64,000 bases of DNA from an uncultured Prevotellaceae bacterium (lineage in GTDB: Bacteria; Bacteroidota; Bacteroidia; Bacteroidales; Bacteroidaceae): positions 124,001 through 188,000 of the forward strand of contig CACYPF010000006.1 in NCBI GenBank assembly GCA_902776195.1, read 5' to 3'. The first letter of the stretch is position 1. Each line of letters opens with the position of its first letter. Both the position numbers and the translations under genes were made by a program. The notes under the pieces are model-generated. The model was not told where the DNA came from and made no database searches. It saw only the letters and a program-made list of their open reading frames with translations. This document shows positions 1 to 64,000 of the stretch, one piece after another.

Positions 1-1281
1 GTCGCTGTTCACAAAGACGGCGAGGAAGTTGCGGTAAGAACCGGAATTACGGTCTACACAGATATTGGCGAAGGTGGCATCAGGTGCCTCGGTGGGGTCG
101 TAGTTACCAAACTTCGTCATTGGAATGGTAATGGTCTGCCAACGCTCACCAGTGGTCCAAGCCTCGTGCGTACCGTCTTCCTCATTCAACCAAGGTACCC
201 ATACGGTAGCAGTGTTGAAATACTGGCTACTGTACTTTGTACCGGCAGAGCCCCATCCCTTACCGGAGAGGTTGTTCTGCAAAGAGAATTCCAACTGACC
301 GGTCAAATCCCAAGGTTCAGGGCAGTAGATGTCAAACTGCAAGGCGACGTTGGCAGCAGGAGTATTCTCGGGAATATAAGCGTACATGCGCTTTGTCCAA
401 TCATCGTTGGGATTGTCGTTACCTGCGGTAGCCCAATAGAGAGCCTCACCACCCGCATCAATACCACCGTCGGCAAGTTTAGCCTCTGGAACAAGTATAG
501 CGCACTTGCCACGACCAGTATTCAAGGGGTCGTCTACCAGGTCAGCAGGAGCATAGGTGGCACTCCAGGAACCCAGCTCTCCCTTTCCGTTCTCCTCGAA
601 GTCGATAACAAAGCAACGGAAGTCATTGAAGAAGGTGGGACTGACAGCAGTACCATTGGCTCCCTCGCTGGTAAGACTACCAGCCACGGTGAGGTCGGCA
701 CTGGCAGGAACAGTGAAAGTAAACCACTTACCATCCTCGTCGCTAATGATACCATCAGTAACCTCGGTACCATCGGGAAGGATGACCTTGGTAGTCTCCT
801 GCAGGTTGGCGCCGTTGACAACGACGAGTTCACCAGCCTTAGGCATCGTGTTGTCAGCACTGGTAATGCTGGGGGCGGAAGCACGGATGATGAAAGGATA
901 AACGAGCTGGTTGCTTTCGCTCTTATACAGCACGATGGTGTTACGTACGGCATCGTCCGCCTTGTCGACCGGGGTCTTGCTGTTGAGCTGCACCCAGATG
1001 TTATTATCGGTCATGAGGGCATTATTGAAATAGGTCTCATAACCATTGATGTAGATTCTCTTCACACCAGTGAAGCCGGAACCCTGGATGCGGAGCAGCT
1101 GTCCGAGACGGGCAAACTCCACAGGACGGTCCTTGATATTGTCGTCGTCGATATTCTCCAGATAGATCTGGTCGATTTTCATCTGTGACGAGCTGCTAGA
1201 CGAGTCGCTATCGCTACATGCCGTGAAAGTGAAAGCAGCAACGGCGAGACATAATGTCCAGAAATATTTCATTGTTTTCAT
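1..1281 (-). CDS. Surface glycan-binding lipoprotein with TIG-like domains (3' end beyond window)
   Basis: I translated this strand by hand from an ATG at 1281; the frame stays open to base 1, so the C-terminus is missing (427 codons visible). It starts with a lipoprotein signal peptide ending FTFTAC (Cys22), followed by an Asp/Ser-rich linker. About residues 35-215 read as two IPT/TIG-like beta-sandwiches (phrases such as GQLLRIQGSGF and GELVVVNGANL). The rest is a Trp-rich beta region (WDLTGQLEF, WVPWLNEEDG, GERWQTITIPM) like the C-terminal carbohydrate-binding part of SGBP-B-type proteins. Its place just downstream of a susC/susD pair fits a surface protein that captures polysaccharide for import. 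The ligand cannot be read from the sequence. Confidence 0.85.
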   Translation of the reverse strand, partial: MKTMKYFWTLCLAVAAFTFTACSDSDSSSSSSQMKIDQIYLENIDDDNIKDRPVEFARLGQLLRIQGSGFTGVKRIYINGYETYFNNALMTDNNIWVQLNSKTPVDKADDAVRNTIVLYKSESNQLVYPFIIRASAPSITSADNTMPKAGELVVVNGANLQETTKVILPDGTEVTDGIISDEDGKWFTFTVPASADLTVAGSLTSEGANGTAVSPTFFNDFRCFVIDFEENGKGELGSWSATYAPADLVDDPLNTGRGKCAILVPEAKLADGGIDAGGEALYWATAGNDNPNDDWTKRMYAYIPENTPAANVALQFDIYCPEPWDLTGQLEFSLQNNLSGKGWGSAGTKYSSQYFNTATVWVPWLNEEDGTHEAWTTGERWQTITIPMTKFGNYDPTEAPDATFANICVDRNSGSYRNFLAVFVNSD

Positions 1282-1312
1282 AAACTATTTACTTTTATAC
1301 CTTATTATTTTA

Positions 1313-3058
1313 TTAGAACAACTCTGCATCAGATACCTCACGGTCACCAAACTCATAGGCAACGGTAGCTACGTTGTTCTCGGAGTCAGACTTCAACTGT
1401 GGGTTCTTCGTAGAGTCGGTCTCTGGAATCGACAGCACAAGGTTCTTTGCCGTAGCGACAGAGACACTCGGTCCAGGAGCTGCATAAGAGTCAGACAACT
1501 TATAGGTATGGGTGGAAGACTCGTAATAGCTGGCATTACGATGCTGGTTGTTGACATAGTTCACCACTTCCTGTTGCTCGTAATAACCGCGGCGAACGAG
1601 GAAATACCAATAGAGTCCCTCGAAGGCGAGCTCTACACGGAACTCGTGACGGATGTCCTCATAGCCTATCTTTGACTTCGCTGGTACACCGGCACGGGTG
1701 CGTAACTCGTTGAAATAGCCAAGTGCTGTAGCATCGGTCGTGGTGGCATCATTGCCCAACGTAGCCTCTGCATAGTTGAGATAAACCTCTGCAAGACGCA
1801 TCATATAGGTGTTCACACCAGAGTTATTGTTGACAGAGAAACCGTTGACAGCATTGGTACCTATCACATACTTCTTCACATTAGCGCCTTGTGAACTGGC
1901 ATTCTCGGTCTCACCATAGACATAAGGTTTCGTGGGGTCAGTCGACAACTCGGGATAGCTCTCGCCATAGGAGGCTACACAGTTGTGGCGACGGATGGCA
2001 TCGTCAACGGTGGTTCCCAGCGTGGGGTCTTCGTACTCCTTGAATTCCTCCCAGAGGTCGTATGAGCAGTAGGTGGATCCACCCCATGAGTTACCCTGGT
2101 TGACCTGTGTACTCCAGGCAAGGAAACGGGTCATAGACTGTGCCAGACCTGCTGCCGCACCTGCTTGCCACTGCAACTGGAAGATGCTCTCGCTGTTGTT
2201 GTTGAAGGTTGATGCTGCAAACAACTCGGCATAGGTGTCGGCAAGCTCGTAGGGACCTTCCTCTATCACCTTGGCAGCAGCTTTCTTGGCGGCATTCAGG
2301 TAATAGGTATTACGTGTCTTGCTGTTGAACTGTGTCTGGATATTGCTGCCGTTGTAACGGTCACTGCCAGAAACGACACCTGCCATCGAGAGATAGAAAC
2401 GCGACAGCATAGCATAGGCTGCATATTTGTTGACACGTCCGACTGCCGGTGAGTTGGCAGGCAGATAAACGGCTGCATACTCCATATCACGGATGGCAAA
2501 CTCGAAGACATCGGTTCTGTTAGCGGCAGGCACCACGTAATTGTTGACCAAACTCTGGGTGTTGTCATAGATGACAGCGCATCCCCACAATGAACCAAGA
2601 TACCAATAGGCGAGTCCACGCATGAAACGAGCCTCGGCAATACCTTGCTGTTTGGCAGTCTCAGAAACACCTGAGGTAGAATAATTGGAAACATTATTGA
2701 TGGTGTTGTTCGCCTGTGAGATGACAGTATAGAAAGATGACCATGCGTCATTCAGACCATTAGAGGCGCCAGACTCTGTGAAGTTGGTGTAGGGATAGAT
2801 ATAATCTGAATATTGTGCTGTGATATTGTTAGCACGTCCGTCACCCATTCCGTAGTAGGACTTGTCGTTGAACATGTACCATACATAGTTGTAGAGAGGG
2901 GTTACAGCCTGTGACACAGCCTCATCGCTTGTGAAGAAGTTGTCCTGTGACAACTGGTATGAGTTCTTCTGATCCAAGAAACTCTCTGCACAGCTCGTCA
3001 CTGTCAACACTCCTGCAATTGCAATAGTATATTTTAAAATACTTGTTTTCATAATCAT
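1313..3058 (-). CDS. SusD/RagB-family nutrient-binding outer-membrane lipoprotein
   Basis: 581 aa with a lipoprotein signal ending LTVTSC (Cys23) and the SusD-like start AESFLDQKNSYQ. It is rich in aromatic residues and helices (NLYWYLGSLWG-like and EVYLNYAEATLG segments), and the late part contains the SusD-type phrases YEDIRHEFRVELAFEG and YYEQQEV. These lids sit on the SusC barrel and bind oligosaccharide before import. The start may instead be the ATG at 3052, two codons in. It lies 28 bp after the susC-like gene and 31 bp before the TIG lipoprotein gene, so the three probably form one transcript. Confidence 0.93.
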   Translation of the reverse strand: MIMKTSILKYTIAIAGVLTVTSCAESFLDQKNSYQLSQDNFFTSDEAVSQAVTPLYNYVWYMFNDKSYYGMGDGRANNITAQYSDYIYPYTNFTESGASNGLNDAWSSFYTVISQANNTINNVSNYSTSGVSETAKQQGIAEARFMRGLAYWYLGSLWGCAVIYDNTQSLVNNYVVPAANRTDVFEFAIRDMEYAAVYLPANSPAVGRVNKYAAYAMLSRFYLSMAGVVSGSDRYNGSNIQTQFNSKTRNTYYLNAAKKAAAKVIEEGPYELADTYAELFAASTFNNNSESIFQLQWQAGAAAGLAQSMTRFLAWSTQVNQGNSWGGSTYCSYDLWEEFKEYEDPTLGTTVDDAIRRHNCVASYGESYPELSTDPTKPYVYGETENASSQGANVKKYVIGTNAVNGFSVNNNSGVNTYMMRLAEVYLNYAEATLGNDATTTDATALGYFNELRTRAGVPAKSKIGYEDIRHEFRVELAFEGLYWYFLVRRGYYEQQEVVNYVNNQHRNASYYESSTHTYKLSDSYAAPGPSVSVATAKNLVLSIPETDSTKNPQLKSDSENNVATVAYEFGDREVSDAELF

Positions 3059-3086
3059 TTCTAATTTGATTCCTTATTATTATAAA

Positions 3087-6000
3087 TTAGAACTGCAAAT
3101 TGATACCTACCGTGTAGATACGCGGAGAAGGATAACGGCTGTAGTCAACACCATTCAAGAGGGCATTGCCACGCAGTGAGCCCACCTCAGGATCATAGCC
3201 ATCATACTTGGTGATGGTGAACAGATTCTGGATATTGCAGTAAATCTTCGCATTTGTCAGGAAGAGATTCTTAATCCACTTTCGGGGGAAGGTGTAAGAG
3301 AGGGACACGTTCTGCAGACGGATATAGCTGCCGTCCTCTACATAAGCATCGCTGACACGGTTGTTCTTGTTGACACCACTCTCGGTAGAAAGACGTGGCA
3401 TGATAGTACCCGTGTTTACCACGCGATAGTTACGGTAGTCGTCGGGGCCATCGGCATCGATCTTTTCCAGACGGGCGTAGTTGAGAACGGTGGTCAACTG
3501 GTTACTGGTAGCACCAGTGATATCGAGGAAACGACGCTGGTAGTTCATGATCTTGTTACCGTATGAACCACTGAACTGGATGCTCAGGTCAAATCCCTTG
3601 TAAGAGAATGTGTTTCCGAATCCCCAGGTAAACTTAGGCTCAGGATTGCCGATGAATGTCTGGTCGCTGTCATCAATCACACCGTCGTTATTGATGTCTT
3701 CATAGATATAGTCACCGATGAATACACCACCCGATGTGGGAGAGGTAGCCATGGAAGCTCCCTTAGGAAGTGCCACAGGCTTTACATTGCCCTCGGCATC
3801 TCTGTAATAGAAATCCTCGGGTTTGTCAAAACGTCCTATCACCTTATAGCCCCAGAACTGTCCGATGGGTTTGTCCACTACGGTATTGGTGACAGTAGCG
3901 ACATCAGATCCAATCTGCAGGGTCTGTGGAAGACTACCACTGTCTGAGTCTAAGGACAGTACCTTGTTACGGTTCAGGGAGAACACGATGTTCGAACGCC
4001 ATTGGAAATCTTTGTTCTCAATATTCACCGTATTCAAGGTCATTTCAATACCTGTATTACGCAGTGAGCCGATATTACCCCATGGGTTAGAGGCAGTACC
4101 GTATGCTTCGTTAGAACCTGCACCAGAACCGAGGAAGGCTGGGAGGTCGAGCATCATCAGCAGGTCGTTCGTCTTTTTATAGTACCAGTCAAATACGAAA
4201 TCGATGCGGCTGTTGAACAGCGACAGGTCGAAACCGATATTAGTAGAATAGGTCGTCTCCCATTTCAGGTCTGGGTTGGCATTATTCGCATTCAGCACAC
4301 CGACACCCCATGGAGTGGTATAGTTGGCGAGCATAGCCTGATATGCCCAGTCCTGTACGTTCTGGTTACCGGTAGTACCCCAGCCTAAACGCAGTTTCAG
4401 GTTGTTGATGACCTTGTTGTCTTTCAGGAAATTCTCCTGACTGGCACGCCAAGCGAAGGCAGCAGAGGGGAACCAGCCCCAGCGCTTGCCGTCAGCAAAC
4501 TTGGAGGAGCCGTCTCGACGGAGGGTTGCTGTCACCAGGTAACGGTCGTCGAAATTGTAAAGTACACGTCCGAAATAAGAGAATAGGGAAGTGTTGTTCT
4601 GATAACCGTCGATATTCACATTATTACCTGTGCGCTCACCAGCACGGAGGTCAATGACTGAATTAGAGAGGTAGCCTTGGTTAGAAGCACTCATATTCTC
4701 CCAGTAATTATGACTCATCTCCTGACCAATCATCGCGTTGATGTTATGCTTTTTACCGAAAGTACCATTATAGGTCAGGATATTACGCCATGACCAGTAC
4801 TTGGAGTCGTTCTTGTACCATGCACCATCACGCTGCGAACTCTCTTTCACGCCAAACGTATAATCTGGGGTATAGGTCTTGGTCTTGTTCAGGTTATAGT
4901 CAACAGAGAGCTCTGTCTTGAAAGACAGCCCTTTCATGAAAATAGCCTCCAGATAGGTGTTGATGCGGAAATTAGTACGCTTGGCATAGTTGGTCTTGAT
5001 TTCTGCAAGGGCAACGGCATTCTCTGGCATCCACTGGTCGTCTGGTCCGTCATAACCTCCTTCTGCGTTACGAACGGCTACCGACGGCTGAGAGCGCAAT
5101 GCAGTATTGATGATATCCCAGTTTTTCTCCATCTCTTGCTTGGAGTCAGAAAGAGAGAAGGAAATACCACCTTTCAACCATTTCTTCAGCTCTGTATCCA
5201 CGTTACCACGAATGGTCTGACGCTTGAAACTGGTACTGATGGCAATACCATTCTGATACAGGTAACCGGCACTGATGGCATAGGTTGTCTTCTCTGAGCC
5301 TCCAGTCAAGGAGATACTGTGGTTGGTCATGAAAGCTCTCTTGAACAACTCATCCTGCCAGTCAGTACCAGAACCTAACAACTCTGGACGAAGGAATGTG
5401 CCGGAATGTGTCTTGATCTGTGCATCGGCAATATCGTTGTTATGCTCTGCATACTGACGGAGATTCAGCACATCCAGTTTCCTAGGCATCTGCTGCCAAC
5501 CTACATAACCGTCATAGGTCAATGTTGCCTCACCAGCCTTACCACGTTTGGTAGTAATCATGATAACACCATTACTTGCGCGCGAACCATAAATAGCTGT
5601 TGCAGAGGCATCCTTTAAAATGTCCATTGTCAAAATATCACTTGGGTTGATACCTGCCAATGGGTTACTGTTACCATCATCACCGCCATCTGAGTCTATA
5701 ATAACACCGTCAATAACGAAGATAGGCTGTGAAGAGGCATTCAGAGAGTTTGTACCACGGATACGGATGGTACTGGAACCACCAGGAGTACCTGTATTTG
5801 CCTGAATCTGTACACCAGCGGCACGACCCTGCAAAACTTGGTCGATACTGGTTGACACGGATTTCTCAAAGGCTTTGTTGTCCACCTGGGTGACAGCACC
5901 TGTCAAGTCTGACTTCCTCATCGTTCCGTAACCAACGACAACCACCTCATTCAGAAGGGTCTCGTCTTCCACGAGTGTAACGTCAATCTGACGTTTTCCG

Positions 6001-6269
6001 CCCACCTTCACTTCTTTGGTCTCGAAACCGACGTAGCTGAAGACGAGCGTTGCATTAGACTGTGCCGAGATGGTATAGTTACCGTCAAAATCAGTAACGA
6101 CACCACCTTGAGCACCTTTCACTTTGACGGTAGCACCGATAATCGGACCGTCAGCTGCACTTACCGTACCCTTTACTGTGATGTTCTGGGCATGAAGACT
6201 GAATGGCATCATACACAACAGAACCATCAACCCAAGGGTCCTTTTTAGAACTTTACTTGTGCGATTCAT
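3087..6269 (-). CDS. SusC/RagA-family TonB-linked outer-membrane transporter (first copy)
   Basis: 1060 aa. A signal peptide (about 1-28, ending SLHAQ) is followed by a carboxypeptidase-regulatory-like domain (about 31-100) and the conserved NEVVVVGYG segment at 107-115. Then come the plug (DLTGAVTQV, VLQGRAAGVQI, RIRGTNSLNASSQPIFVIDG, DILKDASATAIYGSRASNG) and a 22-strand-type barrel ending in an aromatic residue (TVGINLQF). Family role: TonB-dependent import of glycan oligomers with the partner SusD encoded downstream. It is clearly different in sequence from the second SusC of this locus. A promoter and an upstream box shared with the second susC precede it. Confidence 0.96.
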   Translation of the reverse strand: MNRTSKVLKRTLGLMVLLCMMPFSLHAQNITVKGTVSAADGPIIGATVKVKGAQGGVVTDFDGNYTISAQSNATLVFSYVGFETKEVKVGGKRQIDVTLVEDETLLNEVVVVGYGTMRKSDLTGAVTQVDNKAFEKSVSTSIDQVLQGRAAGVQIQANTGTPGGSSTIRIRGTNSLNASSQPIFVIDGVIIDSDGGDDGNSNPLAGINPSDILTMDILKDASATAIYGSRASNGVIMITTKRGKAGEATLTYDGYVGWQQMPRKLDVLNLRQYAEHNNDIADAQIKTHSGTFLRPELLGSGTDWQDELFKRAFMTNHSISLTGGSEKTTYAISAGYLYQNGIAISTSFKRQTIRGNVDTELKKWLKGGISFSLSDSKQEMEKNWDIINTALRSQPSVAVRNAEGGYDGPDDQWMPENAVALAEIKTNYAKRTNFRINTYLEAIFMKGLSFKTELSVDYNLNKTKTYTPDYTFGVKESSQRDGAWYKNDSKYWSWRNILTYNGTFGKKHNINAMIGQEMSHNYWENMSASNQGYLSNSVIDLRAGERTGNNVNIDGYQNNTSLFSYFGRVLYNFDDRYLVTATLRRDGSSKFADGKRWGWFPSAAFAWRASQENFLKDNKVINNLKLRLGWGTTGNQNVQDWAYQAMLANYTTPWGVGVLNANNANPDLKWETTYSTNIGFDLSLFNSRIDFVFDWYYKKTNDLLMMLDLPAFLGSGAGSNEAYGTASNPWGNIGSLRNTGIEMTLNTVNIENKDFQWRSNIVFSLNRNKVLSLDSDSGSLPQTLQIGSDVATVTNTVVDKPIGQFWGYKVIGRFDKPEDFYYRDAEGNVKPVALPKGASMATSPTSGGVFIGDYIYEDINNDGVIDDSDQTFIGNPEPKFTWGFGNTFSYKGFDLSIQFSGSYGNKIMNYQRRFLDITGATSNQLTTVLNYARLEKIDADGPDDYRNYRVVNTGTIMPRLSTESGVNKNNRVSDAYVEDGSYIRLQNVSLSYTFPRKWIKNLFLTNAKIYCNIQNLFTITKYDGYDPEVGSLRGNALLNGVDYSRYPSPRIYTVGINLQF

Positions 6270-6325
6270 ACATTAATAATTTTAGTTATGGTGTTAATAG
6301 TCTCGATTTTTAGAACTTTCGTTTG

Positions 6326-6333
6326 CAAAGATA
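6326..6333 (-). promoter_or_regulatory. -7 element (TATCTTTG) of the first susC operon
   Basis: Reading leftward the sequence is TATCTTTG, a perfect match to the Bacteroidetes -7 consensus TAnnTTTG. It would give a leader of about 50 nt before the susC start at 6269. Confidence 0.7.
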
Positions 6334-6364
6334 TATAAAATTTTTAATTGTTTTACAGAAAAAT

Positions 6365-6396
6365 GTTCCAAATCGATTAACTTTTGTTCCCAACAT
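6365..6396 (-). promoter_or_regulatory. 32-bp box shared by both susC promoters (copy 1)
   Basis: This 32-bp stretch is repeated at 11648-11679 with one mismatch (C for T in the second half). It starts GTTCCAAATCG and ends CCAACAT, so a TTCCAA-like half-site recurs 22 bp later, about two helical turns. It ends 31 nt upstream of the -7 element. The placement suits a transcriptional activator such as a hybrid two-component regulator, but no such regulator is encoded in this window. Confidence 0.7.
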
Positions 6397-6504
6397 TAAT
6401 ATTTTTTGTACTATTATTTCCAAAAACACCGATTTCAACGAAAAAAGCGAAAGCACGCATTCACTGCGTAACTTTCGCTACAAATGAACAAAAAATACTA
6501 TTTA

Positions 6505-8457
6505 TTATCTGTATGCAGGATTTTGATAACTCTCCTTCTCTGCATCTGTCATCTCCAGACCATCAATCTGGCTCTGCGGAATGGGGCGCAGATAACAGTT
6601 TGCAGGAATGTTACGTGTAACAGTCTGCAACTCACGGTCTGTGGCTCCTGAGCCGGCAATACGGTAGGTTCCCGCTTTCTCAGCCCATGTCTGGGTACGT
6701 ACCAGGTCGAACCAACGGTAACCCTCCCCCCAGAACTCACGCATACGCTCATCTAAGATGAAGTCAATGGTGATGGTAGCGGGAGTAGCTGCTACCATAG
6801 CAGCACTGTTGTCAACACTGACGGCAACATTATCATTCTGAGACCAGGACTGTTTACCGGCACGTTCGCGGAGCACATTTACGAGGTCGCGGGCTGTCTT
6901 AGATCCAGAGGCACCCTTTACTGCAGCCTCAGCGGCGATAAGATATAATTCCGAGAACTTGGCGATGTTGAATGGACGTGGGCTGCCTCCGTTAGGAGAG
7001 CCCAGACCACTGCCGTTGTCCGTGCGGTACATACCAATCTTCCAGTTGATGGGATATTTGAAGCGGCTGATATTGTTGACACCAACAACGAAGTCGGCAC
7101 GACCAGGCAGTTTTCCTGCACCAACACCCGCACCATCGGCTGACCAGTCGATATTGGCAGCTGTCGCCTCGTCAACGAAACTGAAATACACCTCACCAGG
7201 ACCTACCTGCAAGCCATTGGCACCCTCTACGTAAGTGTCTGCCTTACCAGCTTTGTCGAAATTAGTATGATAACGCAGGGTGAAAGTAGCATCATAGCGT
7301 GAGTCAATAGCCTTGACAGCATCTTCCCATGCGCCACCTTCTATGAAATTGTCCGCAATAGCTGCCATACGTGTCCAGGGGCGTCCCAGAGCCTGTACTG
7401 CCTCACGGCTGATGGGGTTAATGGACTCACCCGTAGATCCTTTGGCGGTCATAAGACCATAGTTCCACGAGGTCATCCAATAGGCGAAATTCTCGGGAGA
7501 GTTTCCGCTACCCCAACCATAACCGACACCACCATTACCATATTTCTCATTCTCGTTATGGTCGGCATAGAGCATGATTTCAGAGTTACGGTCATTGGTA
7601 GCGACATTGACATCATAGAACGTGGGCTGCAACCCATAAGGTCCAGGATTGTTAATGGCAGCCATCGCTACGTCGTATGCCTGCTGGTAATACCAGGCGG
7701 CATTGTGTCCGTCCGGGTCAGTGCGCTGAGCCTCAGGATAAGTGGGGATGTTTTTAGGATTCTCCAGCCACCAGCCATAGGTGAGATATGCTTTGGAAAG
7801 ATAGAGGCGGGCAAGGTTCTTGGAGGCAGTTCCTGTTAGACGTGGGGTTTCGGGTAAATTATCTATAGCAGTTAGAAAATCGGGGAAAATGGCTTTTGTA
7901 TACACCTCAGGAACGGTGTTGCGTACGGAAGAGCGTATGGTAGAGGTGTTGAACTTCAGTTCTCCAGAACCTAAGTCCAGAGGAACACCTCCAAAGGTCT
8001 GTACCAACAGGAAATAGTCGAATGCACGGAAGAAACGAGCCTCTGAGAGCAGCGACTCATCAATACCTGCTGCCTCTCCATTCTCTATAACACCATTTGC
8101 AGTATTTATATTGGTAAATGCTTGCCCCCAGAGGACATCGGAACGGCTGCTGGTAGCTGTCAGCGACCCAGCGTCAGTAAAATCTGCATCCTTGAAGTTA
8201 TTGTCTGCAGACTGTGCATAGGTATACTCATCAGTACCTGTCTCACAGATATTGAGATAGTAACCATTTCCATAGATATAGCGAAGATGTGCATATAGTG
8301 CGGTAAGACCACCCTCTATACCTTCCTCTGTCGTAAAGAAGGTCGGGTCAAATTGACTGCGCGGTTGCTCGTCCAGAATGCTTCCGCAAGAGGAGCACAT
8401 CAACAGAGAGGAAAGTAATGCGCAGATAGCGACGATTTTATTGAAAAATACTTTCAT
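6505..8457 (-). CDS. SusD/RagB-family outer-membrane lipoprotein (second pair)
   Basis: 650 aa. A lipoprotein signal ends in LLMCSSC (Cys24 probable, Cys21 possible), followed by GSILDEQPRSQFDPTFF, a typical mature SusD start. Conserved features include EARFFRAFDYFLLVQTFGG, KFSELYLIAAEAAVKG and a C-terminal ERMREFWGEGYRWFDLVR segment. It is longer than the other SusD here. It follows the second susC by 12 bp and is presumably co-transcribed with it. About 235 bp separate it from the next susC, and that gap holds a promoter and the shared box. Confidence 0.95.
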   Translation of the reverse strand: MKVFFNKIVAICALLSSLLMCSSCGSILDEQPRSQFDPTFFTTEEGIEGGLTALYAHLRYIYGNGYYLNICETGTDEYTYAQSADNNFKDADFTDAGSLTATSSRSDVLWGQAFTNINTANGVIENGEAAGIDESLLSEARFFRAFDYFLLVQTFGGVPLDLGSGELKFNTSTIRSSVRNTVPEVYTKAIFPDFLTAIDNLPETPRLTGTASKNLARLYLSKAYLTYGWWLENPKNIPTYPEAQRTDPDGHNAAWYYQQAYDVAMAAINNPGPYGLQPTFYDVNVATNDRNSEIMLYADHNENEKYGNGGVGYGWGSGNSPENFAYWMTSWNYGLMTAKGSTGESINPISREAVQALGRPWTRMAAIADNFIEGGAWEDAVKAIDSRYDATFTLRYHTNFDKAGKADTYVEGANGLQVGPGEVYFSFVDEATAANIDWSADGAGVGAGKLPGRADFVVGVNNISRFKYPINWKIGMYRTDNGSGLGSPNGGSPRPFNIAKFSELYLIAAEAAVKGASGSKTARDLVNVLRERAGKQSWSQNDNVAVSVDNSAAMVAATPATITIDFILDERMREFWGEGYRWFDLVRTQTWAEKAGTYRIAGSGATDRELQTVTRNIPANCYLRPIPQSQIDGLEMTDAEKESYQNPAYR

Positions 8458-8469
8458 AATAGTAAGTCT

Positions 8470-11400
8470 TTAGAATGTTACGTTGATTCCAAACAGGAAG
8501 TTACGGGTAGAAGGGGTATTATATCCGATAATCGGCATCATGTGTTTTCCCGTATATCCTTCCAGTGTCGTTGCGGTAGTACTGCTGTTATTAGCGAGCG
8601 TATTAGTCTCAGGATCAAGACCGCACTCGTTGTTGTAGGGTGAGAAGAGCACGAATGGGTTCTGGATGGTAGCATAAAGACGCAGACGGCTGATGCCGAG
8701 GTCTTTCACGAATTTCATGTGTTCGAAATTATAACCTAAGGTGATGGCACGGATTTTCAGATAGCCTGCGTTGAAGTATCCCAGTGTTGAACCGTACTTC
8801 GGGTTATCATTAGAAGTGATACCACCTGGCTTCGGATACTTGGCACCCGTGTTGGTTTCTGTCCAGTAGTCCACATCAAGGTTGCCACGACGACCAGTCA
8901 GCATGTTCAGATAACCATTGGATGAGTGAATGGCACTGATGAGTTTACCACCAATCTGGAAGGCACCAATCACATTGAGGTCGAAATGCTTGTAGCTCAC
9001 GGTTGTATTGAAACCTCCCATCAGGTCTGGCTCCATGTCCATCACTTGACGGTCGTCGGCATTGATCTGGCGAACAGGCTTCCCATCAGCATCATATTCA
9101 CCGGTGTACTCAACCTTGATCATACCCACGTTACCACCTGGCTCCAAAACATCGAGATACGGGTCACCTTCCTGCCAGATACCAATATTCTTATAGTCGT
9201 AGATGACATCAATAGGATAACCAACGAACCAGCGGTTGGCAACATCCTCTTTCTGACCAGAGGCGAGCTCCGTCAACTTATTGCGGTTGGCATAGAGGTT
9301 GATACCTGCTTCCCAGTTCCAGCCGTTCTTATTCTCGATAATGACACCGTTCAATGTGAACTCGAAACCTTTGTTCTCTGTCTTACCGATATTTCCTGTG
9401 AAGCTTCCTACACCTGAGGTTGAGGGCATGGAGACATCCAACAGGATATTGTCCGTCTTCTGGGTATAGTATTCGAAAGTACCATACAGTCTGCCATTGA
9501 ACAGGGAGAAGTCGAGACCGAAGTTCCAAGTCTTGCTGTACTCCCAGCCCAGCTCAGGGTTAGGCAGTGAGGACACATAGTAACCTGTGGTATGTGTCGT
9601 GTTAAAGTTATAGTCACGTGTAGCAAGAGCTCCCAAGGTGGAATATGGGCTGATACTCTGGTTAGAGGTCTCACCATAGCCAATACGCAGTTTCAGGTTA
9701 TCGATCCACTTCAGATTCTCCATGAAAGACTCACGGGCAATATTCCAACCCGCAGAAACGGCAGGATAGGTGTGCCACTGGTGCCCTTTGGCAAGGCGGG
9801 AGGAGGCATCTGCACGGATGGCTGCCGAGATCATGTATTTATTGTCATAGGAATACATCACACGCCCCATCCATGACATCAGACCGCTCTGCCAATAGTT
9901 ATAGTTGTTGAGGTTCTTCTCTCCCAGGGCAGAGCCAAGGTTGTAATACTGGAAGTATGCCGCCGGAATCTCCGTGACAGCGGCACCTGTCTGTTCGAAG
10001 GTAGTCTCCTCTGCAGAGTACATACCCACGACATTGACATGATGTTTCTCCGCAAAGGTCCGGTCGAAAGTGATAACATTCTCTACTGCCCAGTTACGAG
10101 TGCTGTTCTCCATGACAGAGCCGGAGTTACGGTAGTCCGGGTTGGTATTGTTGACACCCACCCCCGTATAGGCACCTGTCTTGGAAGAGCGGTAGTTCAA
10201 ACCCAGGTTCAGACGGTAGCTCAGACCTTCCACCCAGGGGCATTTCACTTCCGCGAACACGGTATTATAGCTTCCTATACCTTTGTTCTCGTTCAACCAG
10301 TTGTCTTTATTGTCCTCCACGACGTCTTTGGTGAGCACCCATGTCTCATCGTTAGGCATGTGAACAGTGCGCTTCAGGTTGCCGTCAGCATCATACGGAC
10401 TTGCCAGCGGGCTCATGCTCAGTACGTTATACAGACCGACATTGGAACCTTTCGAGATGCGGTAGTTGTTGTTGGTGGTCAGTCCGAAACGGAACCACTT
10501 GCCTACCATCTGGTCGAAGTTACCACGGACACTGACACGGTCGTAACCCTGTGAGGGCACTACTGCCTCATCGTGATAGTAGCCTGCTCCAAAGCTGTAA
10601 CTGCCACCCTGTGTACCACCAGAGACGGTGATGTCGTGGTTATGGCTCACACCAGTCTTGTAGAACATATCCTGCCAGTCAGTATTGGTGTCATCACTTT
10701 CCTCCAGGGAGTTGGTATACTGTCCCGCATACTTACGCATTTTGGCAAACGTAGGTCCGTCCATCATCGGATACCTCTTGAAGAGGGTCTTGAAACTGAT
10801 GTAGCCGTTATAGCTTACCTTCGCAGGAGTACCCATCGCTCCCTTCATGGTGGTAATCATGATGACACCATTGGCACCACGGCTACCGTAGATGGCAGTG
10901 GCAGAGGCATCCTTCAGGATATCCATCGACTTGATGTCGGCAGGGTTGATGTCCGAGAGCTGTCCCATGAAAGGAATACCGTCGAGTACGATCAGTGGGT
11001 CGTTCGACGCACTCAGGGAGCGCTGACCACGGATACGGATCTGCATCTCAGCACCGGGCTGCGAGGAGGTCTGTGTCATCAGCACACCAGCCACACGACC
11101 TTGCAATGCTTGTGCGGCATTGGTAGCCGCGATTTGGTTTAGTTTCTCACCATTGATATTGACGACAGAACCTGTGACAGCCTCGCGACGCTGGGTACCG
11201 TAACCGATTACCACTACCTCATTGAGGTTGCGTCCCTCTTGCTCTAAAATAATATTTAAATGTTCGCGCGCGGGTGTCTCTTGTGTGACATAGCCGACAT
11301 AAGAGATGACGAGGGTGGCACCCGCATTTGCCATGAGATGGAAGTTACCGTTGATATCGGTAACAACACCTGTGTTACTGCCTTTTACCATGACAGTAGC

Positions 11401-11562
11401 ACCAATCAGAGGTCCTTCAGAGTCGCTGACATTACCAGTGATCTCCTTAGATTGCTGTACAGCCTGTCCCGTATGGGCATTCCCGGCTTGTACCTGAGGG
11501 GAAAGTGTCAGCCCTATCAGTGCCAACACTCCCAAAGTTAGGATAGATTTGAAATTACGCAT
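8470..11562 (-). CDS. SusC/RagA-family TonB-linked outer-membrane transporter (second copy)
   Basis: 1030 aa. A signal peptide (about 1-26, ending QVQAG) is followed by a carboxypeptidase-regulatory-like domain (about 39-110) and the NEVVVIGYG segment at 114-122. The plug has QALQGRVAGVLM, RIRGQRSLSASNDPLIVLDG and DILKDASATAIYGSRGANG, and the barrel ends RNFLFGINVTF. It imports glycan oligomers with the SusD encoded 12 bp downstream. Two distinct SusC/D pairs in one locus suggest either two sizes or types of oligosaccharide, or a duplicated and diverged import system. Confidence 0.96.
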   Translation of the reverse strand: MRNFKSILTLGVLALIGLTLSPQVQAGNAHTGQAVQQSKEITGNVSDSEGPLIGATVMVKGSNTGVVTDINGNFHLMANAGATLVISYVGYVTQETPAREHLNIILEQEGRNLNEVVVIGYGTQRREAVTGSVVNINGEKLNQIAATNAAQALQGRVAGVLMTQTSSQPGAEMQIRIRGQRSLSASNDPLIVLDGIPFMGQLSDINPADIKSMDILKDASATAIYGSRGANGVIMITTMKGAMGTPAKVSYNGYISFKTLFKRYPMMDGPTFAKMRKYAGQYTNSLEESDDTNTDWQDMFYKTGVSHNHDITVSGGTQGGSYSFGAGYYHDEAVVPSQGYDRVSVRGNFDQMVGKWFRFGLTTNNNYRISKGSNVGLYNVLSMSPLASPYDADGNLKRTVHMPNDETWVLTKDVVEDNKDNWLNENKGIGSYNTVFAEVKCPWVEGLSYRLNLGLNYRSSKTGAYTGVGVNNTNPDYRNSGSVMENSTRNWAVENVITFDRTFAEKHHVNVVGMYSAEETTFEQTGAAVTEIPAAYFQYYNLGSALGEKNLNNYNYWQSGLMSWMGRVMYSYDNKYMISAAIRADASSRLAKGHQWHTYPAVSAGWNIARESFMENLKWIDNLKLRIGYGETSNQSISPYSTLGALATRDYNFNTTHTTGYYVSSLPNPELGWEYSKTWNFGLDFSLFNGRLYGTFEYYTQKTDNILLDVSMPSTSGVGSFTGNIGKTENKGFEFTLNGVIIENKNGWNWEAGINLYANRNKLTELASGQKEDVANRWFVGYPIDVIYDYKNIGIWQEGDPYLDVLEPGGNVGMIKVEYTGEYDADGKPVRQINADDRQVMDMEPDLMGGFNTTVSYKHFDLNVIGAFQIGGKLISAIHSSNGYLNMLTGRRGNLDVDYWTETNTGAKYPKPGGITSNDNPKYGSTLGYFNAGYLKIRAITLGYNFEHMKFVKDLGISRLRLYATIQNPFVLFSPYNNECGLDPETNTLANNSSTTATTLEGYTGKHMMPIIGYNTPSTRNFLFGINVTF

Positions 11563-11607
11563 AGTTGAACTTTTAAAGATTGAAAATAAGCTCTATGAAC
11601 TATGCTG

Positions 11608-11615
11608 CAAATTTA
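11608..11615 (-). promoter_or_regulatory. -7 element (TAAATTTG) of the second susC operon
   Basis: Reading leftward this is TAAATTTG, a match to TAnnTTTG, 45 bp before the susC start. The shared 32-bp box ends 32 nt upstream of it, nearly the same spacing as at the first susC. Confidence 0.7.
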
Positions 11616-11647
11616 GGAAGATTTCAGGGAACCATCACTAAAAGTTT

Positions 11648-11679
11648 GTTCCAAATCGATTAACTTTTGTTTCCAACAT
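11648..11679 (-). promoter_or_regulatory. 32-bp box shared by both susC promoters (copy 2)
   Basis: Nearly identical to 6365-6396 (31 of 32 positions). It abuts the stop codon of the GH35 gene (TGA at 11679-11681), so the gap between GH35 and susC consists of this box, its spacer and the promoter. TTCCAA occurs at 11649-11654 and again from 11671, a 22-bp direct repeat. Confidence 0.7.
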
Positions 11680-13340
11680 CAAAAAAAATACGTTTTTATG
11701 TGTAAAATCTTCCATTCTCCACAAGAAATACGGGCATGACGACCCTGATGGTCCTGGTCTCCATTGTGTCTTCGGACATATTTTATATGTCCGTTCCCAT
11801 CAATGAGCACTTCATCGACAAAACCAATTCCCACCCGTTTCCCGTTGAAATGGGCATTTTTTGAATTTTGTATGCTTTTCGATGCTCCTTGAGCCACAAA
11901 ACCATCCTCACCCAGCACCTTTTCTTCCTCCATGGCTTTCTCGTAGGCAGTAGCAAAACTGACGACAACTCCACTGCCGGCAAGCAGGTACTCGTCGTCG
12001 GCAAGTTTCATCAGGATGGCTCCTCCTTCCTGCCAGACTGAGCCGTCGGTGGCACGAGGGTCCCAAGGGAGTGTGTAGTAATGCCGACAGGTCATGACAA
12101 TGTCTCCCTCTTGAATGATACGCTCTTTGTCCTGCTGGTCGAAGAGTAGTCCCCAGGTTTTGGTGGTGAGAGGTGAGTGGTGAGAGGTGAGAGATGAGAG
12201 GTGGCGCACCAGCTCATAGGCTTTGGTGACAGAAGCTGTCTCACGAGGGGATGCCTGATCAATGGCAAAGGGTGAGAAACCGAGGGCGTGATGCTCGCCG
12301 AAGGCATAAAGGGCTCGGACACCGCTATTCTCGCAACAGCGACTTTCGGGGATGAATAAGCGGTTGTTGGGGAGTGCATACTGGTCTGCCCACCCTTTGA
12401 ACCCCGTATCGTAGATATCGGGTGCTAGCATTGCCAACTGAGGTGCACCCGCATGCCACAGGTCGATGAGATGGGCAAGGGGACCTGCTGAGGGATACTG
12501 TCCGGGCAGTCTTCCACGGCTGTTCATCGCCGCATTGACATACAGGGGTATCTGTGTATGCTGACGTGCCGTCTCACAGAGTCTTCCCACATACTTGGCA
12601 TAGTAATATGCCATAAAGACCTCGTCGGTATAGATGTCATCACCAAAGACGGATGTCCAGGAAGACCCTCCAGAACAGGAGTCAGAGGAGGTCTTCAGCC
12701 GGTTTTTGAGCCATGGATGGAGTTCTTTCTGATGTTTCCTCAGATAGGTAATCAGTTCCTGTGGTACCCCTTTTTTGTAGATTTCATCGGCAAGTTTTGA
12801 GTGGTCACGTGCCGACTCCAGCATCCCGATTTCGTTCTCCACCTGTATCATACTGACCACATCCTGTCCTGTCGCCGTGATATGTTGGACGAGTCTTCCG
12901 AAGGCACGGTTGTCGGCATGGAAAACATCCTCTGAAAATGGGGTGGCTATCTCCATAGGTTTCCCCTCCTCCGTACAGGCACGTGGAAACCGTTTTGTAT
13001 CTTTCTTAAACCACAGGGGGGCATAGCAGGACATGGAGTTTTTCCATGCGCCAAACCATAAGAAGATGATTTTCAGGTTGTTCTCACGGGCACGTAGGAT
13101 AGTGCGGTCGATGAGGGTGAAATCAAACTTCCCTTCTTCCGGCTCGATGAACTCCCAGTAAGCGGGAACCAATACCGTGTTCAGTCCCAGCGTCTTCATA
13201 CGAGGAATCACCTCGTCGACATCCTCTACCGAGGTCACTGCCGAATTACTCAGTTCTCCACCAAGGACCAAGGGCATCTCCTGTGCCTGCATGCCAAGTA
13301 CTGCCCATAACACCACCATTAATAGTTTTGCTCGTTTCAT
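11679..13340 (-). CDS. GH35 family beta-galactosidase-like enzyme with DUF5597-type C-terminus
   Basis: 553 aa from the ATG at 13340; the longer frame to 13364 starts inside the -7 element and is unlikely. The signal peptide ends near LGMQAQ. The TIM-barrel part carries PAYWEFIEPEEGKFDF, IQVENEIG (predicted acid/base Glu about 170) and LFIPES (predicted nucleophile Glu about 332), as in GH35/GH42 clan A enzymes. The overall length and C-terminal half resemble the Cellvibrio-type GH35 enzymes acting on xyloglucan, but substrate remains inference. A 7-bp tandem repeat (12165-12204) encodes residues of about 379-392 (SLTSHHSPLTT), probably an inserted loop. Confidence 0.85.
   Translation of the reverse strand: MKRAKLLMVVLWAVLGMQAQEMPLVLGGELSNSAVTSVEDVDEVIPRMKTLGLNTVLVPAYWEFIEPEEGKFDFTLIDRTILRARENNLKIIFLWFGAWKNSMSCYAPLWFKKDTKRFPRACTEEGKPMEIATPFSEDVFHADNRAFGRLVQHITATGQDVVSMIQVENEIGMLESARDHSKLADEIYKKGVPQELITYLRKHQKELHPWLKNRLKTSSDSCSGGSSWTSVFGDDIYTDEVFMAYYYAKYVGRLCETARQHTQIPLYVNAAMNSRGRLPGQYPSAGPLAHLIDLWHAGAPQLAMLAPDIYDTGFKGWADQYALPNNRLFIPESRCCENSGVRALYAFGEHHALGFSPFAIDQASPRETASVTKAYELVRHLSSLTSHHSPLTTKTWGLLFDQQDKERIIQEGDIVMTCRHYYTLPWDPRATDGSVWQEGGAILMKLADDEYLLAGSGVVVSFATAYEKAMEEEKVLGEDGFVAQGASKSIQNSKNAHFNGKRVGIGFVDEVLIDGNGHIKYVRRHNGDQDHQGRHARISCGEWKILHIKTYFF
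12165..12204. repeat. Heptanucleotide tandem repeat inside the GH35 gene
   Basis: Units of seven: GGTGAGA, GGTGAGT, GGTGAGA, GGTGAGA, GATGAGA, then a partial GGTGG. It is in the coding frame of the GH35 gene and adds a Ser/Thr/His-rich stretch. Seven is not a multiple of three, so gain or loss of one unit would shift the frame. Confidence 0.85.
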
Positions 13341-13361
13341 AGGTTTTAGTTTACGCTCCTG

Positions 13362-13369
13362 CAAATATA
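13362..13369 (-). promoter_or_regulatory. -7 element (TATATTTG) of the GH35 gene
   Basis: TATATTTG on the minus strand, 21 bp before the chosen start at 13340. The 13370-13550 gap has no full copy of the shared 32-bp box. It has only a weak partial match (TTTTTGTTC around 13415-13423) at a similar distance. Confidence 0.6.
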
Positions 13370-13570
13370 AAACTTTTTTACTGAAAGTCCAAAAATAGAA
13401 TAAAAAAATTGCAGTTTTTGTTCATCCTGACTGAATCCTAAATCCTGAGACCAATAACCCCCATCCTTTCCCTCTTTCCGATAACACTTTACGCCGTTTC
13501 TAGTTATCTTTATGAACCATAAAAGATAAGATTTTACCCTCATTTTTATGGTTTGCTCAATAATTTTTTA

Positions 13571-13578
13571 TAATTTTG
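13571..13578 (+). promoter_or_regulatory. -7 element (TAATTTTG) of the PheC-like gene
   Basis: TAATTTTG matches TAnnTTTG and lies 23 bp before the ATG at 13602. This is why the upstream in-frame ATG at 13548 is rejected as the start. Confidence 0.6.
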
Positions 13579-13601
13579 CAGTTATAACAAGAAGTACCGA
13601 T

Positions 13602-14459
13602 ATGAAGCAACAAACTTTAAATATGGTCGGTCAGACAAGGTTTAAACTACGATTGCTGGCAATGCTGCTGGTCCTGTACAGTACGACGGTTTTGGCTGCA
13701 TGTTCTGATACTAATACCATAGCCAGTCAAGACAGTGGGAAGGTGGCAGAGATTGTGGACCGCGGCACTATCCTTATCGGTACCACTGGCGATTACCGTC
13801 CGCTCTCCTTTTGTGAGGAGGATGGCACCTATTGGGGCTTCGGCATAGAGATCGCCAAGGAGATTGCCCACTCCTTGGGTGTTGAGACGACATTTGTCAA
13901 GACCTCATGGCCCACGCTGACCGCAGACGTACTGGCAGAGCCTCAGATGTTCGACCTTGCCATCGGCGGTATCACGATTACCGATGCCCGGAAGGAAAAG
14001 ATGCTGATGAGTGAGGGCTACCTTGCTAATGGGAAGACGATCCTTTGCCGTGCCACAGAGGCAGACCGGTACAAGTCACTGGCAGATATCAACAAACCTG
14101 GAGTACGGGTGATGGTAAACCCTGGGGGACTGAACGAGAAGTTTGCCAATGAGCATCTCACTCAAGCAACCATCATCGTTCATCAGAAGAATGAGGAAAT
14201 CCCTGCACGCATAGCAGAAGGGGAGGCGGAAGTGATGATTACCGAGATTACAGAGGCACCTTATTACGTACAGACAGACTCCCGGCTCGCGGCTCCTCTG
14301 CTGAAAGAGCCTTTCACCCACGGAGAGATCGGTGTGTTGATGCGTAAAGGGCAGGAGGACCTGTTGCTGATAGTGAACAATGTTATCCGACGCATGAAAC
14401 AAGGCGGAACCCTTCGCCGTCTGCATGAGAAGTACGGACTGGTGTATGCCTATGAATAG
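13602..14459 (+). CDS. Cyclohexadienyl-dehydratase-like (PheC-like) solute-binding lipoprotein
   Basis: 285 aa. The signal peptide ends TTVLAAC (Cys34), so it is a probable lipoprotein. The mature part is a bacterial family 3 solute-binding fold: VDRGTILIGTTGDYRPLSF, YWGFGIEIAKEIAHSLG, FDLAIGGITIT and GVRVMVNPGGLNEKFA. The last two phrases and EVMITEITEA closely resemble the Pseudomonas PheC line of arogenate/prephenate dehydratases, which evolved from amino-acid-binding proteins. The Glu in MITEITEA lines up with the Glu of the PheC MITDAVEA segment. It could therefore make phenylpyruvate or phenylalanine in the periplasm, or still only bind a ligand. No ABC permease genes are adjacent, which argues against a simple transporter subunit. 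Confidence 0.72.
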   Translation: MKQQTLNMVGQTRFKLRLLAMLLVLYSTTVLAACSDTNTIASQDSGKVAEIVDRGTILIGTTGDYRPLSFCEEDGTYWGFGIEIAKEIAHSLGVETTFVKTSWPTLTADVLAEPQMFDLAIGGITITDARKEKMLMSEGYLANGKTILCRATEADRYKSLADINKPGVRVMVNPGGLNEKFANEHLTQATIIVHQKNEEIPARIAEGEAEVMITEITEAPYYVQTDSRLAAPLLKEPFTHGEIGVLMRKGQEDLLLIVNNVIRRMKQGGTLRRLHEKYGLVYAYE

Positions 14460-14485
14460 CAAATAGGCTGATAAACTACAGTTTC

Positions 14486-15121
14486 TTATTTCTTCCGGAT
14501 GAGTGTAAGACCGTCACGCAGCGGGAGAATGACTTGCTCCACGCGTTGGTCTTGCTGTATGTAGTCGTTGAAGGCAACGATACCGTGCGTTTGCTGGTCT
14601 TTCTGATAAGAGGGGTCAACGACATGACCGTCCCACAGGGTATTGTCGGCAAGAATGAAACCACCGGGTCGGAGGATGGAGAGCGTCATCTCATACGTTT
14701 CCCGGTAAGTGCGTTTGTCACCGTCGATAAATGCCATGTCAAATTCAATACCGAGTTTAGGAGCCTCCGTATTGGCATCACCGATGATAAAAGTGATTTT
14801 CTCGCTGACAGGGGAGTTCTCTATCCAAGGACGTGTGAAATCCTCCTGCTCGTCATTGATCTCGAAAGTATACAGATGACCGTTATCGTCCAACCCCTCA
14901 GCCATGCACAGGGCAGAATAACCACTGAAGGTACCCACCTCCAATATATTCTGCGGACGGATCATCCGCACCAGCATCTTCAGCAGTCGTCCCTGCAGAT
15001 GACCCGATGCCATGCGTCCATGCAGCATATGGATATTGGTGGCACGCCATAGCCGGTAGAGATAGTCCGGCTCCGGCTCGATATGACTGAGGATATAGTC
15101 CTCTAAACTCTCAATTCTCAA
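14486..15121 (-). CDS. Class I SAM-dependent O-methyltransferase (family 3)
   Basis: 211 aa. It carries the family's SAM motif ILEVGTFSGYSAL (about 58-70), the metal-site phrase FDMAFIDGDKRTY, and GGFILADNTLWDGHV. It resembles YrrM/caffeoyl-CoA O-methyltransferase relatives, some of which modify tRNA; the substrate is not readable here. The start is a TTG at 15121. The first ATG is about 31 codons further in and would remove the conserved DYILSHIEPEP segment. The TTG and first codons are made by a heptanucleotide repeat. The gap to the upstream aroQ stop is 10 bp, so translation is probably coupled. Confidence 0.85.
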   Translation of the reverse strand: MRIESLEDYILSHIEPEPDYLYRLWRATNIHMLHGRMASGHLQGRLLKMLVRMIRPQNILEVGTFSGYSALCMAEGLDDNGHLYTFEINDEQEDFTRPWIENSPVSEKITFIIGDANTEAPKLGIEFDMAFIDGDKRTYRETYEMTLSILRPGGFILADNTLWDGHVVDPSYQKDQQTHGIVAFNDYIQQDQRVEQVILPLRDGLTLIRKK

Positions 15122-15135
15122 CTCTCAACTCTCAA
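15101..15135. repeat. Heptanucleotide tandem repeat across the aroQ stop and methyltransferase start
   Basis: Five units on the plus strand: CTCTAAA, CTCTCAA, TTCTCAA, CTCTCAA, CTCTCAA. On the minus strand they supply the TGA stop of aroQ (15132-15134), the 10-bp gap and the TTG start plus first codons of the methyltransferase. Confidence 0.9.
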
Positions 15136-15548
15136 CTTAAAAAAGCATCAACAGCCAACCGATAGGAGTCCAGTCCGAATCCACAGATAACACCCTTGCA
15201 GGCTGCGGAGATAAACGAGTGGTGGCGGAACTCCTCCCGCTGGTGGACATTAGAGATATGCACCTCGATAACGGGTGTCTTCAGCGAGCGGATGCAGTCG
15301 TGCAGAGCCACAGAAGTATGTGTATAGGCACCTGCGTTGAGCACGATACCGTCGTATGTAAAGCCCACCTCCTGCATCTTGTTGATCAGCTCACCCTCCA
15401 CATTGCTCTGGAAATACTCGATGTCCACGTCAGGATAGCGCTGCCGCAGCTGAGGGAGGTACTGCTCGAAGGACGAGGAGCCGTAGATACCTGGTTCACG
15501 GGTTCCCAACAGGTTGAGGTTGGGACCATTAATAATCAGAATTTTCAT
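15132..15548 (-). CDS. aroQ: Type II 3-dehydroquinate dehydratase
   Basis: 138 aa from the ATG at 15548, the normal family length (about 140-150). It catalyses 3-dehydroquinate to 3-dehydroshikimate in the shikimate pathway. Signature segments: IINGPNLNLLGTREPGIYG (with the active-site Arg and Tyr), QSNVEGELI, VLNAGAYTHTSVAL, and EVHISNVHQREEFR with the catalytic His. It is divergent from xerD, with only 46 bp between the starts. Its neighbourhood with a PheC-like lipoprotein is suggestive of aromatic amino-acid synthesis, but the two are on opposite strands. Confidence 0.97.
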   Translation of the reverse strand: MKILIINGPNLNLLGTREPGIYGSSSFEQYLPQLRQRYPDVDIEYFQSNVEGELINKMQEVGFTYDGIVLNAGAYTHTSVALHDCIRSLKTPVIEVHISNVHQREEFRHHSFISAACKGVICGFGLDSYRLAVDAFLS

Positions 15549-15565
15549 AATTCGGAAATAATTCG

Positions 15566-15573
15566 TAACTTTG
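15566..15573 (+). promoter_or_regulatory. -7 element (TAACTTTG) of xerD
   Basis: TAACTTTG matches TAnnTTTG, 22 bp before the xerD ATG at 15595; the leader would be about 16 nt. Confidence 0.6.
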
Positions 15574-15594
15574 CGGACAAAAGTACAAAATAAA

Positions 15595-16539
15595 ATGGAA
15601 ACCGGCAAGAAATCACAGACAAATGTTGTCAAGAACTACCAGCGGTACCTGAAATTGCAACGTGGTTTCTCTGTTAATACGTTGGATGCTTACCGTCGTG
15701 ACCTGCAGAAACTGCTTCATTATCTGGAGCAGGAAGGGAAGGATGTCTGGGAGGTGCAACTGCCAGACTTGCAGCATTTTGCAGCTACCCTGCATGACAT
15801 CGGCATCCATCCCCGCTCGCAATGCAGAATACTGAGCGGCGTACGCTCGTTCTTCCGTTTCATGGAACTGGACGGTTACCGGGAGGACGACCCCTCGGAA
15901 CTGCTGGAGAGTCCTGTCCTGGGAGAGCATCTGCCAGAGGTACTGTCACCTGCTGAGGTGGATGCGCTGGAGGACTCCATCGACCTCTCTAAATGGGAGG
16001 GACAGCGTAACCGTGCCATCATCGAAGTACTGTTCTCCTGTGGGCTGCGTGTCAGCGAACTCGTCAACCTGAAACTCTCCAATATCTATGTCGACGAGCA
16101 GTATGTGCGGGTGTTCGGCAAAGGGTCGAAAGAGCGGCTGGTACCCATCTCACCCAAGGCACTGCGGGAGTTGGACAAATGGTTTATCGACCGTAACCTC
16201 ATGAAGATAAAACCCGGTGAGGAGGATTATGTGTTCCTGAACCGCCGGGGTGCCCACCTCACCCGCACCATGATACTCATTATGATCAAAGAGCAGGCTG
16301 TTGTGGCAGGTATCCAAAAGACCATCTCCCCCCATACCCTGCGCCATTCCTTCGCCACCGCTCTCCTCGAAGGAGGTGCTGACCTGCGTGCCATACAGGC
16401 GATGCTGGGACATGAGTCAATCGGTACGACGGAGATATATACCCATATCGACATGTCAACGCTGCGCCAGGAGATACTGGAGCATCATCCGAGGAATATG
16501 AAGAGACCCCCCTCTGACTCCCCCGAGAGGGAGGAATAA
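15595..16539 (+). CDS. xerD: Site-specific tyrosine recombinase XerD
   Basis: 314 aa from the ATG at 15595. It has an N-terminal SAM-like core-binding domain (YQRYLKLQRGFSVNTLDAYRRDL) and the catalytic set: Arg in FSCGLRVSEL, Lys in GKGSKERLVPI, HTLRHSFAT (His-x-x-Arg), GHESIGTTEIYTHID with the terminal Tyr nucleophile. With XerC it resolves chromosome dimers at dif. The normal family end is at about EHHPRN; the last dozen residues (MKRPPSDSPEREE) are an extension encoded by a G/C-rich dispersed repeat. Confidence 0.95.
   Translation: METGKKSQTNVVKNYQRYLKLQRGFSVNTLDAYRRDLQKLLHYLEQEGKDVWEVQLPDLQHFAATLHDIGIHPRSQCRILSGVRSFFRFMELDGYREDDPSELLESPVLGEHLPEVLSPAEVDALEDSIDLSKWEGQRNRAIIEVLFSCGLRVSELVNLKLSNIYVDEQYVRVFGKGSKERLVPISPKALRELDKWFIDRNLMKIKPGEEDYVFLNRRGAHLTRTMILIMIKEQAVVAGIQKTISPHTLRHSFATALLEGGADLRAIQAMLGHESIGTTEIYTHIDMSTLRQEILEHHPRNMKRPPSDSPEREE
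16504..16534. repeat. G/C-rich imperfect palindrome at the 3' end of xerD
   Basis: Related to elements in ribD (37689-37720) and comM (46691-46723). On the minus strand it reads CCTCCCTCTCGGGGGAG followed by an AGAGGGGGGTC-type tail. It replaces the normal xerD terminus with an in-frame Pro/Ser/Glu tail. Confidence 0.75.
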
Positions 16540-16605
16540 GAAGTGAGGAATGATAAAAAATATTAATAATGTGGGGAGTTTCTCGGTGGTACTGCAACTT
16601 TTATG

Positions 16606-16613
16606 TAACTTTG
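16606..16613 (+). promoter_or_regulatory. -7 element (TAACTTTG) of the M16 peptidase gene
   Basis: TAACTTTG about 54 bp before the ATG at 16667. It places transcription downstream of the in-frame start at 16550, so the first 39 codons of that longer frame are unlikely to be translated. Confidence 0.6.
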
Positions 16614-16666
16614 TGCGTCTTTTAAGACAAATGTTGCTAACATTTAACTATCAAATATATTATTTT

Positions 16667-19495
16667 ATGAGACTTCAAAAATGGTTTGTTGCCGCACTGA
16701 TGATTATCAGTTCCGCAACGATGGTAGCTCAAGAGATGCAGTTGCCACCAATCCCCGTAGATCCAGCCGTACGTATCGGAAAGTTGGATAACGGGCTGAC
16801 TTATTACATCCGTCACAATGAGTACCCTGAGCATGTGGCAAACTTCTACATCGCCCAGCGTGTGGGTTCTATCAACGAGGATGAGTCACAGCGTGGACTT
16901 GCCCACTTCCTGGAGCACATGGCTTTCAACGGCTCTGAGCATTTCAAGGGCAATGGTATTATCGAATTCACCCGTTCCCTGGGTGTGGAGTTCGGCAGTG
17001 ACCTGAATGCCTATACGAGTATTGACCAGACGGTTTACCGTGTCTGTGACGTTCCCACCAAGCGTGCCACAGCCATTGACTCCTGTCTGCTGATCCTGAA
17101 AGACTGGTCGAATGGTCTTTCTCTGGAACCTGATGAGATTGACAAGGAGCGTGACGTGGTGCATAACGAGTGGCGTCTGGGCGAGGGACCTGACCAGCGT
17201 ATGCTGCAGCGTGCCCTGCCGAAGGTTTATCCCGGTTCTAAGTACGGTGAGCGTCTGCCTATCGGACTGATGTCAGTCATCGACAGTTTCAAGCCACAGA
17301 CCCTGCGAGCTTACTATCAGAAGTGGTATCGTCCTGACAACCAGGCTATCATTGTAGTCGGTGACGTGGATGTAGACCATATCGAGGCACAGATCAAGGA
17401 ACTTTTCGGTGGCATCAAGGTAGACCCCAATGCTCCGAAAGTGGTAGCGGAGGCTGTTCCAGACAACAAGGAGGCTATCTATGTTTACGAGAAGGACAAA
17501 GAGATGCAGATGGCTAATGTCTTCGTCATGATGAAGCATGATGCTACCAAGCCCGAGGAGAAAAACAGCATGGCATATCTCATCCAGGACTATGCGGTCA
17601 ATGTCATCTCACAGATGATCAACCAGCGCCTGTCGGAGATGACACAGGACGAGTCCTGCCCCTTCTTCCAGGGATTTGCCGATGACAGCAACTACCTGCT
17701 CTCAAGGACAAAGGACTGCTTCGAGTTGATTGGTATCCCCAAGGAGGGCAAGGAGATGGAGACCTTACAGGTGCTCTATCGCGAGGCTAGGCGTGTCCGT
17801 GATTTCGGTTTCACCGCTACAGAATATGAGCGTGCCAAGGCAGATTATCTGAGTGCCCTGGAGAAACGTTATACCAATCGTGACAAGCGTAAGAACGCAG
17901 AGTTCGGCAATGCCTATCGTGACCACTTCCTGGACAACGAGCCTATCCCTCCATTGGATGTGCTCTATCAGACCATGCAGATGATTGCCCCGAATATTCC
18001 TGTACAGGCAATCAACCAGATGTTGCCCGAGTTGATTACTCCTACCGACAGCAATCTCGTTGTCATGATCATGGCACAGGAGAAGGAGGGTAAGGTCTAT
18101 CCTACCGAGAAGGACATGGCTGCTGCTGTTGCCGCTGCCCGTGCGGAGAAGATCGAGGCTTATGTGGACAACGTGAAGAACGAGCCGTTAGTGGATGTCA
18201 CCAAGATACAGGCAGGTAAGATTGTCAGCGAGACAGAGAATAAGACACTCGGTTATAAGGAGCTGAAACTCTCTAACGGTGCTACCGTCATACTGAAGAA
18301 GACTGACTTCAAGGATGACGAGGTGCAGATGCAGGCATTTGCCAAGGGCGGTAAGTCGCTCTATGGTGCTGCCGACTATACCAATCTGAAGGTGTTCGAT
18401 CAGGTAATTGGTATTAGTGGACTGGGTAACTTCTCCAGCAACGAGTTGCAGAAGGCACTCGCCGGTAAGGAGTGTAATGCTGACGCAACACTTGGTAACA
18501 CCCGTCAGTATGTCACCGCTCACTCTACACCAAAGGATCTGGAGACGATGATGCAGATGCAGTACCTGTATTTCACCAATATCAATAAGGACGAAAAGCA
18601 GATGCAGAACCTCATGACACAGCTTGACATGGCGCTGAAGAACAAGTCGCTGTCACCAGATGCGGTGTTCTCTGACTCACTGGCTTCCACCATGTATGCT
18701 CATAACCCTCGTTTCACACAGCTTGACGTGAAGGACCTGAAGGACATCAACTACGACCGTATCCTGGAGATTGCCAAGGATCGTTTCAAGAATGCTGGAC
18801 AGTTTACCTTCATCTTCTGTGGTAATTTTGACGAGCAGACACTCCGTCCGCTGATTGAACAATACATCGCTTCCCTGCCAGCTACCAAAGCGAAGGAAGA
18901 GGACTTCAATGAGATGATGACACTTGCCAAGGGGAAGGTCGTCAATCAGTTCAAGGTGAAGACAGAGTCACCTAAAGCTACAGCTTTTGAGATATGGTAT
19001 GCCGATGTACCTTATACCCTTGAGAATATGGTGAAGATTGACGCAGTGGGACAGGTGCTCTCTATGATTTACCTGAAGACCATCCGTGAGGACGAGAGTG
19101 CCGCATACTCTTGTGGTGCGTATGGCCGTTTCAACCTGAGCAGTAAGCAACCTAAAGCAATGCTGCAGGCTTACTGCCCGATGAACCCCGATAAGTCGGA
19201 ACTGGCTGTCCGTCTGTTGCATGAGGGTATTGCCAATATGGCAAAGAAGGTGGATGCCGATCAGCTCGCTAAGGTGAAGGAGTATATGCTGAAACAGATT
19301 GACGTGGATGCTAAGACCAACAGTTACTGGGTGGGCACCATCACTACTTTCAAAGACTACGGAATGGATGTTCACACAGACTACAAGAAGGCGGTTGAGG
19401 CTCTGACAGTAGAGAATGTTCGTGATTTCCTGAACAATGTCATCTTGAAGAGTGGCAACCATACAGAGGTTATCATGACCCCAGAGGCAAAATAA
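16667..19495 (+). CDS. M16 family zinc peptidase (pitrilysin type), secreted
   Basis: 942 aa from the ATG at 16667, which begins a clear signal peptide (ending SSATMVAQ). The inverted zinc motif HFLEH is at residues 80-84, and the third ligand is the Glu 77 residues on (about 161, in DKERDVVHNEW). A second, inactive-type M16 half starts at about residue 540 (LKLSNGATVILKKTDFKDDEV), the usual two-lobed clamshell of about 940 aa in Bacteroidetes. It probably degrades peptides in the periplasm or outer membrane. A strong hairpin terminator follows, and the gene appears to be monocistronic. Confidence 0.93.
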   Translation: MRLQKWFVAALMIISSATMVAQEMQLPPIPVDPAVRIGKLDNGLTYYIRHNEYPEHVANFYIAQRVGSINEDESQRGLAHFLEHMAFNGSEHFKGNGIIEFTRSLGVEFGSDLNAYTSIDQTVYRVCDVPTKRATAIDSCLLILKDWSNGLSLEPDEIDKERDVVHNEWRLGEGPDQRMLQRALPKVYPGSKYGERLPIGLMSVIDSFKPQTLRAYYQKWYRPDNQAIIVVGDVDVDHIEAQIKELFGGIKVDPNAPKVVAEAVPDNKEAIYVYEKDKEMQMANVFVMMKHDATKPEEKNSMAYLIQDYAVNVISQMINQRLSEMTQDESCPFFQGFADDSNYLLSRTKDCFELIGIPKEGKEMETLQVLYREARRVRDFGFTATEYERAKADYLSALEKRYTNRDKRKNAEFGNAYRDHFLDNEPIPPLDVLYQTMQMIAPNIPVQAINQMLPELITPTDSNLVVMIMAQEKEGKVYPTEKDMAAAVAAARAEKIEAYVDNVKNEPLVDVTKIQAGKIVSETENKTLGYKELKLSNGATVILKKTDFKDDEVQMQAFAKGGKSLYGAADYTNLKVFDQVIGISGLGNFSSNELQKALAGKECNADATLGNTRQYVTAHSTPKDLETMMQMQYLYFTNINKDEKQMQNLMTQLDMALKNKSLSPDAVFSDSLASTMYAHNPRFTQLDVKDLKDINYDRILEIAKDRFKNAGQFTFIFCGNFDEQTLRPLIEQYIASLPATKAKEEDFNEMMTLAKGKVVNQFKVKTESPKATAFEIWYADVPYTLENMVKIDAVGQVLSMIYLKTIREDESAAYSCGAYGRFNLSSKQPKAMLQAYCPMNPDKSELAVRLLHEGIANMAKKVDADQLAKVKEYMLKQIDVDAKTNSYWVGTITTFKDYGMDVHTDYKKAVEALTVENVRDFLNNVILKSGNHTEVIMTPEAK

Positions 19496-19515
19496 CCAAC
19501 CTCACTTCATAACCC

Positions 19516-19553
19516 AAACGGCTTGTTTCGTAAAGAAGCAAGCCGTTTTATTT
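19516..19553 (+). terminator. Rho-independent terminator after the M16 peptidase gene
   Basis: The stem AAACGGCTTG (19516-19525) pairs with CAAGCCGTTT (19539-19548) around a 13-nt loop, followed by TATTTTG. Confidence 0.88.
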
Positions 19554-19574
19554 TGTCATGTCGCAAAAACTCCG

Positions 19575-19582
19575 TACCTTTG
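19575..19582 (+). promoter_or_regulatory. -7 element (TACCTTTG) of metK
   Basis: TACCTTTG matches TAnnTTTG, 30 bp before the metK ATG. I saw no SAM riboswitch fold in the short leader. Confidence 0.6.
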
Positions 19583-19611
19583 TAGTCTGAAAATATATAA
19601 AGTATAGAAAT

Positions 19612-20871
19612 ATGTCATATTTATTCTCATCAGAATCCGTATCAGAAGGGCATCCTGACAAGGTTGCCGACCAGATTAGTGATGCTATCCTTGACCAGTT
19701 TCTCGCCTATGACGAGCATGCCCGTGTCGCCTGCGAGACATTTGTGACAACAGGACAGGTGGTTATCATGGGTGAAGTGCGTAGTGAGGTGTATATCGAC
19801 CTCCAGACGATTGCCCGCAATACCATCAAGAAAATCGGCTATACGAAGGCAGAGTACCAGTTTGACGGTAATTCCTGCGGTATCCTGACGGCTATCCATG
19901 AGCAGAGCGAGGATATCAACCGGGGTGTCGACCGTGAAGAAGATGAGGACCAGGGAGCAGGTGACCAGGGCATGATGTTCGGCTATGCCACGACCGAGAC
20001 AGAGAGCCTGATGCCAGTGTCACTCGACCTTGCCCATCTGCTGATGAGCACCCTTGCGGAGATCCGTAAGGAGGGAAAACAAATGACGTACCTGCGACCT
20101 GATGCGAAGAGTCAGGTGACTATCCAATATAGCGACGAGGGCATCCCCGAGCGTATCGACACCATCGTAGTCTCTACCCAGCATGACGAGTTCGACACTG
20201 ATGACGAACGCATGCTTCAGCGTATCAAAGCCGATGTCATCAACATCCTGATACCACGCGTGAAGGAGAAGATCCACTCACAGAAGGTGCTGGCACTCTT
20301 TGGGGACGATATCAAATATTATGTCAACCCGACAGGTAAGTTCGTCATTGGCGGTCCCCATGGAGACACTGGTCTGACGGGTCGTAAGATTATCGTTGAT
20401 ACCTATGGTGGAAAGGGTGCCCATGGTGGAGGTGCTTTCTCTGGAAAGGACTCTTCGAAGGTAGACCGCTCCGCAGCATATGCGGCACGTCATATTGCCA
20501 AGAACATGGTGGCTGCTGGTGTTGCTGACGAGATGCTGGTGCAGATCAGTTATGCCATCGGTGTGACAGAACCCATGAATATCTATGTGAATACCTATGG
20601 TCGTTCCAAGGTGCAGATGACCGACGGAGAGATAGCCAAGAAGATAGAACAACTCTTCGACCTGCGTCCGAAAGCCATTGAGCGCTCCTTGAAACTGCGT
20701 CAGCCCATGTATCTGGAGACAGCTGCTTATGGTCACATGGGACGGCAGTGTGAGGTGGTAAAGAAAACGTTCAGCAGTCGCTACCACGAGACTAAGACGA
20801 TGGATGTCGAGTTATTCACATGGGAGAAACTCGACCGTGTAGAAGATATCAAACAAGCATTCGGACTATAA
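19612..20871 (+). CDS. metK: S-adenosylmethionine synthetase
   Basis: 419 aa, in the normal size range. It makes SAM from methionine and ATP. It has the N-terminal [22 protein letters not shown] with the ATP and Mg binding residues, the hexapeptide-like [12 protein letters not shown], and the P-loop-like [17 protein letters not shown]. It stands at the head of a run through DUF4271 and hemD. Confidence 0.98.
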
Positions 20872-21891
20872 TTGCTTCAACAAGACTCCATACCATCATC
20901 ACCAGCGGCAGTACAAGAAGGTGACTCTGTCGTCGTACAACACCGGCCGCTGACTCCTGCTCAAGTATTGAGCTGGCTACCCCGTGATGCGACTCCTGCC
21001 CAACAGGACTCTGCCATCCAGTCACGTTTCAAACCAGGAGAGATACATTGGAGTGAGCATCCCGATACCCTCCATCTTCCAGGACATCCACCTGGTGTCG
21101 ACTTAATGAATGCAGAACTGCCCCAATACTATAGAGAGGGGTATTTCTCAAAAGATTCTATGTTCCATCCAGAAATACAGGGAGGGCGTATAGGAGTAGC
21201 GGGCGACCCCGTCCCCTACAGGGTGCATAATGACAACGTGATAACCTCTTTATTGCTGGCATGTTTCCTGATTTCTGTGTTTGCTTTTGCTAATGCGAAA
21301 CATTTTATCTTGAGGGAGGCAAAAAATTTCTTCTATGTACCTCGTGAGGGAAGAACTGATTTCTCAGAAACAAGTAGTGAGTTGCACTTTCAAGTGTTTT
21401 TAGTATGTATTACTTGTCTTTTGGTTGCGCTTCTTTTCTATTTCTATACGCTACAAAATATTGGCGAAACTTTTGTCCTCCGTTCGCAATACACGCTGAT
21501 TACGATTTATTTGGGTATAGTTATAGTCTTTTTCTTGTTGAAAATGGGACTATATACATTGGCTAATCTTGTGTTTTTTGATGGTAAAAGAAATCAACAA
21601 TGGATCAGGTCTCTTTTGTTCATTAGCTCGGTAGAGGGGGTCTTACTTTTCCCTTCCGTTTTGATAGGTGGGTACCTTGAGTTAGACATAGAAAAAGTCA
21701 TTGTTTATGTGACCATAGTACTGATTTTTGTTAAAATACTAACGATTTATAAGTGTTATGTCATCTTTTTCCGTCGAAATGTCGTTCGTTTGCAGATTAT
21801 TTTGTACTTTTGCACCCTCGAAATAGTACCCTTGCTCGCTTTGTGGGGCGTGCTTGTCATGACAGCGAATAATTTAAAAATCAATTTTTAG
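20872..21891 (+). CDS. DUF4271 domain-containing inner-membrane protein
   Basis: 339 aa. The proposed TTG start at 20872 follows the metK TAA with no gap; no ATG occurs until deep in the protein (about residue 79). Residues 1-120 are soluble and rich in Pro/Gln. From about 125 there are five to six hydrophobic helices (VITSLLLACFLISVFAFA; FLVCITCLLVALLFYFYTL; ITIYLGIVIVFFLLKMGLY; near the end LYFCTLEIVPLLALWGVLV). Function is unknown. The fixed position directly before hemD in Bacteroidetes is the main clue. A possible internal promoter (TACTTTTG, 21805-21812) may serve hemD. Confidence 0.8.
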   Translation: MLQQDSIPSSPAAVQEGDSVVVQHRPLTPAQVLSWLPRDATPAQQDSAIQSRFKPGEIHWSEHPDTLHLPGHPPGVDLMNAELPQYYREGYFSKDSMFHPEIQGGRIGVAGDPVPYRVHNDNVITSLLLACFLISVFAFANAKHFILREAKNFFYVPREGRTDFSETSSELHFQVFLVCITCLLVALLFYFYTLQNIGETFVLRSQYTLITIYLGIVIVFFLLKMGLYTLANLVFFDGKRNQQWIRSLLFISSVEGVLLFPSVLIGGYLELDIEKVIVYVTIVLIFVKILTIYKCYVIFFRRNVVRLQIILYFCTLEIVPLLALWGVLVMTANNLKINF

Positions 21892-21900
21892 GACACAAAA

Positions 21901-22650
21901 ATGATAAAGAAGATTCTGGTTTCTCAGCCAAAGCCATCCAGTGAGAAGTCACCCTATTATGACATTGCTGAAAAGTATGGATTGGAATTGATTTTCCGTC
22001 CATTCATCAAGGTAGAGGGAATCACGGCAAAGGAGTTTCGCGCACAGAAGGTGAATATCCTTGACTATACAGCTATTGTGTTCACTTCACGCCATGCGAT
22101 AGACCATTTCTTTACGTTGGCAAAGGAGTTGCGTGTAGCAATCCCTGAGGATATGAAGTATTTTTGTGTGACGGAGACCATCTCGCTCTATATTCAGAAA
22201 TATGTGCAATATCGTAAGCGCAAGGTGTTCTTTGGAACAACGGGTAAGATTGATGATCTGATTCCCACCATGGTCAAGCACAAGCAGGAGAGATATTTGG
22301 TGCCAATGAGTGATGTCCACAATGATAGCGTGACAAACATGCTGGATGCTAAGAAGTTGCAGCATCAGGAATGTGTTATGTATCGTACGGTAAGCAATGA
22401 TTTCACTCCAGAGGAAGTTAAGTCTTTTGACTATGATATGCTGATTTTCTTTAGTCCTTCGGGAATAGAGTCATTGACTAAGAATTTCCCAGACTTCAAA
22501 CAAGACAAGATAGCTATAGCTACCTTTGGTCCTTCTACCGCAAAGGCTGTGAAGGATGCAGGCTTGCGCTTGGACTTGGAGGCTCCGTCAGAGAAATATC
22601 CTTCTATGACCAGCGCTTTGCAGGATTTCTTGCAGAACAAACAAAAATAG
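21901..22650 (+). CDS. hemD: Uroporphyrinogen-III synthase
   Basis: 249 aa; cyclises hydroxymethylbilane to uroporphyrinogen III in tetrapyrrole synthesis. The family is poorly conserved, but the two-domain HemD pattern is visible: AIVFTSRHAIDHFF in domain 1, and CVMYRTVSND, MLIFFSPSGIESLTKNFP and IATFGPSTAKAVKDAGLRLDLEAPSEKYPSM in domain 2. It starts 9 bp after DUF4271 and is followed by rnpA, the usual Bacteroidetes order. Confidence 0.9.
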   Translation: MIKKILVSQPKPSSEKSPYYDIAEKYGLELIFRPFIKVEGITAKEFRAQKVNILDYTAIVFTSRHAIDHFFTLAKELRVAIPEDMKYFCVTETISLYIQKYVQYRKRKVFFGTTGKIDDLIPTMVKHKQERYLVPMSDVHNDSVTNMLDAKKLQHQECVMYRTVSNDFTPEEVKSFDYDMLIFFSPSGIESLTKNFPDFKQDKIAIATFGPSTAKAVKDAGLRLDLEAPSEKYPSMTSALQDFLQNKQK

Positions 22651-22663
22651 TATACTCATTGCT

Positions 22664-23056
22664 ATGGCAGCCCATACGCTCACAAAGCGGGAACGGTTGT
22701 GTAGTAAGAAACTCACAGATCGTCTCTTCAATGGAGCAGGCAGCCTCTCCATGGCAGCTTACCCTGTGCGGGTGGTATGGATGGAGGAAGAACGGGAGAC
22801 ACAAGAGTCACCAGTACAGGTACTGTTCAGTGTCTCAAAACGTCATTTTAAGCATGCTGTGAAGCGTAACCGTGTCAAACGGCAATTGCGTGAGGCTTAT
22901 CGACTTGCCAAGCAACCGGTCTATGATAAATTAGAGGAAACCCCTGGGCGTACTCTTACGATGGCATTTATCTGGCTTGCCGATGAGTTATACAGCTCAG
23001 CGGAAGTGGCTGACAGAATGGGAAAACTGATTCAGCGAATGGTAGAGAGACTATGA
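22664..23056 (+). CDS. rnpA: Ribonuclease P protein component
   Basis: 130 aa. The RNR signature [20 protein letters not shown] is clear, flanked by a family N-terminus ([18 protein letters not shown]). The protein helps the RNase P RNA mature tRNA 5' ends. It overlaps yidD by four bases (ATGA), the common rnpA-yidD coupling. It sits with hemD and tyrS rather than with rpmH. Confidence 0.96.
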
Positions 23057-23295
23057 GACGTGTCTTACATTTGTTATCTCATGTAATATCGTGGGTATTG
23101 GTGCTCCCTATCCGTTTCTACCAGACAGCGATCTCTCCCTATACACCACCTTCTTGCCGTTTCACACCCACTTGTAGTGAGTACGCACGGCAGGCATTGC
23201 TGAAGCATGGTCCCGTCAAAGGATTGTATCTCGCCATCAGACGCTTGTTAAGGTGTCATCCATGGGGCGGTAGCGGTTACGATCCAGTACCCTAG
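23053..23295 (+). CDS. yidD: Membrane protein insertion efficiency factor YidD
   Basis: 80 aa, the family size. Conserved core: [29 protein letters not shown] and [17 protein letters not shown]. It assists YidC in membrane insertion. Its start overlaps the rnpA stop. Confidence 0.97.
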
Positions 23296-23300
23296 CCTGT

Positions 23301-23360
23301 CATCTAGAATCATCTAGAGAAATCTAGAACGTTCTAGAACATTCTAGAAAAATATAGAGA
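23301..23360. repeat. Six-unit 10-bp TCTAGA tandem array before tyrS
   Basis: Units in register: CATCTAGAAT, CATCTAGAGA, AATCTAGAAC, GTTCTAGAAC, ATTCTAGAAA, AATATAGAGA. Units 3-4 form a perfect 16-bp palindrome (23323-23338, TCTAGAACGTTCTAGA). The period equals one DNA turn. It occupies most of the 85-bp gap between yidD and tyrS. Confidence 0.9.
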
Positions 23361-23380
23361 AAAATAAAATAAAAATAGAA

Positions 23381-24679
23381 ATGAAAAAGAATTTTGTAGA
23401 AGAACTTCGCTGGCGCGGTATGCTGGCACAGATGATGCCAGGAACAGAGGAACTGCTCCAGAAAGAAATGGTAACAGCCTATCTGGGTACTGACCCGACG
23501 GCTGACTCTTTGCATATTGGGCATTTGTGTGGTATCATGATGCTGCGTCACTTGCAGCGTTGTGGTCATAAACCCATTATCCTGGTAGGTGGTGCTACGG
23601 GTATGATTGGTGACCCTTCTGGTAAGAGTCAGGAGCGTAACCTGCTGAATGACGAGACCCTGCGTCATAACCAGGAGTGCATCAAGAAACAGGTGGCTAA
23701 ATTCCTTGATTTCGAGTCGAAGGATGCGAATGCTGCTGTGATGGTGAATAACTATGACTGGATGAAAGACTTCACCTTCCTTGACTTTGCCCGTGAGGTG
23801 GGTAAGCATATCACTGTCAACTATATGATGGCAAAGGAAAGTGTACAGCAGCGCCTGAACGGTACGGCTCGTGACGGTCTTTCCTTCACAGAGTTCACTT
23901 ATCAGCTTTTGCAAGGTTACGATTTTCTGTACCTCTATCAGCACTATGGAGTGAAGCTGCAGTTAGGTGGTAATGACCAGTGGGGTAATATGACGACAGG
24001 TACAGAACTGATTCGCCGTACCTTAGGTAACGAGGTAGAGACCTTTGCCCTTACCTGTCCGCTGATTACGAAGAGTGACGGCAAGAAGTTCGGTAAGACG
24101 GAAAGTGGAAACATCTGGCTTGATCCCGCTCGTACTACTCCTTATAAGTTCTATCAGTTCTGGCTCAATGTCAGTGATGAGGACGCAGAGCGTTATATCA
24201 AGATTTTCACCTCTTTGGAGAAAGAGACCATCGATGCCCTCGTCGAGGAGCATAAGCAGGATCCGGGTCGCCGTGTACTGCAGAAGCGTCTTGCCGAGGA
24301 GGTGACCGTCATGGTTCACTCACAGGAGGCACTCGACACTGCCATCGAGGCTTCCAGCATTCTGTTCGGCAAATCGACCAAAGAGGGACTGGAGAAACTC
24401 GACGAGCAGACTTTCCTCGATGTTTTCGATGGTGTTCCCCAGTTTGAGGTTTCCAAGGACCAGTTAGGGCAGCCCGCCATTGAGCTGCTGACCACAGTGG
24501 CTCCTGTCTTCCCCTCCAAGGGTGAGATGCGTAAGATGGTGCAGGGTGGCGGTGTCTCACTGAACAAAGAGAAACTGACCGACCAGAACCGTCCTGTGAC
24601 TGCCGACGACCTGATAGACGGGAAGTATCTGTTGGCACAGAAGGGTAAGAAAAATTATTACCTGCTGATTGTGAAATAA
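23381..24679 (+). CDS. tyrS: Tyrosyl-tRNA synthetase
   Basis: 432 aa class I enzyme, normal length. It has [13 protein letters not shown] (HIGH at 45-48), the Tyr-binding [11 protein letters not shown], the KMSKS-equivalent [11 protein letters not shown], and a C-terminal S4-like RNA-binding domain ([19 protein letters not shown]). No -7 element is obvious in the leader, so it may be read through from rnpA-yidD. Confidence 0.98.
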
Positions 24680-24691
24680 GAATAACTCATA

Positions 24692-24731
24692 AAAACTGCC
24701 GTCATCTTGCGAAAAAGATGGCGGCAGTTTT
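24692..24731. terminator. Bidirectional hairpin terminator between tyrS and the 2089-aa gene
   Basis: AAAACTGCCGTCATCTT (24692-24708) pairs with AAGATGGCGGCAGTTTT (24715-24731) with one G:T-type mismatch. Flanking A and T runs let it work on both strands for the two convergent genes. Confidence 0.88.
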
Positions 24732-24748
24732 CTGTTAGATAGAAGTGA

Positions 24749-27700
24749 TTACTTGACGACTATCTTCTTTCCGTTTCTGATGTAGACACCCTTTGGAAGG
24801 TTCTGTCGCTTGCCGACATTCACACCAGAGAGGGTATAGGTGGCGTTGTTGTTGGTCACATGCCGCTTCTCTACGACTACCATGCCTGTGCCGTCGTCAA
24901 TCTTGAACGACAGTTCCACAATGTCACTGTCAACATAGCCAGGGGCACTGGCAACAGCCTTGATGACCAGATTGGAAGTGAGGAGGATAGGACTGCTATA
25001 CGTCCTGACGTCATTACCCGTGCTGCATGGGCAAGAGCCGTCAAGTGTATAGAGGATCGTTGCTTCAGGTAATTCACACGACAGTTCTATCTCGATACCT
25101 TCAGGATAAGCCTGACTTGGAGCATAGTTTGACTCTGGCATCGGACATACGAAACCAAGGGCATCACGTACCTGAACGACAGTTGTAGCCGTTACGTCTG
25201 GATCGTCTGCCATCTGCAGTACCACAGCGGTAGTGCCTTGAGCCTCACCAGTAATGATAAGACTGGCTTTACCCTCGCTGTTGAGTGTCAGTTCGGTGGC
25301 ATTGACAGATGCAACCATCTCACCCAGCACTTTCACATTCACCTTCTTGCCTGCAGCAGCGGCACCGGGCAGTGCCTGGATTGTCATCTCATAGCCTTCA
25401 CCATAGATCACGTTGGCTGTCTCTGGAGTCTGGATCTGTTCTACAGTCTCCTTCACAGTGAACTCCTGACTGAAGACATCACCCATCTGGACATTGGCAT
25501 AGCTCTCGACAGTTCCCTTTACCGTCAGCAATATCTTACCACCAATAGTCAGCTTCTCTGTAGGAACGAAGCGTACTTTCTGAGTGAGTTTAGACTCTTC
25601 GCTCAGTCCTTCTGCGTCAATCAGTTCGACAGTACCAGCCATCACGTTACCGTCTTTCATCACCACGATGTTGCTGCTCGTCAGTGTCGATGCCAACATA
25701 TACTTGTCGAAACTTACCTGAACACCAGTCTGGGTAGCCTTGACATCATTCACTACAGGACGTGACAACTGCTTCATACCCTGGTTGACATCGAGCTGTG
25801 GAGGAGGTACTGGCAGCCAGTCAGAGTATTCGGTCTGGTAACCTTCCTTCTCGTACTTCACTTGCCAGAGACCTGTTGGCACCATCCAGCCGTATTCACC
25901 GTTCTCGTCGGTCACCTGCGGGTTCACCTGGTCGTAGTTCTCAGCATCCCACATCGTCACCTTGTCTTCATCCTCACCAAAGATATTCTTCACAGTCGTC
26001 TTATAGAATACGGTGGTAGTAGCACCCTCTAAGCGGTTGCTCTCCACACCCTCATAGACGAAGCCAGACGGGTCGAGTGTCGGGTCGGTTTCAGGATACT
26101 TAGGCTCCTTCGGACGCTTGGGCCATTCAGGACAGTTGCCCTTATTCTTGCATTTCGGACAGTCACCGGTTTTCTTACAATTATTCTTTTCTTCGCATTT
26201 TCTCATCAACAGATTGCTCATGTTTTCTACGAAAGTATACTCATTCTTATAATCCTCCATAAAAACATACGATCCGTATAATGAAGCAAGTGTAGAGGCA
26301 GCAGTTGCTGCAAAGGAGGCAACAGCAGGTGCCGCAGTAGCAGGATTTGTTGCTCCAAAAAGAGACACATAAGACAAATGAAGGGAAGTGATTGCTGTAG
26401 ACATTAATAAGATGAATTGAGAAGCAGTCTCATCAGCCAATTCGGCGGCACGGAACCGAATCTCACGGTTATCACACTCAGGATGGCTTTTAAAGTATTC
26501 CTGAATACCAGCGTTCATGCCATAAGAATTACCTATCATCTCACCAAATGTCGCTGCATCCTTAGCTAAACTTGCTACACTAACAGCAAAGCCTAACTTG
26601 GATATATATTTCAAATTCTTTGATATCCAGTCACAAGCGGCTTTAGAATCTTTTGCCAATTCTAGTTTCATCGCAGTTAACACCCATTTAAGAGTTGGTA
26701 AAGATTCCCATGTCTTTCTCTCTGCTTCAACTGCTATTTCCAAACTTTTAATAGTGGCTTCTGCACCCTCAGACCATAAACCAACTGCGCCTCCAATATT
26801 ATCAAGTGCAGTTCCTATTTTATTAGCAAGATCCAAGAGTTCATTAGAGAGGGAAAGGATTGTACTTCCAGTACTACTCCTTCTCGTTGCGGAAGGTATA
26901 TTGTCTAATGAGACTGTAATTTTCAGATTCTTTTCAAGATTAACAATGATGACATTTTCAGGATTCGAGAGTAGGAAGTATATTTTAGAACCGTCATCCA
27001 TATCTATACTATTGTAGCCGTCTTTTTCCAACGATTCTGCAGTCATCCCTTGGGCAGTTTCGAAGTTGATGCCCTTGGTAATCTCGCCCAGTTGGTTCAA
27101 TGCCTTAGAGAAAGTTTTTTTCATTTCCTCTTTTAAATTGGCAAGGTCAGCATTCTCCTTTAGGAATTGGTCAGCATCCTCCAAGGCTTTATCTACATCT
27201 ACAGGTGTATTATCGTTGTCGATGACGATACCCAGCCTTTGGTTGATTTCACGTTGCAGAGTCTCATATTCCGTTGCGTCAAATGGAACATTATTCTCTG
27301 ATGCGATTCTCGCTTCCTCCAGCAAAGACTTTGATCTTGCAAGCAATTTCTCTAAAACAGGATCCATTTCTTCCTGCATCAGGTCATAGTACTGGAATGA
27401 CTTATCAAATTCTGCTCTTGAACCAATGGAGTCTTTGTAGTAGTAAGGCTCTACCATCACCGTCTTAGGCAGTGAGCGGGTGTTGAACTTCTCGTAGGCT
27501 ATCCAGCGGTTCTTGCGCTCATTATAGTGCGCCATGGTCACGCGCTCCTCTGCGTCTGGACCGTCTGTTCCGATATAGACAGCTACCGCATAGACCTTCT
27601 CGGGACTGTTGTCGGAGAGGTTCACCTCAAAGGTGAAGTCGGTGTTATAACCCTCTTGGTTCGAGAAACCATAACTTGCCGGATAAGCACGGTTGTCTAC

Positions 27701-30700
27701 ATAGTCGAATACCACTTCCGTATTGACCAAGTGAGCCAGATGATGGTTGAAGAACGACATCTTCGTCGACAGGGGGATTACGCCTGTTGGGTCGTATGTC
27801 AGCGTACGGTTCTCCGTCTGATAGCTCACCCCGTTCTGATGTACTATCTTTGCCCAGATGTTATGTTTGCTGCCTTTGGTAGGATTGGGCAGCACGCAGT
27901 CAGCCTTCCATTCGCCATTGCTGTTGATCACTGTCTTACCAATAGGCTGGTCACCGTCCATCACCGTCACAGCCTGATAGGGAATGTTCTCTCTGTAGGC
28001 TGCGGCATAGCTGGCTCTTCTCGATGCTGCCACCTCTTCTGCTTCCTCAGAAATATACATGGCTGTGCCACTTGCCTTGAAAGTGGGGGTGATAATCAGT
28101 TCTGGCACTTTGATGCCCGACTTACTTACCGACAGTGTGTTCGTCTCCAAGATCTCATGGTACTCTTTACCGTTGAGCGTGTACGTGAGGTAAGCCTCAG
28201 GGATGAAGGCACCTGCCTCCAGACACGTCATAGCCAGCGACATGGTACCGCCCTCCTCGATGCTCGGCCAGTCGGCTGTCAGCTTACGTGTTACGGGGTT
28301 CCATTCTGAGTCTGCCTTTGTTGAGACTAGAGATGAGTTGTTATGGAATCCTACATTCTCATGCTTCATCGCCTCCTCATACGTACCAACGTCATTATAT
28401 GTAACGCCATCTGATCTGTAAGAGAAAGTGAACTGGCGGTAGCTGCGATAGGCAGAAGGCTCGCTCAGACCTTTGGGTATATAGACCTCCAGTTTGCAGT
28501 TGGTAGGATAGTCCGACTCCTTATTCTTTTTTAAATATTTCTCGTAAAGTCCCTCGAAGGCAACCTTCACTTTGATGCCTGCGCCGAATCCTACAGAGGC
28601 TGTAGAGTTGCCGAAGGTAGCACGACGCTCCGTCAGGTTCGTGTTCAGCTGAGTCATGGTGAGTGGTACTTTCTCGAACTCGACATCTTTAATGGTGCCA
28701 TCACTTACCGTCACCGACTGGGCAGCGTAGTCTTTGTCTGCCGTATACAGCTCCAGTTGGTTCTTATTGCTCAGACTCGTAAACTGTGCTCCCTGTGACA
28801 TCACCACCACATAGTAGTTGCCAGCAGGAAGTCCCTTGATATCTTGCGTCTTATAGTCGCCAAACGGTTGTTTCTTTACCAGTTCGCCCGTCTCTTCCTT
28901 GAAGATGAGGAAGGCTGGTCTGATGCTCTCTGACCGTTGATAGGCGACACTGATATGTCCACGCTCCACCACAGGAAGCGTTACATTGACGGTACCTGAC
29001 TCATTGACGACACCTTCTATGTCAACAGGTTCCACGAGGTTGTTGGCACTGCTGGCACTGATGCGTACTCTCGTGCCCTGTGGCAGTTTCTCATAAAGGG
29101 CAAAGAGAGGATAGTTGAAGAGATACTTCTCTATCTTCTTACCCGTGGTCACATTGGTCAGTGTGTACTCCATGCTGCGCTCGTCGCTATAGCCGTCTTC
29201 CACCGTTGGCTGTTCACCTTCATGAACAGCAGCCTGCCAGGTGTGTCCTACCTTGATGACAGTGCCATCAGCAGCAATGAACGCCCTGCGGAAGTCGGTG
29301 CTGTCGTTCAGGTTTGCGATAAAGCTGATAGCTCCATACTGTAGGGTATTGACGGTGATGGTGCTCATTCCCTTAACGACCTCTCCTGTCGCATTACCGT
29401 AATTGTCGGAAGTCAGCACGGTGGCAACACCCGACTCGCCCGACTTCAACAACTGCACCACCTGTACGGTAGCTTTGTTGATGCCATTCTTCGTGAGGGA
29501 GTCAACCACTGCCACATGGATGGTGGTGGTGCTCAGTGGCTGCAGTTCGATCACCGTTTTGTCACTGCTGCCATCAGGAGCTACGACGATATCGAAGGTA
29601 TCAGGCAACTCATACTTCATGGCAAGTTCCCTTTCGAAAGTCAGCACACTCTTCACTGTCTCGTTATCAAGTGTGTTGTTAAGTGTGTTGCCCCTCTTCA
29701 AGAATGTCTTTTCACTGTTGAGCCAAACGTTTGAATAGAGCAGCTCGTCAACTGGCTGTCCGTCAGCAGCGAGACTGAGCTGGATGGTATGCGTATTCCT
29801 CAGCGATTCAAAAGTGACCGTCTTACTGTCTTTCTCAATATACACATTGGCTATTTTGCCTACCTCTGCACCGCTATGGCTTCGCAATACAACGTCGTAG
29901 GTGGCGTTGATAGGCAGATAACGGAACTCATAGGTGTTACGCTCGTCCACCAACAGTGTCTGTGTGATGCCACTCTGCTGACTGGTCAGGTCGAGGTACA
30001 TTCCCTTATACTTTGCCAACTGTGTAGCATCCTCCTTTGCAAGCATGTTCACCGTGATGTTGGCATAGTCACTCTCGATGGCGAGGATGTTATAGATGTT
30101 CCAGTGTTCATCGGCCTTATAGAGAGGGATGGCAGCTTCCGGTACGCGTACCGTCATGTTCTGACAGTCGGGGAAGGCAGTTCCCCACTCATACTCACCT
30201 GTTGTTCTATTATAGTATAAATCGCCATTCGTCGGAGGGGTCATGGCATAGAGAACCAGTGTTTGCAGGTTACTGCACTGGAAAGCATTACGCTTCAACT
30301 CCTTGATGGTTGCCGGCAACAGTACTTCCTGCAGTGTCGTCGTGGGGCGGGGCTCATTACTATTGTAATAAAGAGTGGCCTCTGCCTTGGTAGCATTGCT
30401 GCGGGAGAGATCCCATACTTCCAGATTGGAGAAACTATTCAGACTGACCCTTGCACCAGAGTATTGGTCAATGTCTTTTCTGGCAAGGATGTATTTCTTC
30501 ACTTTCGGACCGTCGTCTGAGGAATTGAAGCCTTGCGGATAGCCATAATAGTCTTCTATCAGCAGTCCTTCGTCAGGATACCATGCGCCATAGCCTGGCT
30601 GTTCGGCGGCGGGAGGTGTCGGGTCGTACTCGAAGTAACCCTCTATATCTACATCGTAGTCGGGCATGGTGTACTCAAAAGAAAGATAGCCATTGGTAAA

Positions 30701-31018
30701 TTTTGCGGGCTGTGTATCTCCGTTGATGGTCCAAGAACCTTTATAATAATTAGGTAAATCTCTGACATCCGTATCAGTACCGACTGAGATGTAGAATCTC
30801 TGTCCTACAGGCACTTGTAAGTCGATGTCAATGGTGTCACTGCGCTGACCATGATCGACCCATCTCCCTGTTACCTCGTCTCTCTTTGACCAATATGCCT
30901 TGGTAATGAACTTCCCTTCGGGCTTTGTCTTCACCCTCAGGCGGCGTGTCGCCGTTGTCTGTGCCGTCACACTGAGTGCTATGAGACACAACAGACATAT
31001 ACTAATAAACTTCTTCAT
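24749..31018 (-). CDS. Very large secreted mosaic protein (2089 aa) with leucine-rich, carboxypeptidase-regulatory-like and FN3-associated modules
   Basis: The signal peptide ends ALSVTAQ. About 220-300 is a short BspA-type leucine-rich segment (LQEVLLPATIKELKRNAFQCSNLQTLVL). About 320-1190 is a chain of beta modules. About 1190-1605 is helical and Lys/Glu-rich, with two hydrophobic stretches (about 1477-1500 and 1530-1583); its DNA is more AT-rich than the flanks. About 1608-1630 is a Cys cluster (CEEKNNCKKTGDCPKCKNKG) leading into a Pro/Lys linker. About 1648-1745 is a carboxypeptidase-regulatory-like module (DPSGFVYEGVESNRLEGA, EYGWMVPTGLWQVKYEKEGY) of a type also seen in Firmicutes surface proteins. 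About 1975-2040 is a chitobiase/FN3-associated module. The tail ends KGVYIRNGKKIVVK. Function unknown; adhesion is the likely guess. Second gene of a BspA operon. Confidence 0.75.
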   Translation of the reverse strand: MKKFISICLLCLIALSVTAQTTATRRLRVKTKPEGKFITKAYWSKRDEVTGRWVDHGQRSDTIDIDLQVPVGQRFYISVGTDTDVRDLPNYYKGSWTINGDTQPAKFTNGYLSFEYTMPDYDVDIEGYFEYDPTPPAAEQPGYGAWYPDEGLLIEDYYGYPQGFNSSDDGPKVKKYILARKDIDQYSGARVSLNSFSNLEVWDLSRSNATKAEATLYYNSNEPRPTTTLQEVLLPATIKELKRNAFQCSNLQTLVLYAMTPPTNGDLYYNRTTGEYEWGTAFPDCQNMTVRVPEAAIPLYKADEHWNIYNILAIESDYANITVNMLAKEDATQLAKYKGMYLDLTSQQSGITQTLLVDERNTYEFRYLPINATYDVVLRSHSGAEVGKIANVYIEKDSKTVTFESLRNTHTIQLSLAADGQPVDELLYSNVWLNSEKTFLKRGNTLNNTLDNETVKSVLTFERELAMKYELPDTFDIVVAPDGSSDKTVIELQPLSTTTIHVAVVDSLTKNGINKATVQVVQLLKSGESGVATVLTSDNYGNATGEVVKGMSTITVNTLQYGAISFIANLNDSTDFRRAFIAADGTVIKVGHTWQAAVHEGEQPTVEDGYSDERSMEYTLTNVTTGKKIEKYLFNYPLFALYEKLPQGTRVRISASSANNLVEPVDIEGVVNESGTVNVTLPVVERGHISVAYQRSESIRPAFLIFKEETGELVKKQPFGDYKTQDIKGLPAGNYYVVVMSQGAQFTSLSNKNQLELYTADKDYAAQSVTVSDGTIKDVEFEKVPLTMTQLNTNLTERRATFGNSTASVGFGAGIKVKVAFEGLYEKYLKKNKESDYPTNCKLEVYIPKGLSEPSAYRSYRQFTFSYRSDGVTYNDVGTYEEAMKHENVGFHNNSSLVSTKADSEWNPVTRKLTADWPSIEEGGTMSLAMTCLEAGAFIPEAYLTYTLNGKEYHEILETNTLSVSKSGIKVPELIITPTFKASGTAMYISEEAEEVAASRRASYAAAYRENIPYQAVTVMDGDQPIGKTVINSNGEWKADCVLPNPTKGSKHNIWAKIVHQNGVSYQTENRTLTYDPTGVIPLSTKMSFFNHHLAHLVNTEVVFDYVDNRAYPASYGFSNQEGYNTDFTFEVNLSDNSPEKVYAVAVYIGTDGPDAEERVTMAHYNERKNRWIAYEKFNTRSLPKTVMVEPYYYKDSIGSRAEFDKSFQYYDLMQEEMDPVLEKLLARSKSLLEEARIASENNVPFDATEYETLQREINQRLGIVIDNDNTPVDVDKALEDADQFLKENADLANLKEEMKKTFSKALNQLGEITKGINFETAQGMTAESLEKDGYNSIDMDDGSKIYFLLSNPENVIIVNLEKNLKITVSLDNIPSATRRSSTGSTILSLSNELLDLANKIGTALDNIGGAVGLWSEGAEATIKSLEIAVEAERKTWESLPTLKWVLTAMKLELAKDSKAACDWISKNLKYISKLGFAVSVASLAKDAATFGEMIGNSYGMNAGIQEYFKSHPECDNREIRFRAAELADETASQFILLMSTAITSLHLSYVSLFGATNPATAAPAVASFAATAASTLASLYGSYVFMEDYKNEYTFVENMSNLLMRKCEEKNNCKKTGDCPKCKNKGNCPEWPKRPKEPKYPETDPTLDPSGFVYEGVESNRLEGATTTVFYKTTVKNIFGEDEDKVTMWDAENYDQVNPQVTDENGEYGWMVPTGLWQVKYEKEGYQTEYSDWLPVPPPQLDVNQGMKQLSRPVVNDVKATQTGVQVSFDKYMLASTLTSSNIVVMKDGNVMAGTVELIDAEGLSEESKLTQKVRFVPTEKLTIGGKILLTVKGTVESYANVQMGDVFSQEFTVKETVEQIQTPETANVIYGEGYEMTIQALPGAAAAGKKVNVKVLGEMVASVNATELTLNSEGKASLIITGEAQGTTAVVLQMADDPDVTATTVVQVRDALGFVCPMPESNYAPSQAYPEGIEIELSCELPEATILYTLDGSCPCSTGNDVRTYSSPILLTSNLVIKAVASAPGYVDSDIVELSFKIDDGTGMVVVEKRHVTNNNATYTLSGVNVGKRQNLPKGVYIRNGKKIVVK

Positions 31019-31048
31019 AGCTCTTTATATACTAATAAGGTGTATGAT

Positions 31049-34000
31049 TCACTTGATATATTTCTTACCGTTCACGATATTGATGCCTCGCTGTGGCTCG
31101 CTCAGACGGTGTCCACTGAGGTTGAAGATGGCATCAGACCTCATTGGCTGAGCTGTTTCCACTTCAGTGACAGCAGTAGCTTCTGCATTACCGATGGCAA
31201 TGATGAAACGGGTTGAGAGGGTAGCGGGATTGCTGACAGTGAAGGTATAGGGCTCACTGAGCAAGGTACGGGTGTGCTCATCATTGTCGATAAGCCATAT
31301 TTCTTCCGTTGATGTTCCTTTGGTGGTCATGGAGAGGGTATAAGTTCCTGCCTCAGCCACCTCCATACCCAGTTGTACGATGCCGTTACCCAAGGGACGC
31401 TCATTGATGTCGTAGGCAACTCCTTCTCCTTTGGTGAAGATGGCGTTGACGGCTCCTTCGCTGTCATTCATCTTTGGAGCATCGCGTCCGATGTCATAGC
31501 GCAGAGTTGCCTCAGGGTTGATGACGAAACGGGTACGGTCTAACTGCACCGTCTCACCCTCGCCACCCTGTTGTGTCAACAGCAGGTTATACACCATACG
31601 GCGGCTGTTCTTATCGGCTCGGCGCAATGCCATGCGGCTATTGGCGGTCTCGCCTTTCGTGAACGTCTTCACATGCTGACGGCGGGTAGCCTCGAAGGTG
31701 ATGTCGTTCACACCGTCGGGTACCTGGACAAAGAAGCCTATCAGCGGGTCAAGCACTTCCTCATCATCCAGTGCGCTGAAGGCTTTCCAGCGTGTAGAAT
31801 ACGAATAGGTGGACTTCTGATAGACCATGATGGGACCGTCATAGTCGACACCCCGGATGTCAAGGAAGGCAGGATAGGGCTGTCCGATAAAGTTCCAGTT
31901 GATGTTGTGTGCGAACTCGCCGGGATAGTGGTACAAAGGCAGGGTGACATCCTTGGCAGTGGTGAAGTAGTCAGTACCTCCGGCGTGAGACTTGAAGTGG
32001 ATGAAGTCCCAGTTTCTGGTCCATTGACCGTTCGTGTTGTAATATCCTGTCTGCTCACTCATGAAGTAGTAACCCTGTCCGGCTTTCAGTGTCTCGTCGT
32101 TTTTCACACGGATCCACGTCTTGTCAAAGTCACCACGGGCACGGGCAGCGCCATCGTAGCGGAACAGGGCAAACGAGGTGGCAGGCTTCTCGGGTACGAT
32201 ATCGCTGTACTTCACATCGAAGGGTAGGGTAAGACCCCACTGTCCTAACAGGTGGCAGCGCAGGTCTATCTGGTCGATGGTGGTCGTGCCTTGGTTGATA
32301 AAGGTCTGGAATTTATAGTCGGTAAACCAGTACTGTGCATCAATATCGTAAGTCATATTGAAATGGTCAGCCTGCAGCTTGGCTCCCTCTTCCACTCTCA
32401 AACATGGATGATGGTTGCTGGATGTTTCCTCATTATAACCCGATATATAGATGTAGTTGACGTCGTACTTGCCCTGCTGGATGGTGCTGTTCTTGTCAAC
32501 CACAGTCCTCCAGGTGATATTCAAGTCCTTGGCAGCGGCATCTTTTAAAGCCAGGATATTGTTCACGATGTTAAAGCCATCGTCGGCTTGGTAGAGGGAG
32601 ACTGACGGAGCCGGCACATAGAGATTCACCTTGCGGTCATAGTATGAGAAAACATTGCTCTTCCAATAGGGAGGTACCATTGCGCGGATAATCACGCTGT
32701 CCATCACCTCCTCAGCATTACCCATATCACCTAATATCAGTTCATCTATGGCTATCAGGGTGGAGGGCAGGTCGAGCACTCTCAGCTTTTTGCTGTAGAA
32801 GACACGGCTTCCGATGCTGGTCACTCCTTCGGGCACCACCACCTTCTCATACTCGCCTCCGTTGAAGGCATAGCTGGCTATTCTTCGTAGGGTGGAAGGA
32901 AGTTTCACTTCAGCTAATGGAACACCTCGGAATGCAAACGCCCCAATATAGGTCACTCCTTCAGGAATGTCGATGTGCGTAAACTTTGCTTCATCAAAAG
33001 TAGAACGTTCTATGATCTTTACTGTAGATGGAATATTGACCGATTCCAACGGAGTTTTATAAAACGTGCCATTGAGTGTGCGGATACCTTCCGGCAGTCT
33101 GATGCTTTTGAGTGACGTGCAATGTGCGAAAGCGTCACCGCCGATACTGTCTACTGTCTCAGGGATAGTGACCTTTTGCAGGTTCTCACACCAGTAGAAA
33201 GTGCCCTTAGGAATCATTGTCAGATGAGAGGGCCACTCCACCTCTTCTATCTTACTGTCATAGAAGACCCCTTCCCCTACCTCCTTGACATGATTGGGGA
33301 AGGCGACCTTTTTGATGGCTGTCGTATATTCGAAAGCTCCATCCCGGACGGCTGTCACGGTGGTAGGCAGTTCGATACTGGGAATAGCAGTACCAGAGAA
33401 GAAATATTTAGGAATCTCCGTCAGATCCTGGGGCAGACGCACGGTAGTGAGGTTGTAGCAGTGCCACAGGGTGGAAGTGCCTATCTCTGATGCGTCTTTC
33501 AGTCCGTCGGGAAAGGTGAAGGTGGTGAGCTTCTCACACTCACCGAAGATAGCGTCACCTTGTAGTTTCACTCCTGCGGGCAAGGTAAATGTCTCCAAAG
33601 CGGTACCACGGAAGGCTCCTTCCTTGATGATTGCCAGCTGACTGGGTAGTTTCACCTCTGACAGTTGGGAACATCCGCGGAAAATACCCTCGTCTAAAGT
33701 CGTCACTCCGTCTGGGATGGTGATGCTCTTTAATAAAGGACAGTTGTAAAAACAGCGGTTCCCGATGGAAGTAACCCTTGTGGGAAGAGTAATGCTCGCC
33801 AACAGCGGACAGCCTTGGAACGCATAACTGCCGATGGAGGTCACCGTCTCGGGAATATCCACCTGTTCTAAGACGGGACATTCGTAGAACATCCCTTCTG
33901 GTATCGCCGTCAGGTTAGGGGGCATCACGATGGTTGTCAGCACCTTACTGCTACGCAATACGTATTTGTGAAGCTCAGTGGCTGTTTGTGGCAACACCAC

Positions 34001-34312
34001 TTTCTGCACTAATTTGGTATAGCCGAGTTCCACCACTTTGGCACTCTCGGCATCTATCCCTCCCACGTCAAGCAGGGTAAGGTTTGTCAGTTGATTACGG
34101 ATGACCAGACAGTCATCGTAATTCATCGCACCAGTCACCGTCAGTTCGGTGACATCACTTAGCTCACCAATTTCCTCTATCTGCTCCTGAATCTTCACGA
34201 ACAGCGTGCCGGCATCTTCACAATGTACCGTCACCTTGAGTCCTAACTGAGCCATCGACATCGTCAACGTTGTCATCCAGACAACAATGGTTGTAAGTAG
34301 TCTTTTGTTCAT
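31049..34312 (-). CDS. BspA-family leucine-rich-repeat surface protein
   Basis: 1087 aa. The signal peptide ends TLTMSMAQ. From about residue 90 to 560 there are some 18-20 LRR_5 repeats of the BspA/Treponema pallidum type (SIGSYAFQGCPLLASITLPTRV style). Between about 570 and 880 is a beta-rich region (SVSLYQADDGFNIVNNILAL; DYDGPIMVYQKSTYSYS). The tail ends RGINIVNGKKYIK, resembling a short type IX-like sorting tail. BspA proteins bind fibronectin or other host or bacterial surfaces. The gene lies 30 bp before the 2089-aa gene and is led by a strong -7 element and palindrome. Confidence 0.88.
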   Translation of the reverse strand: MNKRLLTTIVVWMTTLTMSMAQLGLKVTVHCEDAGTLFVKIQEQIEEIGELSDVTELTVTGAMNYDDCLVIRNQLTNLTLLDVGGIDAESAKVVELGYTKLVQKVVLPQTATELHKYVLRSSKVLTTIVMPPNLTAIPEGMFYECPVLEQVDIPETVTSIGSYAFQGCPLLASITLPTRVTSIGNRCFYNCPLLKSITIPDGVTTLDEGIFRGCSQLSEVKLPSQLAIIKEGAFRGTALETFTLPAGVKLQGDAIFGECEKLTTFTFPDGLKDASEIGTSTLWHCYNLTTVRLPQDLTEIPKYFFSGTAIPSIELPTTVTAVRDGAFEYTTAIKKVAFPNHVKEVGEGVFYDSKIEEVEWPSHLTMIPKGTFYWCENLQKVTIPETVDSIGGDAFAHCTSLKSIRLPEGIRTLNGTFYKTPLESVNIPSTVKIIERSTFDEAKFTHIDIPEGVTYIGAFAFRGVPLAEVKLPSTLRRIASYAFNGGEYEKVVVPEGVTSIGSRVFYSKKLRVLDLPSTLIAIDELILGDMGNAEEVMDSVIIRAMVPPYWKSNVFSYYDRKVNLYVPAPSVSLYQADDGFNIVNNILALKDAAAKDLNITWRTVVDKNSTIQQGKYDVNYIYISGYNEETSSNHHPCLRVEEGAKLQADHFNMTYDIDAQYWFTDYKFQTFINQGTTTIDQIDLRCHLLGQWGLTLPFDVKYSDIVPEKPATSFALFRYDGAARARGDFDKTWIRVKNDETLKAGQGYYFMSEQTGYYNTNGQWTRNWDFIHFKSHAGGTDYFTTAKDVTLPLYHYPGEFAHNINWNFIGQPYPAFLDIRGVDYDGPIMVYQKSTYSYSTRWKAFSALDDEEVLDPLIGFFVQVPDGVNDITFEATRRQHVKTFTKGETANSRMALRRADKNSRRMVYNLLLTQQGGEGETVQLDRTRFVINPEATLRYDIGRDAPKMNDSEGAVNAIFTKGEGVAYDINERPLGNGIVQLGMEVAEAGTYTLSMTTKGTSTEEIWLIDNDEHTRTLLSEPYTFTVSNPATLSTRFIIAIGNAEATAVTEVETAQPMRSDAIFNLSGHRLSEPQRGINIVNGKKYIK

Positions 34313-34352
34313 AGATGTAATGGTTTTTAAATGTTAAGGATAATATTTTTGA

Positions 34353-34360
34353 CAAATATA
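34353..34360 (-). promoter_or_regulatory. -7 element (TATATTTG) of the BspA operon
   Basis: TATATTTG on the minus strand, 40 bp before the start at 34312. The palindrome 34381-34435 lies 20-75 bp upstream of it. Confidence 0.7.
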
Positions 34361-34380
34361 GAGAAAAGGAATGGAAAAAG

Positions 34381-34435
34381 GACTAACAATTTGCAAAATC
34401 GACTAACAATTTGCAAAATTTGCAAATTGTTAGTC
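34381..34435. promoter_or_regulatory. Direct plus inverted repeats upstream of the BspA operon (probable operator)
   Basis: GACTAACAATTTGCAAA occurs at 34381 and again at 34401 (20-bp period), and its exact reverse complement lies at 34419-34435. The last two form a perfect 17-bp inverted repeat with one base between. It sits upstream of the -7 element, where a regulator could bind, and between divergent transcription units (BspA operon and tRNA-Gln). Confidence 0.8.
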
Positions 34436-34498
34436 AAGAGTCTTCAACACCCTGTGTTAGTTTTTGCCTAAAAATTTGGCAGGAATCTAATTTTTTCC

Positions 34499-34506
34499 TA
34501 TCTTTG
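34499..34506 (+). promoter_or_regulatory. -7 element (TATCTTTG) of tRNA-Gln
   Basis: TATCTTTG, 22 bp before the tRNA 5' end; the same arrangement precedes the tRNA-Leu gene. Confidence 0.65.
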
Positions 34507-34528
34507 CACCCGCTAACAGCATTTTGGG

Positions 34529-34599
34529 TGTCCAATGGTGTAATGGTAGCACAACAGGTTTTGGTTCTGTTTGTGGTGGTTCGAATCCGCCTTGGACAA
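34529..34599 (+). tRNA. tRNA-Gln (anticodon TTG)
   Basis: Acceptor arms TGTCCAA (34529-34535) and TTGGACA (34592-34598) pair fully. The D arm is GGTGTAATGGTAGCAC-like, the anticodon loop reads TTTTGGT with TTG, and the T arm has GGTTCGAATCC. No CCA is encoded. argS begins 65 bp downstream. Confidence 0.95.
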
Positions 34600-34664
34600 C
34601 TTCCTTAAGAATCATCCGCATATACCATGTGGATGATTTCATGATTAAATAGGTATACCGAAAG

Positions 34665-36440
34665 ATGAAGATTGAAGCGCAAATCATGAATGCCGCCATC
34701 GGGGCAGTGAAAGCCTTGTATGGTCAGGAGGTACCTGAGAAGATGGTACAGTTGCAGAAGACACGCAGTGAGTTCGAGGGTAACCTGACACTCGTCGTTT
34801 TCCCTTTTTTGAAGATTTCCAAGAAGAGTCCTGAGCAGACCGCACAGGAGATAGGACAGTATCTGACTGACCATTGTGAGGCTGTCGCCTCTTACAATGT
34901 GGTGAAGGGTTTCCTGAACCTGGTTGTGGCTCCGCAGGCATGGCTCTCCCTGCTCACCGATATCGACGCGGACGAGCAGTATGGTCATAAGCAGGCTACT
35001 GAGGAGAGTCCACTGGTGATGATAGAGTATTCTTCCCCCAACACCAATAAACCGCTCCATCTGGGTCATGTGCGCAACAACCTGCTGGGCTGGTCGCTGG
35101 CGCAGATCATGCAGGCGAACGGCAATAAGGTGGTGAAGACGAATATCGTCAACGACCGTGGTATTCATATCTGTAAGTCGATGCTCGCCTGGTTGAAGTG
35201 GGGTAATGGTGAGACTCCCGAGACCAGTGGTAAGAAGGGTGATCATCTCATCGGTGACTATTATGTGGCTTTCGACAAGCATTACCGGGAGGAGGTCAAA
35301 CAACTCATGGCTCAGGGGATGGACGAGGAGAAGGCAAAACAGGAGGCTCCCCTCATCAAAGAGGCGCATGAGATGCTGGTCAAATGGGAAAACAATGACC
35401 CTGAGGTGCGTGCCTTGTGGGAGAAGATGAATAACTGGGTATATGCCGGTTTCGACGAGACATACCGGAAGATGGGTGTGTCATTCGATAAGATATATTA
35501 TGAGAGTCAGACGTATCTGAAAGGTAAGGCAAAGGTAGAGGAGGGTCTTGCCAAAGGACTCTTCGAGCGTCATGCCGACAACTCCGTATGGGCTGACCTC
35601 ACCAATGAGGGTCTTGACCAGAAACTGCTGCTGCGCTCGGATGGTACCTCTGTCTATATGACACAGGATATCGGAACGGCGGAGATGCGTTTCCAGGACT
35701 ATCCCATCGACAAGATGATCTATGTGGTGGGCAACGAACAGAACTACCACTTCCAGGTGCTCTCTATCCTCCTTGACCGTCTGGGCTTCAAGTGGGGTAA
35801 GGAACTGGTGCATTTCTCTTATGGTATGGTGGAACTGCCGAATGGTAAGATGAAGTCGCGCGAGGGAACCGTGGTGGATGCCGACGACCTGATGGAACTG
35901 ATGGTCAGCGATGCCCTGAAGGCTGCCGACGAGGCAGGAAAGAATGCCGACCTGTCGGAGGCTGAGAAACTGGAGATTGCCCGTATCGTGGGCATGGGTG
36001 CCTTGAAATATTTCATCCTCAAGGTGGATGCCCGTAAGAACATGCTCTTCAACCCCGAGGAGTCGATAGACTTCAATGGTAATACAGGACCTTTCATCCA
36101 GTATACTTATGCCCGTATCCGCAGCATCCTGCGCAAGACAACTATAGCTCCTATAGTCCCTATAGTCCCTATATCAGACAAAGAGATAGAACTTATCCAG
36201 AAGATGAGCGAGTATCCTGCTGTCGTGGAGCAGGCTGGCAAGGATTATTCCCCCAGCGGCATCGCTAACTACTGCTACGAGCTGACGAAGATTTTCAACC
36301 AGTTCTATCACGACTTCAGCATTCTTAACGAGCCTGATGAGCAGAAACGACAGGTACGTCTTGTCCTAGCTCGTAATGTGGCAAAAGTGATAAAGAATGG
36401 TATGTCGCTGCTGGGTATTGAGGTACCAGAGAGAATGTGA
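34665..36440 (+). CDS. argS: Arginyl-tRNA synthetase
   Basis: 591 aa, class I. An N-terminal Arg-S additional domain (1-100) is followed by SSPNTNKPLHLGHVRNN (HIGH-like, near residue 130), VGNEQNYHFQVL, the GKMKSREGT motif, and the C-terminal DALR anticodon domain. Between LRKTT and ISDKEIELIQ, around residues 493-504, a 9-bp repeat (CTATAGTCC type) encodes APIVPIVPIS, an in-frame insertion relative to the usual family spacing. The same nonamer repeat recurs before argH. Confidence 0.97.
   Translation: MKIEAQIMNAAIGAVKALYGQEVPEKMVQLQKTRSEFEGNLTLVVFPFLKISKKSPEQTAQEIGQYLTDHCEAVASYNVVKGFLNLVVAPQAWLSLLTDIDADEQYGHKQATEESPLVMIEYSSPNTNKPLHLGHVRNNLLGWSLAQIMQANGNKVVKTNIVNDRGIHICKSMLAWLKWGNGETPETSGKKGDHLIGDYYVAFDKHYREEVKQLMAQGMDEEKAKQEAPLIKEAHEMLVKWENNDPEVRALWEKMNNWVYAGFDETYRKMGVSFDKIYYESQTYLKGKAKVEEGLAKGLFERHADNSVWADLTNEGLDQKLLLRSDGTSVYMTQDIGTAEMRFQDYPIDKMIYVVGNEQNYHFQVLSILLDRLGFKWGKELVHFSYGMVELPNGKMKSREGTVVDADDLMELMVSDALKAADEAGKNADLSEAEKLEIARIVGMGALKYFILKVDARKNMLFNPEESIDFNGNTGPFIQYTYARIRSILRKTTIAPIVPIVPISDKEIELIQKMSEYPAVVEQAGKDYSPSGIANYCYELTKIFNQFYHDFSILNEPDEQKRQVRLVLARNVAKVIKNGMSLLGIEVPERM
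36142..36177. repeat. Nine-bp CTATAG tandem repeat inside argS
   Basis: Units CTATAGCTC, CTATAGTCC, CTATAGTCC, CTATATCAG. Nine-base units keep the frame and give a repeating PIV peptide. A second array of the same family is at 41011-41055. Confidence 0.85.
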
Positions 36441-36898
36441 TGCAGAATCCGCCAGATTATAGGAACGACACGGTACTCCCTCTCCATCCTGATGTAAAAG
36501 CGGACGCATGGGCGGTGGATGCGGCATGCTCTGGCAACCCGGGACCTATGGAGTATCAGGCAATCGATTTGGCAACAGGCTACCGGGTATTCCATTTCGG
36601 TCCTATGAAGGGGACCAACAATATCGGGGAGTTCCTCGCCATTGTCCATGCCCTCGCCTTGTTGCAGCAGCAGGGTCTTCATGACAAGACCATTTATTCG
36701 GATTCCTATAATGCTATTCTCTGGGTCAATAAGAAGCAGTGTAAGACAAAATTAGAGCGCACTCCTGAGACAGAGGCGCTCTATCAAATTATCATGCGTG
36801 CTGAGCGATGGTTACAGACGCACCAGTGGCGTAACCCTGTTGTCAAGTGGGAAACTCAGAAATGGGGTGAGATTCCTGCTGATTTCGGTAGGAAATGA
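36440..36898 (+). CDS. Ribonuclease H-family protein
   Basis: 152 aa from the ATG at 36440, which overlaps the argS TGA stop by one base. RNase HI-like acidic residues are present: DAACSGNPG, NNIGEF and IYSDSYNAI. The Lys-rich KKKQCKTKLE-like stretch (VNKKQCKTKLERTPE) and the Trp-rich C-terminus resemble Bacteroidetes RNase H relatives that remove RNA from RNA/DNA hybrids. Its last 56 bp overlap the convergent ribD gene, so the final residues of both proteins are read from the same DNA on opposite strands. Confidence 0.85.
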   Translation: MQNPPDYRNDTVLPLHPDVKADAWAVDAACSGNPGPMEYQAIDLATGYRVFHFGPMKGTNNIGEFLAIVHALALLQQQGLHDKTIYSDSYNAILWVNKKQCKTKLERTPETEALYQIIMRAERWLQTHQWRNPVVKWETQKWGEIPADFGRK

Positions 36899-37820
36899 GG
36901 GTGTTCGAACCATATTGCTGTTGACATAATACTTTCGCCTCGGCTGGTAGCTGAGGCGCTTTTGTACCCTCCGTGACAGTGAGTGCATGGTTGGTCTCCA
37001 CACGTATCTCATCCCAAAGACCGGCTTCGATGAAAGTCTCGTGAGTCTGTCTCCCCCCTTCCACTATCAGTGACTGTATCTGGTGTTGGTAGAGGTCGTC
37101 CATGAGTTGGGGTAGGGGACGGTCATGGGTCAGCACGATGCGCTTGGGGTCAGGACCATGCCAGTGGCGAACGTTCAGCTGGGGGTGCTCACGGTCATAG
37201 GTGGTATGTCCCACCAGGATAGCGTCTTCCTCGGCACGCAGTTTATGGGAGAGCATCTGTGTCTGTTCATTACTAATCATGATTGATTGGAAATGGTCGT
37301 CCATAAACCCGTTGGCGGTCTGTGCCCATTTTAATATAATGTACGGGCGATGCTTCGAGTGATACGTGAAGAAACGGTGGTTCAGCCATTGGCATTCCTC
37401 CTCCAACACACCTACTGTCACCTCGATGCCTGCCTTGCGGATCATCTCCACGCCTTTCCCCTGTACTTTTGCGAAGGGGTCGATACATCCCACCACCACA
37501 CGCTTCACGCCTTTCTTGATGATCAGCTCGGCACAAGGGGGTGTCTTACCATAGTGGGCACAGGGCTCTAAGGAGACATAGATGGTAGCACCCCTCAGTA
37601 GCGGCTCGTCTTCCGGGCGCACCGAGGCAAAGGCGTTGACTTCGGCATGCCCCTCACCACAACGCACATGATAGCCCTCACCGATGATGGACCCCTCCAA
37701 CCTCCCCTGCTGAGGGGCGGCTACTATCACGGCACCGACCATCGGGTTAGGGCGTGCGCCCTGTATTCCGTTGGCTGCCAGTTGCAGGCATCTCCGCATG
37801 TACTTCTCGTCTATAGTCAT
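36843..37820 (-). CDS. ribD: Bifunctional riboflavin deaminase/reductase
   Basis: 325 aa. The N-terminal deaminase has the zinc motif HAE (58-60) and PCAHYGKTPPC (86-96); the C-terminal half is the NADPH-dependent reductase (RIVLTHDRPLP, LIVEGGRQTHETFIEAGLWDEI). It catalyses two early steps of riboflavin synthesis. Between GAVIV and IIGEGYH the family is normally short, but here PQQGRLEGS (about 36-44) is added by a G/C-rich dispersed repeat. The 3' end overlaps the convergent RNase H gene by 56 bp. It is divergent from prmC. Confidence 0.95.
   Translation of the reverse strand: MTIDEKYMRRCLQLAANGIQGARPNPMVGAVIVAAPQQGRLEGSIIGEGYHVRCGEGHAEVNAFASVRPEDEPLLRGATIYVSLEPCAHYGKTPPCAELIIKKGVKRVVVGCIDPFAKVQGKGVEMIRKAGIEVTVGVLEEECQWLNHRFFTYHSKHRPYIILKWAQTANGFMDDHFQSIMISNEQTQMLSHKLRAEEDAILVGHTTYDREHPQLNVRHWHGPDPKRIVLTHDRPLPQLMDDLYQHQIQSLIVEGGRQTHETFIEAGLWDEIRVETNHALTVTEGTKAPQLPAEAKVLCQQQYGSNTLISYRNQQESHPISEFPT
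37689..37720. repeat. G/C-rich imperfect palindrome inside ribD
   Basis: Plus-strand pieces ACCCCTCCAACCTCCCC, then TGAGGGG. On the coding strand it reads AGCAGGGGAGGTTGGAGGGG and is closely similar to the comM element. It adds about nine residues in frame near the RibD N-terminus. Confidence 0.75.
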
Positions 37821-37823
37821 TAC

Positions 37824-37864
37824 CTTTTTACTTTTTTTACCTTTTTACTTTTTTACCTTTTTAC
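37824..37864. repeat. T-rich octanucleotide array between ribD and prmC
   Basis: Units of 8-9 bp: CTTTTTAC, TTTTTTTAC, CTTTTTAC, TTTTTTAC, CTTTTTAC. It fills most of the 65-bp gap between the divergent starts and lies where the -33 region of prmC should be. Confidence 0.8.
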
Positions 37865-37873
37865 TTTTATTTG

Positions 37874-37881
37874 TATCTTTG
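37874..37881 (+). promoter_or_regulatory. -7 element (TATCTTTG) of prmC
   Basis: TATCTTTG ends only four bases before the prmC ATG (37886). Transcription should start at or within a base or two of that ATG, implying a leaderless or nearly leaderless mRNA. Confidence 0.65.
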
Positions 37882-37885
37882 CACT

Positions 37886-38737
37886 ATGACTTATCGTGAT
37901 TTCTGGAATCATCTGACTACCATCTATGACGAGGGCGAGGCGAAAGCCGTTGCCCGTATGGTCTATGAAGTGCGTTTCGGTCTCTCGTGGACAGACCTAT
38001 GCATCGGCAAAGATACGCAATTATCTGCAGACAACCAAACCGAACTGCAGGAAATATTACGGCGGCTGTTGCAAAAAGAACCCGTACAGTATGTCCTCGG
38101 ACAGGCTGACTTCTGTGGCAGGACCTTCCTCGTCAATGAGCATGTCCTCATCCCCCGTCCAGAGACCGAGGAACTGATACAGTGGTTCCTCGAAGTCCGC
38201 TCCTACTTGGGGGAGTCAGAAGAGGGGCACATTCTCGACATCGGCACAGGGTCAGGATGTATCGCCATCACCCTTGCCGCCATGTATCCCAACGCACACG
38301 TCACCGCCTGGGACATCTCCCCCGAGGCATTGGATGTGGCAAAGGTGAATGCCGGGCGCCGCCACGTCAGCGTCACCTTCCAACAAGTCGACATTCTCGC
38401 CCCATCACTCCCCACTCCCCACTCCTCACTCACCACTATCATCAGCAATCCTCCCTATATCGCTGATCACGAACGTGCCACGATGGAGGCGAATGTCTTG
38501 GAGTACGAGCCAGCAACAGCCCTCTTCGTCCCCGATGAAGACCCCCTGCTGTTCTATCGTGCCATCGCTACCTACGGACAGACAGCCCTGCAGCCGGGTG
38601 GTTGGCTCTATTTCGAAATCAACCCTCTCTATGTCAACGAGCTATGTGAGTTGTTACGTGTGATGCGATTCCATCGCATCGAAACCAAGGAAGACCAATT
38701 CGGCAAACAGAGGTTCATAAGAGCACAACGATCATGA
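37886..38737 (+). CDS. prmC: Peptide chain release factor N5-glutamine methyltransferase
   Basis: 283 aa from the ATG at 37886. A helical N-domain is followed by the SAM motif ILDIGTGSGCIAITLAA and the catalytic NPPY (ISNPPYIADHE). It methylates the GGQ glutamine of RF1/RF2. Heptanucleotide repeats (38407-38440) encode the Pro/Ser/Thr-rich APSLPTPHSSLTT stretch (about 172-186) just before the NPPY segment. The stop overlaps recX by four bases (ATGA). Confidence 0.95.
   Translation: MTYRDFWNHLTTIYDEGEAKAVARMVYEVRFGLSWTDLCIGKDTQLSADNQTELQEILRRLLQKEPVQYVLGQADFCGRTFLVNEHVLIPRPETEELIQWFLEVRSYLGESEEGHILDIGTGSGCIAITLAAMYPNAHVTAWDISPEALDVAKVNAGRRHVSVTFQQVDILAPSLPTPHSSLTTIISNPPYIADHERATMEANVLEYEPATALFVPDEDPLLFYRAIATYGQTALQPGGWLYFEINPLYVNELCELLRVMRFHRIETKEDQFGKQRFIRAQRS
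38407..38440. repeat. Heptanucleotide tandem repeat inside prmC
   Basis: ACTCCCC, ACTCCCC, ACTCCTC, ACTCACC, then ACTATC. It lies in the coding sequence next to the catalytic NPPY motif; a one-unit change would truncate PrmC by frameshift. Confidence 0.88.
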
Positions 38738-39213
38738 GACAAAAGACAGAACAAGAAGCCTACCTGACCCTTAGTGCCCTCTGCGCACAGGCGGAGCACT
38801 GCCAATGGGAAATGACGGAGAAGATGCGCCGCTGGGAACTCACCGAAGAGGCTCAGGCACGTGTCATGCAGCGGTTGGTCAGTGAGCGTTATGTGGACGA
38901 CGAGCGTTACGCCCGTGCCTTCGTCAAGGATAAGGTGCGATATAACAAATGGGGACGGCGGAAGGTAGAGCAGGCGTTATGGCAGAAACATATCGACGAG
39001 TCCGTACGCCAGCAGGTGCTTGACGAGGTGGATGATGACGAGTATATCAGTATCTTACGCCCGATGTTACAGCAGAAACGCAAATCGACGAAGGCAAGCA
39101 GTGACTATGAGCTCAATGGTAAACTGATCAAGTTTGCCATGAGTCGCGGCTTTACAATGGATATCATCAAGCAATGTGTCAATGTGGAGGATGACGACGA
39201 GTTTCTGGAGTAG
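38734..39213 (+). CDS. recX: Regulatory protein RecX
   Basis: 159 aa, all-helical, with the RecX pattern EEAQARVMQRLVSERYVDDERYARAFVKDKVRYNKWGRRKVEQAL and a repeated three-helix arrangement. RecX proteins modulate RecA filaments. recA is not in this window. It overlaps prmC by four bases, and its 3' end overlaps the ComF-like gene. Confidence 0.93.
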   Translation: MRQKTEQEAYLTLSALCAQAEHCQWEMTEKMRRWELTEEAQARVMQRLVSERYVDDERYARAFVKDKVRYNKWGRRKVEQALWQKHIDESVRQQVLDEVDDDEYISILRPMLQQKRKSTKASSDYELNGKLIKFAMSRGFTMDIIKQCVNVEDDDEFLE

Positions 39214-39889
39214 ACTGCTGGATGTGATATCACCTCGCCAGTGTGCCGTCTGTGGCTGCCGTCTGAGTATCTCCGAACATGCGGTATGTGCTTCGTGTTA
39301 CCTTCATCTGCCACGTACCACCTACCAGTTCTCTCCCTATGACAATCCCATGACCCAGCTGTTCTGGGGACTGGCTCCCGTCTCCCGTGCCGCCGCCATG
39401 TTTTTCTACGAGCCCCATTCTGAGGTAGCACGTCTTGTCTACGACTTGAAATATGCCGACCGCCCGGATCTCGGGGAGGAGATGGGCCGTATGATGGCGG
39501 AGGAGATGCGGATAGCCGGGTATTTCGAAGGGGTAGATGCTATCATCCCCGTTCCACTCTCTCCTAAACGGGAACGGCAGCGAGGCTATAACCAGAGCGA
39601 GATGCTGGCACGGGGGATTCATGAGATCACAGGGATTCCGGTCATGACGAAGGTCGTCAGTCGCAAGCACTTCCAACAAAGTCAGACCTCCCTGATGCGT
39701 CACCAGCGGCAGGAGAATGTGGCAGACATCTTTGAGTTACGAAGTGCGGAGGGAATGGCAGGCAAGCATCTCCTTTTGGTGGATGATATCTGTACCACAG
39801 GTGCTACCCTTGCCTCCTGCTCCAACATGCTGAGCACTATTCCTAATATCCGTATCAGTATTCTCACCCTTGGTTTTACGAAGTCGTAG
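39191..39889 (+). CDS. ComF-family phosphoribosyltransferase-like protein
   Basis: 232 aa from the ATG at 39191 (alternatives 39182, or GTG 39176), overlapping the 3' end of recX by 23 bp. An N-terminal zinc ribbon (CAVCGCRL, CASCYLHL) is followed by a type I PRTase fold with IIPVPLSPKRERQRGYNQSE and the PRPP loop LLLVDDICTTGAT. ComF proteins are linked to DNA uptake and replication-fork roles in other bacteria. It is followed by the pyrE promoter. Confidence 0.9.
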   Translation: MTTSFWSRLLDVISPRQCAVCGCRLSISEHAVCASCYLHLPRTTYQFSPYDNPMTQLFWGLAPVSRAAAMFFYEPHSEVARLVYDLKYADRPDLGEEMGRMMAEEMRIAGYFEGVDAIIPVPLSPKRERQRGYNQSEMLARGIHEITGIPVMTKVVSRKHFQQSQTSLMRHQRQENVADIFELRSAEGMAGKHLLLVDDICTTGATLASCSNMLSTIPNIRISILTLGFTKS

Positions 39890-39932
39890 TAAAAAACTCC
39901 TCGTACAAGCCCATAATCTCGGATTTTTTGTC

Positions 39933-39940
39933 TAAATTTG
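39933..39940 (+). promoter_or_regulatory. -7 element (TAAATTTG) of pyrE
   Basis: TAAATTTG, 28 bp before the pyrE ATG at 39968. It lies over an in-frame upstream start at 39938, so that start is rejected. Confidence 0.6.
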
Positions 39941-39967
39941 CACCCAAAAGAAACAATAATAACCATT

Positions 39968-40600
39968 ATGGATACTATCAAGAAACTATTTGCCAAGAAA
40001 CTGATGGACATCAAAGCCATCAAGTTGCAGCCTAACGAGCCGTTCACATGGGCATCAGGCTGGAAATCGCCTATCTACACAGACAACCGCAAGACACTCG
40101 GTTATCCGGAGGTACGCTCGTTCGTCAAACTGGAACTCTGTCACCTCATCCAGCAGTATTTCCCTGAGGCTGAGGCGGTGGCTGGTGTTGCTACAGGTGC
40201 TATCGCACAGGGTGCGCTCGTCGCTGACGAACTGGGATTGCCTTATGCCTATGTCCGTCCGAAACCGAAAGACCATGGTATGGGTAACCAGGTGGAGGGT
40301 GAGCTTGCCAAGGGTACGAAGGTCATCGTCGTCGAAGACTTGATATCGACGGGTGGCAGCAGTCTGAAGGCGGTAGAGGCTTTGCGCCAGTATGGTGTGG
40401 AGGTTATTGGCATGGTGGCTTCTTTCACTTATGGTTTCCCTGTTGCCGAACAGGCTTTCAAGGAGGCTGGTGTACAGCTCATCACGCTCAGTGACTATGC
40501 CGCAGTACTCGCACAGGCTGCGGAGACGGGCTATATCAAAGCGGAAGAGATTGAGGTGTTGAACGAGTGGCGGCAGTCACCAAGTACTTGGAAACAATGA
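39968..40600 (+). CDS. pyrE: Orotate phosphoribosyltransferase
   Basis: 210 aa from the ATG at 39968. It has the family segments FTWASGWKSPIYTDNRKTL, AVAGVATGAIAQGALVAD, YVRPKPKDHGMGNQVEG and the PRPP loop VIVVEDLISTGGSSLKA. It converts orotate to OMP in pyrimidine synthesis. The ATGA overlap with the SRPBCC gene shows co-translation. Confidence 0.97.
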   Translation: MDTIKKLFAKKLMDIKAIKLQPNEPFTWASGWKSPIYTDNRKTLGYPEVRSFVKLELCHLIQQYFPEAEAVAGVATGAIAQGALVADELGLPYAYVRPKPKDHGMGNQVEGELAKGTKVIVVEDLISTGGSSLKAVEALRQYGVEVIGMVASFTYGFPVAEQAFKEAGVQLITLSDYAAVLAQAAETGYIKAEEIEVLNEWRQSPSTWKQ

Positions 40601-41010
40601 CAAAATTCGAGAGTAGCGTCAAGCAGATAGACTACCCCGTTGAGGATGTCTATCGTAACATCAGCGACCTGCGTAACCTTGAGCGGGTACGTGACCGTGT
40701 CCCTGAGGATAAGTTGTCGGACTTTGCCTTTGACGAGGACACCGTGCAGGTGAATGTCGCCCCCGTCGGGCTTCTCAAGCTCCGTATCATCGAGCGTGAG
40801 GAAGGCAAGTGTGTGAAATTCGAGACTGAGCAGTCGCCGATGCCTTTCAACCTGTGGATACAGGTGCTCCCTGTGACCACGACGACCAGTAAGATGCGGG
40901 TAACGGTAAAGGCCGACATCCCCTTTATGCTCAAAGGGATGGTCAGCGGTCCCCTGCAGGATGGTGTTGAGAAAATCGCTGATGCGCTTGCGCAAGTGCC
41001 TTATATTTAA
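40597..41010 (+). CDS. SRPBCC (START-like) family protein
   Basis: 137 aa starting with the ATGA overlap at the pyrE stop. The helix-grip fold pattern is readable: an N-terminal strand (FESSVKQIDYPVEDVYRNISDLRNL), a central beta sheet with EREEGKCVKFETEQSPMPFNLWIQVLPV, and a long C-terminal helix (GPLQDGVEKIADALAQV). These domains bind hydrophobic ligands, but no ligand or enzyme activity can be assigned. A 9-bp repeat array follows immediately after the stop. Confidence 0.8.
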   Translation: MTKFESSVKQIDYPVEDVYRNISDLRNLERVRDRVPEDKLSDFAFDEDTVQVNVAPVGLLKLRIIEREEGKCVKFETEQSPMPFNLWIQVLPVTTTTSKMRVTVKADIPFMLKGMVSGPLQDGVEKIADALAQVPYI

Positions 41011-41055
41011 CTATAGCCACTATAGGAACTATAGGTACTATAGTCACTATAATTA
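41011..41055. repeat. Nine-bp CTATAG tandem array upstream of argH
   Basis: Units CTATAGCCA, CTATAGGAA, CTATAGGTA, CTATAGTCA, CTATAATTA. It abuts the preceding stop codon and ends nine bases before the argH start, so it occupies nearly all of the leader. Same family as the array inside argS. Confidence 0.88.
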
Positions 41056-41063
41056 TAATAATT

Positions 41064-42398
41064 ATGAACAAGCTTTGGGAGAAGAACTTTGAGGTGAATG
41101 CGGAGATAGAGCGCTTCACCGTGGGACGCGACAGGGAGATGGACCTCTATCTCGCTCCTTATGACGTACTGGGCTCTATGGCGCATATTACCATGCTGGA
41201 GTCTATCGGTCTGTTGGAGGCGGACGAACTGCAGCTGTTGCTGGCGGAGTTGAAGAATATCCATGCGGTATGCCAGCGGGGTGAGTTTCGTATTGAGGAG
41301 GGTGTTGAGGATGTCCACTCGCAGGTGGAGCTGATGCTCACCCGTAAACTGGGGGATATCGGTAAGAAGATTCACTCGGGACGCTCCCGCAACGACCAGG
41401 TATTGGTCGACCTGAAACTGTTTACCCGTCATGAGTTGATGGAGGTTGCCGACAGCATAAAAGTGCTCTTCGACGAGCTGCAGACGAAAAGTGAGCAGTA
41501 TAAGGCGGTGCTGATGCCGGGATATACGCATCTGCAGGTTGCCATGCCCTCGTCGTTCGGACTGTGGTTCGGCGCCTATGCGGAGTCGCTCTGTGACGAT
41601 ATGCTCTTCCTGCAGGCAGCCTATAAGATGACCAACCGTAACCCGCTGGGCTCTGCCGCAGGCTATGGCTCGTCGTTCCCCCTCAACCGGCAGATGACGA
41701 CAGACCTGCTGGGCTTCGACTCCATGGACTATAACGTGGTGTATGCGCAGATGGGAAGGGGTAAGATGGAGCGTAACGTGGGCTTTGCCATCGCTACCAT
41801 CGCGGGTACCTTGGCGAAACTTGCCTTCGACGCTTGTTTGTTTAACTCCCAGAACTTCTCGTTCGTACGCCTGCCGAAGGAGTGTACGACGGGATCCAGC
41901 ATCATGCCGCATAAGAAGAACCCGGATGTCTTTGAACTCATCCGTGCGAAATGTAATAAACTGCAGGCACTGCCCCAGCAGGTGACACTGATCATGAACA
42001 ACCTCCCCGTGGGTTATTTCCGTGACTTGCAGATCATCAAGGAGGTGTTCCTCCCTGCCTTCGACGAGCTGAAAGACTGTCTGCAGATGGCTGCGTATAT
42101 CATTAATAAGATAGAGGTACGCGAGGATATCCTCGACAACCCGATGTACGACCCGATGTTCTCTGTCGAGGAGGTCAACCGCCTCGCCGCAGAGGGTATG
42201 CCGTTCCGTGATGCCTATAAGAAGGTGGGACTCGATATCGAGGCAGGCACCTTCCGTCCCAACAAGGATATCCACCACACCCACGAAGGGTCTATTGGTA
42301 ATTTGTGCAACGACCGTATCGCAGCCCTCATGCAACAAACCCTCGACGGCTTCGGTTTCGACCGCGTCCGTGACGCAGAAAGGAGACTCCTGCAATGA
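41064..42398 (+). CDS. argH: Argininosuccinate lyase
   Basis: 444 aa. The signature GSSIMPHKKNPDVFEL, an N-terminal SRNDQV loop (IHSGRSRNDQVLVDLKLF) and TRNPLGSAAGYGSSFP are all present. It is the last step of arginine synthesis. The stop overlaps the next lipoprotein gene by four bases (ATGA). A long open frame on the opposite strand is only a shadow of this codon usage. Confidence 0.97.
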   Translation: MNKLWEKNFEVNAEIERFTVGRDREMDLYLAPYDVLGSMAHITMLESIGLLEADELQLLLAELKNIHAVCQRGEFRIEEGVEDVHSQVELMLTRKLGDIGKKIHSGRSRNDQVLVDLKLFTRHELMEVADSIKVLFDELQTKSEQYKAVLMPGYTHLQVAMPSSFGLWFGAYAESLCDDMLFLQAAYKMTNRNPLGSAAGYGSSFPLNRQMTTDLLGFDSMDYNVVYAQMGRGKMERNVGFAIATIAGTLAKLAFDACLFNSQNFSFVRLPKECTTGSSIMPHKKNPDVFELIRAKCNKLQALPQQVTLIMNNLPVGYFRDLQIIKEVFLPAFDELKDCLQMAAYIINKIEVREDILDNPMYDPMFSVEEVNRLAAEGMPFRDAYKKVGLDIEAGTFRPNKDIHHTHEGSIGNLCNDRIAALMQQTLDGFGFDRVRDAERRLLQ

Positions 42399-42985
42399 AA
42401 CGCATCACCTCTTACCTCTTATCTCTTGCCTCTTACCTCTTACTTCTGACCTCTTGCGGTGCAGAACAGCAATACTCCTCCTGGTCCTGCCGCTTTATCT
42501 TCAATAACGGCACCTACCTCGACCAGACGATAGGGGCTGCCATCAATCCTACCGTCACAGGTATTTTCTGTAAAATTACCGACGAGTCAAGGGGTGGCAC
42601 TCGCTATCTGATTTTCGAGAACAACCAAGGGGTGTCTTCCCAGCACCAGATGATGGCGGAGGAGTTGCGACAGAACCTGCGCATCGGACAGAATGGTGGT
42701 ATCATCGTGGGGGTGCAGAGCCTGGGCGACTATTCCTTTGCGGCTTACGACCTGCAGTGTCCTAACTGTGCCAGACGGGAGAACAATATCGTCACTCCCT
42801 ACTATCCTGTCGACTTCGACAAGAAAGGCTCCGGTACGGTTACTTGCACGGTATGTGGCGACCAGTATGACCTTAACAACGGGGGACTGCTCATCAAGGG
42901 TAAAGAGGGTGACAAAGGGTTGGAGCGCTACCGCAACGCACGTACCGAGGGTCCCACGGGCAGAGTCGTTGTCTTGTCAAACTAA
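42395..42985 (+). CDS. Lipoprotein with paired CxxC motifs
   Basis: 196 aa, starting in an ATGA overlap with argH. The signal peptide is built almost entirely from a heptanucleotide repeat (TSYLLSLASYLLLLTSC, Cys21 lipidated). The mature protein has DYSFAAYDLQCPNCARREN and later TVTCTVCGDQYDLNNGG, a CxxC...CxxC pair that could bind zinc or iron in a Rieske-like beta fold; the two His of a true Rieske site are absent. The C-terminus is RNARTEGPTGRVVVLSN. Function unknown; likely a conserved Prevotellaceae/Bacteroidetes lipoprotein. Confidence 0.72.
   Translation: MKRITSYLLSLASYLLLLTSCGAEQQYSSWSCRFIFNNGTYLDQTIGAAINPTVTGIFCKITDESRGGTRYLIFENNQGVSSQHQMMAEELRQNLRIGQNGGIIVGVQSLGDYSFAAYDLQCPNCARRENNIVTPYYPVDFDKKGSGTVTCTVCGDQYDLNNGGLLIKGKEGDKGLERYRNARTEGPTGRVVVLSN
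42408..42456. repeat. Heptanucleotide tandem repeat encoding a signal peptide
   Basis: Seven units in a row: CCTCTTA, CCTCTTA, TCTCTTG, CCTCTTA, CCTCTTA, CTTCTGA, CCTCTTG. Three units (21 bp) encode seven residues, so the protein shows the heptapeptide periodicity SYLLSLA then SYLLLLT. Confidence 0.92.
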
Positions 42986-43001
42986 GTATTAATAAAATAA
43001 G

Positions 43002-43025
43002 GTACGCCCGCGCATATGCGCGTAC
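43002..43025. terminator. G/C-rich palindrome after the lipoprotein gene (probable terminator)
   Basis: CGCGCATATGCGCG (43009-43022) is a perfect palindrome flanked by GTAC on both sides with a short bulge. A T run (TTTTTT) follows at about 43031. It lies 17 bp after the last gene of the pyrE-argH-lipoprotein run. Confidence 0.6.
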
Positions 43026-43149
43026 ATAAGTTTTTTACCCTTAAAAGGAGTGAAAAACGAGTGAAGGTGCCGCTTCCTCCTTGCGAAGCCTTAGGTATCA
43101 TAAATGAAAACTTTATCATGCAGAATTGTAATCTGACTTGGTTTACCAT

Positions 43150-43237
43150 GTAAATCAATTTGATTTACTCGGTAATTCAATTTGATTTACTCAGCAATTC
43201 AATTTGATTTACTTTGCAAATCAATTTGATTTACAAT
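43150..43237. repeat. Four 22-bp units, each an inverted repeat
   Basis: Four head-to-tail 22-bp units at 43150, 43172, 43194 and 43216. Each contains the palindromic pattern GTAAATCA-NNN-TGATTTAC with 0-2 changes. The period is two DNA turns, so the sites face the same side. There are no unique spacers, so this is not a CRISPR array. It lies in the 561-bp gap 42986-43546, which holds no gene I can support. Confidence 0.92.
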
Positions 43238-43313
43238 GAAGGGAGGCATCTTTTACATCTGTTATTGTTACTGGTATCAAGGGAATCAAGGGTGATAAGG
43301 GATGTTGTCCTTG

Positions 43314-43402
43314 AAATCTATCAATCTGTCAGCCTATCTGTCAGCATGCAAGCAGTTGTCTGTCAGTGTGTTAAATCCTCTCGCTGATAGATTGACAGAT
43401 TT
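43314..43402. repeat. Long inverted repeat upstream of tRNA-Leu
   Basis: The 20-nt arms 43314-43333 and 43383-43402 are complementary at 18 of 20 positions (consensus AAATCTRTCAATCTRTCAGC) around a 49-nt loop. CTGTCAG occurs three times between 43326 and 43367. It could be a structured RNA, a defunct MITE-like element or a regulatory hairpin. Confidence 0.75.
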
Positions 43403-43509
43403 TTCTTGATTTTTAAAACTTAGGTATATTTTTTTTGAGGAGAAATGAGGTGATCATACTCACGTTCGAAAAAATGCAAATAAAATTTGCTTTTTTACTC
43501 ACTTATTCG

Positions 43510-43517
43510 TATCTTTG
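43510..43517 (+). promoter_or_regulatory. -7 element (TATCTTTG) of tRNA-Leu
   Basis: TATCTTTG, 29 bp before the tRNA 5' end. Confidence 0.65.
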
Positions 43518-43546
43518 CACCCGCAAAGTGAAAAAACAGGTCTACT

Positions 43547-43631
43547 GCCGCGATGGTGGAATGGTAGACACGAGGGACTTAAAATCCCTTGGCCAGTAAT
43601 GGCTGTGCGGGTTCGAGTCCCGCTCGCGGCA
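43547..43631 (+). tRNA. tRNA-Leu (anticodon TAA)
   Basis: Acceptor arms GCCGCGA (43547-43553) and TCGCGGC (43624-43630). The anticodon loop CTTAAAA carries TAA. There is a long variable arm typical of leucine tRNAs and a T arm GGGTTCGAGTCCC. No CCA is encoded. The convergent HAD gene ends on the next base. Confidence 0.95.
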
Positions 43632-44327
43632 CTAAGACAGCAGATGCAGCAGTTCTCTGAATTGCTGCATTTTGTATAGTCGCTCATGAGGGAACTCCTC
43701 CGATTTCTCCAGTTCCCACACCACATGATAGGGGATATACGCTGCCCATGCACCAGCCTGCAGTGCCGGAGCGATATCACTGCGGAACGAGTTGCCCACC
43801 ATCAGCGTCTCCTCCGGAGCCACGTCCAGGTTCTCACACAACTGCCGGTATTCCGTCACTGTCTTGTTCGACACCGTCTCCAGACGGCAGAAATACTGCT
43901 CCAGTCCCGACCGCCTCAGCTTATCCTCCTGATCCATCAGCTCACCCTTGGTGAACACCACCAGGCGGTAGCGCCGTCGTTGCACCAGTGCCTCCAGTGT
44001 CTCCTGCACCCCCGGCAGTGGTGTTGTCGGAAACCGCAACAGCTCCTTTCCCATGTCGATAAGACGCATCACGTCATCACCACTGATCTCCCCGTGCGAT
44101 ATCCGCACCGCATTCTCGATGAGCGACAGGGTGAACGCCTTCGTGCCATACCCCGTCAGCGACAAGTTCCGGTGCTCGGTGGCAAACAGTCCCTCGCTCA
44201 CCTCCTTCCTCGTCGCCCACGGCTTCAGCAACTCCGCACACCGCTCCTCCACCGAGTCAAACCACGACTGGCAGTCCCACAGCGTATCATCCGCATCAAA
44301 AGCTATCACCCTAAACTCTCTCTTCAT
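43632..44327 (-). CDS. HAD-superfamily hydrolase
   Basis: 231 aa. Motif I FDADDTLW (nucleophile Asp and acid Asp), motif II VVFTKG, motif III Lys in VSNKTVTEY and motif IV MVGNSFRSDI are all present, so it should be an active phosphatase of the Gph/YjjG-like group. The substrate is unknown. The stop codon begins one base after the tRNA-Leu discriminator. It is preceded by the symporter gene at one base, so the two are one operon. Confidence 0.9.
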   Translation of the reverse strand: MKREFRVIAFDADDTLWDCQSWFDSVEERCAELLKPWATRKEVSEGLFATEHRNLSLTGYGTKAFTLSLIENAVRISHGEISGDDVMRLIDMGKELLRFPTTPLPGVQETLEALVQRRRYRLVVFTKGELMDQEDKLRRSGLEQYFCRLETVSNKTVTEYRQLCENLDVAPEETLMVGNSFRSDIAPALQAGAWAAYIPYHVVWELEKSEEFPHERLYKMQQFRELLHLLS

Positions 44328-44328
44328 T

Positions 44329-45300
44329 TTATTTCTTTACCTTTTCCCTCAACTCTATCGAATTGATAATATTCTGCCACAGCACATAACAGCCTGCCCC
44401 TATCGATGCCACCGGATGCAGATACATATACGACACCCAGATACTCAGCGCCGTGTTCTTCTGGAACAACCCCTGCCCACTGTTGATACGCTCCCCTAAG
44501 TAGCGACCCACCAGCCGTCCGATACCGAACTGCACCCAGCATAATGCGAAGGTACCCACGGCAATGGCAGCCAGCATCAGTAGCGAAGCCTCGCTATGCA
44601 CGATATTCTTCACCGTGATACCCGTTGTTATCGACAGAGACACTGCCCAGCAGTAGAAGCTAAGGTCTGGTACTGACACTATTTTACGGCATACTCCCTT
44701 CGCATAATGCTGCATTACCCATCCCAGTACCAGGGGCAGCAGTAACACATACGACACTTTCTCCAGTATCGTCAGGAAAGCCTCCGTGAACGCTACGTCA
44801 GCCGTCGGCTCCAGCATCGGGAACACCAGTGGTATCAGCAGTGCCGAGGCAACCGACGACAGCAGCACATACGATGACATCGTCGATATATTACCCCCCA
44901 GCTTACCCACCACTACGGGTGATGCCGAGGCTGCGGGACCTATGATACATGTCAGCAGTGACTCCCAGAACAACTTGAAACCTGAATTCTGAATCCTGAA
45001 ACTTGAATCCAGCCGCTCACTGTCCACCGCCAGTGCAATCACCAGACCCACCAGCAGCAGTTGTGCGAGGAGCACCCCTGCGTGCCACTTATGCGGTCTC
45101 ATATCATGGAAGTCCACCTTACAGAATGTCACGAAGAGCGTGGCGAACACCGTGACGGGGAATAGCGTGTCGAAGACCGGGCTCAGCATATTCCCTGTCT
45201 CGTCCAGTGCCGGTACGAGGTAGAATGTCAAGTAACACACCGTCCCCGTAGCAATAGCCACCGGCAATGTCCAGTCCTTGAGAAAACGCACGATTCGCAT
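44329..45300 (-). CDS. Bile acid:sodium symporter (SBF) family membrane protein
   Basis: 323 aa from the ATG at 45300; the longer frame to 45381 begins upstream of the promoter. It has about nine hydrophobic segments, including PVTVFATLFVTFCKVDF, the conserved CIIGPAASASPVVVGKLGGN with the substrate-site residues, and SYVLLLPLVLGWVMQ. SBF/BASS proteins carry bile acids, pantothenate, pyruvate or other anions with sodium; the substrate cannot be told here. A 7-bp repeat (44974-45008) encodes SSFRIQNSGFK (about 98-109) in a loop between membrane segments. Confidence 0.88.
   Translation of the reverse strand: MRIVRFLKDWTLPVAIATGTVCYLTFYLVPALDETGNMLSPVFDTLFPVTVFATLFVTFCKVDFHDMRPHKWHAGVLLAQLLLVGLVIALAVDSERLDSSFRIQNSGFKLFWESLLTCIIGPAASASPVVVGKLGGNISTMSSYVLLSSVASALLIPLVFPMLEPTADVAFTEAFLTILEKVSYVLLLPLVLGWVMQHYAKGVCRKIVSVPDLSFYCWAVSLSITTGITVKNIVHSEASLLMLAAIAVGTFALCWVQFGIGRLVGRYLGERINSGQGLFQKNTALSIWVSYMYLHPVASIGAGCYVLWQNIINSIELREKVKK
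44974..45008. repeat. Heptanucleotide tandem repeat inside the SBF gene
   Basis: CTTGAAA, CCTGAAT, TCTGAAT, CCTGAAA, CTTGAAT. It encodes a polar loop of a membrane protein; unit loss or gain would frameshift the gene. Confidence 0.85.
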
Positions 45301-45320
45301 AGTTTCTGAAAAATCTTTTG

Positions 45321-45328
45321 CAAAGGTA
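45321..45328 (-). promoter_or_regulatory. -7 element (TACCTTTG) of the SBF-HAD operon
   Basis: Minus-strand TACCTTTG, 21 bp before the start at 45300. The comM -7 element is only 22 bp away on the other strand. Confidence 0.65.
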
Positions 45329-45350
45329 CGCATTTCTTTAAAAATTTTAT

Positions 45351-45358
45351 TATCTTTG
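45351..45358 (+). promoter_or_regulatory. -7 element (TATCTTTG) of comM
   Basis: Plus-strand TATCTTTG, 50 bp before the comM start. It lies back to back with the SBF promoter, so the two polymerase footprints overlap. Confidence 0.65.
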
Positions 45359-45407
45359 CACCAGAATCTTTTGAATATCAATTATTCATAAAAGTATTCA
45401 TTACGTT

Positions 45408-46973
45408 ATGTTAGTAAATACATTTTGTGCCGCCGTCAATGGACTGGAAGTCAATACGGTAAAAGTAGAAATCAGTATGACGAGAGGGGTGCAGTTCCAC
45501 CTTACAGGACTTGCCGACACTGCCGTTAAGGAGAGTCACGACCGCATCAGGGCAGCTCTTCAGAACATGGGGTTTAAAATGCCTGTGATGGATATCACCA
45601 TCAACTTGTCACCTGCCGATATTAAGAAAGAGGGCTCCGGCTACGACCTTCCTCTTGCTATAGGTATCTTGGCTGCCAATGGAAAGATCACCTGTGATTG
45701 TCTTAACGAATATATGATGGTGGGAGAGTTAGGTCTTGATGGAAAGCTACAGCCTATCCGCGGTGCCCTGCCCATCGCCATCAAGGCACGTGCGGAGAAG
45801 TTCAAGGGTCTCATTGTTCCCCGGCAGAATGTTCGCGAGGCAGCAGTCGTTAATCAGGTGGATGTATACGGCATGGACTCTCTGATGGAGGTCATCCAGT
45901 TCTTCAACGGCTCCAAAGAGTTTACCCCTACGGTCGTTGACACCCGCCGGGAGTTCTATGATCACCAGGATGCGTTTGAACTCGATTTTGCGGATGTCCG
46001 GGGGCAGGAAAGTGTGAAGCGTGCCCTGGAGGTTGCCGCTGCCGGTGGTCATAATCTGATTATGATCGGTCCTCCGGGTTCTGGAAAGTCAATGCTTGCC
46101 AAGCGACTTCCGGGTATTCTTCCTCCCTTGTCGCTCAGCGAGAGTCTGGAGACGACCCAGATTCATAGTGTGGCTGGCAAGTTGTCACGTGATACCAGTC
46201 TGATATCGCAGCGTCCTTTCCGTGCTCCTCATCATACCATCTCACAGGTGGCACTGGTGGGTGGCGGTAACAATCCCCAGCCTGGGGAGATCAGTCTTGC
46301 CCATAACGGTGTCCTCTTCCTTGATGAGATGCCCGAGCTCTCACGCAGTGTACTGGAAGTTTTGCGGCAGCCGTTAGAGGACCGTAAGATCTCGATTAGC
46401 CGTGCCAAGTATAATGTGGAATACCCTTGTTCCTTTATGCTCATCGCCTCCATGAACCCCTGTCCGTGCGGCTATTATGGTGACCCCACCCATCATTGCG
46501 CCTGCACCCCAGGACAGATACAACGCTATATGAATAAGATCAGCGGACCATTGCTTGACCGCATCGACATCCACTGTGAGATACAGGCAGTACCTTTTGC
46601 ACAACTCTCACAGATGCAGAAGGGGGAGCCGTCGGCAGTCATCCGCGAACGGGTGATAAAAGCCCGCAACATACAGACCGAGCGTTTTAGCTCCCTCCCT
46701 AAACAAGGAGGGCTGGGGAGGGTCTACTGCAACGCTCAGATGACGGAGCGTATGCTCCATGAGTTCGCAGAGCCCGACAGCGACTCGCTCGACATGCTCC
46801 GTATGGCGATGGAGCGTCTGAAACTGTCTGCCCGTGCTTATAACCGTATCCTGAAGGTGGCACGTACCATCGCTGACCTTGCCGGCAGCGAGAAAGTGGA
46901 GTCCATGCATATCGCTGAGGCTATCGGCTACCGCAGTCTGGATAGGGGAGACTGGGCAGAGCGAGGTGTATGA
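45408..46973 (+). CDS. comM: YifB/ComM-family Mg-chelatase-like AAA+ ATPase
   Basis: 521 aa. An N-terminal ChlI-like Lon-type fold (CAAVNGLEVNTVKVEISMTRGVQFHLTGLADTAVKES) is followed by Walker A GPPGSGKSML, Walker B LFLDEMPEL, and the zinc-like CPCGYYGDPTHHCAC typical of the family. ComM is a branch-migration helicase in natural transformation. Residues about 428-438 (SLPKQGGLGR, between TERFS and VYCNAQM) are a family-atypical insert encoded by a G/C-rich palindrome. Confidence 0.94.
   Translation: MLVNTFCAAVNGLEVNTVKVEISMTRGVQFHLTGLADTAVKESHDRIRAALQNMGFKMPVMDITINLSPADIKKEGSGYDLPLAIGILAANGKITCDCLNEYMMVGELGLDGKLQPIRGALPIAIKARAEKFKGLIVPRQNVREAAVVNQVDVYGMDSLMEVIQFFNGSKEFTPTVVDTRREFYDHQDAFELDFADVRGQESVKRALEVAAAGGHNLIMIGPPGSGKSMLAKRLPGILPPLSLSESLETTQIHSVAGKLSRDTSLISQRPFRAPHHTISQVALVGGGNNPQPGEISLAHNGVLFLDEMPELSRSVLEVLRQPLEDRKISISRAKYNVEYPCSFMLIASMNPCPCGYYGDPTHHCACTPGQIQRYMNKISGPLLDRIDIHCEIQAVPFAQLSQMQKGEPSAVIRERVIKARNIQTERFSSLPKQGGLGRVYCNAQMTERMLHEFAEPDSDSLDMLRMAMERLKLSARAYNRILKVARTIADLAGSEKVESMHIAEAIGYRSLDRGDWAERGV
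46691..46723. repeat. G/C-rich imperfect palindrome inside comM
   Basis: CTCCCTCCCT (46691-46700), then AAACAA, then GGAGGG and GGGGAGGGTC. The same family occurs in ribD (minus strand) and the xerD tail. It is in the comM reading frame. Confidence 0.8.
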
Positions 46974-46984
46974 CATTCATTCAT

Positions 46985-48712
46985 TTATTGCATCGGGAAA
47001 ACTTTCTTGCCCTCGAAAGTAAGCTTGAATACCGTTTTTCCTTTAAATACGGTTTCGAGAACCTGGATATCTTGAATCTGGTCGGCAGGAGTGGTCTCGA
47101 TGTCACTGTCCAAGACAACCAGTTCTGCCGATTTACCCACTTCAATGGAGCCGGTAACCTGTTCCAGATGAGCCTGGTATGCCGTGTGGATAGTATGTGC
47201 CTGAAGAGCCTGCTTCAGGCTGACACACTCCTCTGGCATGGCGGCTGGAACATCCTTGTACAGCTCGTAGGTCAAATCTATCTTAACCAGTCTGCGTGTC
47301 ATCGCCACCTGAATACCGGCAAGACCGTAGGCGGCATTGACAAAGAAGTCTGAGCCGTAGGCACATACCACGCCATTGTCTATCAAAGACTTGCTGGGAT
47401 AGGATTGTCGGGCAACCTCCTCGCCCCAGTAGTCTGCCATGATGGGTTGTGAGGTGGGACAGTCGCTGAACCATCCTGGCTGGTTGCTGGCAATGATATG
47501 GCTCTTGCCCATGCGTACCCTGTCTTCAGGGGTTATAAAGGTGCAGTGGGCAATGATGTTCCGGATATCGGGATTGGGGTACTGCCGTTGTGCATTCTCA
47601 TAGCAGTCGATGACTTTGCGGATGGCATAATCGCCCATGGCATGCGTATGGATACTGAAACCTTCCTTGTTGGCAAGCGCCATCGATTCCTGCATGTGGT
47701 CTTCATCCCATAGCAACGGTGCACGAGTACCTGCCAAGTCGGCACCAGCCGTCTCGACAAAGGGCTCCAGCATGGAGAGGGTCCCGTCGGCAAAGTATTT
47801 CACGGTATCAACCTTAAACAGTCCATCTACATCATATTTGGTGCGATTGGCAATGGCTTTCTTAAGGTCTTCTTCCCGTGTGGGGTCGTTGACATTGTGA
47901 ACACCAGACACTCTGGCAGTAAATTCGCCATTCTTTGCCATCTCCGTAAGCACGTTGTAGGCGGGCTCTATCTGCTGACAGTCGCAGAGCAGCGTGTATC
48001 CTTTTGCATTGAAGATGTCAAACGTCTGCTTTATGCAGTCGTAATGCTCCTTCGTCGAGAACTCATAGTTAGGAATACGGTCAATGATGGGAATATAGGC
48101 AACAGGCTCCTTGATATAGCCGCTTGGACTCCCGTCGGCTTCCTTGACTATCAGACCGTTTTGGTCGTCAGTGTCTTTCGTGATACCAGCAGCCTCCAGT
48201 GCCTTCGTGTTCAGCAGCACACGGTGTCCGCAGAACGACATGAGGACTGCAGGCTTATCGGGTACGACAACATCAATGTCATGTCGGGTGAAGGGGCGTA
48301 CGATGCCCTGAAGGGTCCCTGAGAACCAGGCTCTGTCCCAACCCAGTCCTCTGATTACCAGAGCATCCTTGTGTTCTGCCACATAGGCTCTCAGCATATC
48401 TTGTATCTGTTTGACCACACCCTCCGGTGTGTCCGTCTTGGGATTGGGTACAATACTGCTAAAGCTGCACGTACCGAATTTCTTCGCGGCATGGGCGAGG
48501 TGCATGTGTGCATCGCCAAGACCGGGGATGACGCTCTTGCCGTTGCAATTAACAACTTCGGTGTCATTGCCTATCCATGCTTCAACACCTGCTTCGTTTC
48601 CAACGTATGCGAATTTGCCGTCCTTGATGGCAAGCGCCTCCGCATGTGTTTCCGTTCCGTCCAGTGCGACGGAATAGATCTTCGCATTTCTATAAACTTT
48701 GTCTGCTACCAT
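46985..48712 (-). CDS. Amidohydrolase family protein (metal-dependent)
   Basis: 575 aa without a signal peptide. It has the composite urease-like hydrolase fold: N-terminal beta sandwich (ALAIKDGKFAYVGNEAGVEAW), the zinc-site IPGLGDAHMHLAH, later HTHAMGDYAIR and NIIAHCTF, and a C-terminal sandwich (GSIEVGKSAELVVLDSDI). Closest to the YtcJ-like Amidohydro_3 group; the substrate is unknown. It converges with comM (11 bp apart) and is followed on the same strand by nothing obviously related. Confidence 0.9.
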   Translation of the reverse strand: MVADKVYRNAKIYSVALDGTETHAEALAIKDGKFAYVGNEAGVEAWIGNDTEVVNCNGKSVIPGLGDAHMHLAHAAKKFGTCSFSSIVPNPKTDTPEGVVKQIQDMLRAYVAEHKDALVIRGLGWDRAWFSGTLQGIVRPFTRHDIDVVVPDKPAVLMSFCGHRVLLNTKALEAAGITKDTDDQNGLIVKEADGSPSGYIKEPVAYIPIIDRIPNYEFSTKEHYDCIKQTFDIFNAKGYTLLCDCQQIEPAYNVLTEMAKNGEFTARVSGVHNVNDPTREEDLKKAIANRTKYDVDGLFKVDTVKYFADGTLSMLEPFVETAGADLAGTRAPLLWDEDHMQESMALANKEGFSIHTHAMGDYAIRKVIDCYENAQRQYPNPDIRNIIAHCTFITPEDRVRMGKSHIIASNQPGWFSDCPTSQPIMADYWGEEVARQSYPSKSLIDNGVVCAYGSDFFVNAAYGLAGIQVAMTRRLVKIDLTYELYKDVPAAMPEECVSLKQALQAHTIHTAYQAHLEQVTGSIEVGKSAELVVLDSDIETTPADQIQDIQVLETVFKGKTVFKLTFEGKKVFPMQ

Positions 48713-48744
48713 ATCGTTTCTGTATTATCTGATTTTTAGCAATT

Positions 48745-50400
48745 TTAATAGTTTGCCCGCATCCACTCGATGATACGAAGGAAAAAGGTCAGTGCCGATG
48801 TCTCGTGATTGGTTATGCCAAGTTCCTTTGTCGTTGCCGAGCTGTACTCGCCGACAAATTCTTGTGTTTTGATGTCATGATCCTTTAGGAACTTGCTCAT
48901 GGCGTAAAAGTTCTCCACTGGTACGACATCATCGTTCGTATCGTGGAAGAGCATCACATCCAAATCGCTACGAGGTGTCCATCCACTGGTGAGGGCATCT
49001 TCTCTGAACGTTTCCTTGAATCGGAGTGATAGTGGACTATTGGTATCGAGGACTGCCGCTGTGCAGAAGTCACCCGTCTTCTTGGTCTTGATGAGTTCCT
49101 CGTCAAGTGCTTTACGTTTATACTTCTTGCTGAGGAACCACTCTTCGAAGTTCTTTGCCACGGGATCCTTCAGATAGTCGTTGATGCCGTAACCCAGGCG
49201 GAAGAAGTAGTTGAAGGCATAGAGCACGTTACAGACGGTGCTTGGCATTTCGGTGTTTCCTTTGCTGATGGCATCATACATCGAGTTGATGTCGTAGGGA
49301 CCGTCGCCGGCGAAGGCTCGTTTCACCTTTACTTCTGGATGACGCTCTGAAATCTCGCGCAAGACACCTATCGTGGTCTGAGCCCCCTCCGAATAGCCTG
49401 CAATGACAAAGTCGTCGCCTTTCTTCACTTTCAAGTCTTCTATCATCCGCTTTGCTGCGAGATAGGCATCGAGCGAGGCACGGCCATTAGCCCGTGAGAT
49501 ACAGTATGCCTGCGGTTCTTTCTCGGTGATACCGAAGCCGTAGTAGTCGGGTGCCACGACGATGAAGTTGGTGAGGGCTGCACCTGTTGGGAACTCAACA
49601 GCCCCACGCGAAGGTGCCTGTGTGGTAGCGTAGATGGTGAAGTGATTATAGAGTAAAATACCATTGAAAGACTTATTATCTTTGATGAGTGACTTGTCAA
49701 CTGTAATGGTACCGCTGAGGGTGCAGGGATTGCCGAAGGGATCGATGGAGGGGTAGTTGAACACGTAGTTCATCAGGTTGTCGGAAATCAGCACAGGGAT
49801 ACTATCGGTGATGCAGGCAGGTGGGAGGGTGGACTTTGCCATCCAGTCCTGAATCAAATCGCTCTTTCCGCTGTCAGCCTTGGTAAGCGTCCCTTTATGG
49901 GATGCATTACTGAAAGTGACAGTACCCTGATTACAATTCAAATTCATCTGACCAATATCGACGAAATTGTTGTGATTCCCCGTACTGTCTGTTCCAGCCG
50001 ACCTGAGTGTCTTGTCTGTCTTGGGGGCATCCAGAATGATATGCCCGTCGGCTGTTACCTGCCATGTGAACGGTGCATCTGTCGGACCGCCGTAAGTCTC
50101 AAGAGGCTCGTTGAACTCGTCGTCAAACACTGACAGCGCGACATAACCCGTGTGGTCGGCTTTCACCTCCATTGTAATCATGGCGCGGTTGAAGGGCTTC
50201 CCTTTCTCAGTCACATCCTTGTAGTCGAAATCTTCATACCACAGTCCGATGAGGTCCTTTTCCATCTCCTGCTGACTGGGGCTTGGGATGTTGTCTGTCT
50301 TGTCTGTGCAGGAAACCATCCCCCAACCCATGCAGATGATGGTGACCATCATCCAGTTTTTGACTATGTAGAAAAGTTGGGTCGAATTAAATGTCTTCAT
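48745..50400 (-). CDS. Alpha/beta-hydrolase lipoprotein
   Basis: 551 aa. A signal peptide ends GWGMVSC (lipid Cys about 31). About 45-190 is a lipocalin-like beta N-domain (DLIGLWYEDFDYKD, FTWQVTADGHIILD) common in secreted Bacteroides proteins. About 205-551 is an alpha/beta hydrolase with the nucleophile elbow GYSEGAQT, an acid in MLFHDTNDDVVPVENF and a late His (ITNHETSAL). It is probably an esterase or secreted lipase-like enzyme. The promoter has not been found; the decayed phosphatase gene lies upstream. Confidence 0.85.
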   Translation of the reverse strand: MKTFNSTQLFYIVKNWMMVTIICMGWGMVSCTDKTDNIPSPSQQEMEKDLIGLWYEDFDYKDVTEKGKPFNRAMITMEVKADHTGYVALSVFDDEFNEPLETYGGPTDAPFTWQVTADGHIILDAPKTDKTLRSAGTDSTGNHNNFVDIGQMNLNCNQGTVTFSNASHKGTLTKADSGKSDLIQDWMAKSTLPPACITDSIPVLISDNLMNYVFNYPSIDPFGNPCTLSGTITVDKSLIKDNKSFNGILLYNHFTIYATTQAPSRGAVEFPTGAALTNFIVVAPDYYGFGITEKEPQAYCISRANGRASLDAYLAAKRMIEDLKVKKGDDFVIAGYSEGAQTTIGVLREISERHPEVKVKRAFAGDGPYDINSMYDAISKGNTEMPSTVCNVLYAFNYFFRLGYGINDYLKDPVAKNFEEWFLSKKYKRKALDEELIKTKKTGDFCTAAVLDTNSPLSLRFKETFREDALTSGWTPRSDLDVMLFHDTNDDVVPVENFYAMSKFLKDHDIKTQEFVGEYSSATTKELGITNHETSALTFFLRIIEWMRANY

Positions 50401-50459
50401 AAATCAATATTTTAGGTGTAAAAGTACTTAAAATTCCACAAAACACAGCACGAATGATT

Positions 50460-50759
50460 TCATGTAGTAGTGCAAGAGAGCTGATTCCCCCCCTCGAATA
50501 GTTGGTATCTGTTCTTCAGTATAGCTACGTCAGCATCAGTTGCCGTCGAGAGATTACCACTGCGTACCAGTCTGTCGAAACAGATGGTGCGTCCGTCTTG
50601 CATGACGAGACCACCCATGTCTCGGCTGTTTTCAATACCTTCAAATGTGATGACGCGCTCACGTGGCTTAGACGTGTTGTTGTCCGAATCGGAGGTACAC
50701 GCTGCGAATATATTCATGCCACAGAAGATGGCGACAAACATCCTTAAAGTTTTTTTCAT
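50460..50759 (-). pseudogene. Truncated tyrosine-phosphatase-like lipoprotein gene
   Basis: 99 aa. A signal ends NIFAAC (lipid Cys21). Then comes ENSRDMGGLVMQDGRTICFDRLVRSGNLSTATDADVAIL, the start of a Y_phosphatase3-type protein. The catalytic CxxGKDRT-like part that should follow is missing: after KNRYQL the frame runs into a seven-G tract and an unrelated FEGGNQLSCTTT before the stop. The other two frames past the G tract do not restore the family. It therefore looks like a 5' remnant left by a deletion. Confidence 0.75.
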
Positions 50760-50900
50760 ATCTGTCTTTTTTGTTTGTTGTGATTAGTCGCATACAAAAA
50801 TACATTAAAAATCTCAACCTACCAAAAAGGGCATCCAATTTTCATATATATCGGAAAAAATAAATTATAGGTTTAGTTTCTTATCCATGGATCTAAATGA

Positions 50901-50938
50901 AAGAGTCCCTGCGGTGCGGGATGCACGCAGGGACTCTT
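50901..50938 (-). terminator. Terminator after secDF
   Basis: The 13-bp stem AAGAGTCCCTGCG (50901-50913) and CGCAGGGACTCTT (50926-50938) is perfect with a 12-nt loop. It lies 24 bp beyond the secDF stop on the minus strand. Confidence 0.85.
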
Positions 50939-50961
50939 ATATTGAATTCAAACTAAGATGC

Positions 50962-53900
50962 TTATGCTTCAGTGTCGTCCTCACGGATGGTCTTACCCAT
51001 CACGAGGAAGGCGGTAGGTGCCGCGATGAAGATAGACGACAGCGTACCGAAGATAACACCGAGGATCATGGCGAAGGAGAAGCTGCGGATGCTGTCACCA
51101 CCGAGGATGAAGATACACAGCAACACAATCAACGTGGTCACGGAGGTGTTGATGGTACGTGCCAAGGTCTGGTTCAAAGAGGCATTGAACAGGCTCTGAC
51201 GGTCACGTTTCGCATACAGGTTGAAGTTCTCACGGACACGGTCGAAGACCACCACCTTATCATTGATAGAGTAACCTATTACGGTCAGGATAGCACCGAT
51301 GAAGGTCTGGTCAATCTCCAGTGACATGGGAACCCAGCCCCACAGTACGCTGTAGAAGCCGATGACGATCAATGCGTCGAGGGCGAGGGCAACGATAGAA
51401 CCTACAGAGTAAGCGACGTTGCGGAAGCGTAGCAGGATGTACAGGAAGATAGCGATCAAGGCGATGATGACGCTGATGATAGCACCATAGGTGATGTCCT
51501 TGGCAACAGACGGTCCTACCTTTGAAGAGCTAATGATAGAGCCTCCCTCACGGACATCAGGGTTCTTGAAGGCATCGACACTCGCCTGATTGACGAAACC
51601 TGCCTTCTTCAATGCGTTATATAGAATAGTCTCTGCCTTGTCGTCAACCTGCGGGTTGTTGGACTCGATATCCCAGTTGGTGGAGATACGGACGGTCTTG
51701 CCGTCGGTACCGAGGGCGATAACACTGGTGTTAGCCTCCTTGCCGGCATTCTCGCCAATGGTGTTGACGAAAGCACCGCCGAGGGCGAGACGTACCTGCT
51801 CAACAGGAACCTCCTTGTCGAGGGTTACTACGTAGTTACGACCACCGGTGAAGTCGATGCTCTGGCTGAGTCCGCGGACAACGAAGCTGACGCAGAACAG
51901 GATGGCTGCAACACCCCAGATGGTGAATGACTTCTTATACATACCCATGAAGTTGAACTTGGTGTTCTGCATCATGTTGCGGCTATAGGCGGTAGAGAAG
52001 GTGAGGTTCTGCCACTTGTCTTTCTTCATCTTGGCATCGTAGACCAGACGGGTCATGAAGACAGCGGTGAAGAACGATACGCAGATACCAATCATCAATG
52101 TCGTTGCGAAACCACGGATAGGACCTGTTCCGAAGACGTAAAGGATGATACCCGTAATCAATGACGTGAAGTTGGAGTCGAAGATAGCACTGAACGCATT
52201 CGAGTAACCGAGGTTCAGAGACTCTTTCACACTATGACCCTTGCGCAGTTCTTCCTTTGTACGCTCGTAGATGAGCACGTTAGCATCCACTGCAGTACCC
52301 AGTGTCAGTACGATACCGGCAATACCGGGCATCGTCAGTGCCGCCTGGAACGAGGTGAGGATACCGAGGGTGAAGAACAGGTTGAACAGCAGGGCGCAGT
52401 TGGCGAGCATACCGGGGATGAAGCCGTACAGCATCACCATGTAAATCATCAGCAGCACGAAAGCTACGACGAATGAGATGATACCCTGTTTGATAGACTG
52501 GGCACCGAGTGACGGTCCAACGACTTCCTCCTGTACGATGCGGGTAGGTGCCGGCATTTTACCAGAGTTCAGCGTGTTGGCAAGGTCTTTCGTGTCCTCA
52601 ATTGTGAAGTTACCCGTGATGGAGGAGTTACCACCGTCAATCTGGGTGAGGATACGGGGGGCGCTATAGACAACGTCGTCGAGGACGATGGCAACACCAC
52701 GTCCGATATTCTGCTTGGTGATCTGTGACCAGCGGCGGGCACCGTCAGAGTTCATCTGCATGGATACAGAGGGGTGACCCATCTGGTCGAACTCGTCCTT
52801 GGCACCTGTGATGACATCACCCTCCAGCGGAGCACGTCCGTTGGGCTCGGTGATCTTCAGGGCATACAGTGCAAAAATCTCACCCTTGGTGTTCTCACCG
52901 AAGTCCTCTGCCTTGGCACCCCAGCGGAGCTTACACTCAGCAGGAAGTACCTGGCGGGCAATATCGCTGTAGATGACCTTGTTGACATCAGCGGTATCAC
53001 GGGCATTGGCATAGCCGACGATGGCGAGTCCTTGTGGAACGGGCTGGAAGACAGCGAACAATGGGTTCTGCTTCAGTGCGGCTTCCTTTGCCTTGGCATC
53101 AATTGCCTTATCGTTTTTCTTAGCGAGCTTGGAGGCAAGGTCATTGGCAGCGACAGCTGTTGTGTCAGCGGTAGCGGCGGCAGTGTCGGTAACCTCTGCC
53201 TCACCGCCGGTGGCGGCATATTTCTGGTTCAACTGTGAGAGCAGCGGTGCGATCTCCTGTGAGTTATAGGTCTCCCAGAACTCCAGGTTGGCACTTCCCT
53301 GCAACAGCTTACGGACACGCTCAGGCTCCTTGATACCAGGCATCTCCACCATGATACGACCACTCTGTCCCTCCAACTTCTGGATGTTAGGCTGTACCAC
53401 ACCGAACTTATCGATACGGTTACGAACCACGTTGAATGAGTTGTCAACGGCAGATTGTACCTCAGCACGGAGGGCACGCTCTACCTCGGCATCGGAGCTG
53501 CTGGTGCTCACCTTACCCTTCATCTGCTGGGTGGCGAAGACAGCTGCCAGGGGGCGACCGTTGCTGTTCTGCTTCCAATACTTGATAAACAGGGAGATGA
53601 AGTCATTCTGACTGGTCTCCTCTTCTTTCTTCGCCTCTTCCATTGACTTTTTGTAGGCTGCGTCCGTCTTGTGGTCTGCCAGTACGTCGACAACGTCGGG
53701 CACTGACACCTCAAGAATCACGTTCATACCGCCTTTCAGGTCAAGACCAAGGCCGATCTCCATCTCGCGGCACTGCTTGAATGAGTAGATTCCGCAGTAC
53801 ACCTTCTCGTTCATGATAGAGTCGAGGTACTCCTGACCGGCTTCCTCACTCATGGCAGCTGCCTTGTTCTCATGGTAGCGTGTCACAAACGAGAAGGAGA

Positions 53901-53964
53901 GGTAGAAGCAGCACACGAGGATCAGAACGAGTGCGATAAACTTAACGATTCCTTTGTTTTGCAT
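50962..53964 (-). CDS. secDF: Fused protein translocase subunit SecDF
   Basis: 1000 aa, the one-piece SecDF typical of Bacteroidetes. The N-terminal signal-anchor helix (FIALVLILVCCFYLSFSF) is followed by the SecD half with GLDLKGGMNVILEV, a large periplasmic P1 region that includes an Ala/Thr/Lys-rich linker (about 235-300), and membrane segments with MPGIAGIVLTLGTAVDANVLI. The SecF half has SIDFTGGRNYVVTL, YGAIISVIIALIAIFLYI and VIGYSINDKVVVFDRVREN. It uses the proton gradient to help export. It appears monocistronic. Confidence 0.97.
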   Translation of the reverse strand: MQNKGIVKFIALVLILVCCFYLSFSFVTRYHENKAAAMSEEAGQEYLDSIMNEKVYCGIYSFKQCREMEIGLGLDLKGGMNVILEVSVPDVVDVLADHKTDAAYKKSMEEAKKEEETSQNDFISLFIKYWKQNSNGRPLAAVFATQQMKGKVSTSSSDAEVERALRAEVQSAVDNSFNVVRNRIDKFGVVQPNIQKLEGQSGRIMVEMPGIKEPERVRKLLQGSANLEFWETYNSQEIAPLLSQLNQKYAATGGEAEVTDTAAATADTTAVAANDLASKLAKKNDKAIDAKAKEAALKQNPLFAVFQPVPQGLAIVGYANARDTADVNKVIYSDIARQVLPAECKLRWGAKAEDFGENTKGEIFALYALKITEPNGRAPLEGDVITGAKDEFDQMGHPSVSMQMNSDGARRWSQITKQNIGRGVAIVLDDVVYSAPRILTQIDGGNSSITGNFTIEDTKDLANTLNSGKMPAPTRIVQEEVVGPSLGAQSIKQGIISFVVAFVLLMIYMVMLYGFIPGMLANCALLFNLFFTLGILTSFQAALTMPGIAGIVLTLGTAVDANVLIYERTKEELRKGHSVKESLNLGYSNAFSAIFDSNFTSLITGIILYVFGTGPIRGFATTLMIGICVSFFTAVFMTRLVYDAKMKKDKWQNLTFSTAYSRNMMQNTKFNFMGMYKKSFTIWGVAAILFCVSFVVRGLSQSIDFTGGRNYVVTLDKEVPVEQVRLALGGAFVNTIGENAGKEANTSVIALGTDGKTVRISTNWDIESNNPQVDDKAETILYNALKKAGFVNQASVDAFKNPDVREGGSIISSSKVGPSVAKDITYGAIISVIIALIAIFLYILLRFRNVAYSVGSIVALALDALIVIGFYSVLWGWVPMSLEIDQTFIGAILTVIGYSINDKVVVFDRVRENFNLYAKRDRQSLFNASLNQTLARTINTSVTTLIVLLCIFILGGDSIRSFSFAMILGVIFGTLSSIFIAAPTAFLVMGKTIREDDTEA

Positions 53965-54066
53965 TGTTGTTATATTATTAATTTTTTACGATTCCGCAAT
54001 TTTAGCCTGCAAATATACGTATTTTTCTTCACTTACCGAAATTTATTCAGGAAATTCGCATTTTTT

Positions 54067-55161
54067 TCAGTCTTTTCCACCTATTTTAAACCAACAGACG
54101 ATAGGATAATGGTCGCTGGCATCGATTTTTGAGTCTACATGGCACCGATAGGGTGTCAGTTCGGCAGAGCAGAATATATGGTCGATACGGAAGGGGAATC
54201 CTTTCTGGTTGTATGACAAGCCGAGTCCCTTGCCGGTGGCGACATAGCAGTCGTTCAACTCCTGGGCGATGCGGTGGCGGGTGTACGAGATGGGGTTGTC
54301 GTTGAAATCGCCACAGAGCAGGATGGGGTATTGGCGATGTTCCCGGATATAGCGGCAGACAGCCTCCACTTGCGGGGCTCGCTTATTTGCTGACTCAGAA
54401 AGGGTTACCAGCAGACGTTTAGACTCTTGACGGGCGGTGTCACCATGCATCTCACCTTTCAAGATATCCTTATAGGCAGAGCGTATCTCATTGTTGAGGT
54501 GGGTACCCTCGAAATGGTTGTTGATGACCAGCAGGGTGTCGCACCCCACCTGCAGGTACCATGCGGCACTACCGTTGTTGATGGAGCGGTAAGGGATACG
54601 TTCCTTGCGGATTATCGGGAACCGGGTATGGATGCCAACCCCGTTGAGGTAGTCGGTGTTATTGAACATCAGGGTGTCGTTATAGGGATATCTCTTTTCG
54701 TAGTGTTTGAAACAATACCGCCGCCATGTGTCATTGTCCTCCTGGATACAGACGATGTCGGCATCCTCAGCGAAGAGATAGTCACGAACGGTCTCAAATC
54801 CCTGTTCGTACTTGTTGTTGCCACTATAGCCACAGACATTGTAGCTGATGACCTTAAGAGTACTGTCGGGAACCTCCTGTGCCCGCAGGTTAAGGGGCAT
54901 ATATATAGTAATAGGTACGTAGGCGAGGGCGAAACCCAACAGGGGAATCCAGATCATGCGGAACTTGAAGATGACCCAGAATAACAGGAAGGCAAGGTTA
55001 GCGAGCAGGAAGAGAGGGAATGTCATTCCGAAGCACGATAAGACGGGATGGTCGGAAGGACTTAGACGGTCGGAATAGCCGATGAGCGTCATCACGATGA
55101 TGGTGACGATATTAGCGCCTGCCAGCATCTGGGCGGTGAATGTCTTTAACTGCTTAATCAA
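54067..55161 (-). CDS. Endonuclease/exonuclease/phosphatase family protein with N-terminal membrane helices
   Basis: 364 aa. Two to three hydrophobic helices at 15-95 (QMLAGANIVTIIVMTLIGY; FPLFLLANLAFLLFWVIF; IPLLGFALAYVPITIYMPL) are followed by an EEP domain: ISYNVCGYSGN, VCIQEDND, LLVINNHFEGTHL, LLCGDFNDNP and KIDASDHYPIVCWF with the catalytic Asp-His. Substrate unknown. It overlaps rhomboid by four bases (ATGA), a pairing usual in Bacteroidetes. Confidence 0.9.
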   Translation of the reverse strand: MIKQLKTFTAQMLAGANIVTIIVMTLIGYSDRLSPSDHPVLSCFGMTFPLFLLANLAFLLFWVIFKFRMIWIPLLGFALAYVPITIYMPLNLRAQEVPDSTLKVISYNVCGYSGNNKYEQGFETVRDYLFAEDADIVCIQEDNDTWRRYCFKHYEKRYPYNDTLMFNNTDYLNGVGIHTRFPIIRKERIPYRSINNGSAAWYLQVGCDTLLVINNHFEGTHLNNEIRSAYKDILKGEMHGDTARQESKRLLVTLSESANKRAPQVEAVCRYIREHRQYPILLCGDFNDNPISYTRHRIAQELNDCYVATGKGLGLSYNQKGFPFRIDHIFCSAELTPYRCHVDSKIDASDHYPIVCWFKIGGKD

Positions 55162-56081
55162 GACTGCTGACTTTGGTCGAATAATTTTTTCTTCTCCTCT
55201 TTCGTCAGGCTGTCATACCCACTCTTGCGAATCTTGTCGAGGATGGCGTCTATCTCTGCTTGGTTGGCACGGGGTTTCTTTGGAGGCTCCTGAGGCTCAT
55301 CGGGCTCGTCTGCCCAGCGACGGCGGTTGCTGTTAGCGCGCTGCTGACGCTCGTCGAACCGGCGCTTCATATTGTCGAAGAACTCCTGTCCGCGACTACG
55401 GCCGAAACCACTGCCGTTGCCGGGGTGATTGCGCCAATAACGAATCATGATGAAACCGAAGAGCATACCACCGAGGTGGGCGGTATGGGCTACACCGTCA
55501 CCGGGACCGCTGAGGGCGGAGAACAGTTCAATGGCGATATAACCGACTACGAGCCACTTCGCCTTGATGGGGAAGGGGAACGGGATGATGAACAACCGTT
55601 CGTTGGGAAACGTCATGCCGAAAGCAAGCAGGATGGCATAGACGGCACCAGAGGCTCCGATGGTTGTCCATAGGTTGAGGTAGTCGGCGGTCGCCATGAC
55701 AGTTCCTCCGAGATTGACATTCTCATAGGCTGCCAGTCCCTCCGCCATATAGTTGATGTACTGTGCCAACTCCTGTACCAGACCAGCACCGATGCCGCAT
55801 GAAATGTAATAAAAAAGGAACTTCTTGGGACCCCATACGCGCTCAATCACTGCACCGAACATCCAAAGGGCAAACATATTGAAAAAAATGTGGGTGAAGC
55901 CCCCATGCAGGAACATGTAGGTAATCAACTGGTAAAGGTGGAAGTCCTTTGCCATGAAAAAATGGAGTCCCAGCATTGAGGTCAGGTCGATGCCGCGTGA
56001 CTCAAATATCCAAGTGGCAATGAACGCCAGGAAATTGACGATCAGCAGATTCTTGGTTGTTGCCGGTATATTGTTCATCAT
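55158..56081 (-). CDS. Rhomboid family intramembrane serine protease
   Basis: 307 aa with six hydrophobic helices. The catalytic Ser is in TIGASGAVYAILLAFG and the catalytic His in HTAHLGGMLFGFI. The first helix is followed by FLHGGFTHIFFNMFALW with the conserved HxxxN-like elements. The last 60 residues are soluble and charged (Arg/Pro/Lys-rich, ending SLTKEEKKKLFDQSQQS). It cleaves single-pass membrane proteins. The -7-like TAATTTTG lies at about 56143-56150 on the minus strand. Confidence 0.93.
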   Translation of the reverse strand: MMNNIPATTKNLLIVNFLAFIATWIFESRGIDLTSMLGLHFFMAKDFHLYQLITYMFLHGGFTHIFFNMFALWMFGAVIERVWGPKKFLFYYISCGIGAGLVQELAQYINYMAEGLAAYENVNLGGTVMATADYLNLWTTIGASGAVYAILLAFGMTFPNERLFIIPFPFPIKAKWLVVGYIAIELFSALSGPGDGVAHTAHLGGMLFGFIMIRYWRNHPGNGSGFGRSRGQEFFDNMKRRFDERQQRANSNRRRWADEPDEPQEPPKKPRANQAEIDAILDKIRKSGYDSLTKEEKKKLFDQSQQS

Positions 56082-56258
56082 TGTTGCTACTTGCTATGAA
56101 ACTTTCTATTCTGTTCTATTACAGCGAATTTCACTATTTTGTGTGCAAAATTACGAAAAATATCTGTTTTTTGATACAAAATAAAGGGTATATGCATTTT
56201 TTTTCAAGAAAAATCTCACTTTTTTCGCATTTTTGTTTGTTTTTTTAATTCTTTCTCC

Positions 56259-56266
56259 TATATTTG
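56259..56266 (+). promoter_or_regulatory. -7 element (TATATTTG) of the HU gene
   Basis: TATATTTG, 63 bp before the start at 56330. The 56082-56329 gap is AT-rich and holds only this promoter and the opposite rhomboid promoter. Confidence 0.65.
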
Positions 56267-56329
56267 CAGAGAATTCGAGTACGAAATCGACTTAAACTAT
56301 TAATATTTAATTTTTAAACAACAACAATT

Positions 56330-56605
56330 ATGAACAAGACAGAATTAATTGAGAAGATCGCAGCCTCTGCAAACCTGACTAAGGCTGACTCTAAGAAAGC
56401 ATTAGATGCTACTATCGATGCTATTATCGAAGCTCTGACAAAGGGTGACAAGGTTCAGCTTGTAGGTTTCGGCACATTCGCAGTTTCTGAGAAGCCTGCT
56501 CGTGAGGGTATCAATCCTGCTACCAAGCAGAAAATCAAGATTGCTGCTAAGAAGGTGGCTAAGTTCAAGGCTGGCGCAGAGCTTGCAAAGGTTGTGAATA
56601 AATAA
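56330..56605 (+). CDS. hup: HU-family DNA-binding protein
   Basis: 91 aa, the family size. Helical N-terminus NKTELIEKIAASANLTKADSKKALDATIDAI, then VQLVGFGTFAVSEKPAREGINPATKQKIKI with the Pro-containing beta arm and KKVAKFKAGAEL. It bends and compacts DNA. Codon use is strongly Lys/Ala-biased, as expected for a highly expressed gene. Short monocistronic unit with its own promoter and terminator. Confidence 0.97.
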   Translation: MNKTELIEKIAASANLTKADSKKALDATIDAIIEALTKGDKVQLVGFGTFAVSEKPAREGINPATKQKIKIAAKKVAKFKAGAELAKVVNK

Positions 56606-56620
56606 TTTTTGTCAAGAAAA

Positions 56621-56660
56621 ATGAAAGAGGCTTCCGTAAAAGGAAGCCTCTTTCATTTTT
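56621..56660 (+). terminator. Terminator after the HU gene
   Basis: ATGAAAGAGGCTTCC (56621-56635) pairs exactly with GGAAGCCTCTTTCAT (56642-56656), followed by TTTTT. It also faces the convergent SDR gene. Confidence 0.92.
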
Positions 56661-56683
56661 AGGTGGGTCAACCTTAGTTATAT

Positions 56684-57481
56684 TTATTTGGGTTGTTTTC
56701 CAATATAAGCGAGAATGCCACCGTCAACATATAGGATATGTCCGTTAACTGCATCAGAAGCCTTGGAGGCAAGGAAGACTGCGGGACCAGCCAGTTCGTC
56801 AGGGTCGAGCCAGCGACCGGCGGGAGTCTTGGCACAGATAAAGGAGTCAAATGGATGACGGCTGCCGTCTGGCTGACGCTCACGGAGGGGAGCGGTCTGC
56901 GGGGTAGCGATATAGCCAGGACCGATGGCATTGCACTGAATGTTATACCCTCCATACTCTGAGCAGATGTTGCGGGTGAGCATCTTCAGACCACCCTTGG
57001 CGGCAGCATAGGCACTGACTGTCTCACGTCCTAACTCAGACATCATCGAGCAGATATTGATGATCTTACCCTCACGGCGCTCCATCATCTCGGGGATGAC
57101 GGCTTTTGTCATGATGAACGGTCCTACAAGGTCGATATCAATAACTTGTTGGAACTCCTCGCGTTTCATCTCGTGCATGGGGATGCGCTTGATGATACCG
57201 GCATTGTTGACGAGGATGTCAATCTTACCTAACTCACGACGGATGTCAGCCACCATTTTGTTGACTTCCTCCTCGTTGGTGACATCACAGATATAGCCGT
57301 GTGCCTCGATACCCTTTGCCTTGTATTCCGCAAGTGCTTTATCCATATGCTCTTGTCCACGGCAGTTAAAGGCGATCTTTGCACCGGCGTTAGCCAGTGC
57401 CTCAGCGATAGAGAAGCCGATGCCATAGGCGGCACCTGTGACAAGGGCGGTCTTTCCTTCTAATGAAAATAGATTTGTCAT
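56684..57481 (-). CDS. SDR oxidoreductase, gluconate 5-dehydrogenase-like
   Basis: 265 aa from the ATG at 57481. NAD(P) motif TGAAYGIGFSIAEA, NNAG (ILVNNAGIIKRIPMHEM), catalytic Ser in ICSMMSELGRETVSAYAAAKGG with YxxxK, and a family-typical end VDGGILAYIGKQPK. This ending is that of Bacteroidetes gluconate 5-dehydrogenase/KduD relatives acting on keto-gluconate or related uronate breakdown products. Here it stands alone, without kduI or pectin genes, just downstream of the starch operon, from which it is separated by an inverted repeat and its own -7 element. Confidence 0.87.
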   Translation of the reverse strand: MTNLFSLEGKTALVTGAAYGIGFSIAEALANAGAKIAFNCRGQEHMDKALAEYKAKGIEAHGYICDVTNEEEVNKMVADIRRELGKIDILVNNAGIIKRIPMHEMKREEFQQVIDIDLVGPFIMTKAVIPEMMERREGKIINICSMMSELGRETVSAYAAAKGGLKMLTRNICSEYGGYNIQCNAIGPGYIATPQTAPLRERQPDGSRHPFDSFICAKTPAGRWLDPDELAGPAVFLASKASDAVNGHILYVDGGILAYIGKQPK

Positions 57482-57518
57482 AATAGTTATATTTTTAAGT
57501 AATAATGATACTAAATGC

Positions 57519-57551
57519 AAAGGTAGCAATTTTTTTTGAACTGCTACCTTT
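57519..57551. promoter_or_regulatory. Inverted repeat overlapping the SDR promoter
   Basis: AAAGGTAGCA (57519-57528) and TGCTACCTTT (57542-57551) are perfect complements with a 13-nt spacer. Read on the minus strand, the downstream arm contains TACCTTTG, a -7 element for the SDR gene. The same repeat can act as the terminator of the starch operon (stop at 57581) and as an operator for SDR. Confidence 0.75.
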
Positions 57552-57580
57552 TTATCATACGTTTTAAGTTTGATTAATAC

Positions 57581-59446
57581 TTAAAATTCCAGAACCAGTG
57601 ATTGACGGGGTCGCAGACGGAGGTCATCGGAGAGATCGTACCAGCGTCCAGTGAGGATGTCTTTCGCCCGTTTGACATCTCCAATCACCTCGGCATAGCG
57701 TTTTATGGGCATTGTGGCTTCCTGACGGGTGCCGTTGAGGATGACGAGAGCTGTCTTTCCTTGGTATTGGCGTGCAATGACATAGATGCCCCCATAGGGG
57801 ATGAACTGTGTCTGCTTACCTTTGATAATCACGTCGTTACCCTGTCGCCAGTGCAACAGCCGACTGGTCCATCGGAACATGTCCTGCTCAGCCTTGGTAC
57901 GTCCCTCCTTCGTGAAGGCGTTGTGTTTATCACTAGGGAATCCACCAGGGAAATCTTTGCGTACGTTGCCGTCGGTAACCTCTTTGGTACCGTTCATCAG
58001 AATCTCTGTGCCATAGTAAATCTGAGGGATACGCTTGACTGTCAGTAACAACGTGAGTGCTTGTTTAAGGGCAAGGGTATCACGTCCGTTCCCCAGAAAG
58101 CGGTCGGTGTCATGATTGTCGATGAAAGCCATGACAGACGAGGGGTTGGGGTAGAGATAGTCATAGACAAACGAGTTATAGATACGGTTCAGACCGTTCC
58201 ACCATGCGTCCGTCTCTTCATTCTTCGCTTGGTTGAGCTTGTCGAAGAACGAGAAGTCCATGACGGTCTTCAGGTAACTGTTGTCCTTGGAGAGCTTACT
58301 GTCCTTCTGCCAGGCAGCAGTATAGGCAGGATCGGTTACCCATGTCTCACCAACAGTGTTGAAGTTTGGATATTCCTCGTCGAGTTCCTTCATCCACTGT
58401 GCCATGGCATCAGCATAGGCATAAGGGTAAGTGTCCATGCGGATGCCGTCGATACCCACCGTCTCTATCCACCAGATACTGTTTTGGATGAGGTAGCGCA
58501 TCAAATGCGGGTTATGCTGGTTCAGGTCGGGCATGGTAGGCACGAACCATCCTTCTGTTGTCTCTTTCAGGTCTATCTTGGAGGCATAGGGGTCCTTGAC
58601 GGGAGTCAGTTTATAACTGGTCTGCAGATACATACTCTCTTGTGCGTCCTTCAGCCATTCCGGGGTGTTCAGCCAGTCTTTCGATGGCATGTCTTTGGTC
58701 CATGGGTGCTCGAAGCCTGAGTGGTTGAAAATCATATCCATCACCACCTTCAATCCCTTAGCATGTGCCTCGTCCACCAGTCGGCGGTAGTCCTCGTTCG
58801 TTCCAAAGCGGGGATCCACCTTGTAATAATCGGTGGTGGCATAGCCATGATAGGTGGAGAACCCGTTCTCCGTATCGGGGGAGTTGTTCTCCAAGACAGG
58901 TGTCAGCCACAATGCTGTGACACCAAGCTCACAGAAATAGTCCAGGTGCTCACGGATGCCGTTCAGGTCGCCCCCATGTCGCAACGACGGCTGACTGCGG
59001 TCTTCCCGATAAGGGCGCATACCTTTGACCTGCGGGTTGTGACCGGCACCCTGCGCAAAGCGGTCTGGCATCAGCATATAGAGTACGTCGGCATTGGTGA
59101 AACCCTTTCGCTGGCTGCCTGCCATCTCTCGTTGTCTCAAAGGATAGTCTACTTTTAGCTTGTCAAATTTTAACGTTATTGTTCCCGGCTTGGCTCCCTG
59201 CAGGTTCAGATATACCAGCAGGTAGTTGGGAGAGTCCAGACGTACCACACTGTCGATGCGGACATCAGGATAGTCGGTTGTCACCTCCTTGACAGCGGCA
59301 ATCTCCTTGCCGTACACCATTAGTTGCAGTTGGGGGTTCTTCATCCCCGCAAACCAGCAGGAAGGTTCTATCTTGTCGATTTTTACTGCAGCGTTCATAC
59401 TCATTATATGCAACGTAAGAAGTCCTAATAATATTGTTCGTTTCAT
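57581..59446 (-). CDS. susA: Neopullulanase/alpha-amylase (GH13), SusA-like
   Basis: 621 aa. A signal peptide (ending SMNAAV) is followed by an E-set N-domain (about 20-115, cyclomaltodextrinase-N type) and a GH13 barrel: GVTALWLTPV, DMIFNHSG, DGIRMDTYPYA (nucleophile Asp), FNTVGETWV (acid Glu) and FIDNHDTDR (third Asp). A beta C-domain ends it. SusA-type enzymes cut pullulan, amylose and cyclodextrins in the periplasm. Last gene of the malQ-susB-pulA-susA run. Confidence 0.94.
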   Translation of the reverse strand: MKRTILLGLLTLHIMSMNAAVKIDKIEPSCWFAGMKNPQLQLMVYGKEIAAVKEVTTDYPDVRIDSVVRLDSPNYLLVYLNLQGAKPGTITLKFDKLKVDYPLRQREMAGSQRKGFTNADVLYMLMPDRFAQGAGHNPQVKGMRPYREDRSQPSLRHGGDLNGIREHLDYFCELGVTALWLTPVLENNSPDTENGFSTYHGYATTDYYKVDPRFGTNEDYRRLVDEAHAKGLKVVMDMIFNHSGFEHPWTKDMPSKDWLNTPEWLKDAQESMYLQTSYKLTPVKDPYASKIDLKETTEGWFVPTMPDLNQHNPHLMRYLIQNSIWWIETVGIDGIRMDTYPYAYADAMAQWMKELDEEYPNFNTVGETWVTDPAYTAAWQKDSKLSKDNSYLKTVMDFSFFDKLNQAKNEETDAWWNGLNRIYNSFVYDYLYPNPSSVMAFIDNHDTDRFLGNGRDTLALKQALTLLLTVKRIPQIYYGTEILMNGTKEVTDGNVRKDFPGGFPSDKHNAFTKEGRTKAEQDMFRWTSRLLHWRQGNDVIIKGKQTQFIPYGGIYVIARQYQGKTALVILNGTRQEATMPIKRYAEVIGDVKRAKDILTGRWYDLSDDLRLRPRQSLVLEF

Positions 59447-59458
59447 AGGGGTGTATTT

Positions 59459-64000
<4,542 letters not shown>

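Follow-up and report, generated by a model that had tools for sequence, protein, structure and literature searches.

Short tandem arrays of 7-nt units recur at five places in a stretch of 64,000 nucleotides (the window) from the genome of a rumen Prevotella, and the question they raise is whether they act as switches. The earlier note had likened them to contingency loci, with protein-loop diversification as its alternative. The reading considered probable here is that they are heptanucleotide simple-sequence repeats of one unit family, turning over throughout the genome and in part of the genus, and filtered by selection.

Tandem Repeats Finder, run on the whole window, calls period 7 at all five sites (Table 1), with limits at most 3 bp from those first given, and a period-7 autocorrelation scan at a threshold of 11 recovers exactly these five arrays and no others. 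All five had been placed inside genes. This holds for the glycosidase, prmC and the SBF-family transporter; one of the others encodes a signal peptide, and the last spans a gene junction, where aroQ takes its stop codon from it and the methyltransferase gene its start region. Pfam identifies DHquinase_II (aroQ) and Methyltransf_3 at that junction, PrmC_N with MTS in prmC, and DUF5597 with GH42 in the glycosidase, for which GH35 is only borderline; the transporter falls 0.5 bit below the SBF cut-off. The putative lipoprotein has no match in Pfam, though its N-terminus, MKRITSYLLSLASYLLLLTSCG, looks like a lipoprotein signal. The purine or pyrimidine bias ascribed to every unit fails for the SBF array, which has no clear bias (0.50 in its counterpart in G051, the sister genome, which is of another species).

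Table 1. Repeat arrays in the window and the genes identified as hosts of two of them
Feature	Position	Strand	Evidence
DUF5597/GH42-35 protein gene, host of the 12165 array	11679-13364	-	Pfam
TCTCACC (coding strand) array, variable loop of DUF5597/GH42-35 protein	12165..12203	-	Tandem Repeats Finder GGTGAGA, 5.6 copies, 87% matches
TTGAGAG (coding strand) array, aroQ stop / O-methyltransferase start junction	15101..15137	-	Tandem Repeats Finder CTCTCAA, 5.3 copies, 90%
T-rich array (8/16 bp) upstream of prmC, immediately preceding TATCTTTGCA	37820..37868	+	Tandem Repeats Finder
CACTCCC array in prmC, residues about 179-189	38406..38437	+	Tandem Repeats Finder CACTCCC, 4.6 copies, 88%
ACCTCTT array encoding signal peptide of putative lipoprotein	42407..42455	+	Tandem Repeats Finder ACCTCTT, 7.0 copies, 80%
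SBF-family transporter gene, host of the 44972 array	44329-45381	-	Pfam, sub-threshold
Weak GGATTCA (coding strand) array, variable stretch of SBF-family transporter	44972..45010	-	Tandem Repeats Finder TGAATCC at 44976-45010, 5.0 copies, 75%

That so many arrays exceed chance expectation, as had been supposed, is borne out both in the window and genome-wide. At the same threshold, 200 Markov-3 simulations of the window gave a mean of 0.025 arrays and a maximum of 1, against the real 5. In 400 kb outside the window period 7 tops the spectrum, with 15 arrays where a Markov-2 copy has 1; head-to-tail 7-nt units are thus above chance across the genome, as in simple-sequence repeats. With a genome background at threshold 11 of 20 arrays in 475 kb, or 2.69 per 64 kb, the window is nothing special: its array density is only about twice that background.

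The units do differ between the five sites, as first noticed, but not as unrelated sequences. They belong to one preferred family, AACTCTC/GAGAGTT and its near relatives. On contigs other than those picked for holding CTCTCAA, AACTCTC is the unit of 5 of 18 arrays, and 33% of unit pairs are at most one mismatch apart (6.2% on average and at most 11.8% after shuffling). Its distribution over Prevotella is patchy, with 54 of 149 genomes carrying it in a search whose reversed-pattern control is uninformative: AACTCTC, when reversed, gives one of its own rotations, and the counts equal those of the forward pattern. It recurs in species whose PrmC is only about 52% identical. Related units at many loci, with patchy occurrence in the genus, could reflect inserted copies of a dispersed mobile element or the action of a putative templated array-writing enzyme, as could the three-contig genome G010, where arrays crowd into a single region and are often paired in inverted orientation about CTAG nonamers. 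We regard this origin as unlikely: units differ among arrays and are swapped in place, and the flanks are not common to the arrays of G000, the 250-bp flanks of 35 such arrays yielding only two matches of 20-21 bp for an inserted element extending beyond the repeat. The rejection of a mobile element with common flanks applies to G000 only; many flanks in G010 do match one another, partly because arrays there sit close together and beside other repeats.

Comparison with G051 covered 20 in-gene and 6 gene-boundary sites, leaving out 38 arrays without an orthologue or near the end of a stretch; gene or boundary was assigned partly by hand because the longest-frame ORF calls took the wrong strand in places (C32, C3). 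At all 20 in-gene sites the lengths are either equal or differ by a multiple of 3 bp. The non-zero differences are 33, 21, 84, 42, 21, 36, 36 and 6 bp, four of these eight being multiples of 21 bp, or three units (84, 42, 21, 21), and in the 33-bp case the reading frame was checked and is open in G051. Multiples of three inside genes are expected from coding constraint under any model. At boundaries the differences are 14, 28, 7, 6, 19 and 16 bp, five of the six not divisible by 3. Unit number has changed by whole units between these relatives, by 84, 42, 21 and 21 bp in genes and by 28, 14 and 7 bp at boundaries, alongside differences not divisible by 7 (33, 36, 36, 6, 19 and 16 bp).

Individual sites illustrate several kinds of change. 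At the aroQ/methyltransferase junction G051 is 14 bp longer and the unit has partly changed to AGTGAAG, and the signal-peptide array has decayed there and is 6 bp shorter. The prmC and SBF sites carry arrays of equal length in both genomes. At one TatD-like site the encoded peptide pattern is kept (REVLTNIRQQLGTLSCIAIG vs REVLSTLRSQLSTLNCIAIG), a point against the main reading. Within a gene at C16:19409 the unit is swapped in place with a net change of 0 bp between flanks 98% identical; at C38:7282 a swap comes with a 6-bp difference and flanks 95-97% identical. The glycosidase array at 12165 is absent from G051 at equal length, and with C10:156556 and intergenic C20:68892 this site makes up the array/no-array pairs with no net length change. 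Slippage alone does not predict such pairs. A sequence-directed process in part of Prevotella that writes and rewrites arrays in place, sometimes without change of length, and with which evolution rebuilds loops and promoter spacers, is a distinctly doubtful alternative. The net-zero gains, 2 of 5 in-gene presence/absence pairs, are too few to prove writing in place.

A selected regulatory function, as binding sites, promoter spacers or transcript hairpins, draws support from the A/T-rich intergenic arrays. These lie within 12 bp of a TAnnTTTGC motif at 7 of 11 sites in G000 and 6 of 9 in G051 (13 of 20 together, against 11.9% in the controls of each), and some lie between two divergent copies of the motif. 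But the motif occurs once among 56 genic arrays, in-gene arrays are left unexplained, and in some cases the sister lacks an array at such a site; such a function is improbable.

Reversible switching of each gene, by a frame shift whenever a single 7-bp unit is added or dropped, was the reading first favoured. Seven is indeed not divisible by three, and boundary sites do differ in unit number from one species to the other (by 7, 14 and 28 bp). A frame-breaking difference was however seen at none of the 20 in-gene sites, all changes between the two species compared being frame-keeping; the arrays are short, with imperfect units; and most of the hosts that Pfam could name are housekeeping or metabolic genes (prmC, aroQ, mfd, metH, glycosidases). 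Between species, switching is not supported as the main reading and is very improbable. That the arrays are artefacts of metagenome assembly is scarcely conceivable: although the closest relatives with a name come from metagenome assembly and G000 is split over 42 contigs, the arrays are short, frame-consistent, common to independent assemblies and abundant in G010.

What fits better is the loop diversification that the earlier note held in reserve, because arrays sit where orthologue lengths vary and four changes are exact 21-bp multiples (7 residues). In PrmC the array lies in a coil between two strands just ahead of the SNPPY motif (AlphaFold model with mean pLDDT 92.1; coil 173-186, strand 187-192). 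The same loop or junction carries different units in several species, as in Mfd loops (the G018 array has period 7), the glycosidase loop (arrays in 3 of 6 orthologues, with other units at the same place in G056 and G007) and the aroQ/methyltransferase junction (arrays in 7 of 14 genomes). The SBF array is absent from 10 of 12 orthologues compared.

For simple-sequence repeats filtered by selection, the features observed directly are the excess, the shared unit family, whole-unit change, in-place swaps, and which length changes survive where; behind them, replication slippage or unequal exchange probably adds, removes and homogenises units. Inside genes, where the arrays occupy loops, linkers and a signal peptide, selection would let only frame-keeping lengths and sequence free of in-frame stops survive, the survivors showing no change or often three-unit steps (21 bp, 7 residues). 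Where one gene stops and the next starts, a unit or two could be gained or lost freely, and at promoters A/T-rich variants may fill the spacer beside the -7-like TAnnTTTGC element. The net effect would be that loop and spacer sequences diversify slowly, without on/off switching; the arrays look like slow variation rather than switches because changes between the sister species keep genes readable. From slippage varied units would be expected, yet one unit family recurs across species.

Similar repeats are known elsewhere. As far as the available portions of PMC4679880 and PMC4692102 relate, the prokaryotic heptanucleotide long simple-sequence repeats of Mrazek et al. (2007) likewise form 7-nt tandem arrays genome-wide, with lineage-specific abundance and a proposed origin by slippage; the Prevotella arrays differ from what is described there in being one related unit family, in their in-place swaps between sisters, and in occurring within housekeeping genes, where a frame filter can be seen. 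The TAACTGA direct repeats of Beggiatoaceae, Cyanobacteria and five Bacteroidetes, in the accessible part of PMC4679880, have nearly a single unit and lie mostly just upstream of start codons. They share with the present arrays heptamer direct repeats, 7-nt steps between close relatives (for TAACTGA, close strains), some arrays in ORFs or over stop codons, and no evident mobile element. Neither TAACTGA nor any rotation of it is among the 35 G000 units, so the arrays are not of that class. The GGGNATC-type G-quadruplex heptamers of Xanthomonas and Nostoc, in the portion of PMC4692102 at hand, are similarly abundant across the genome and mostly non-coding; unlike them, the Prevotella arrays are without G-tracts. 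Rickettsia palindromic elements, inserted elements of about 150 bp (PMC10969869, in part), are alike only in that repetitive DNA is kept in frame within unrelated genes; around the G000 arrays no common element was found. A literature search on Prevotella and Bacteroidetes heptamer repeats, with subscription journals mostly outside its coverage, gave, among the matches listed, none that describes arrays of this kind in Prevotella.

One repeat process is thus visible under three constraints (genes, boundaries and promoter spacers) in one genome pair, which makes a role of heptamers in loop and promoter evolution testable. It also cautions that a non-triplet repeat in a gene need not mean a phase-variation switch. 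The T-rich array upstream of prmC has a counterpart in G051 that is not repetitive. Three 7-bp units equal seven codons, so that, whatever the frame, one 21-bp step adds a 7-residue repeat; (CTCTCAA)3, for instance, translates to LSTLNSQ, whose leucine spacing of 3-4 may suit an amphipathic helix.

Every one of the five 7-bp arrays that the earlier note had read in the window (in a GH35-like gene, at the aroQ/methyltransferase junction, in prmC, in a lipoprotein signal peptide and in an SBF transporter gene) was confirmed, and at a period-7 score threshold of 11 the window yields no others. That they exceed chance also held: Markov-3 simulations of the window (n=200) gave a mean of 0.025 and a maximum of 1. 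The genome, G000, comprises 2.97 Mb in 42 contigs, the window being 124001-188000 of contig 6. Outside it, contigs 1, 2 and 4 hold 20 arrays in 475 kb, or 2.69 per 64 kb, and density in the window is about double this background. Period 7 tops all periods from 2 to 30 in a 400-kb sample of G000, with 15 arrays scoring at least 12 versus 1 in a Markov-2 copy; period 22 ranks second with 12. The arrays are heptanucleotide simple-sequence repeats. According to PMC4679880, which cites Mrazek 2007, 7-nt repeats made up the most abundant class in most of the repeat-rich genomes, and polymerase slippage was their proposed origin. The mechanism behind the present arrays is one that we infer. What is unusual here is a common unit family, swapping of units in place, recurrent use of particular loops and junctions, and a frame filter.

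The family is AACTCTC/GAGAGTT with its near relatives (CTCTCAA is a rotation). AACTCTC is the unit of 13 of 35 G000 arrays, and 42% of unit pairs, over rotations and strands, are within one mismatch versus 5.8% for within-unit shuffles, 17 of the 35 being from contigs selected for CTCTCAA hits. Without those contigs, the 18 arrays comprise 5 AACTCTC, 3 ACCTCTC and ten further units once each, with 33% of pairs within one mismatch (300 shuffles: mean 6.2%, maximum 11.8%). CTCTCAA three times over (at most one mismatch) is found in 54 of 149 genus genomes; an earlier sample had it in 11 of 40, G000 among them and one, with a single place, outside the genus. Counts of places (110 in G000, for instance) include overlapping registers of one array. 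In another genome, G010, AACTCTC is the unit of 15 of 21 arrays; at threshold 14 one 100-kb stretch of it has 1 array and another, picked for its clustered hits, has 20, and 100 kb each of G016, G040 and G061 (9,500 bases masked in the last) gave none. [The G010 cluster, 20 arrays per 100 kb, lies at 1.59-1.69 Mb of contig 3 (L055, L056, L059); several of its arrays form inverted pairs, purine against pyrimidine, spaced 46-110 bp and with CTAG nonamers close by.]

The same sites carry different units in different genomes. The aroQ/methyltransferase junction has arrays in seven of 14 genomes (G000, G051, G053, G071, G049, G073 and G008) and none in the other seven, with units including AGTTGAG, AGTGAAG, AGTTGAC, AATTGAA and AGTTCAC. 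Three of six orthologues have arrays in the GH loop, again with differing units, and four sites in Mfd were examined in 11 genomes at a scan threshold of 9 (see table). The PrmC array occupies a variable-length stretch ahead of SNPPY (coil 173-186 and strand 187-192 in an AlphaFold model, mean pLDDT 92.1); G053 carries its PrmC array elsewhere in the protein and with a different unit. The SBF array is confined to G000 and its sister genome G051 among 12 orthologues. [In the G008 mfd stretch L173, two arrays of AATTGAAA type lie in inverted orientation to each other within a single open reading frame.] Arrays with different units at a shared site may have arisen independently, or may be one old array whose units have turned over.

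For the sister comparison, arrays scoring at least 12 were taken from G000 (797 kb) and G051 (367 kb), an orthologue being required on both flanks (38 arrays were omitted). Deduplicated sites, sorted by hand, were 20 in genes, six at gene boundaries and five in spacers. Length is identical at 12 of the 20 in-gene sites, and the remaining differences (33, 21, 84, 42, 21, 36, 36 and 6 bp) are all divisible by 3, four being multiples of 21. Such divisibility is expected from coding constraint alone, so that it shows filtering and is not evidence for function; it argues against fixed switching of genes by unit gain or loss, as in the contingency loci proposed earlier. Five of the in-gene sites have an array in just one genome. 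Three of the five spacer sites are net zero; the other two have undergone large replacements, of 254 and 430 bp. The unit differs between the sisters at C16:19409 (ACCTCTC and ACCTCAG forms) over some four units, at equal length and between flanks 98% identical. A bolder and less probable alternative is that arrays may be written in place: at the TatD-like gene the G051 array and its non-array G000 counterpart are of equal length and encode a similar peptide, the leucine pattern being kept.

Sites of arrays and other repeats (Cnn:position, site on a numbered contig of G000 or G051)
Site	Place	Length difference, G000 vs G051 (bp)	Array or repeat
GH35	in gene		one sister genome only
Mfd C35:10906	in gene		one sister genome only
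C10:93513	in gene		one sister genome only
C10:146680	in gene		one sister genome only
G051 C10:156556-156592 (L138); counterpart G000 C3:140856-140985	TatD-like gene	0	G051 only
aroQ/methyltransferase	boundary	14	
C35:9711	boundary	28	
C3:149516	boundary	7	
C38:7282	boundary	6	
C10:151037	putative boundary (gene model uncertain)	19	G051 only
C32:5713	boundary	16	G051 only
C4:69262	spacer	0	
C3:138876	spacer	0	
C20:68892	spacer	0	G051 only
Mfd site 1	in gene		G000, G049, G018, G008
Mfd site 2	in gene		G000 only
Mfd site 3	in gene		G000, G051, G008
Mfd site 4	in gene		G000, G051, G049, G056, G018
Window 36142-36173	in argS		period 9, CTATAG core + variable triplet; absent in G051
Window 41010-41065	before lyase gene		period 9, CTATAG core + variable triplet; conserved
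Window 23300-23362	immediately ahead of ORF		TCTAGA every ~10 bp; GAATAT-like repeats in G051
Window 43138-43238	within 520-bp stretch		22-bp repeats TTGATTTACCATGCAAATCAAT; for the 520 bp, G051 has ~90 bp with AATTTCT heptamers

Among 23 arrays in four G000 contigs, 10 are inside ORFs of at least 100 codons, 5 at edges and 8 between; such ORFs cover 92-94% of those contigs, a figure that overestimates coding, and arrays are therefore under-represented in genes. Repeats of TTGAGAG, GGTGAGA and AGTGAAG have a stop each 21 bp in all frames, and those of CTCTCAA, CTCTCAC, CACTCCC, ACCTCTT and GGATTCA have none. This accounts for how the window's in-gene arrays are oriented. Two short or impure arrays on contig 1 (C1:74335 and C1:169819) run counter to the tendency, with the purine side on the ORF sense strand.

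Of the A/T-rich intergenic arrays, 7 of 11 in G000 and 6 of 9 in G051 have TAnnTTTGC no more than 12 bp away (controls 11.9% each), counts that are not independent because at least two arrays are the same site in both. Without the A/T cut, the motif is within 30 bp of 7 of 15 and 6 of 16 intergenic arrays respectively (random stretches 8-10%). TAnnTTTG we take to be the -7 element of Bacteroidetes promoters. Other repeats in the window are included in the table; in G010, CTAG-centred nonamers stand in place of the period-9 arrays with CTATAG core.
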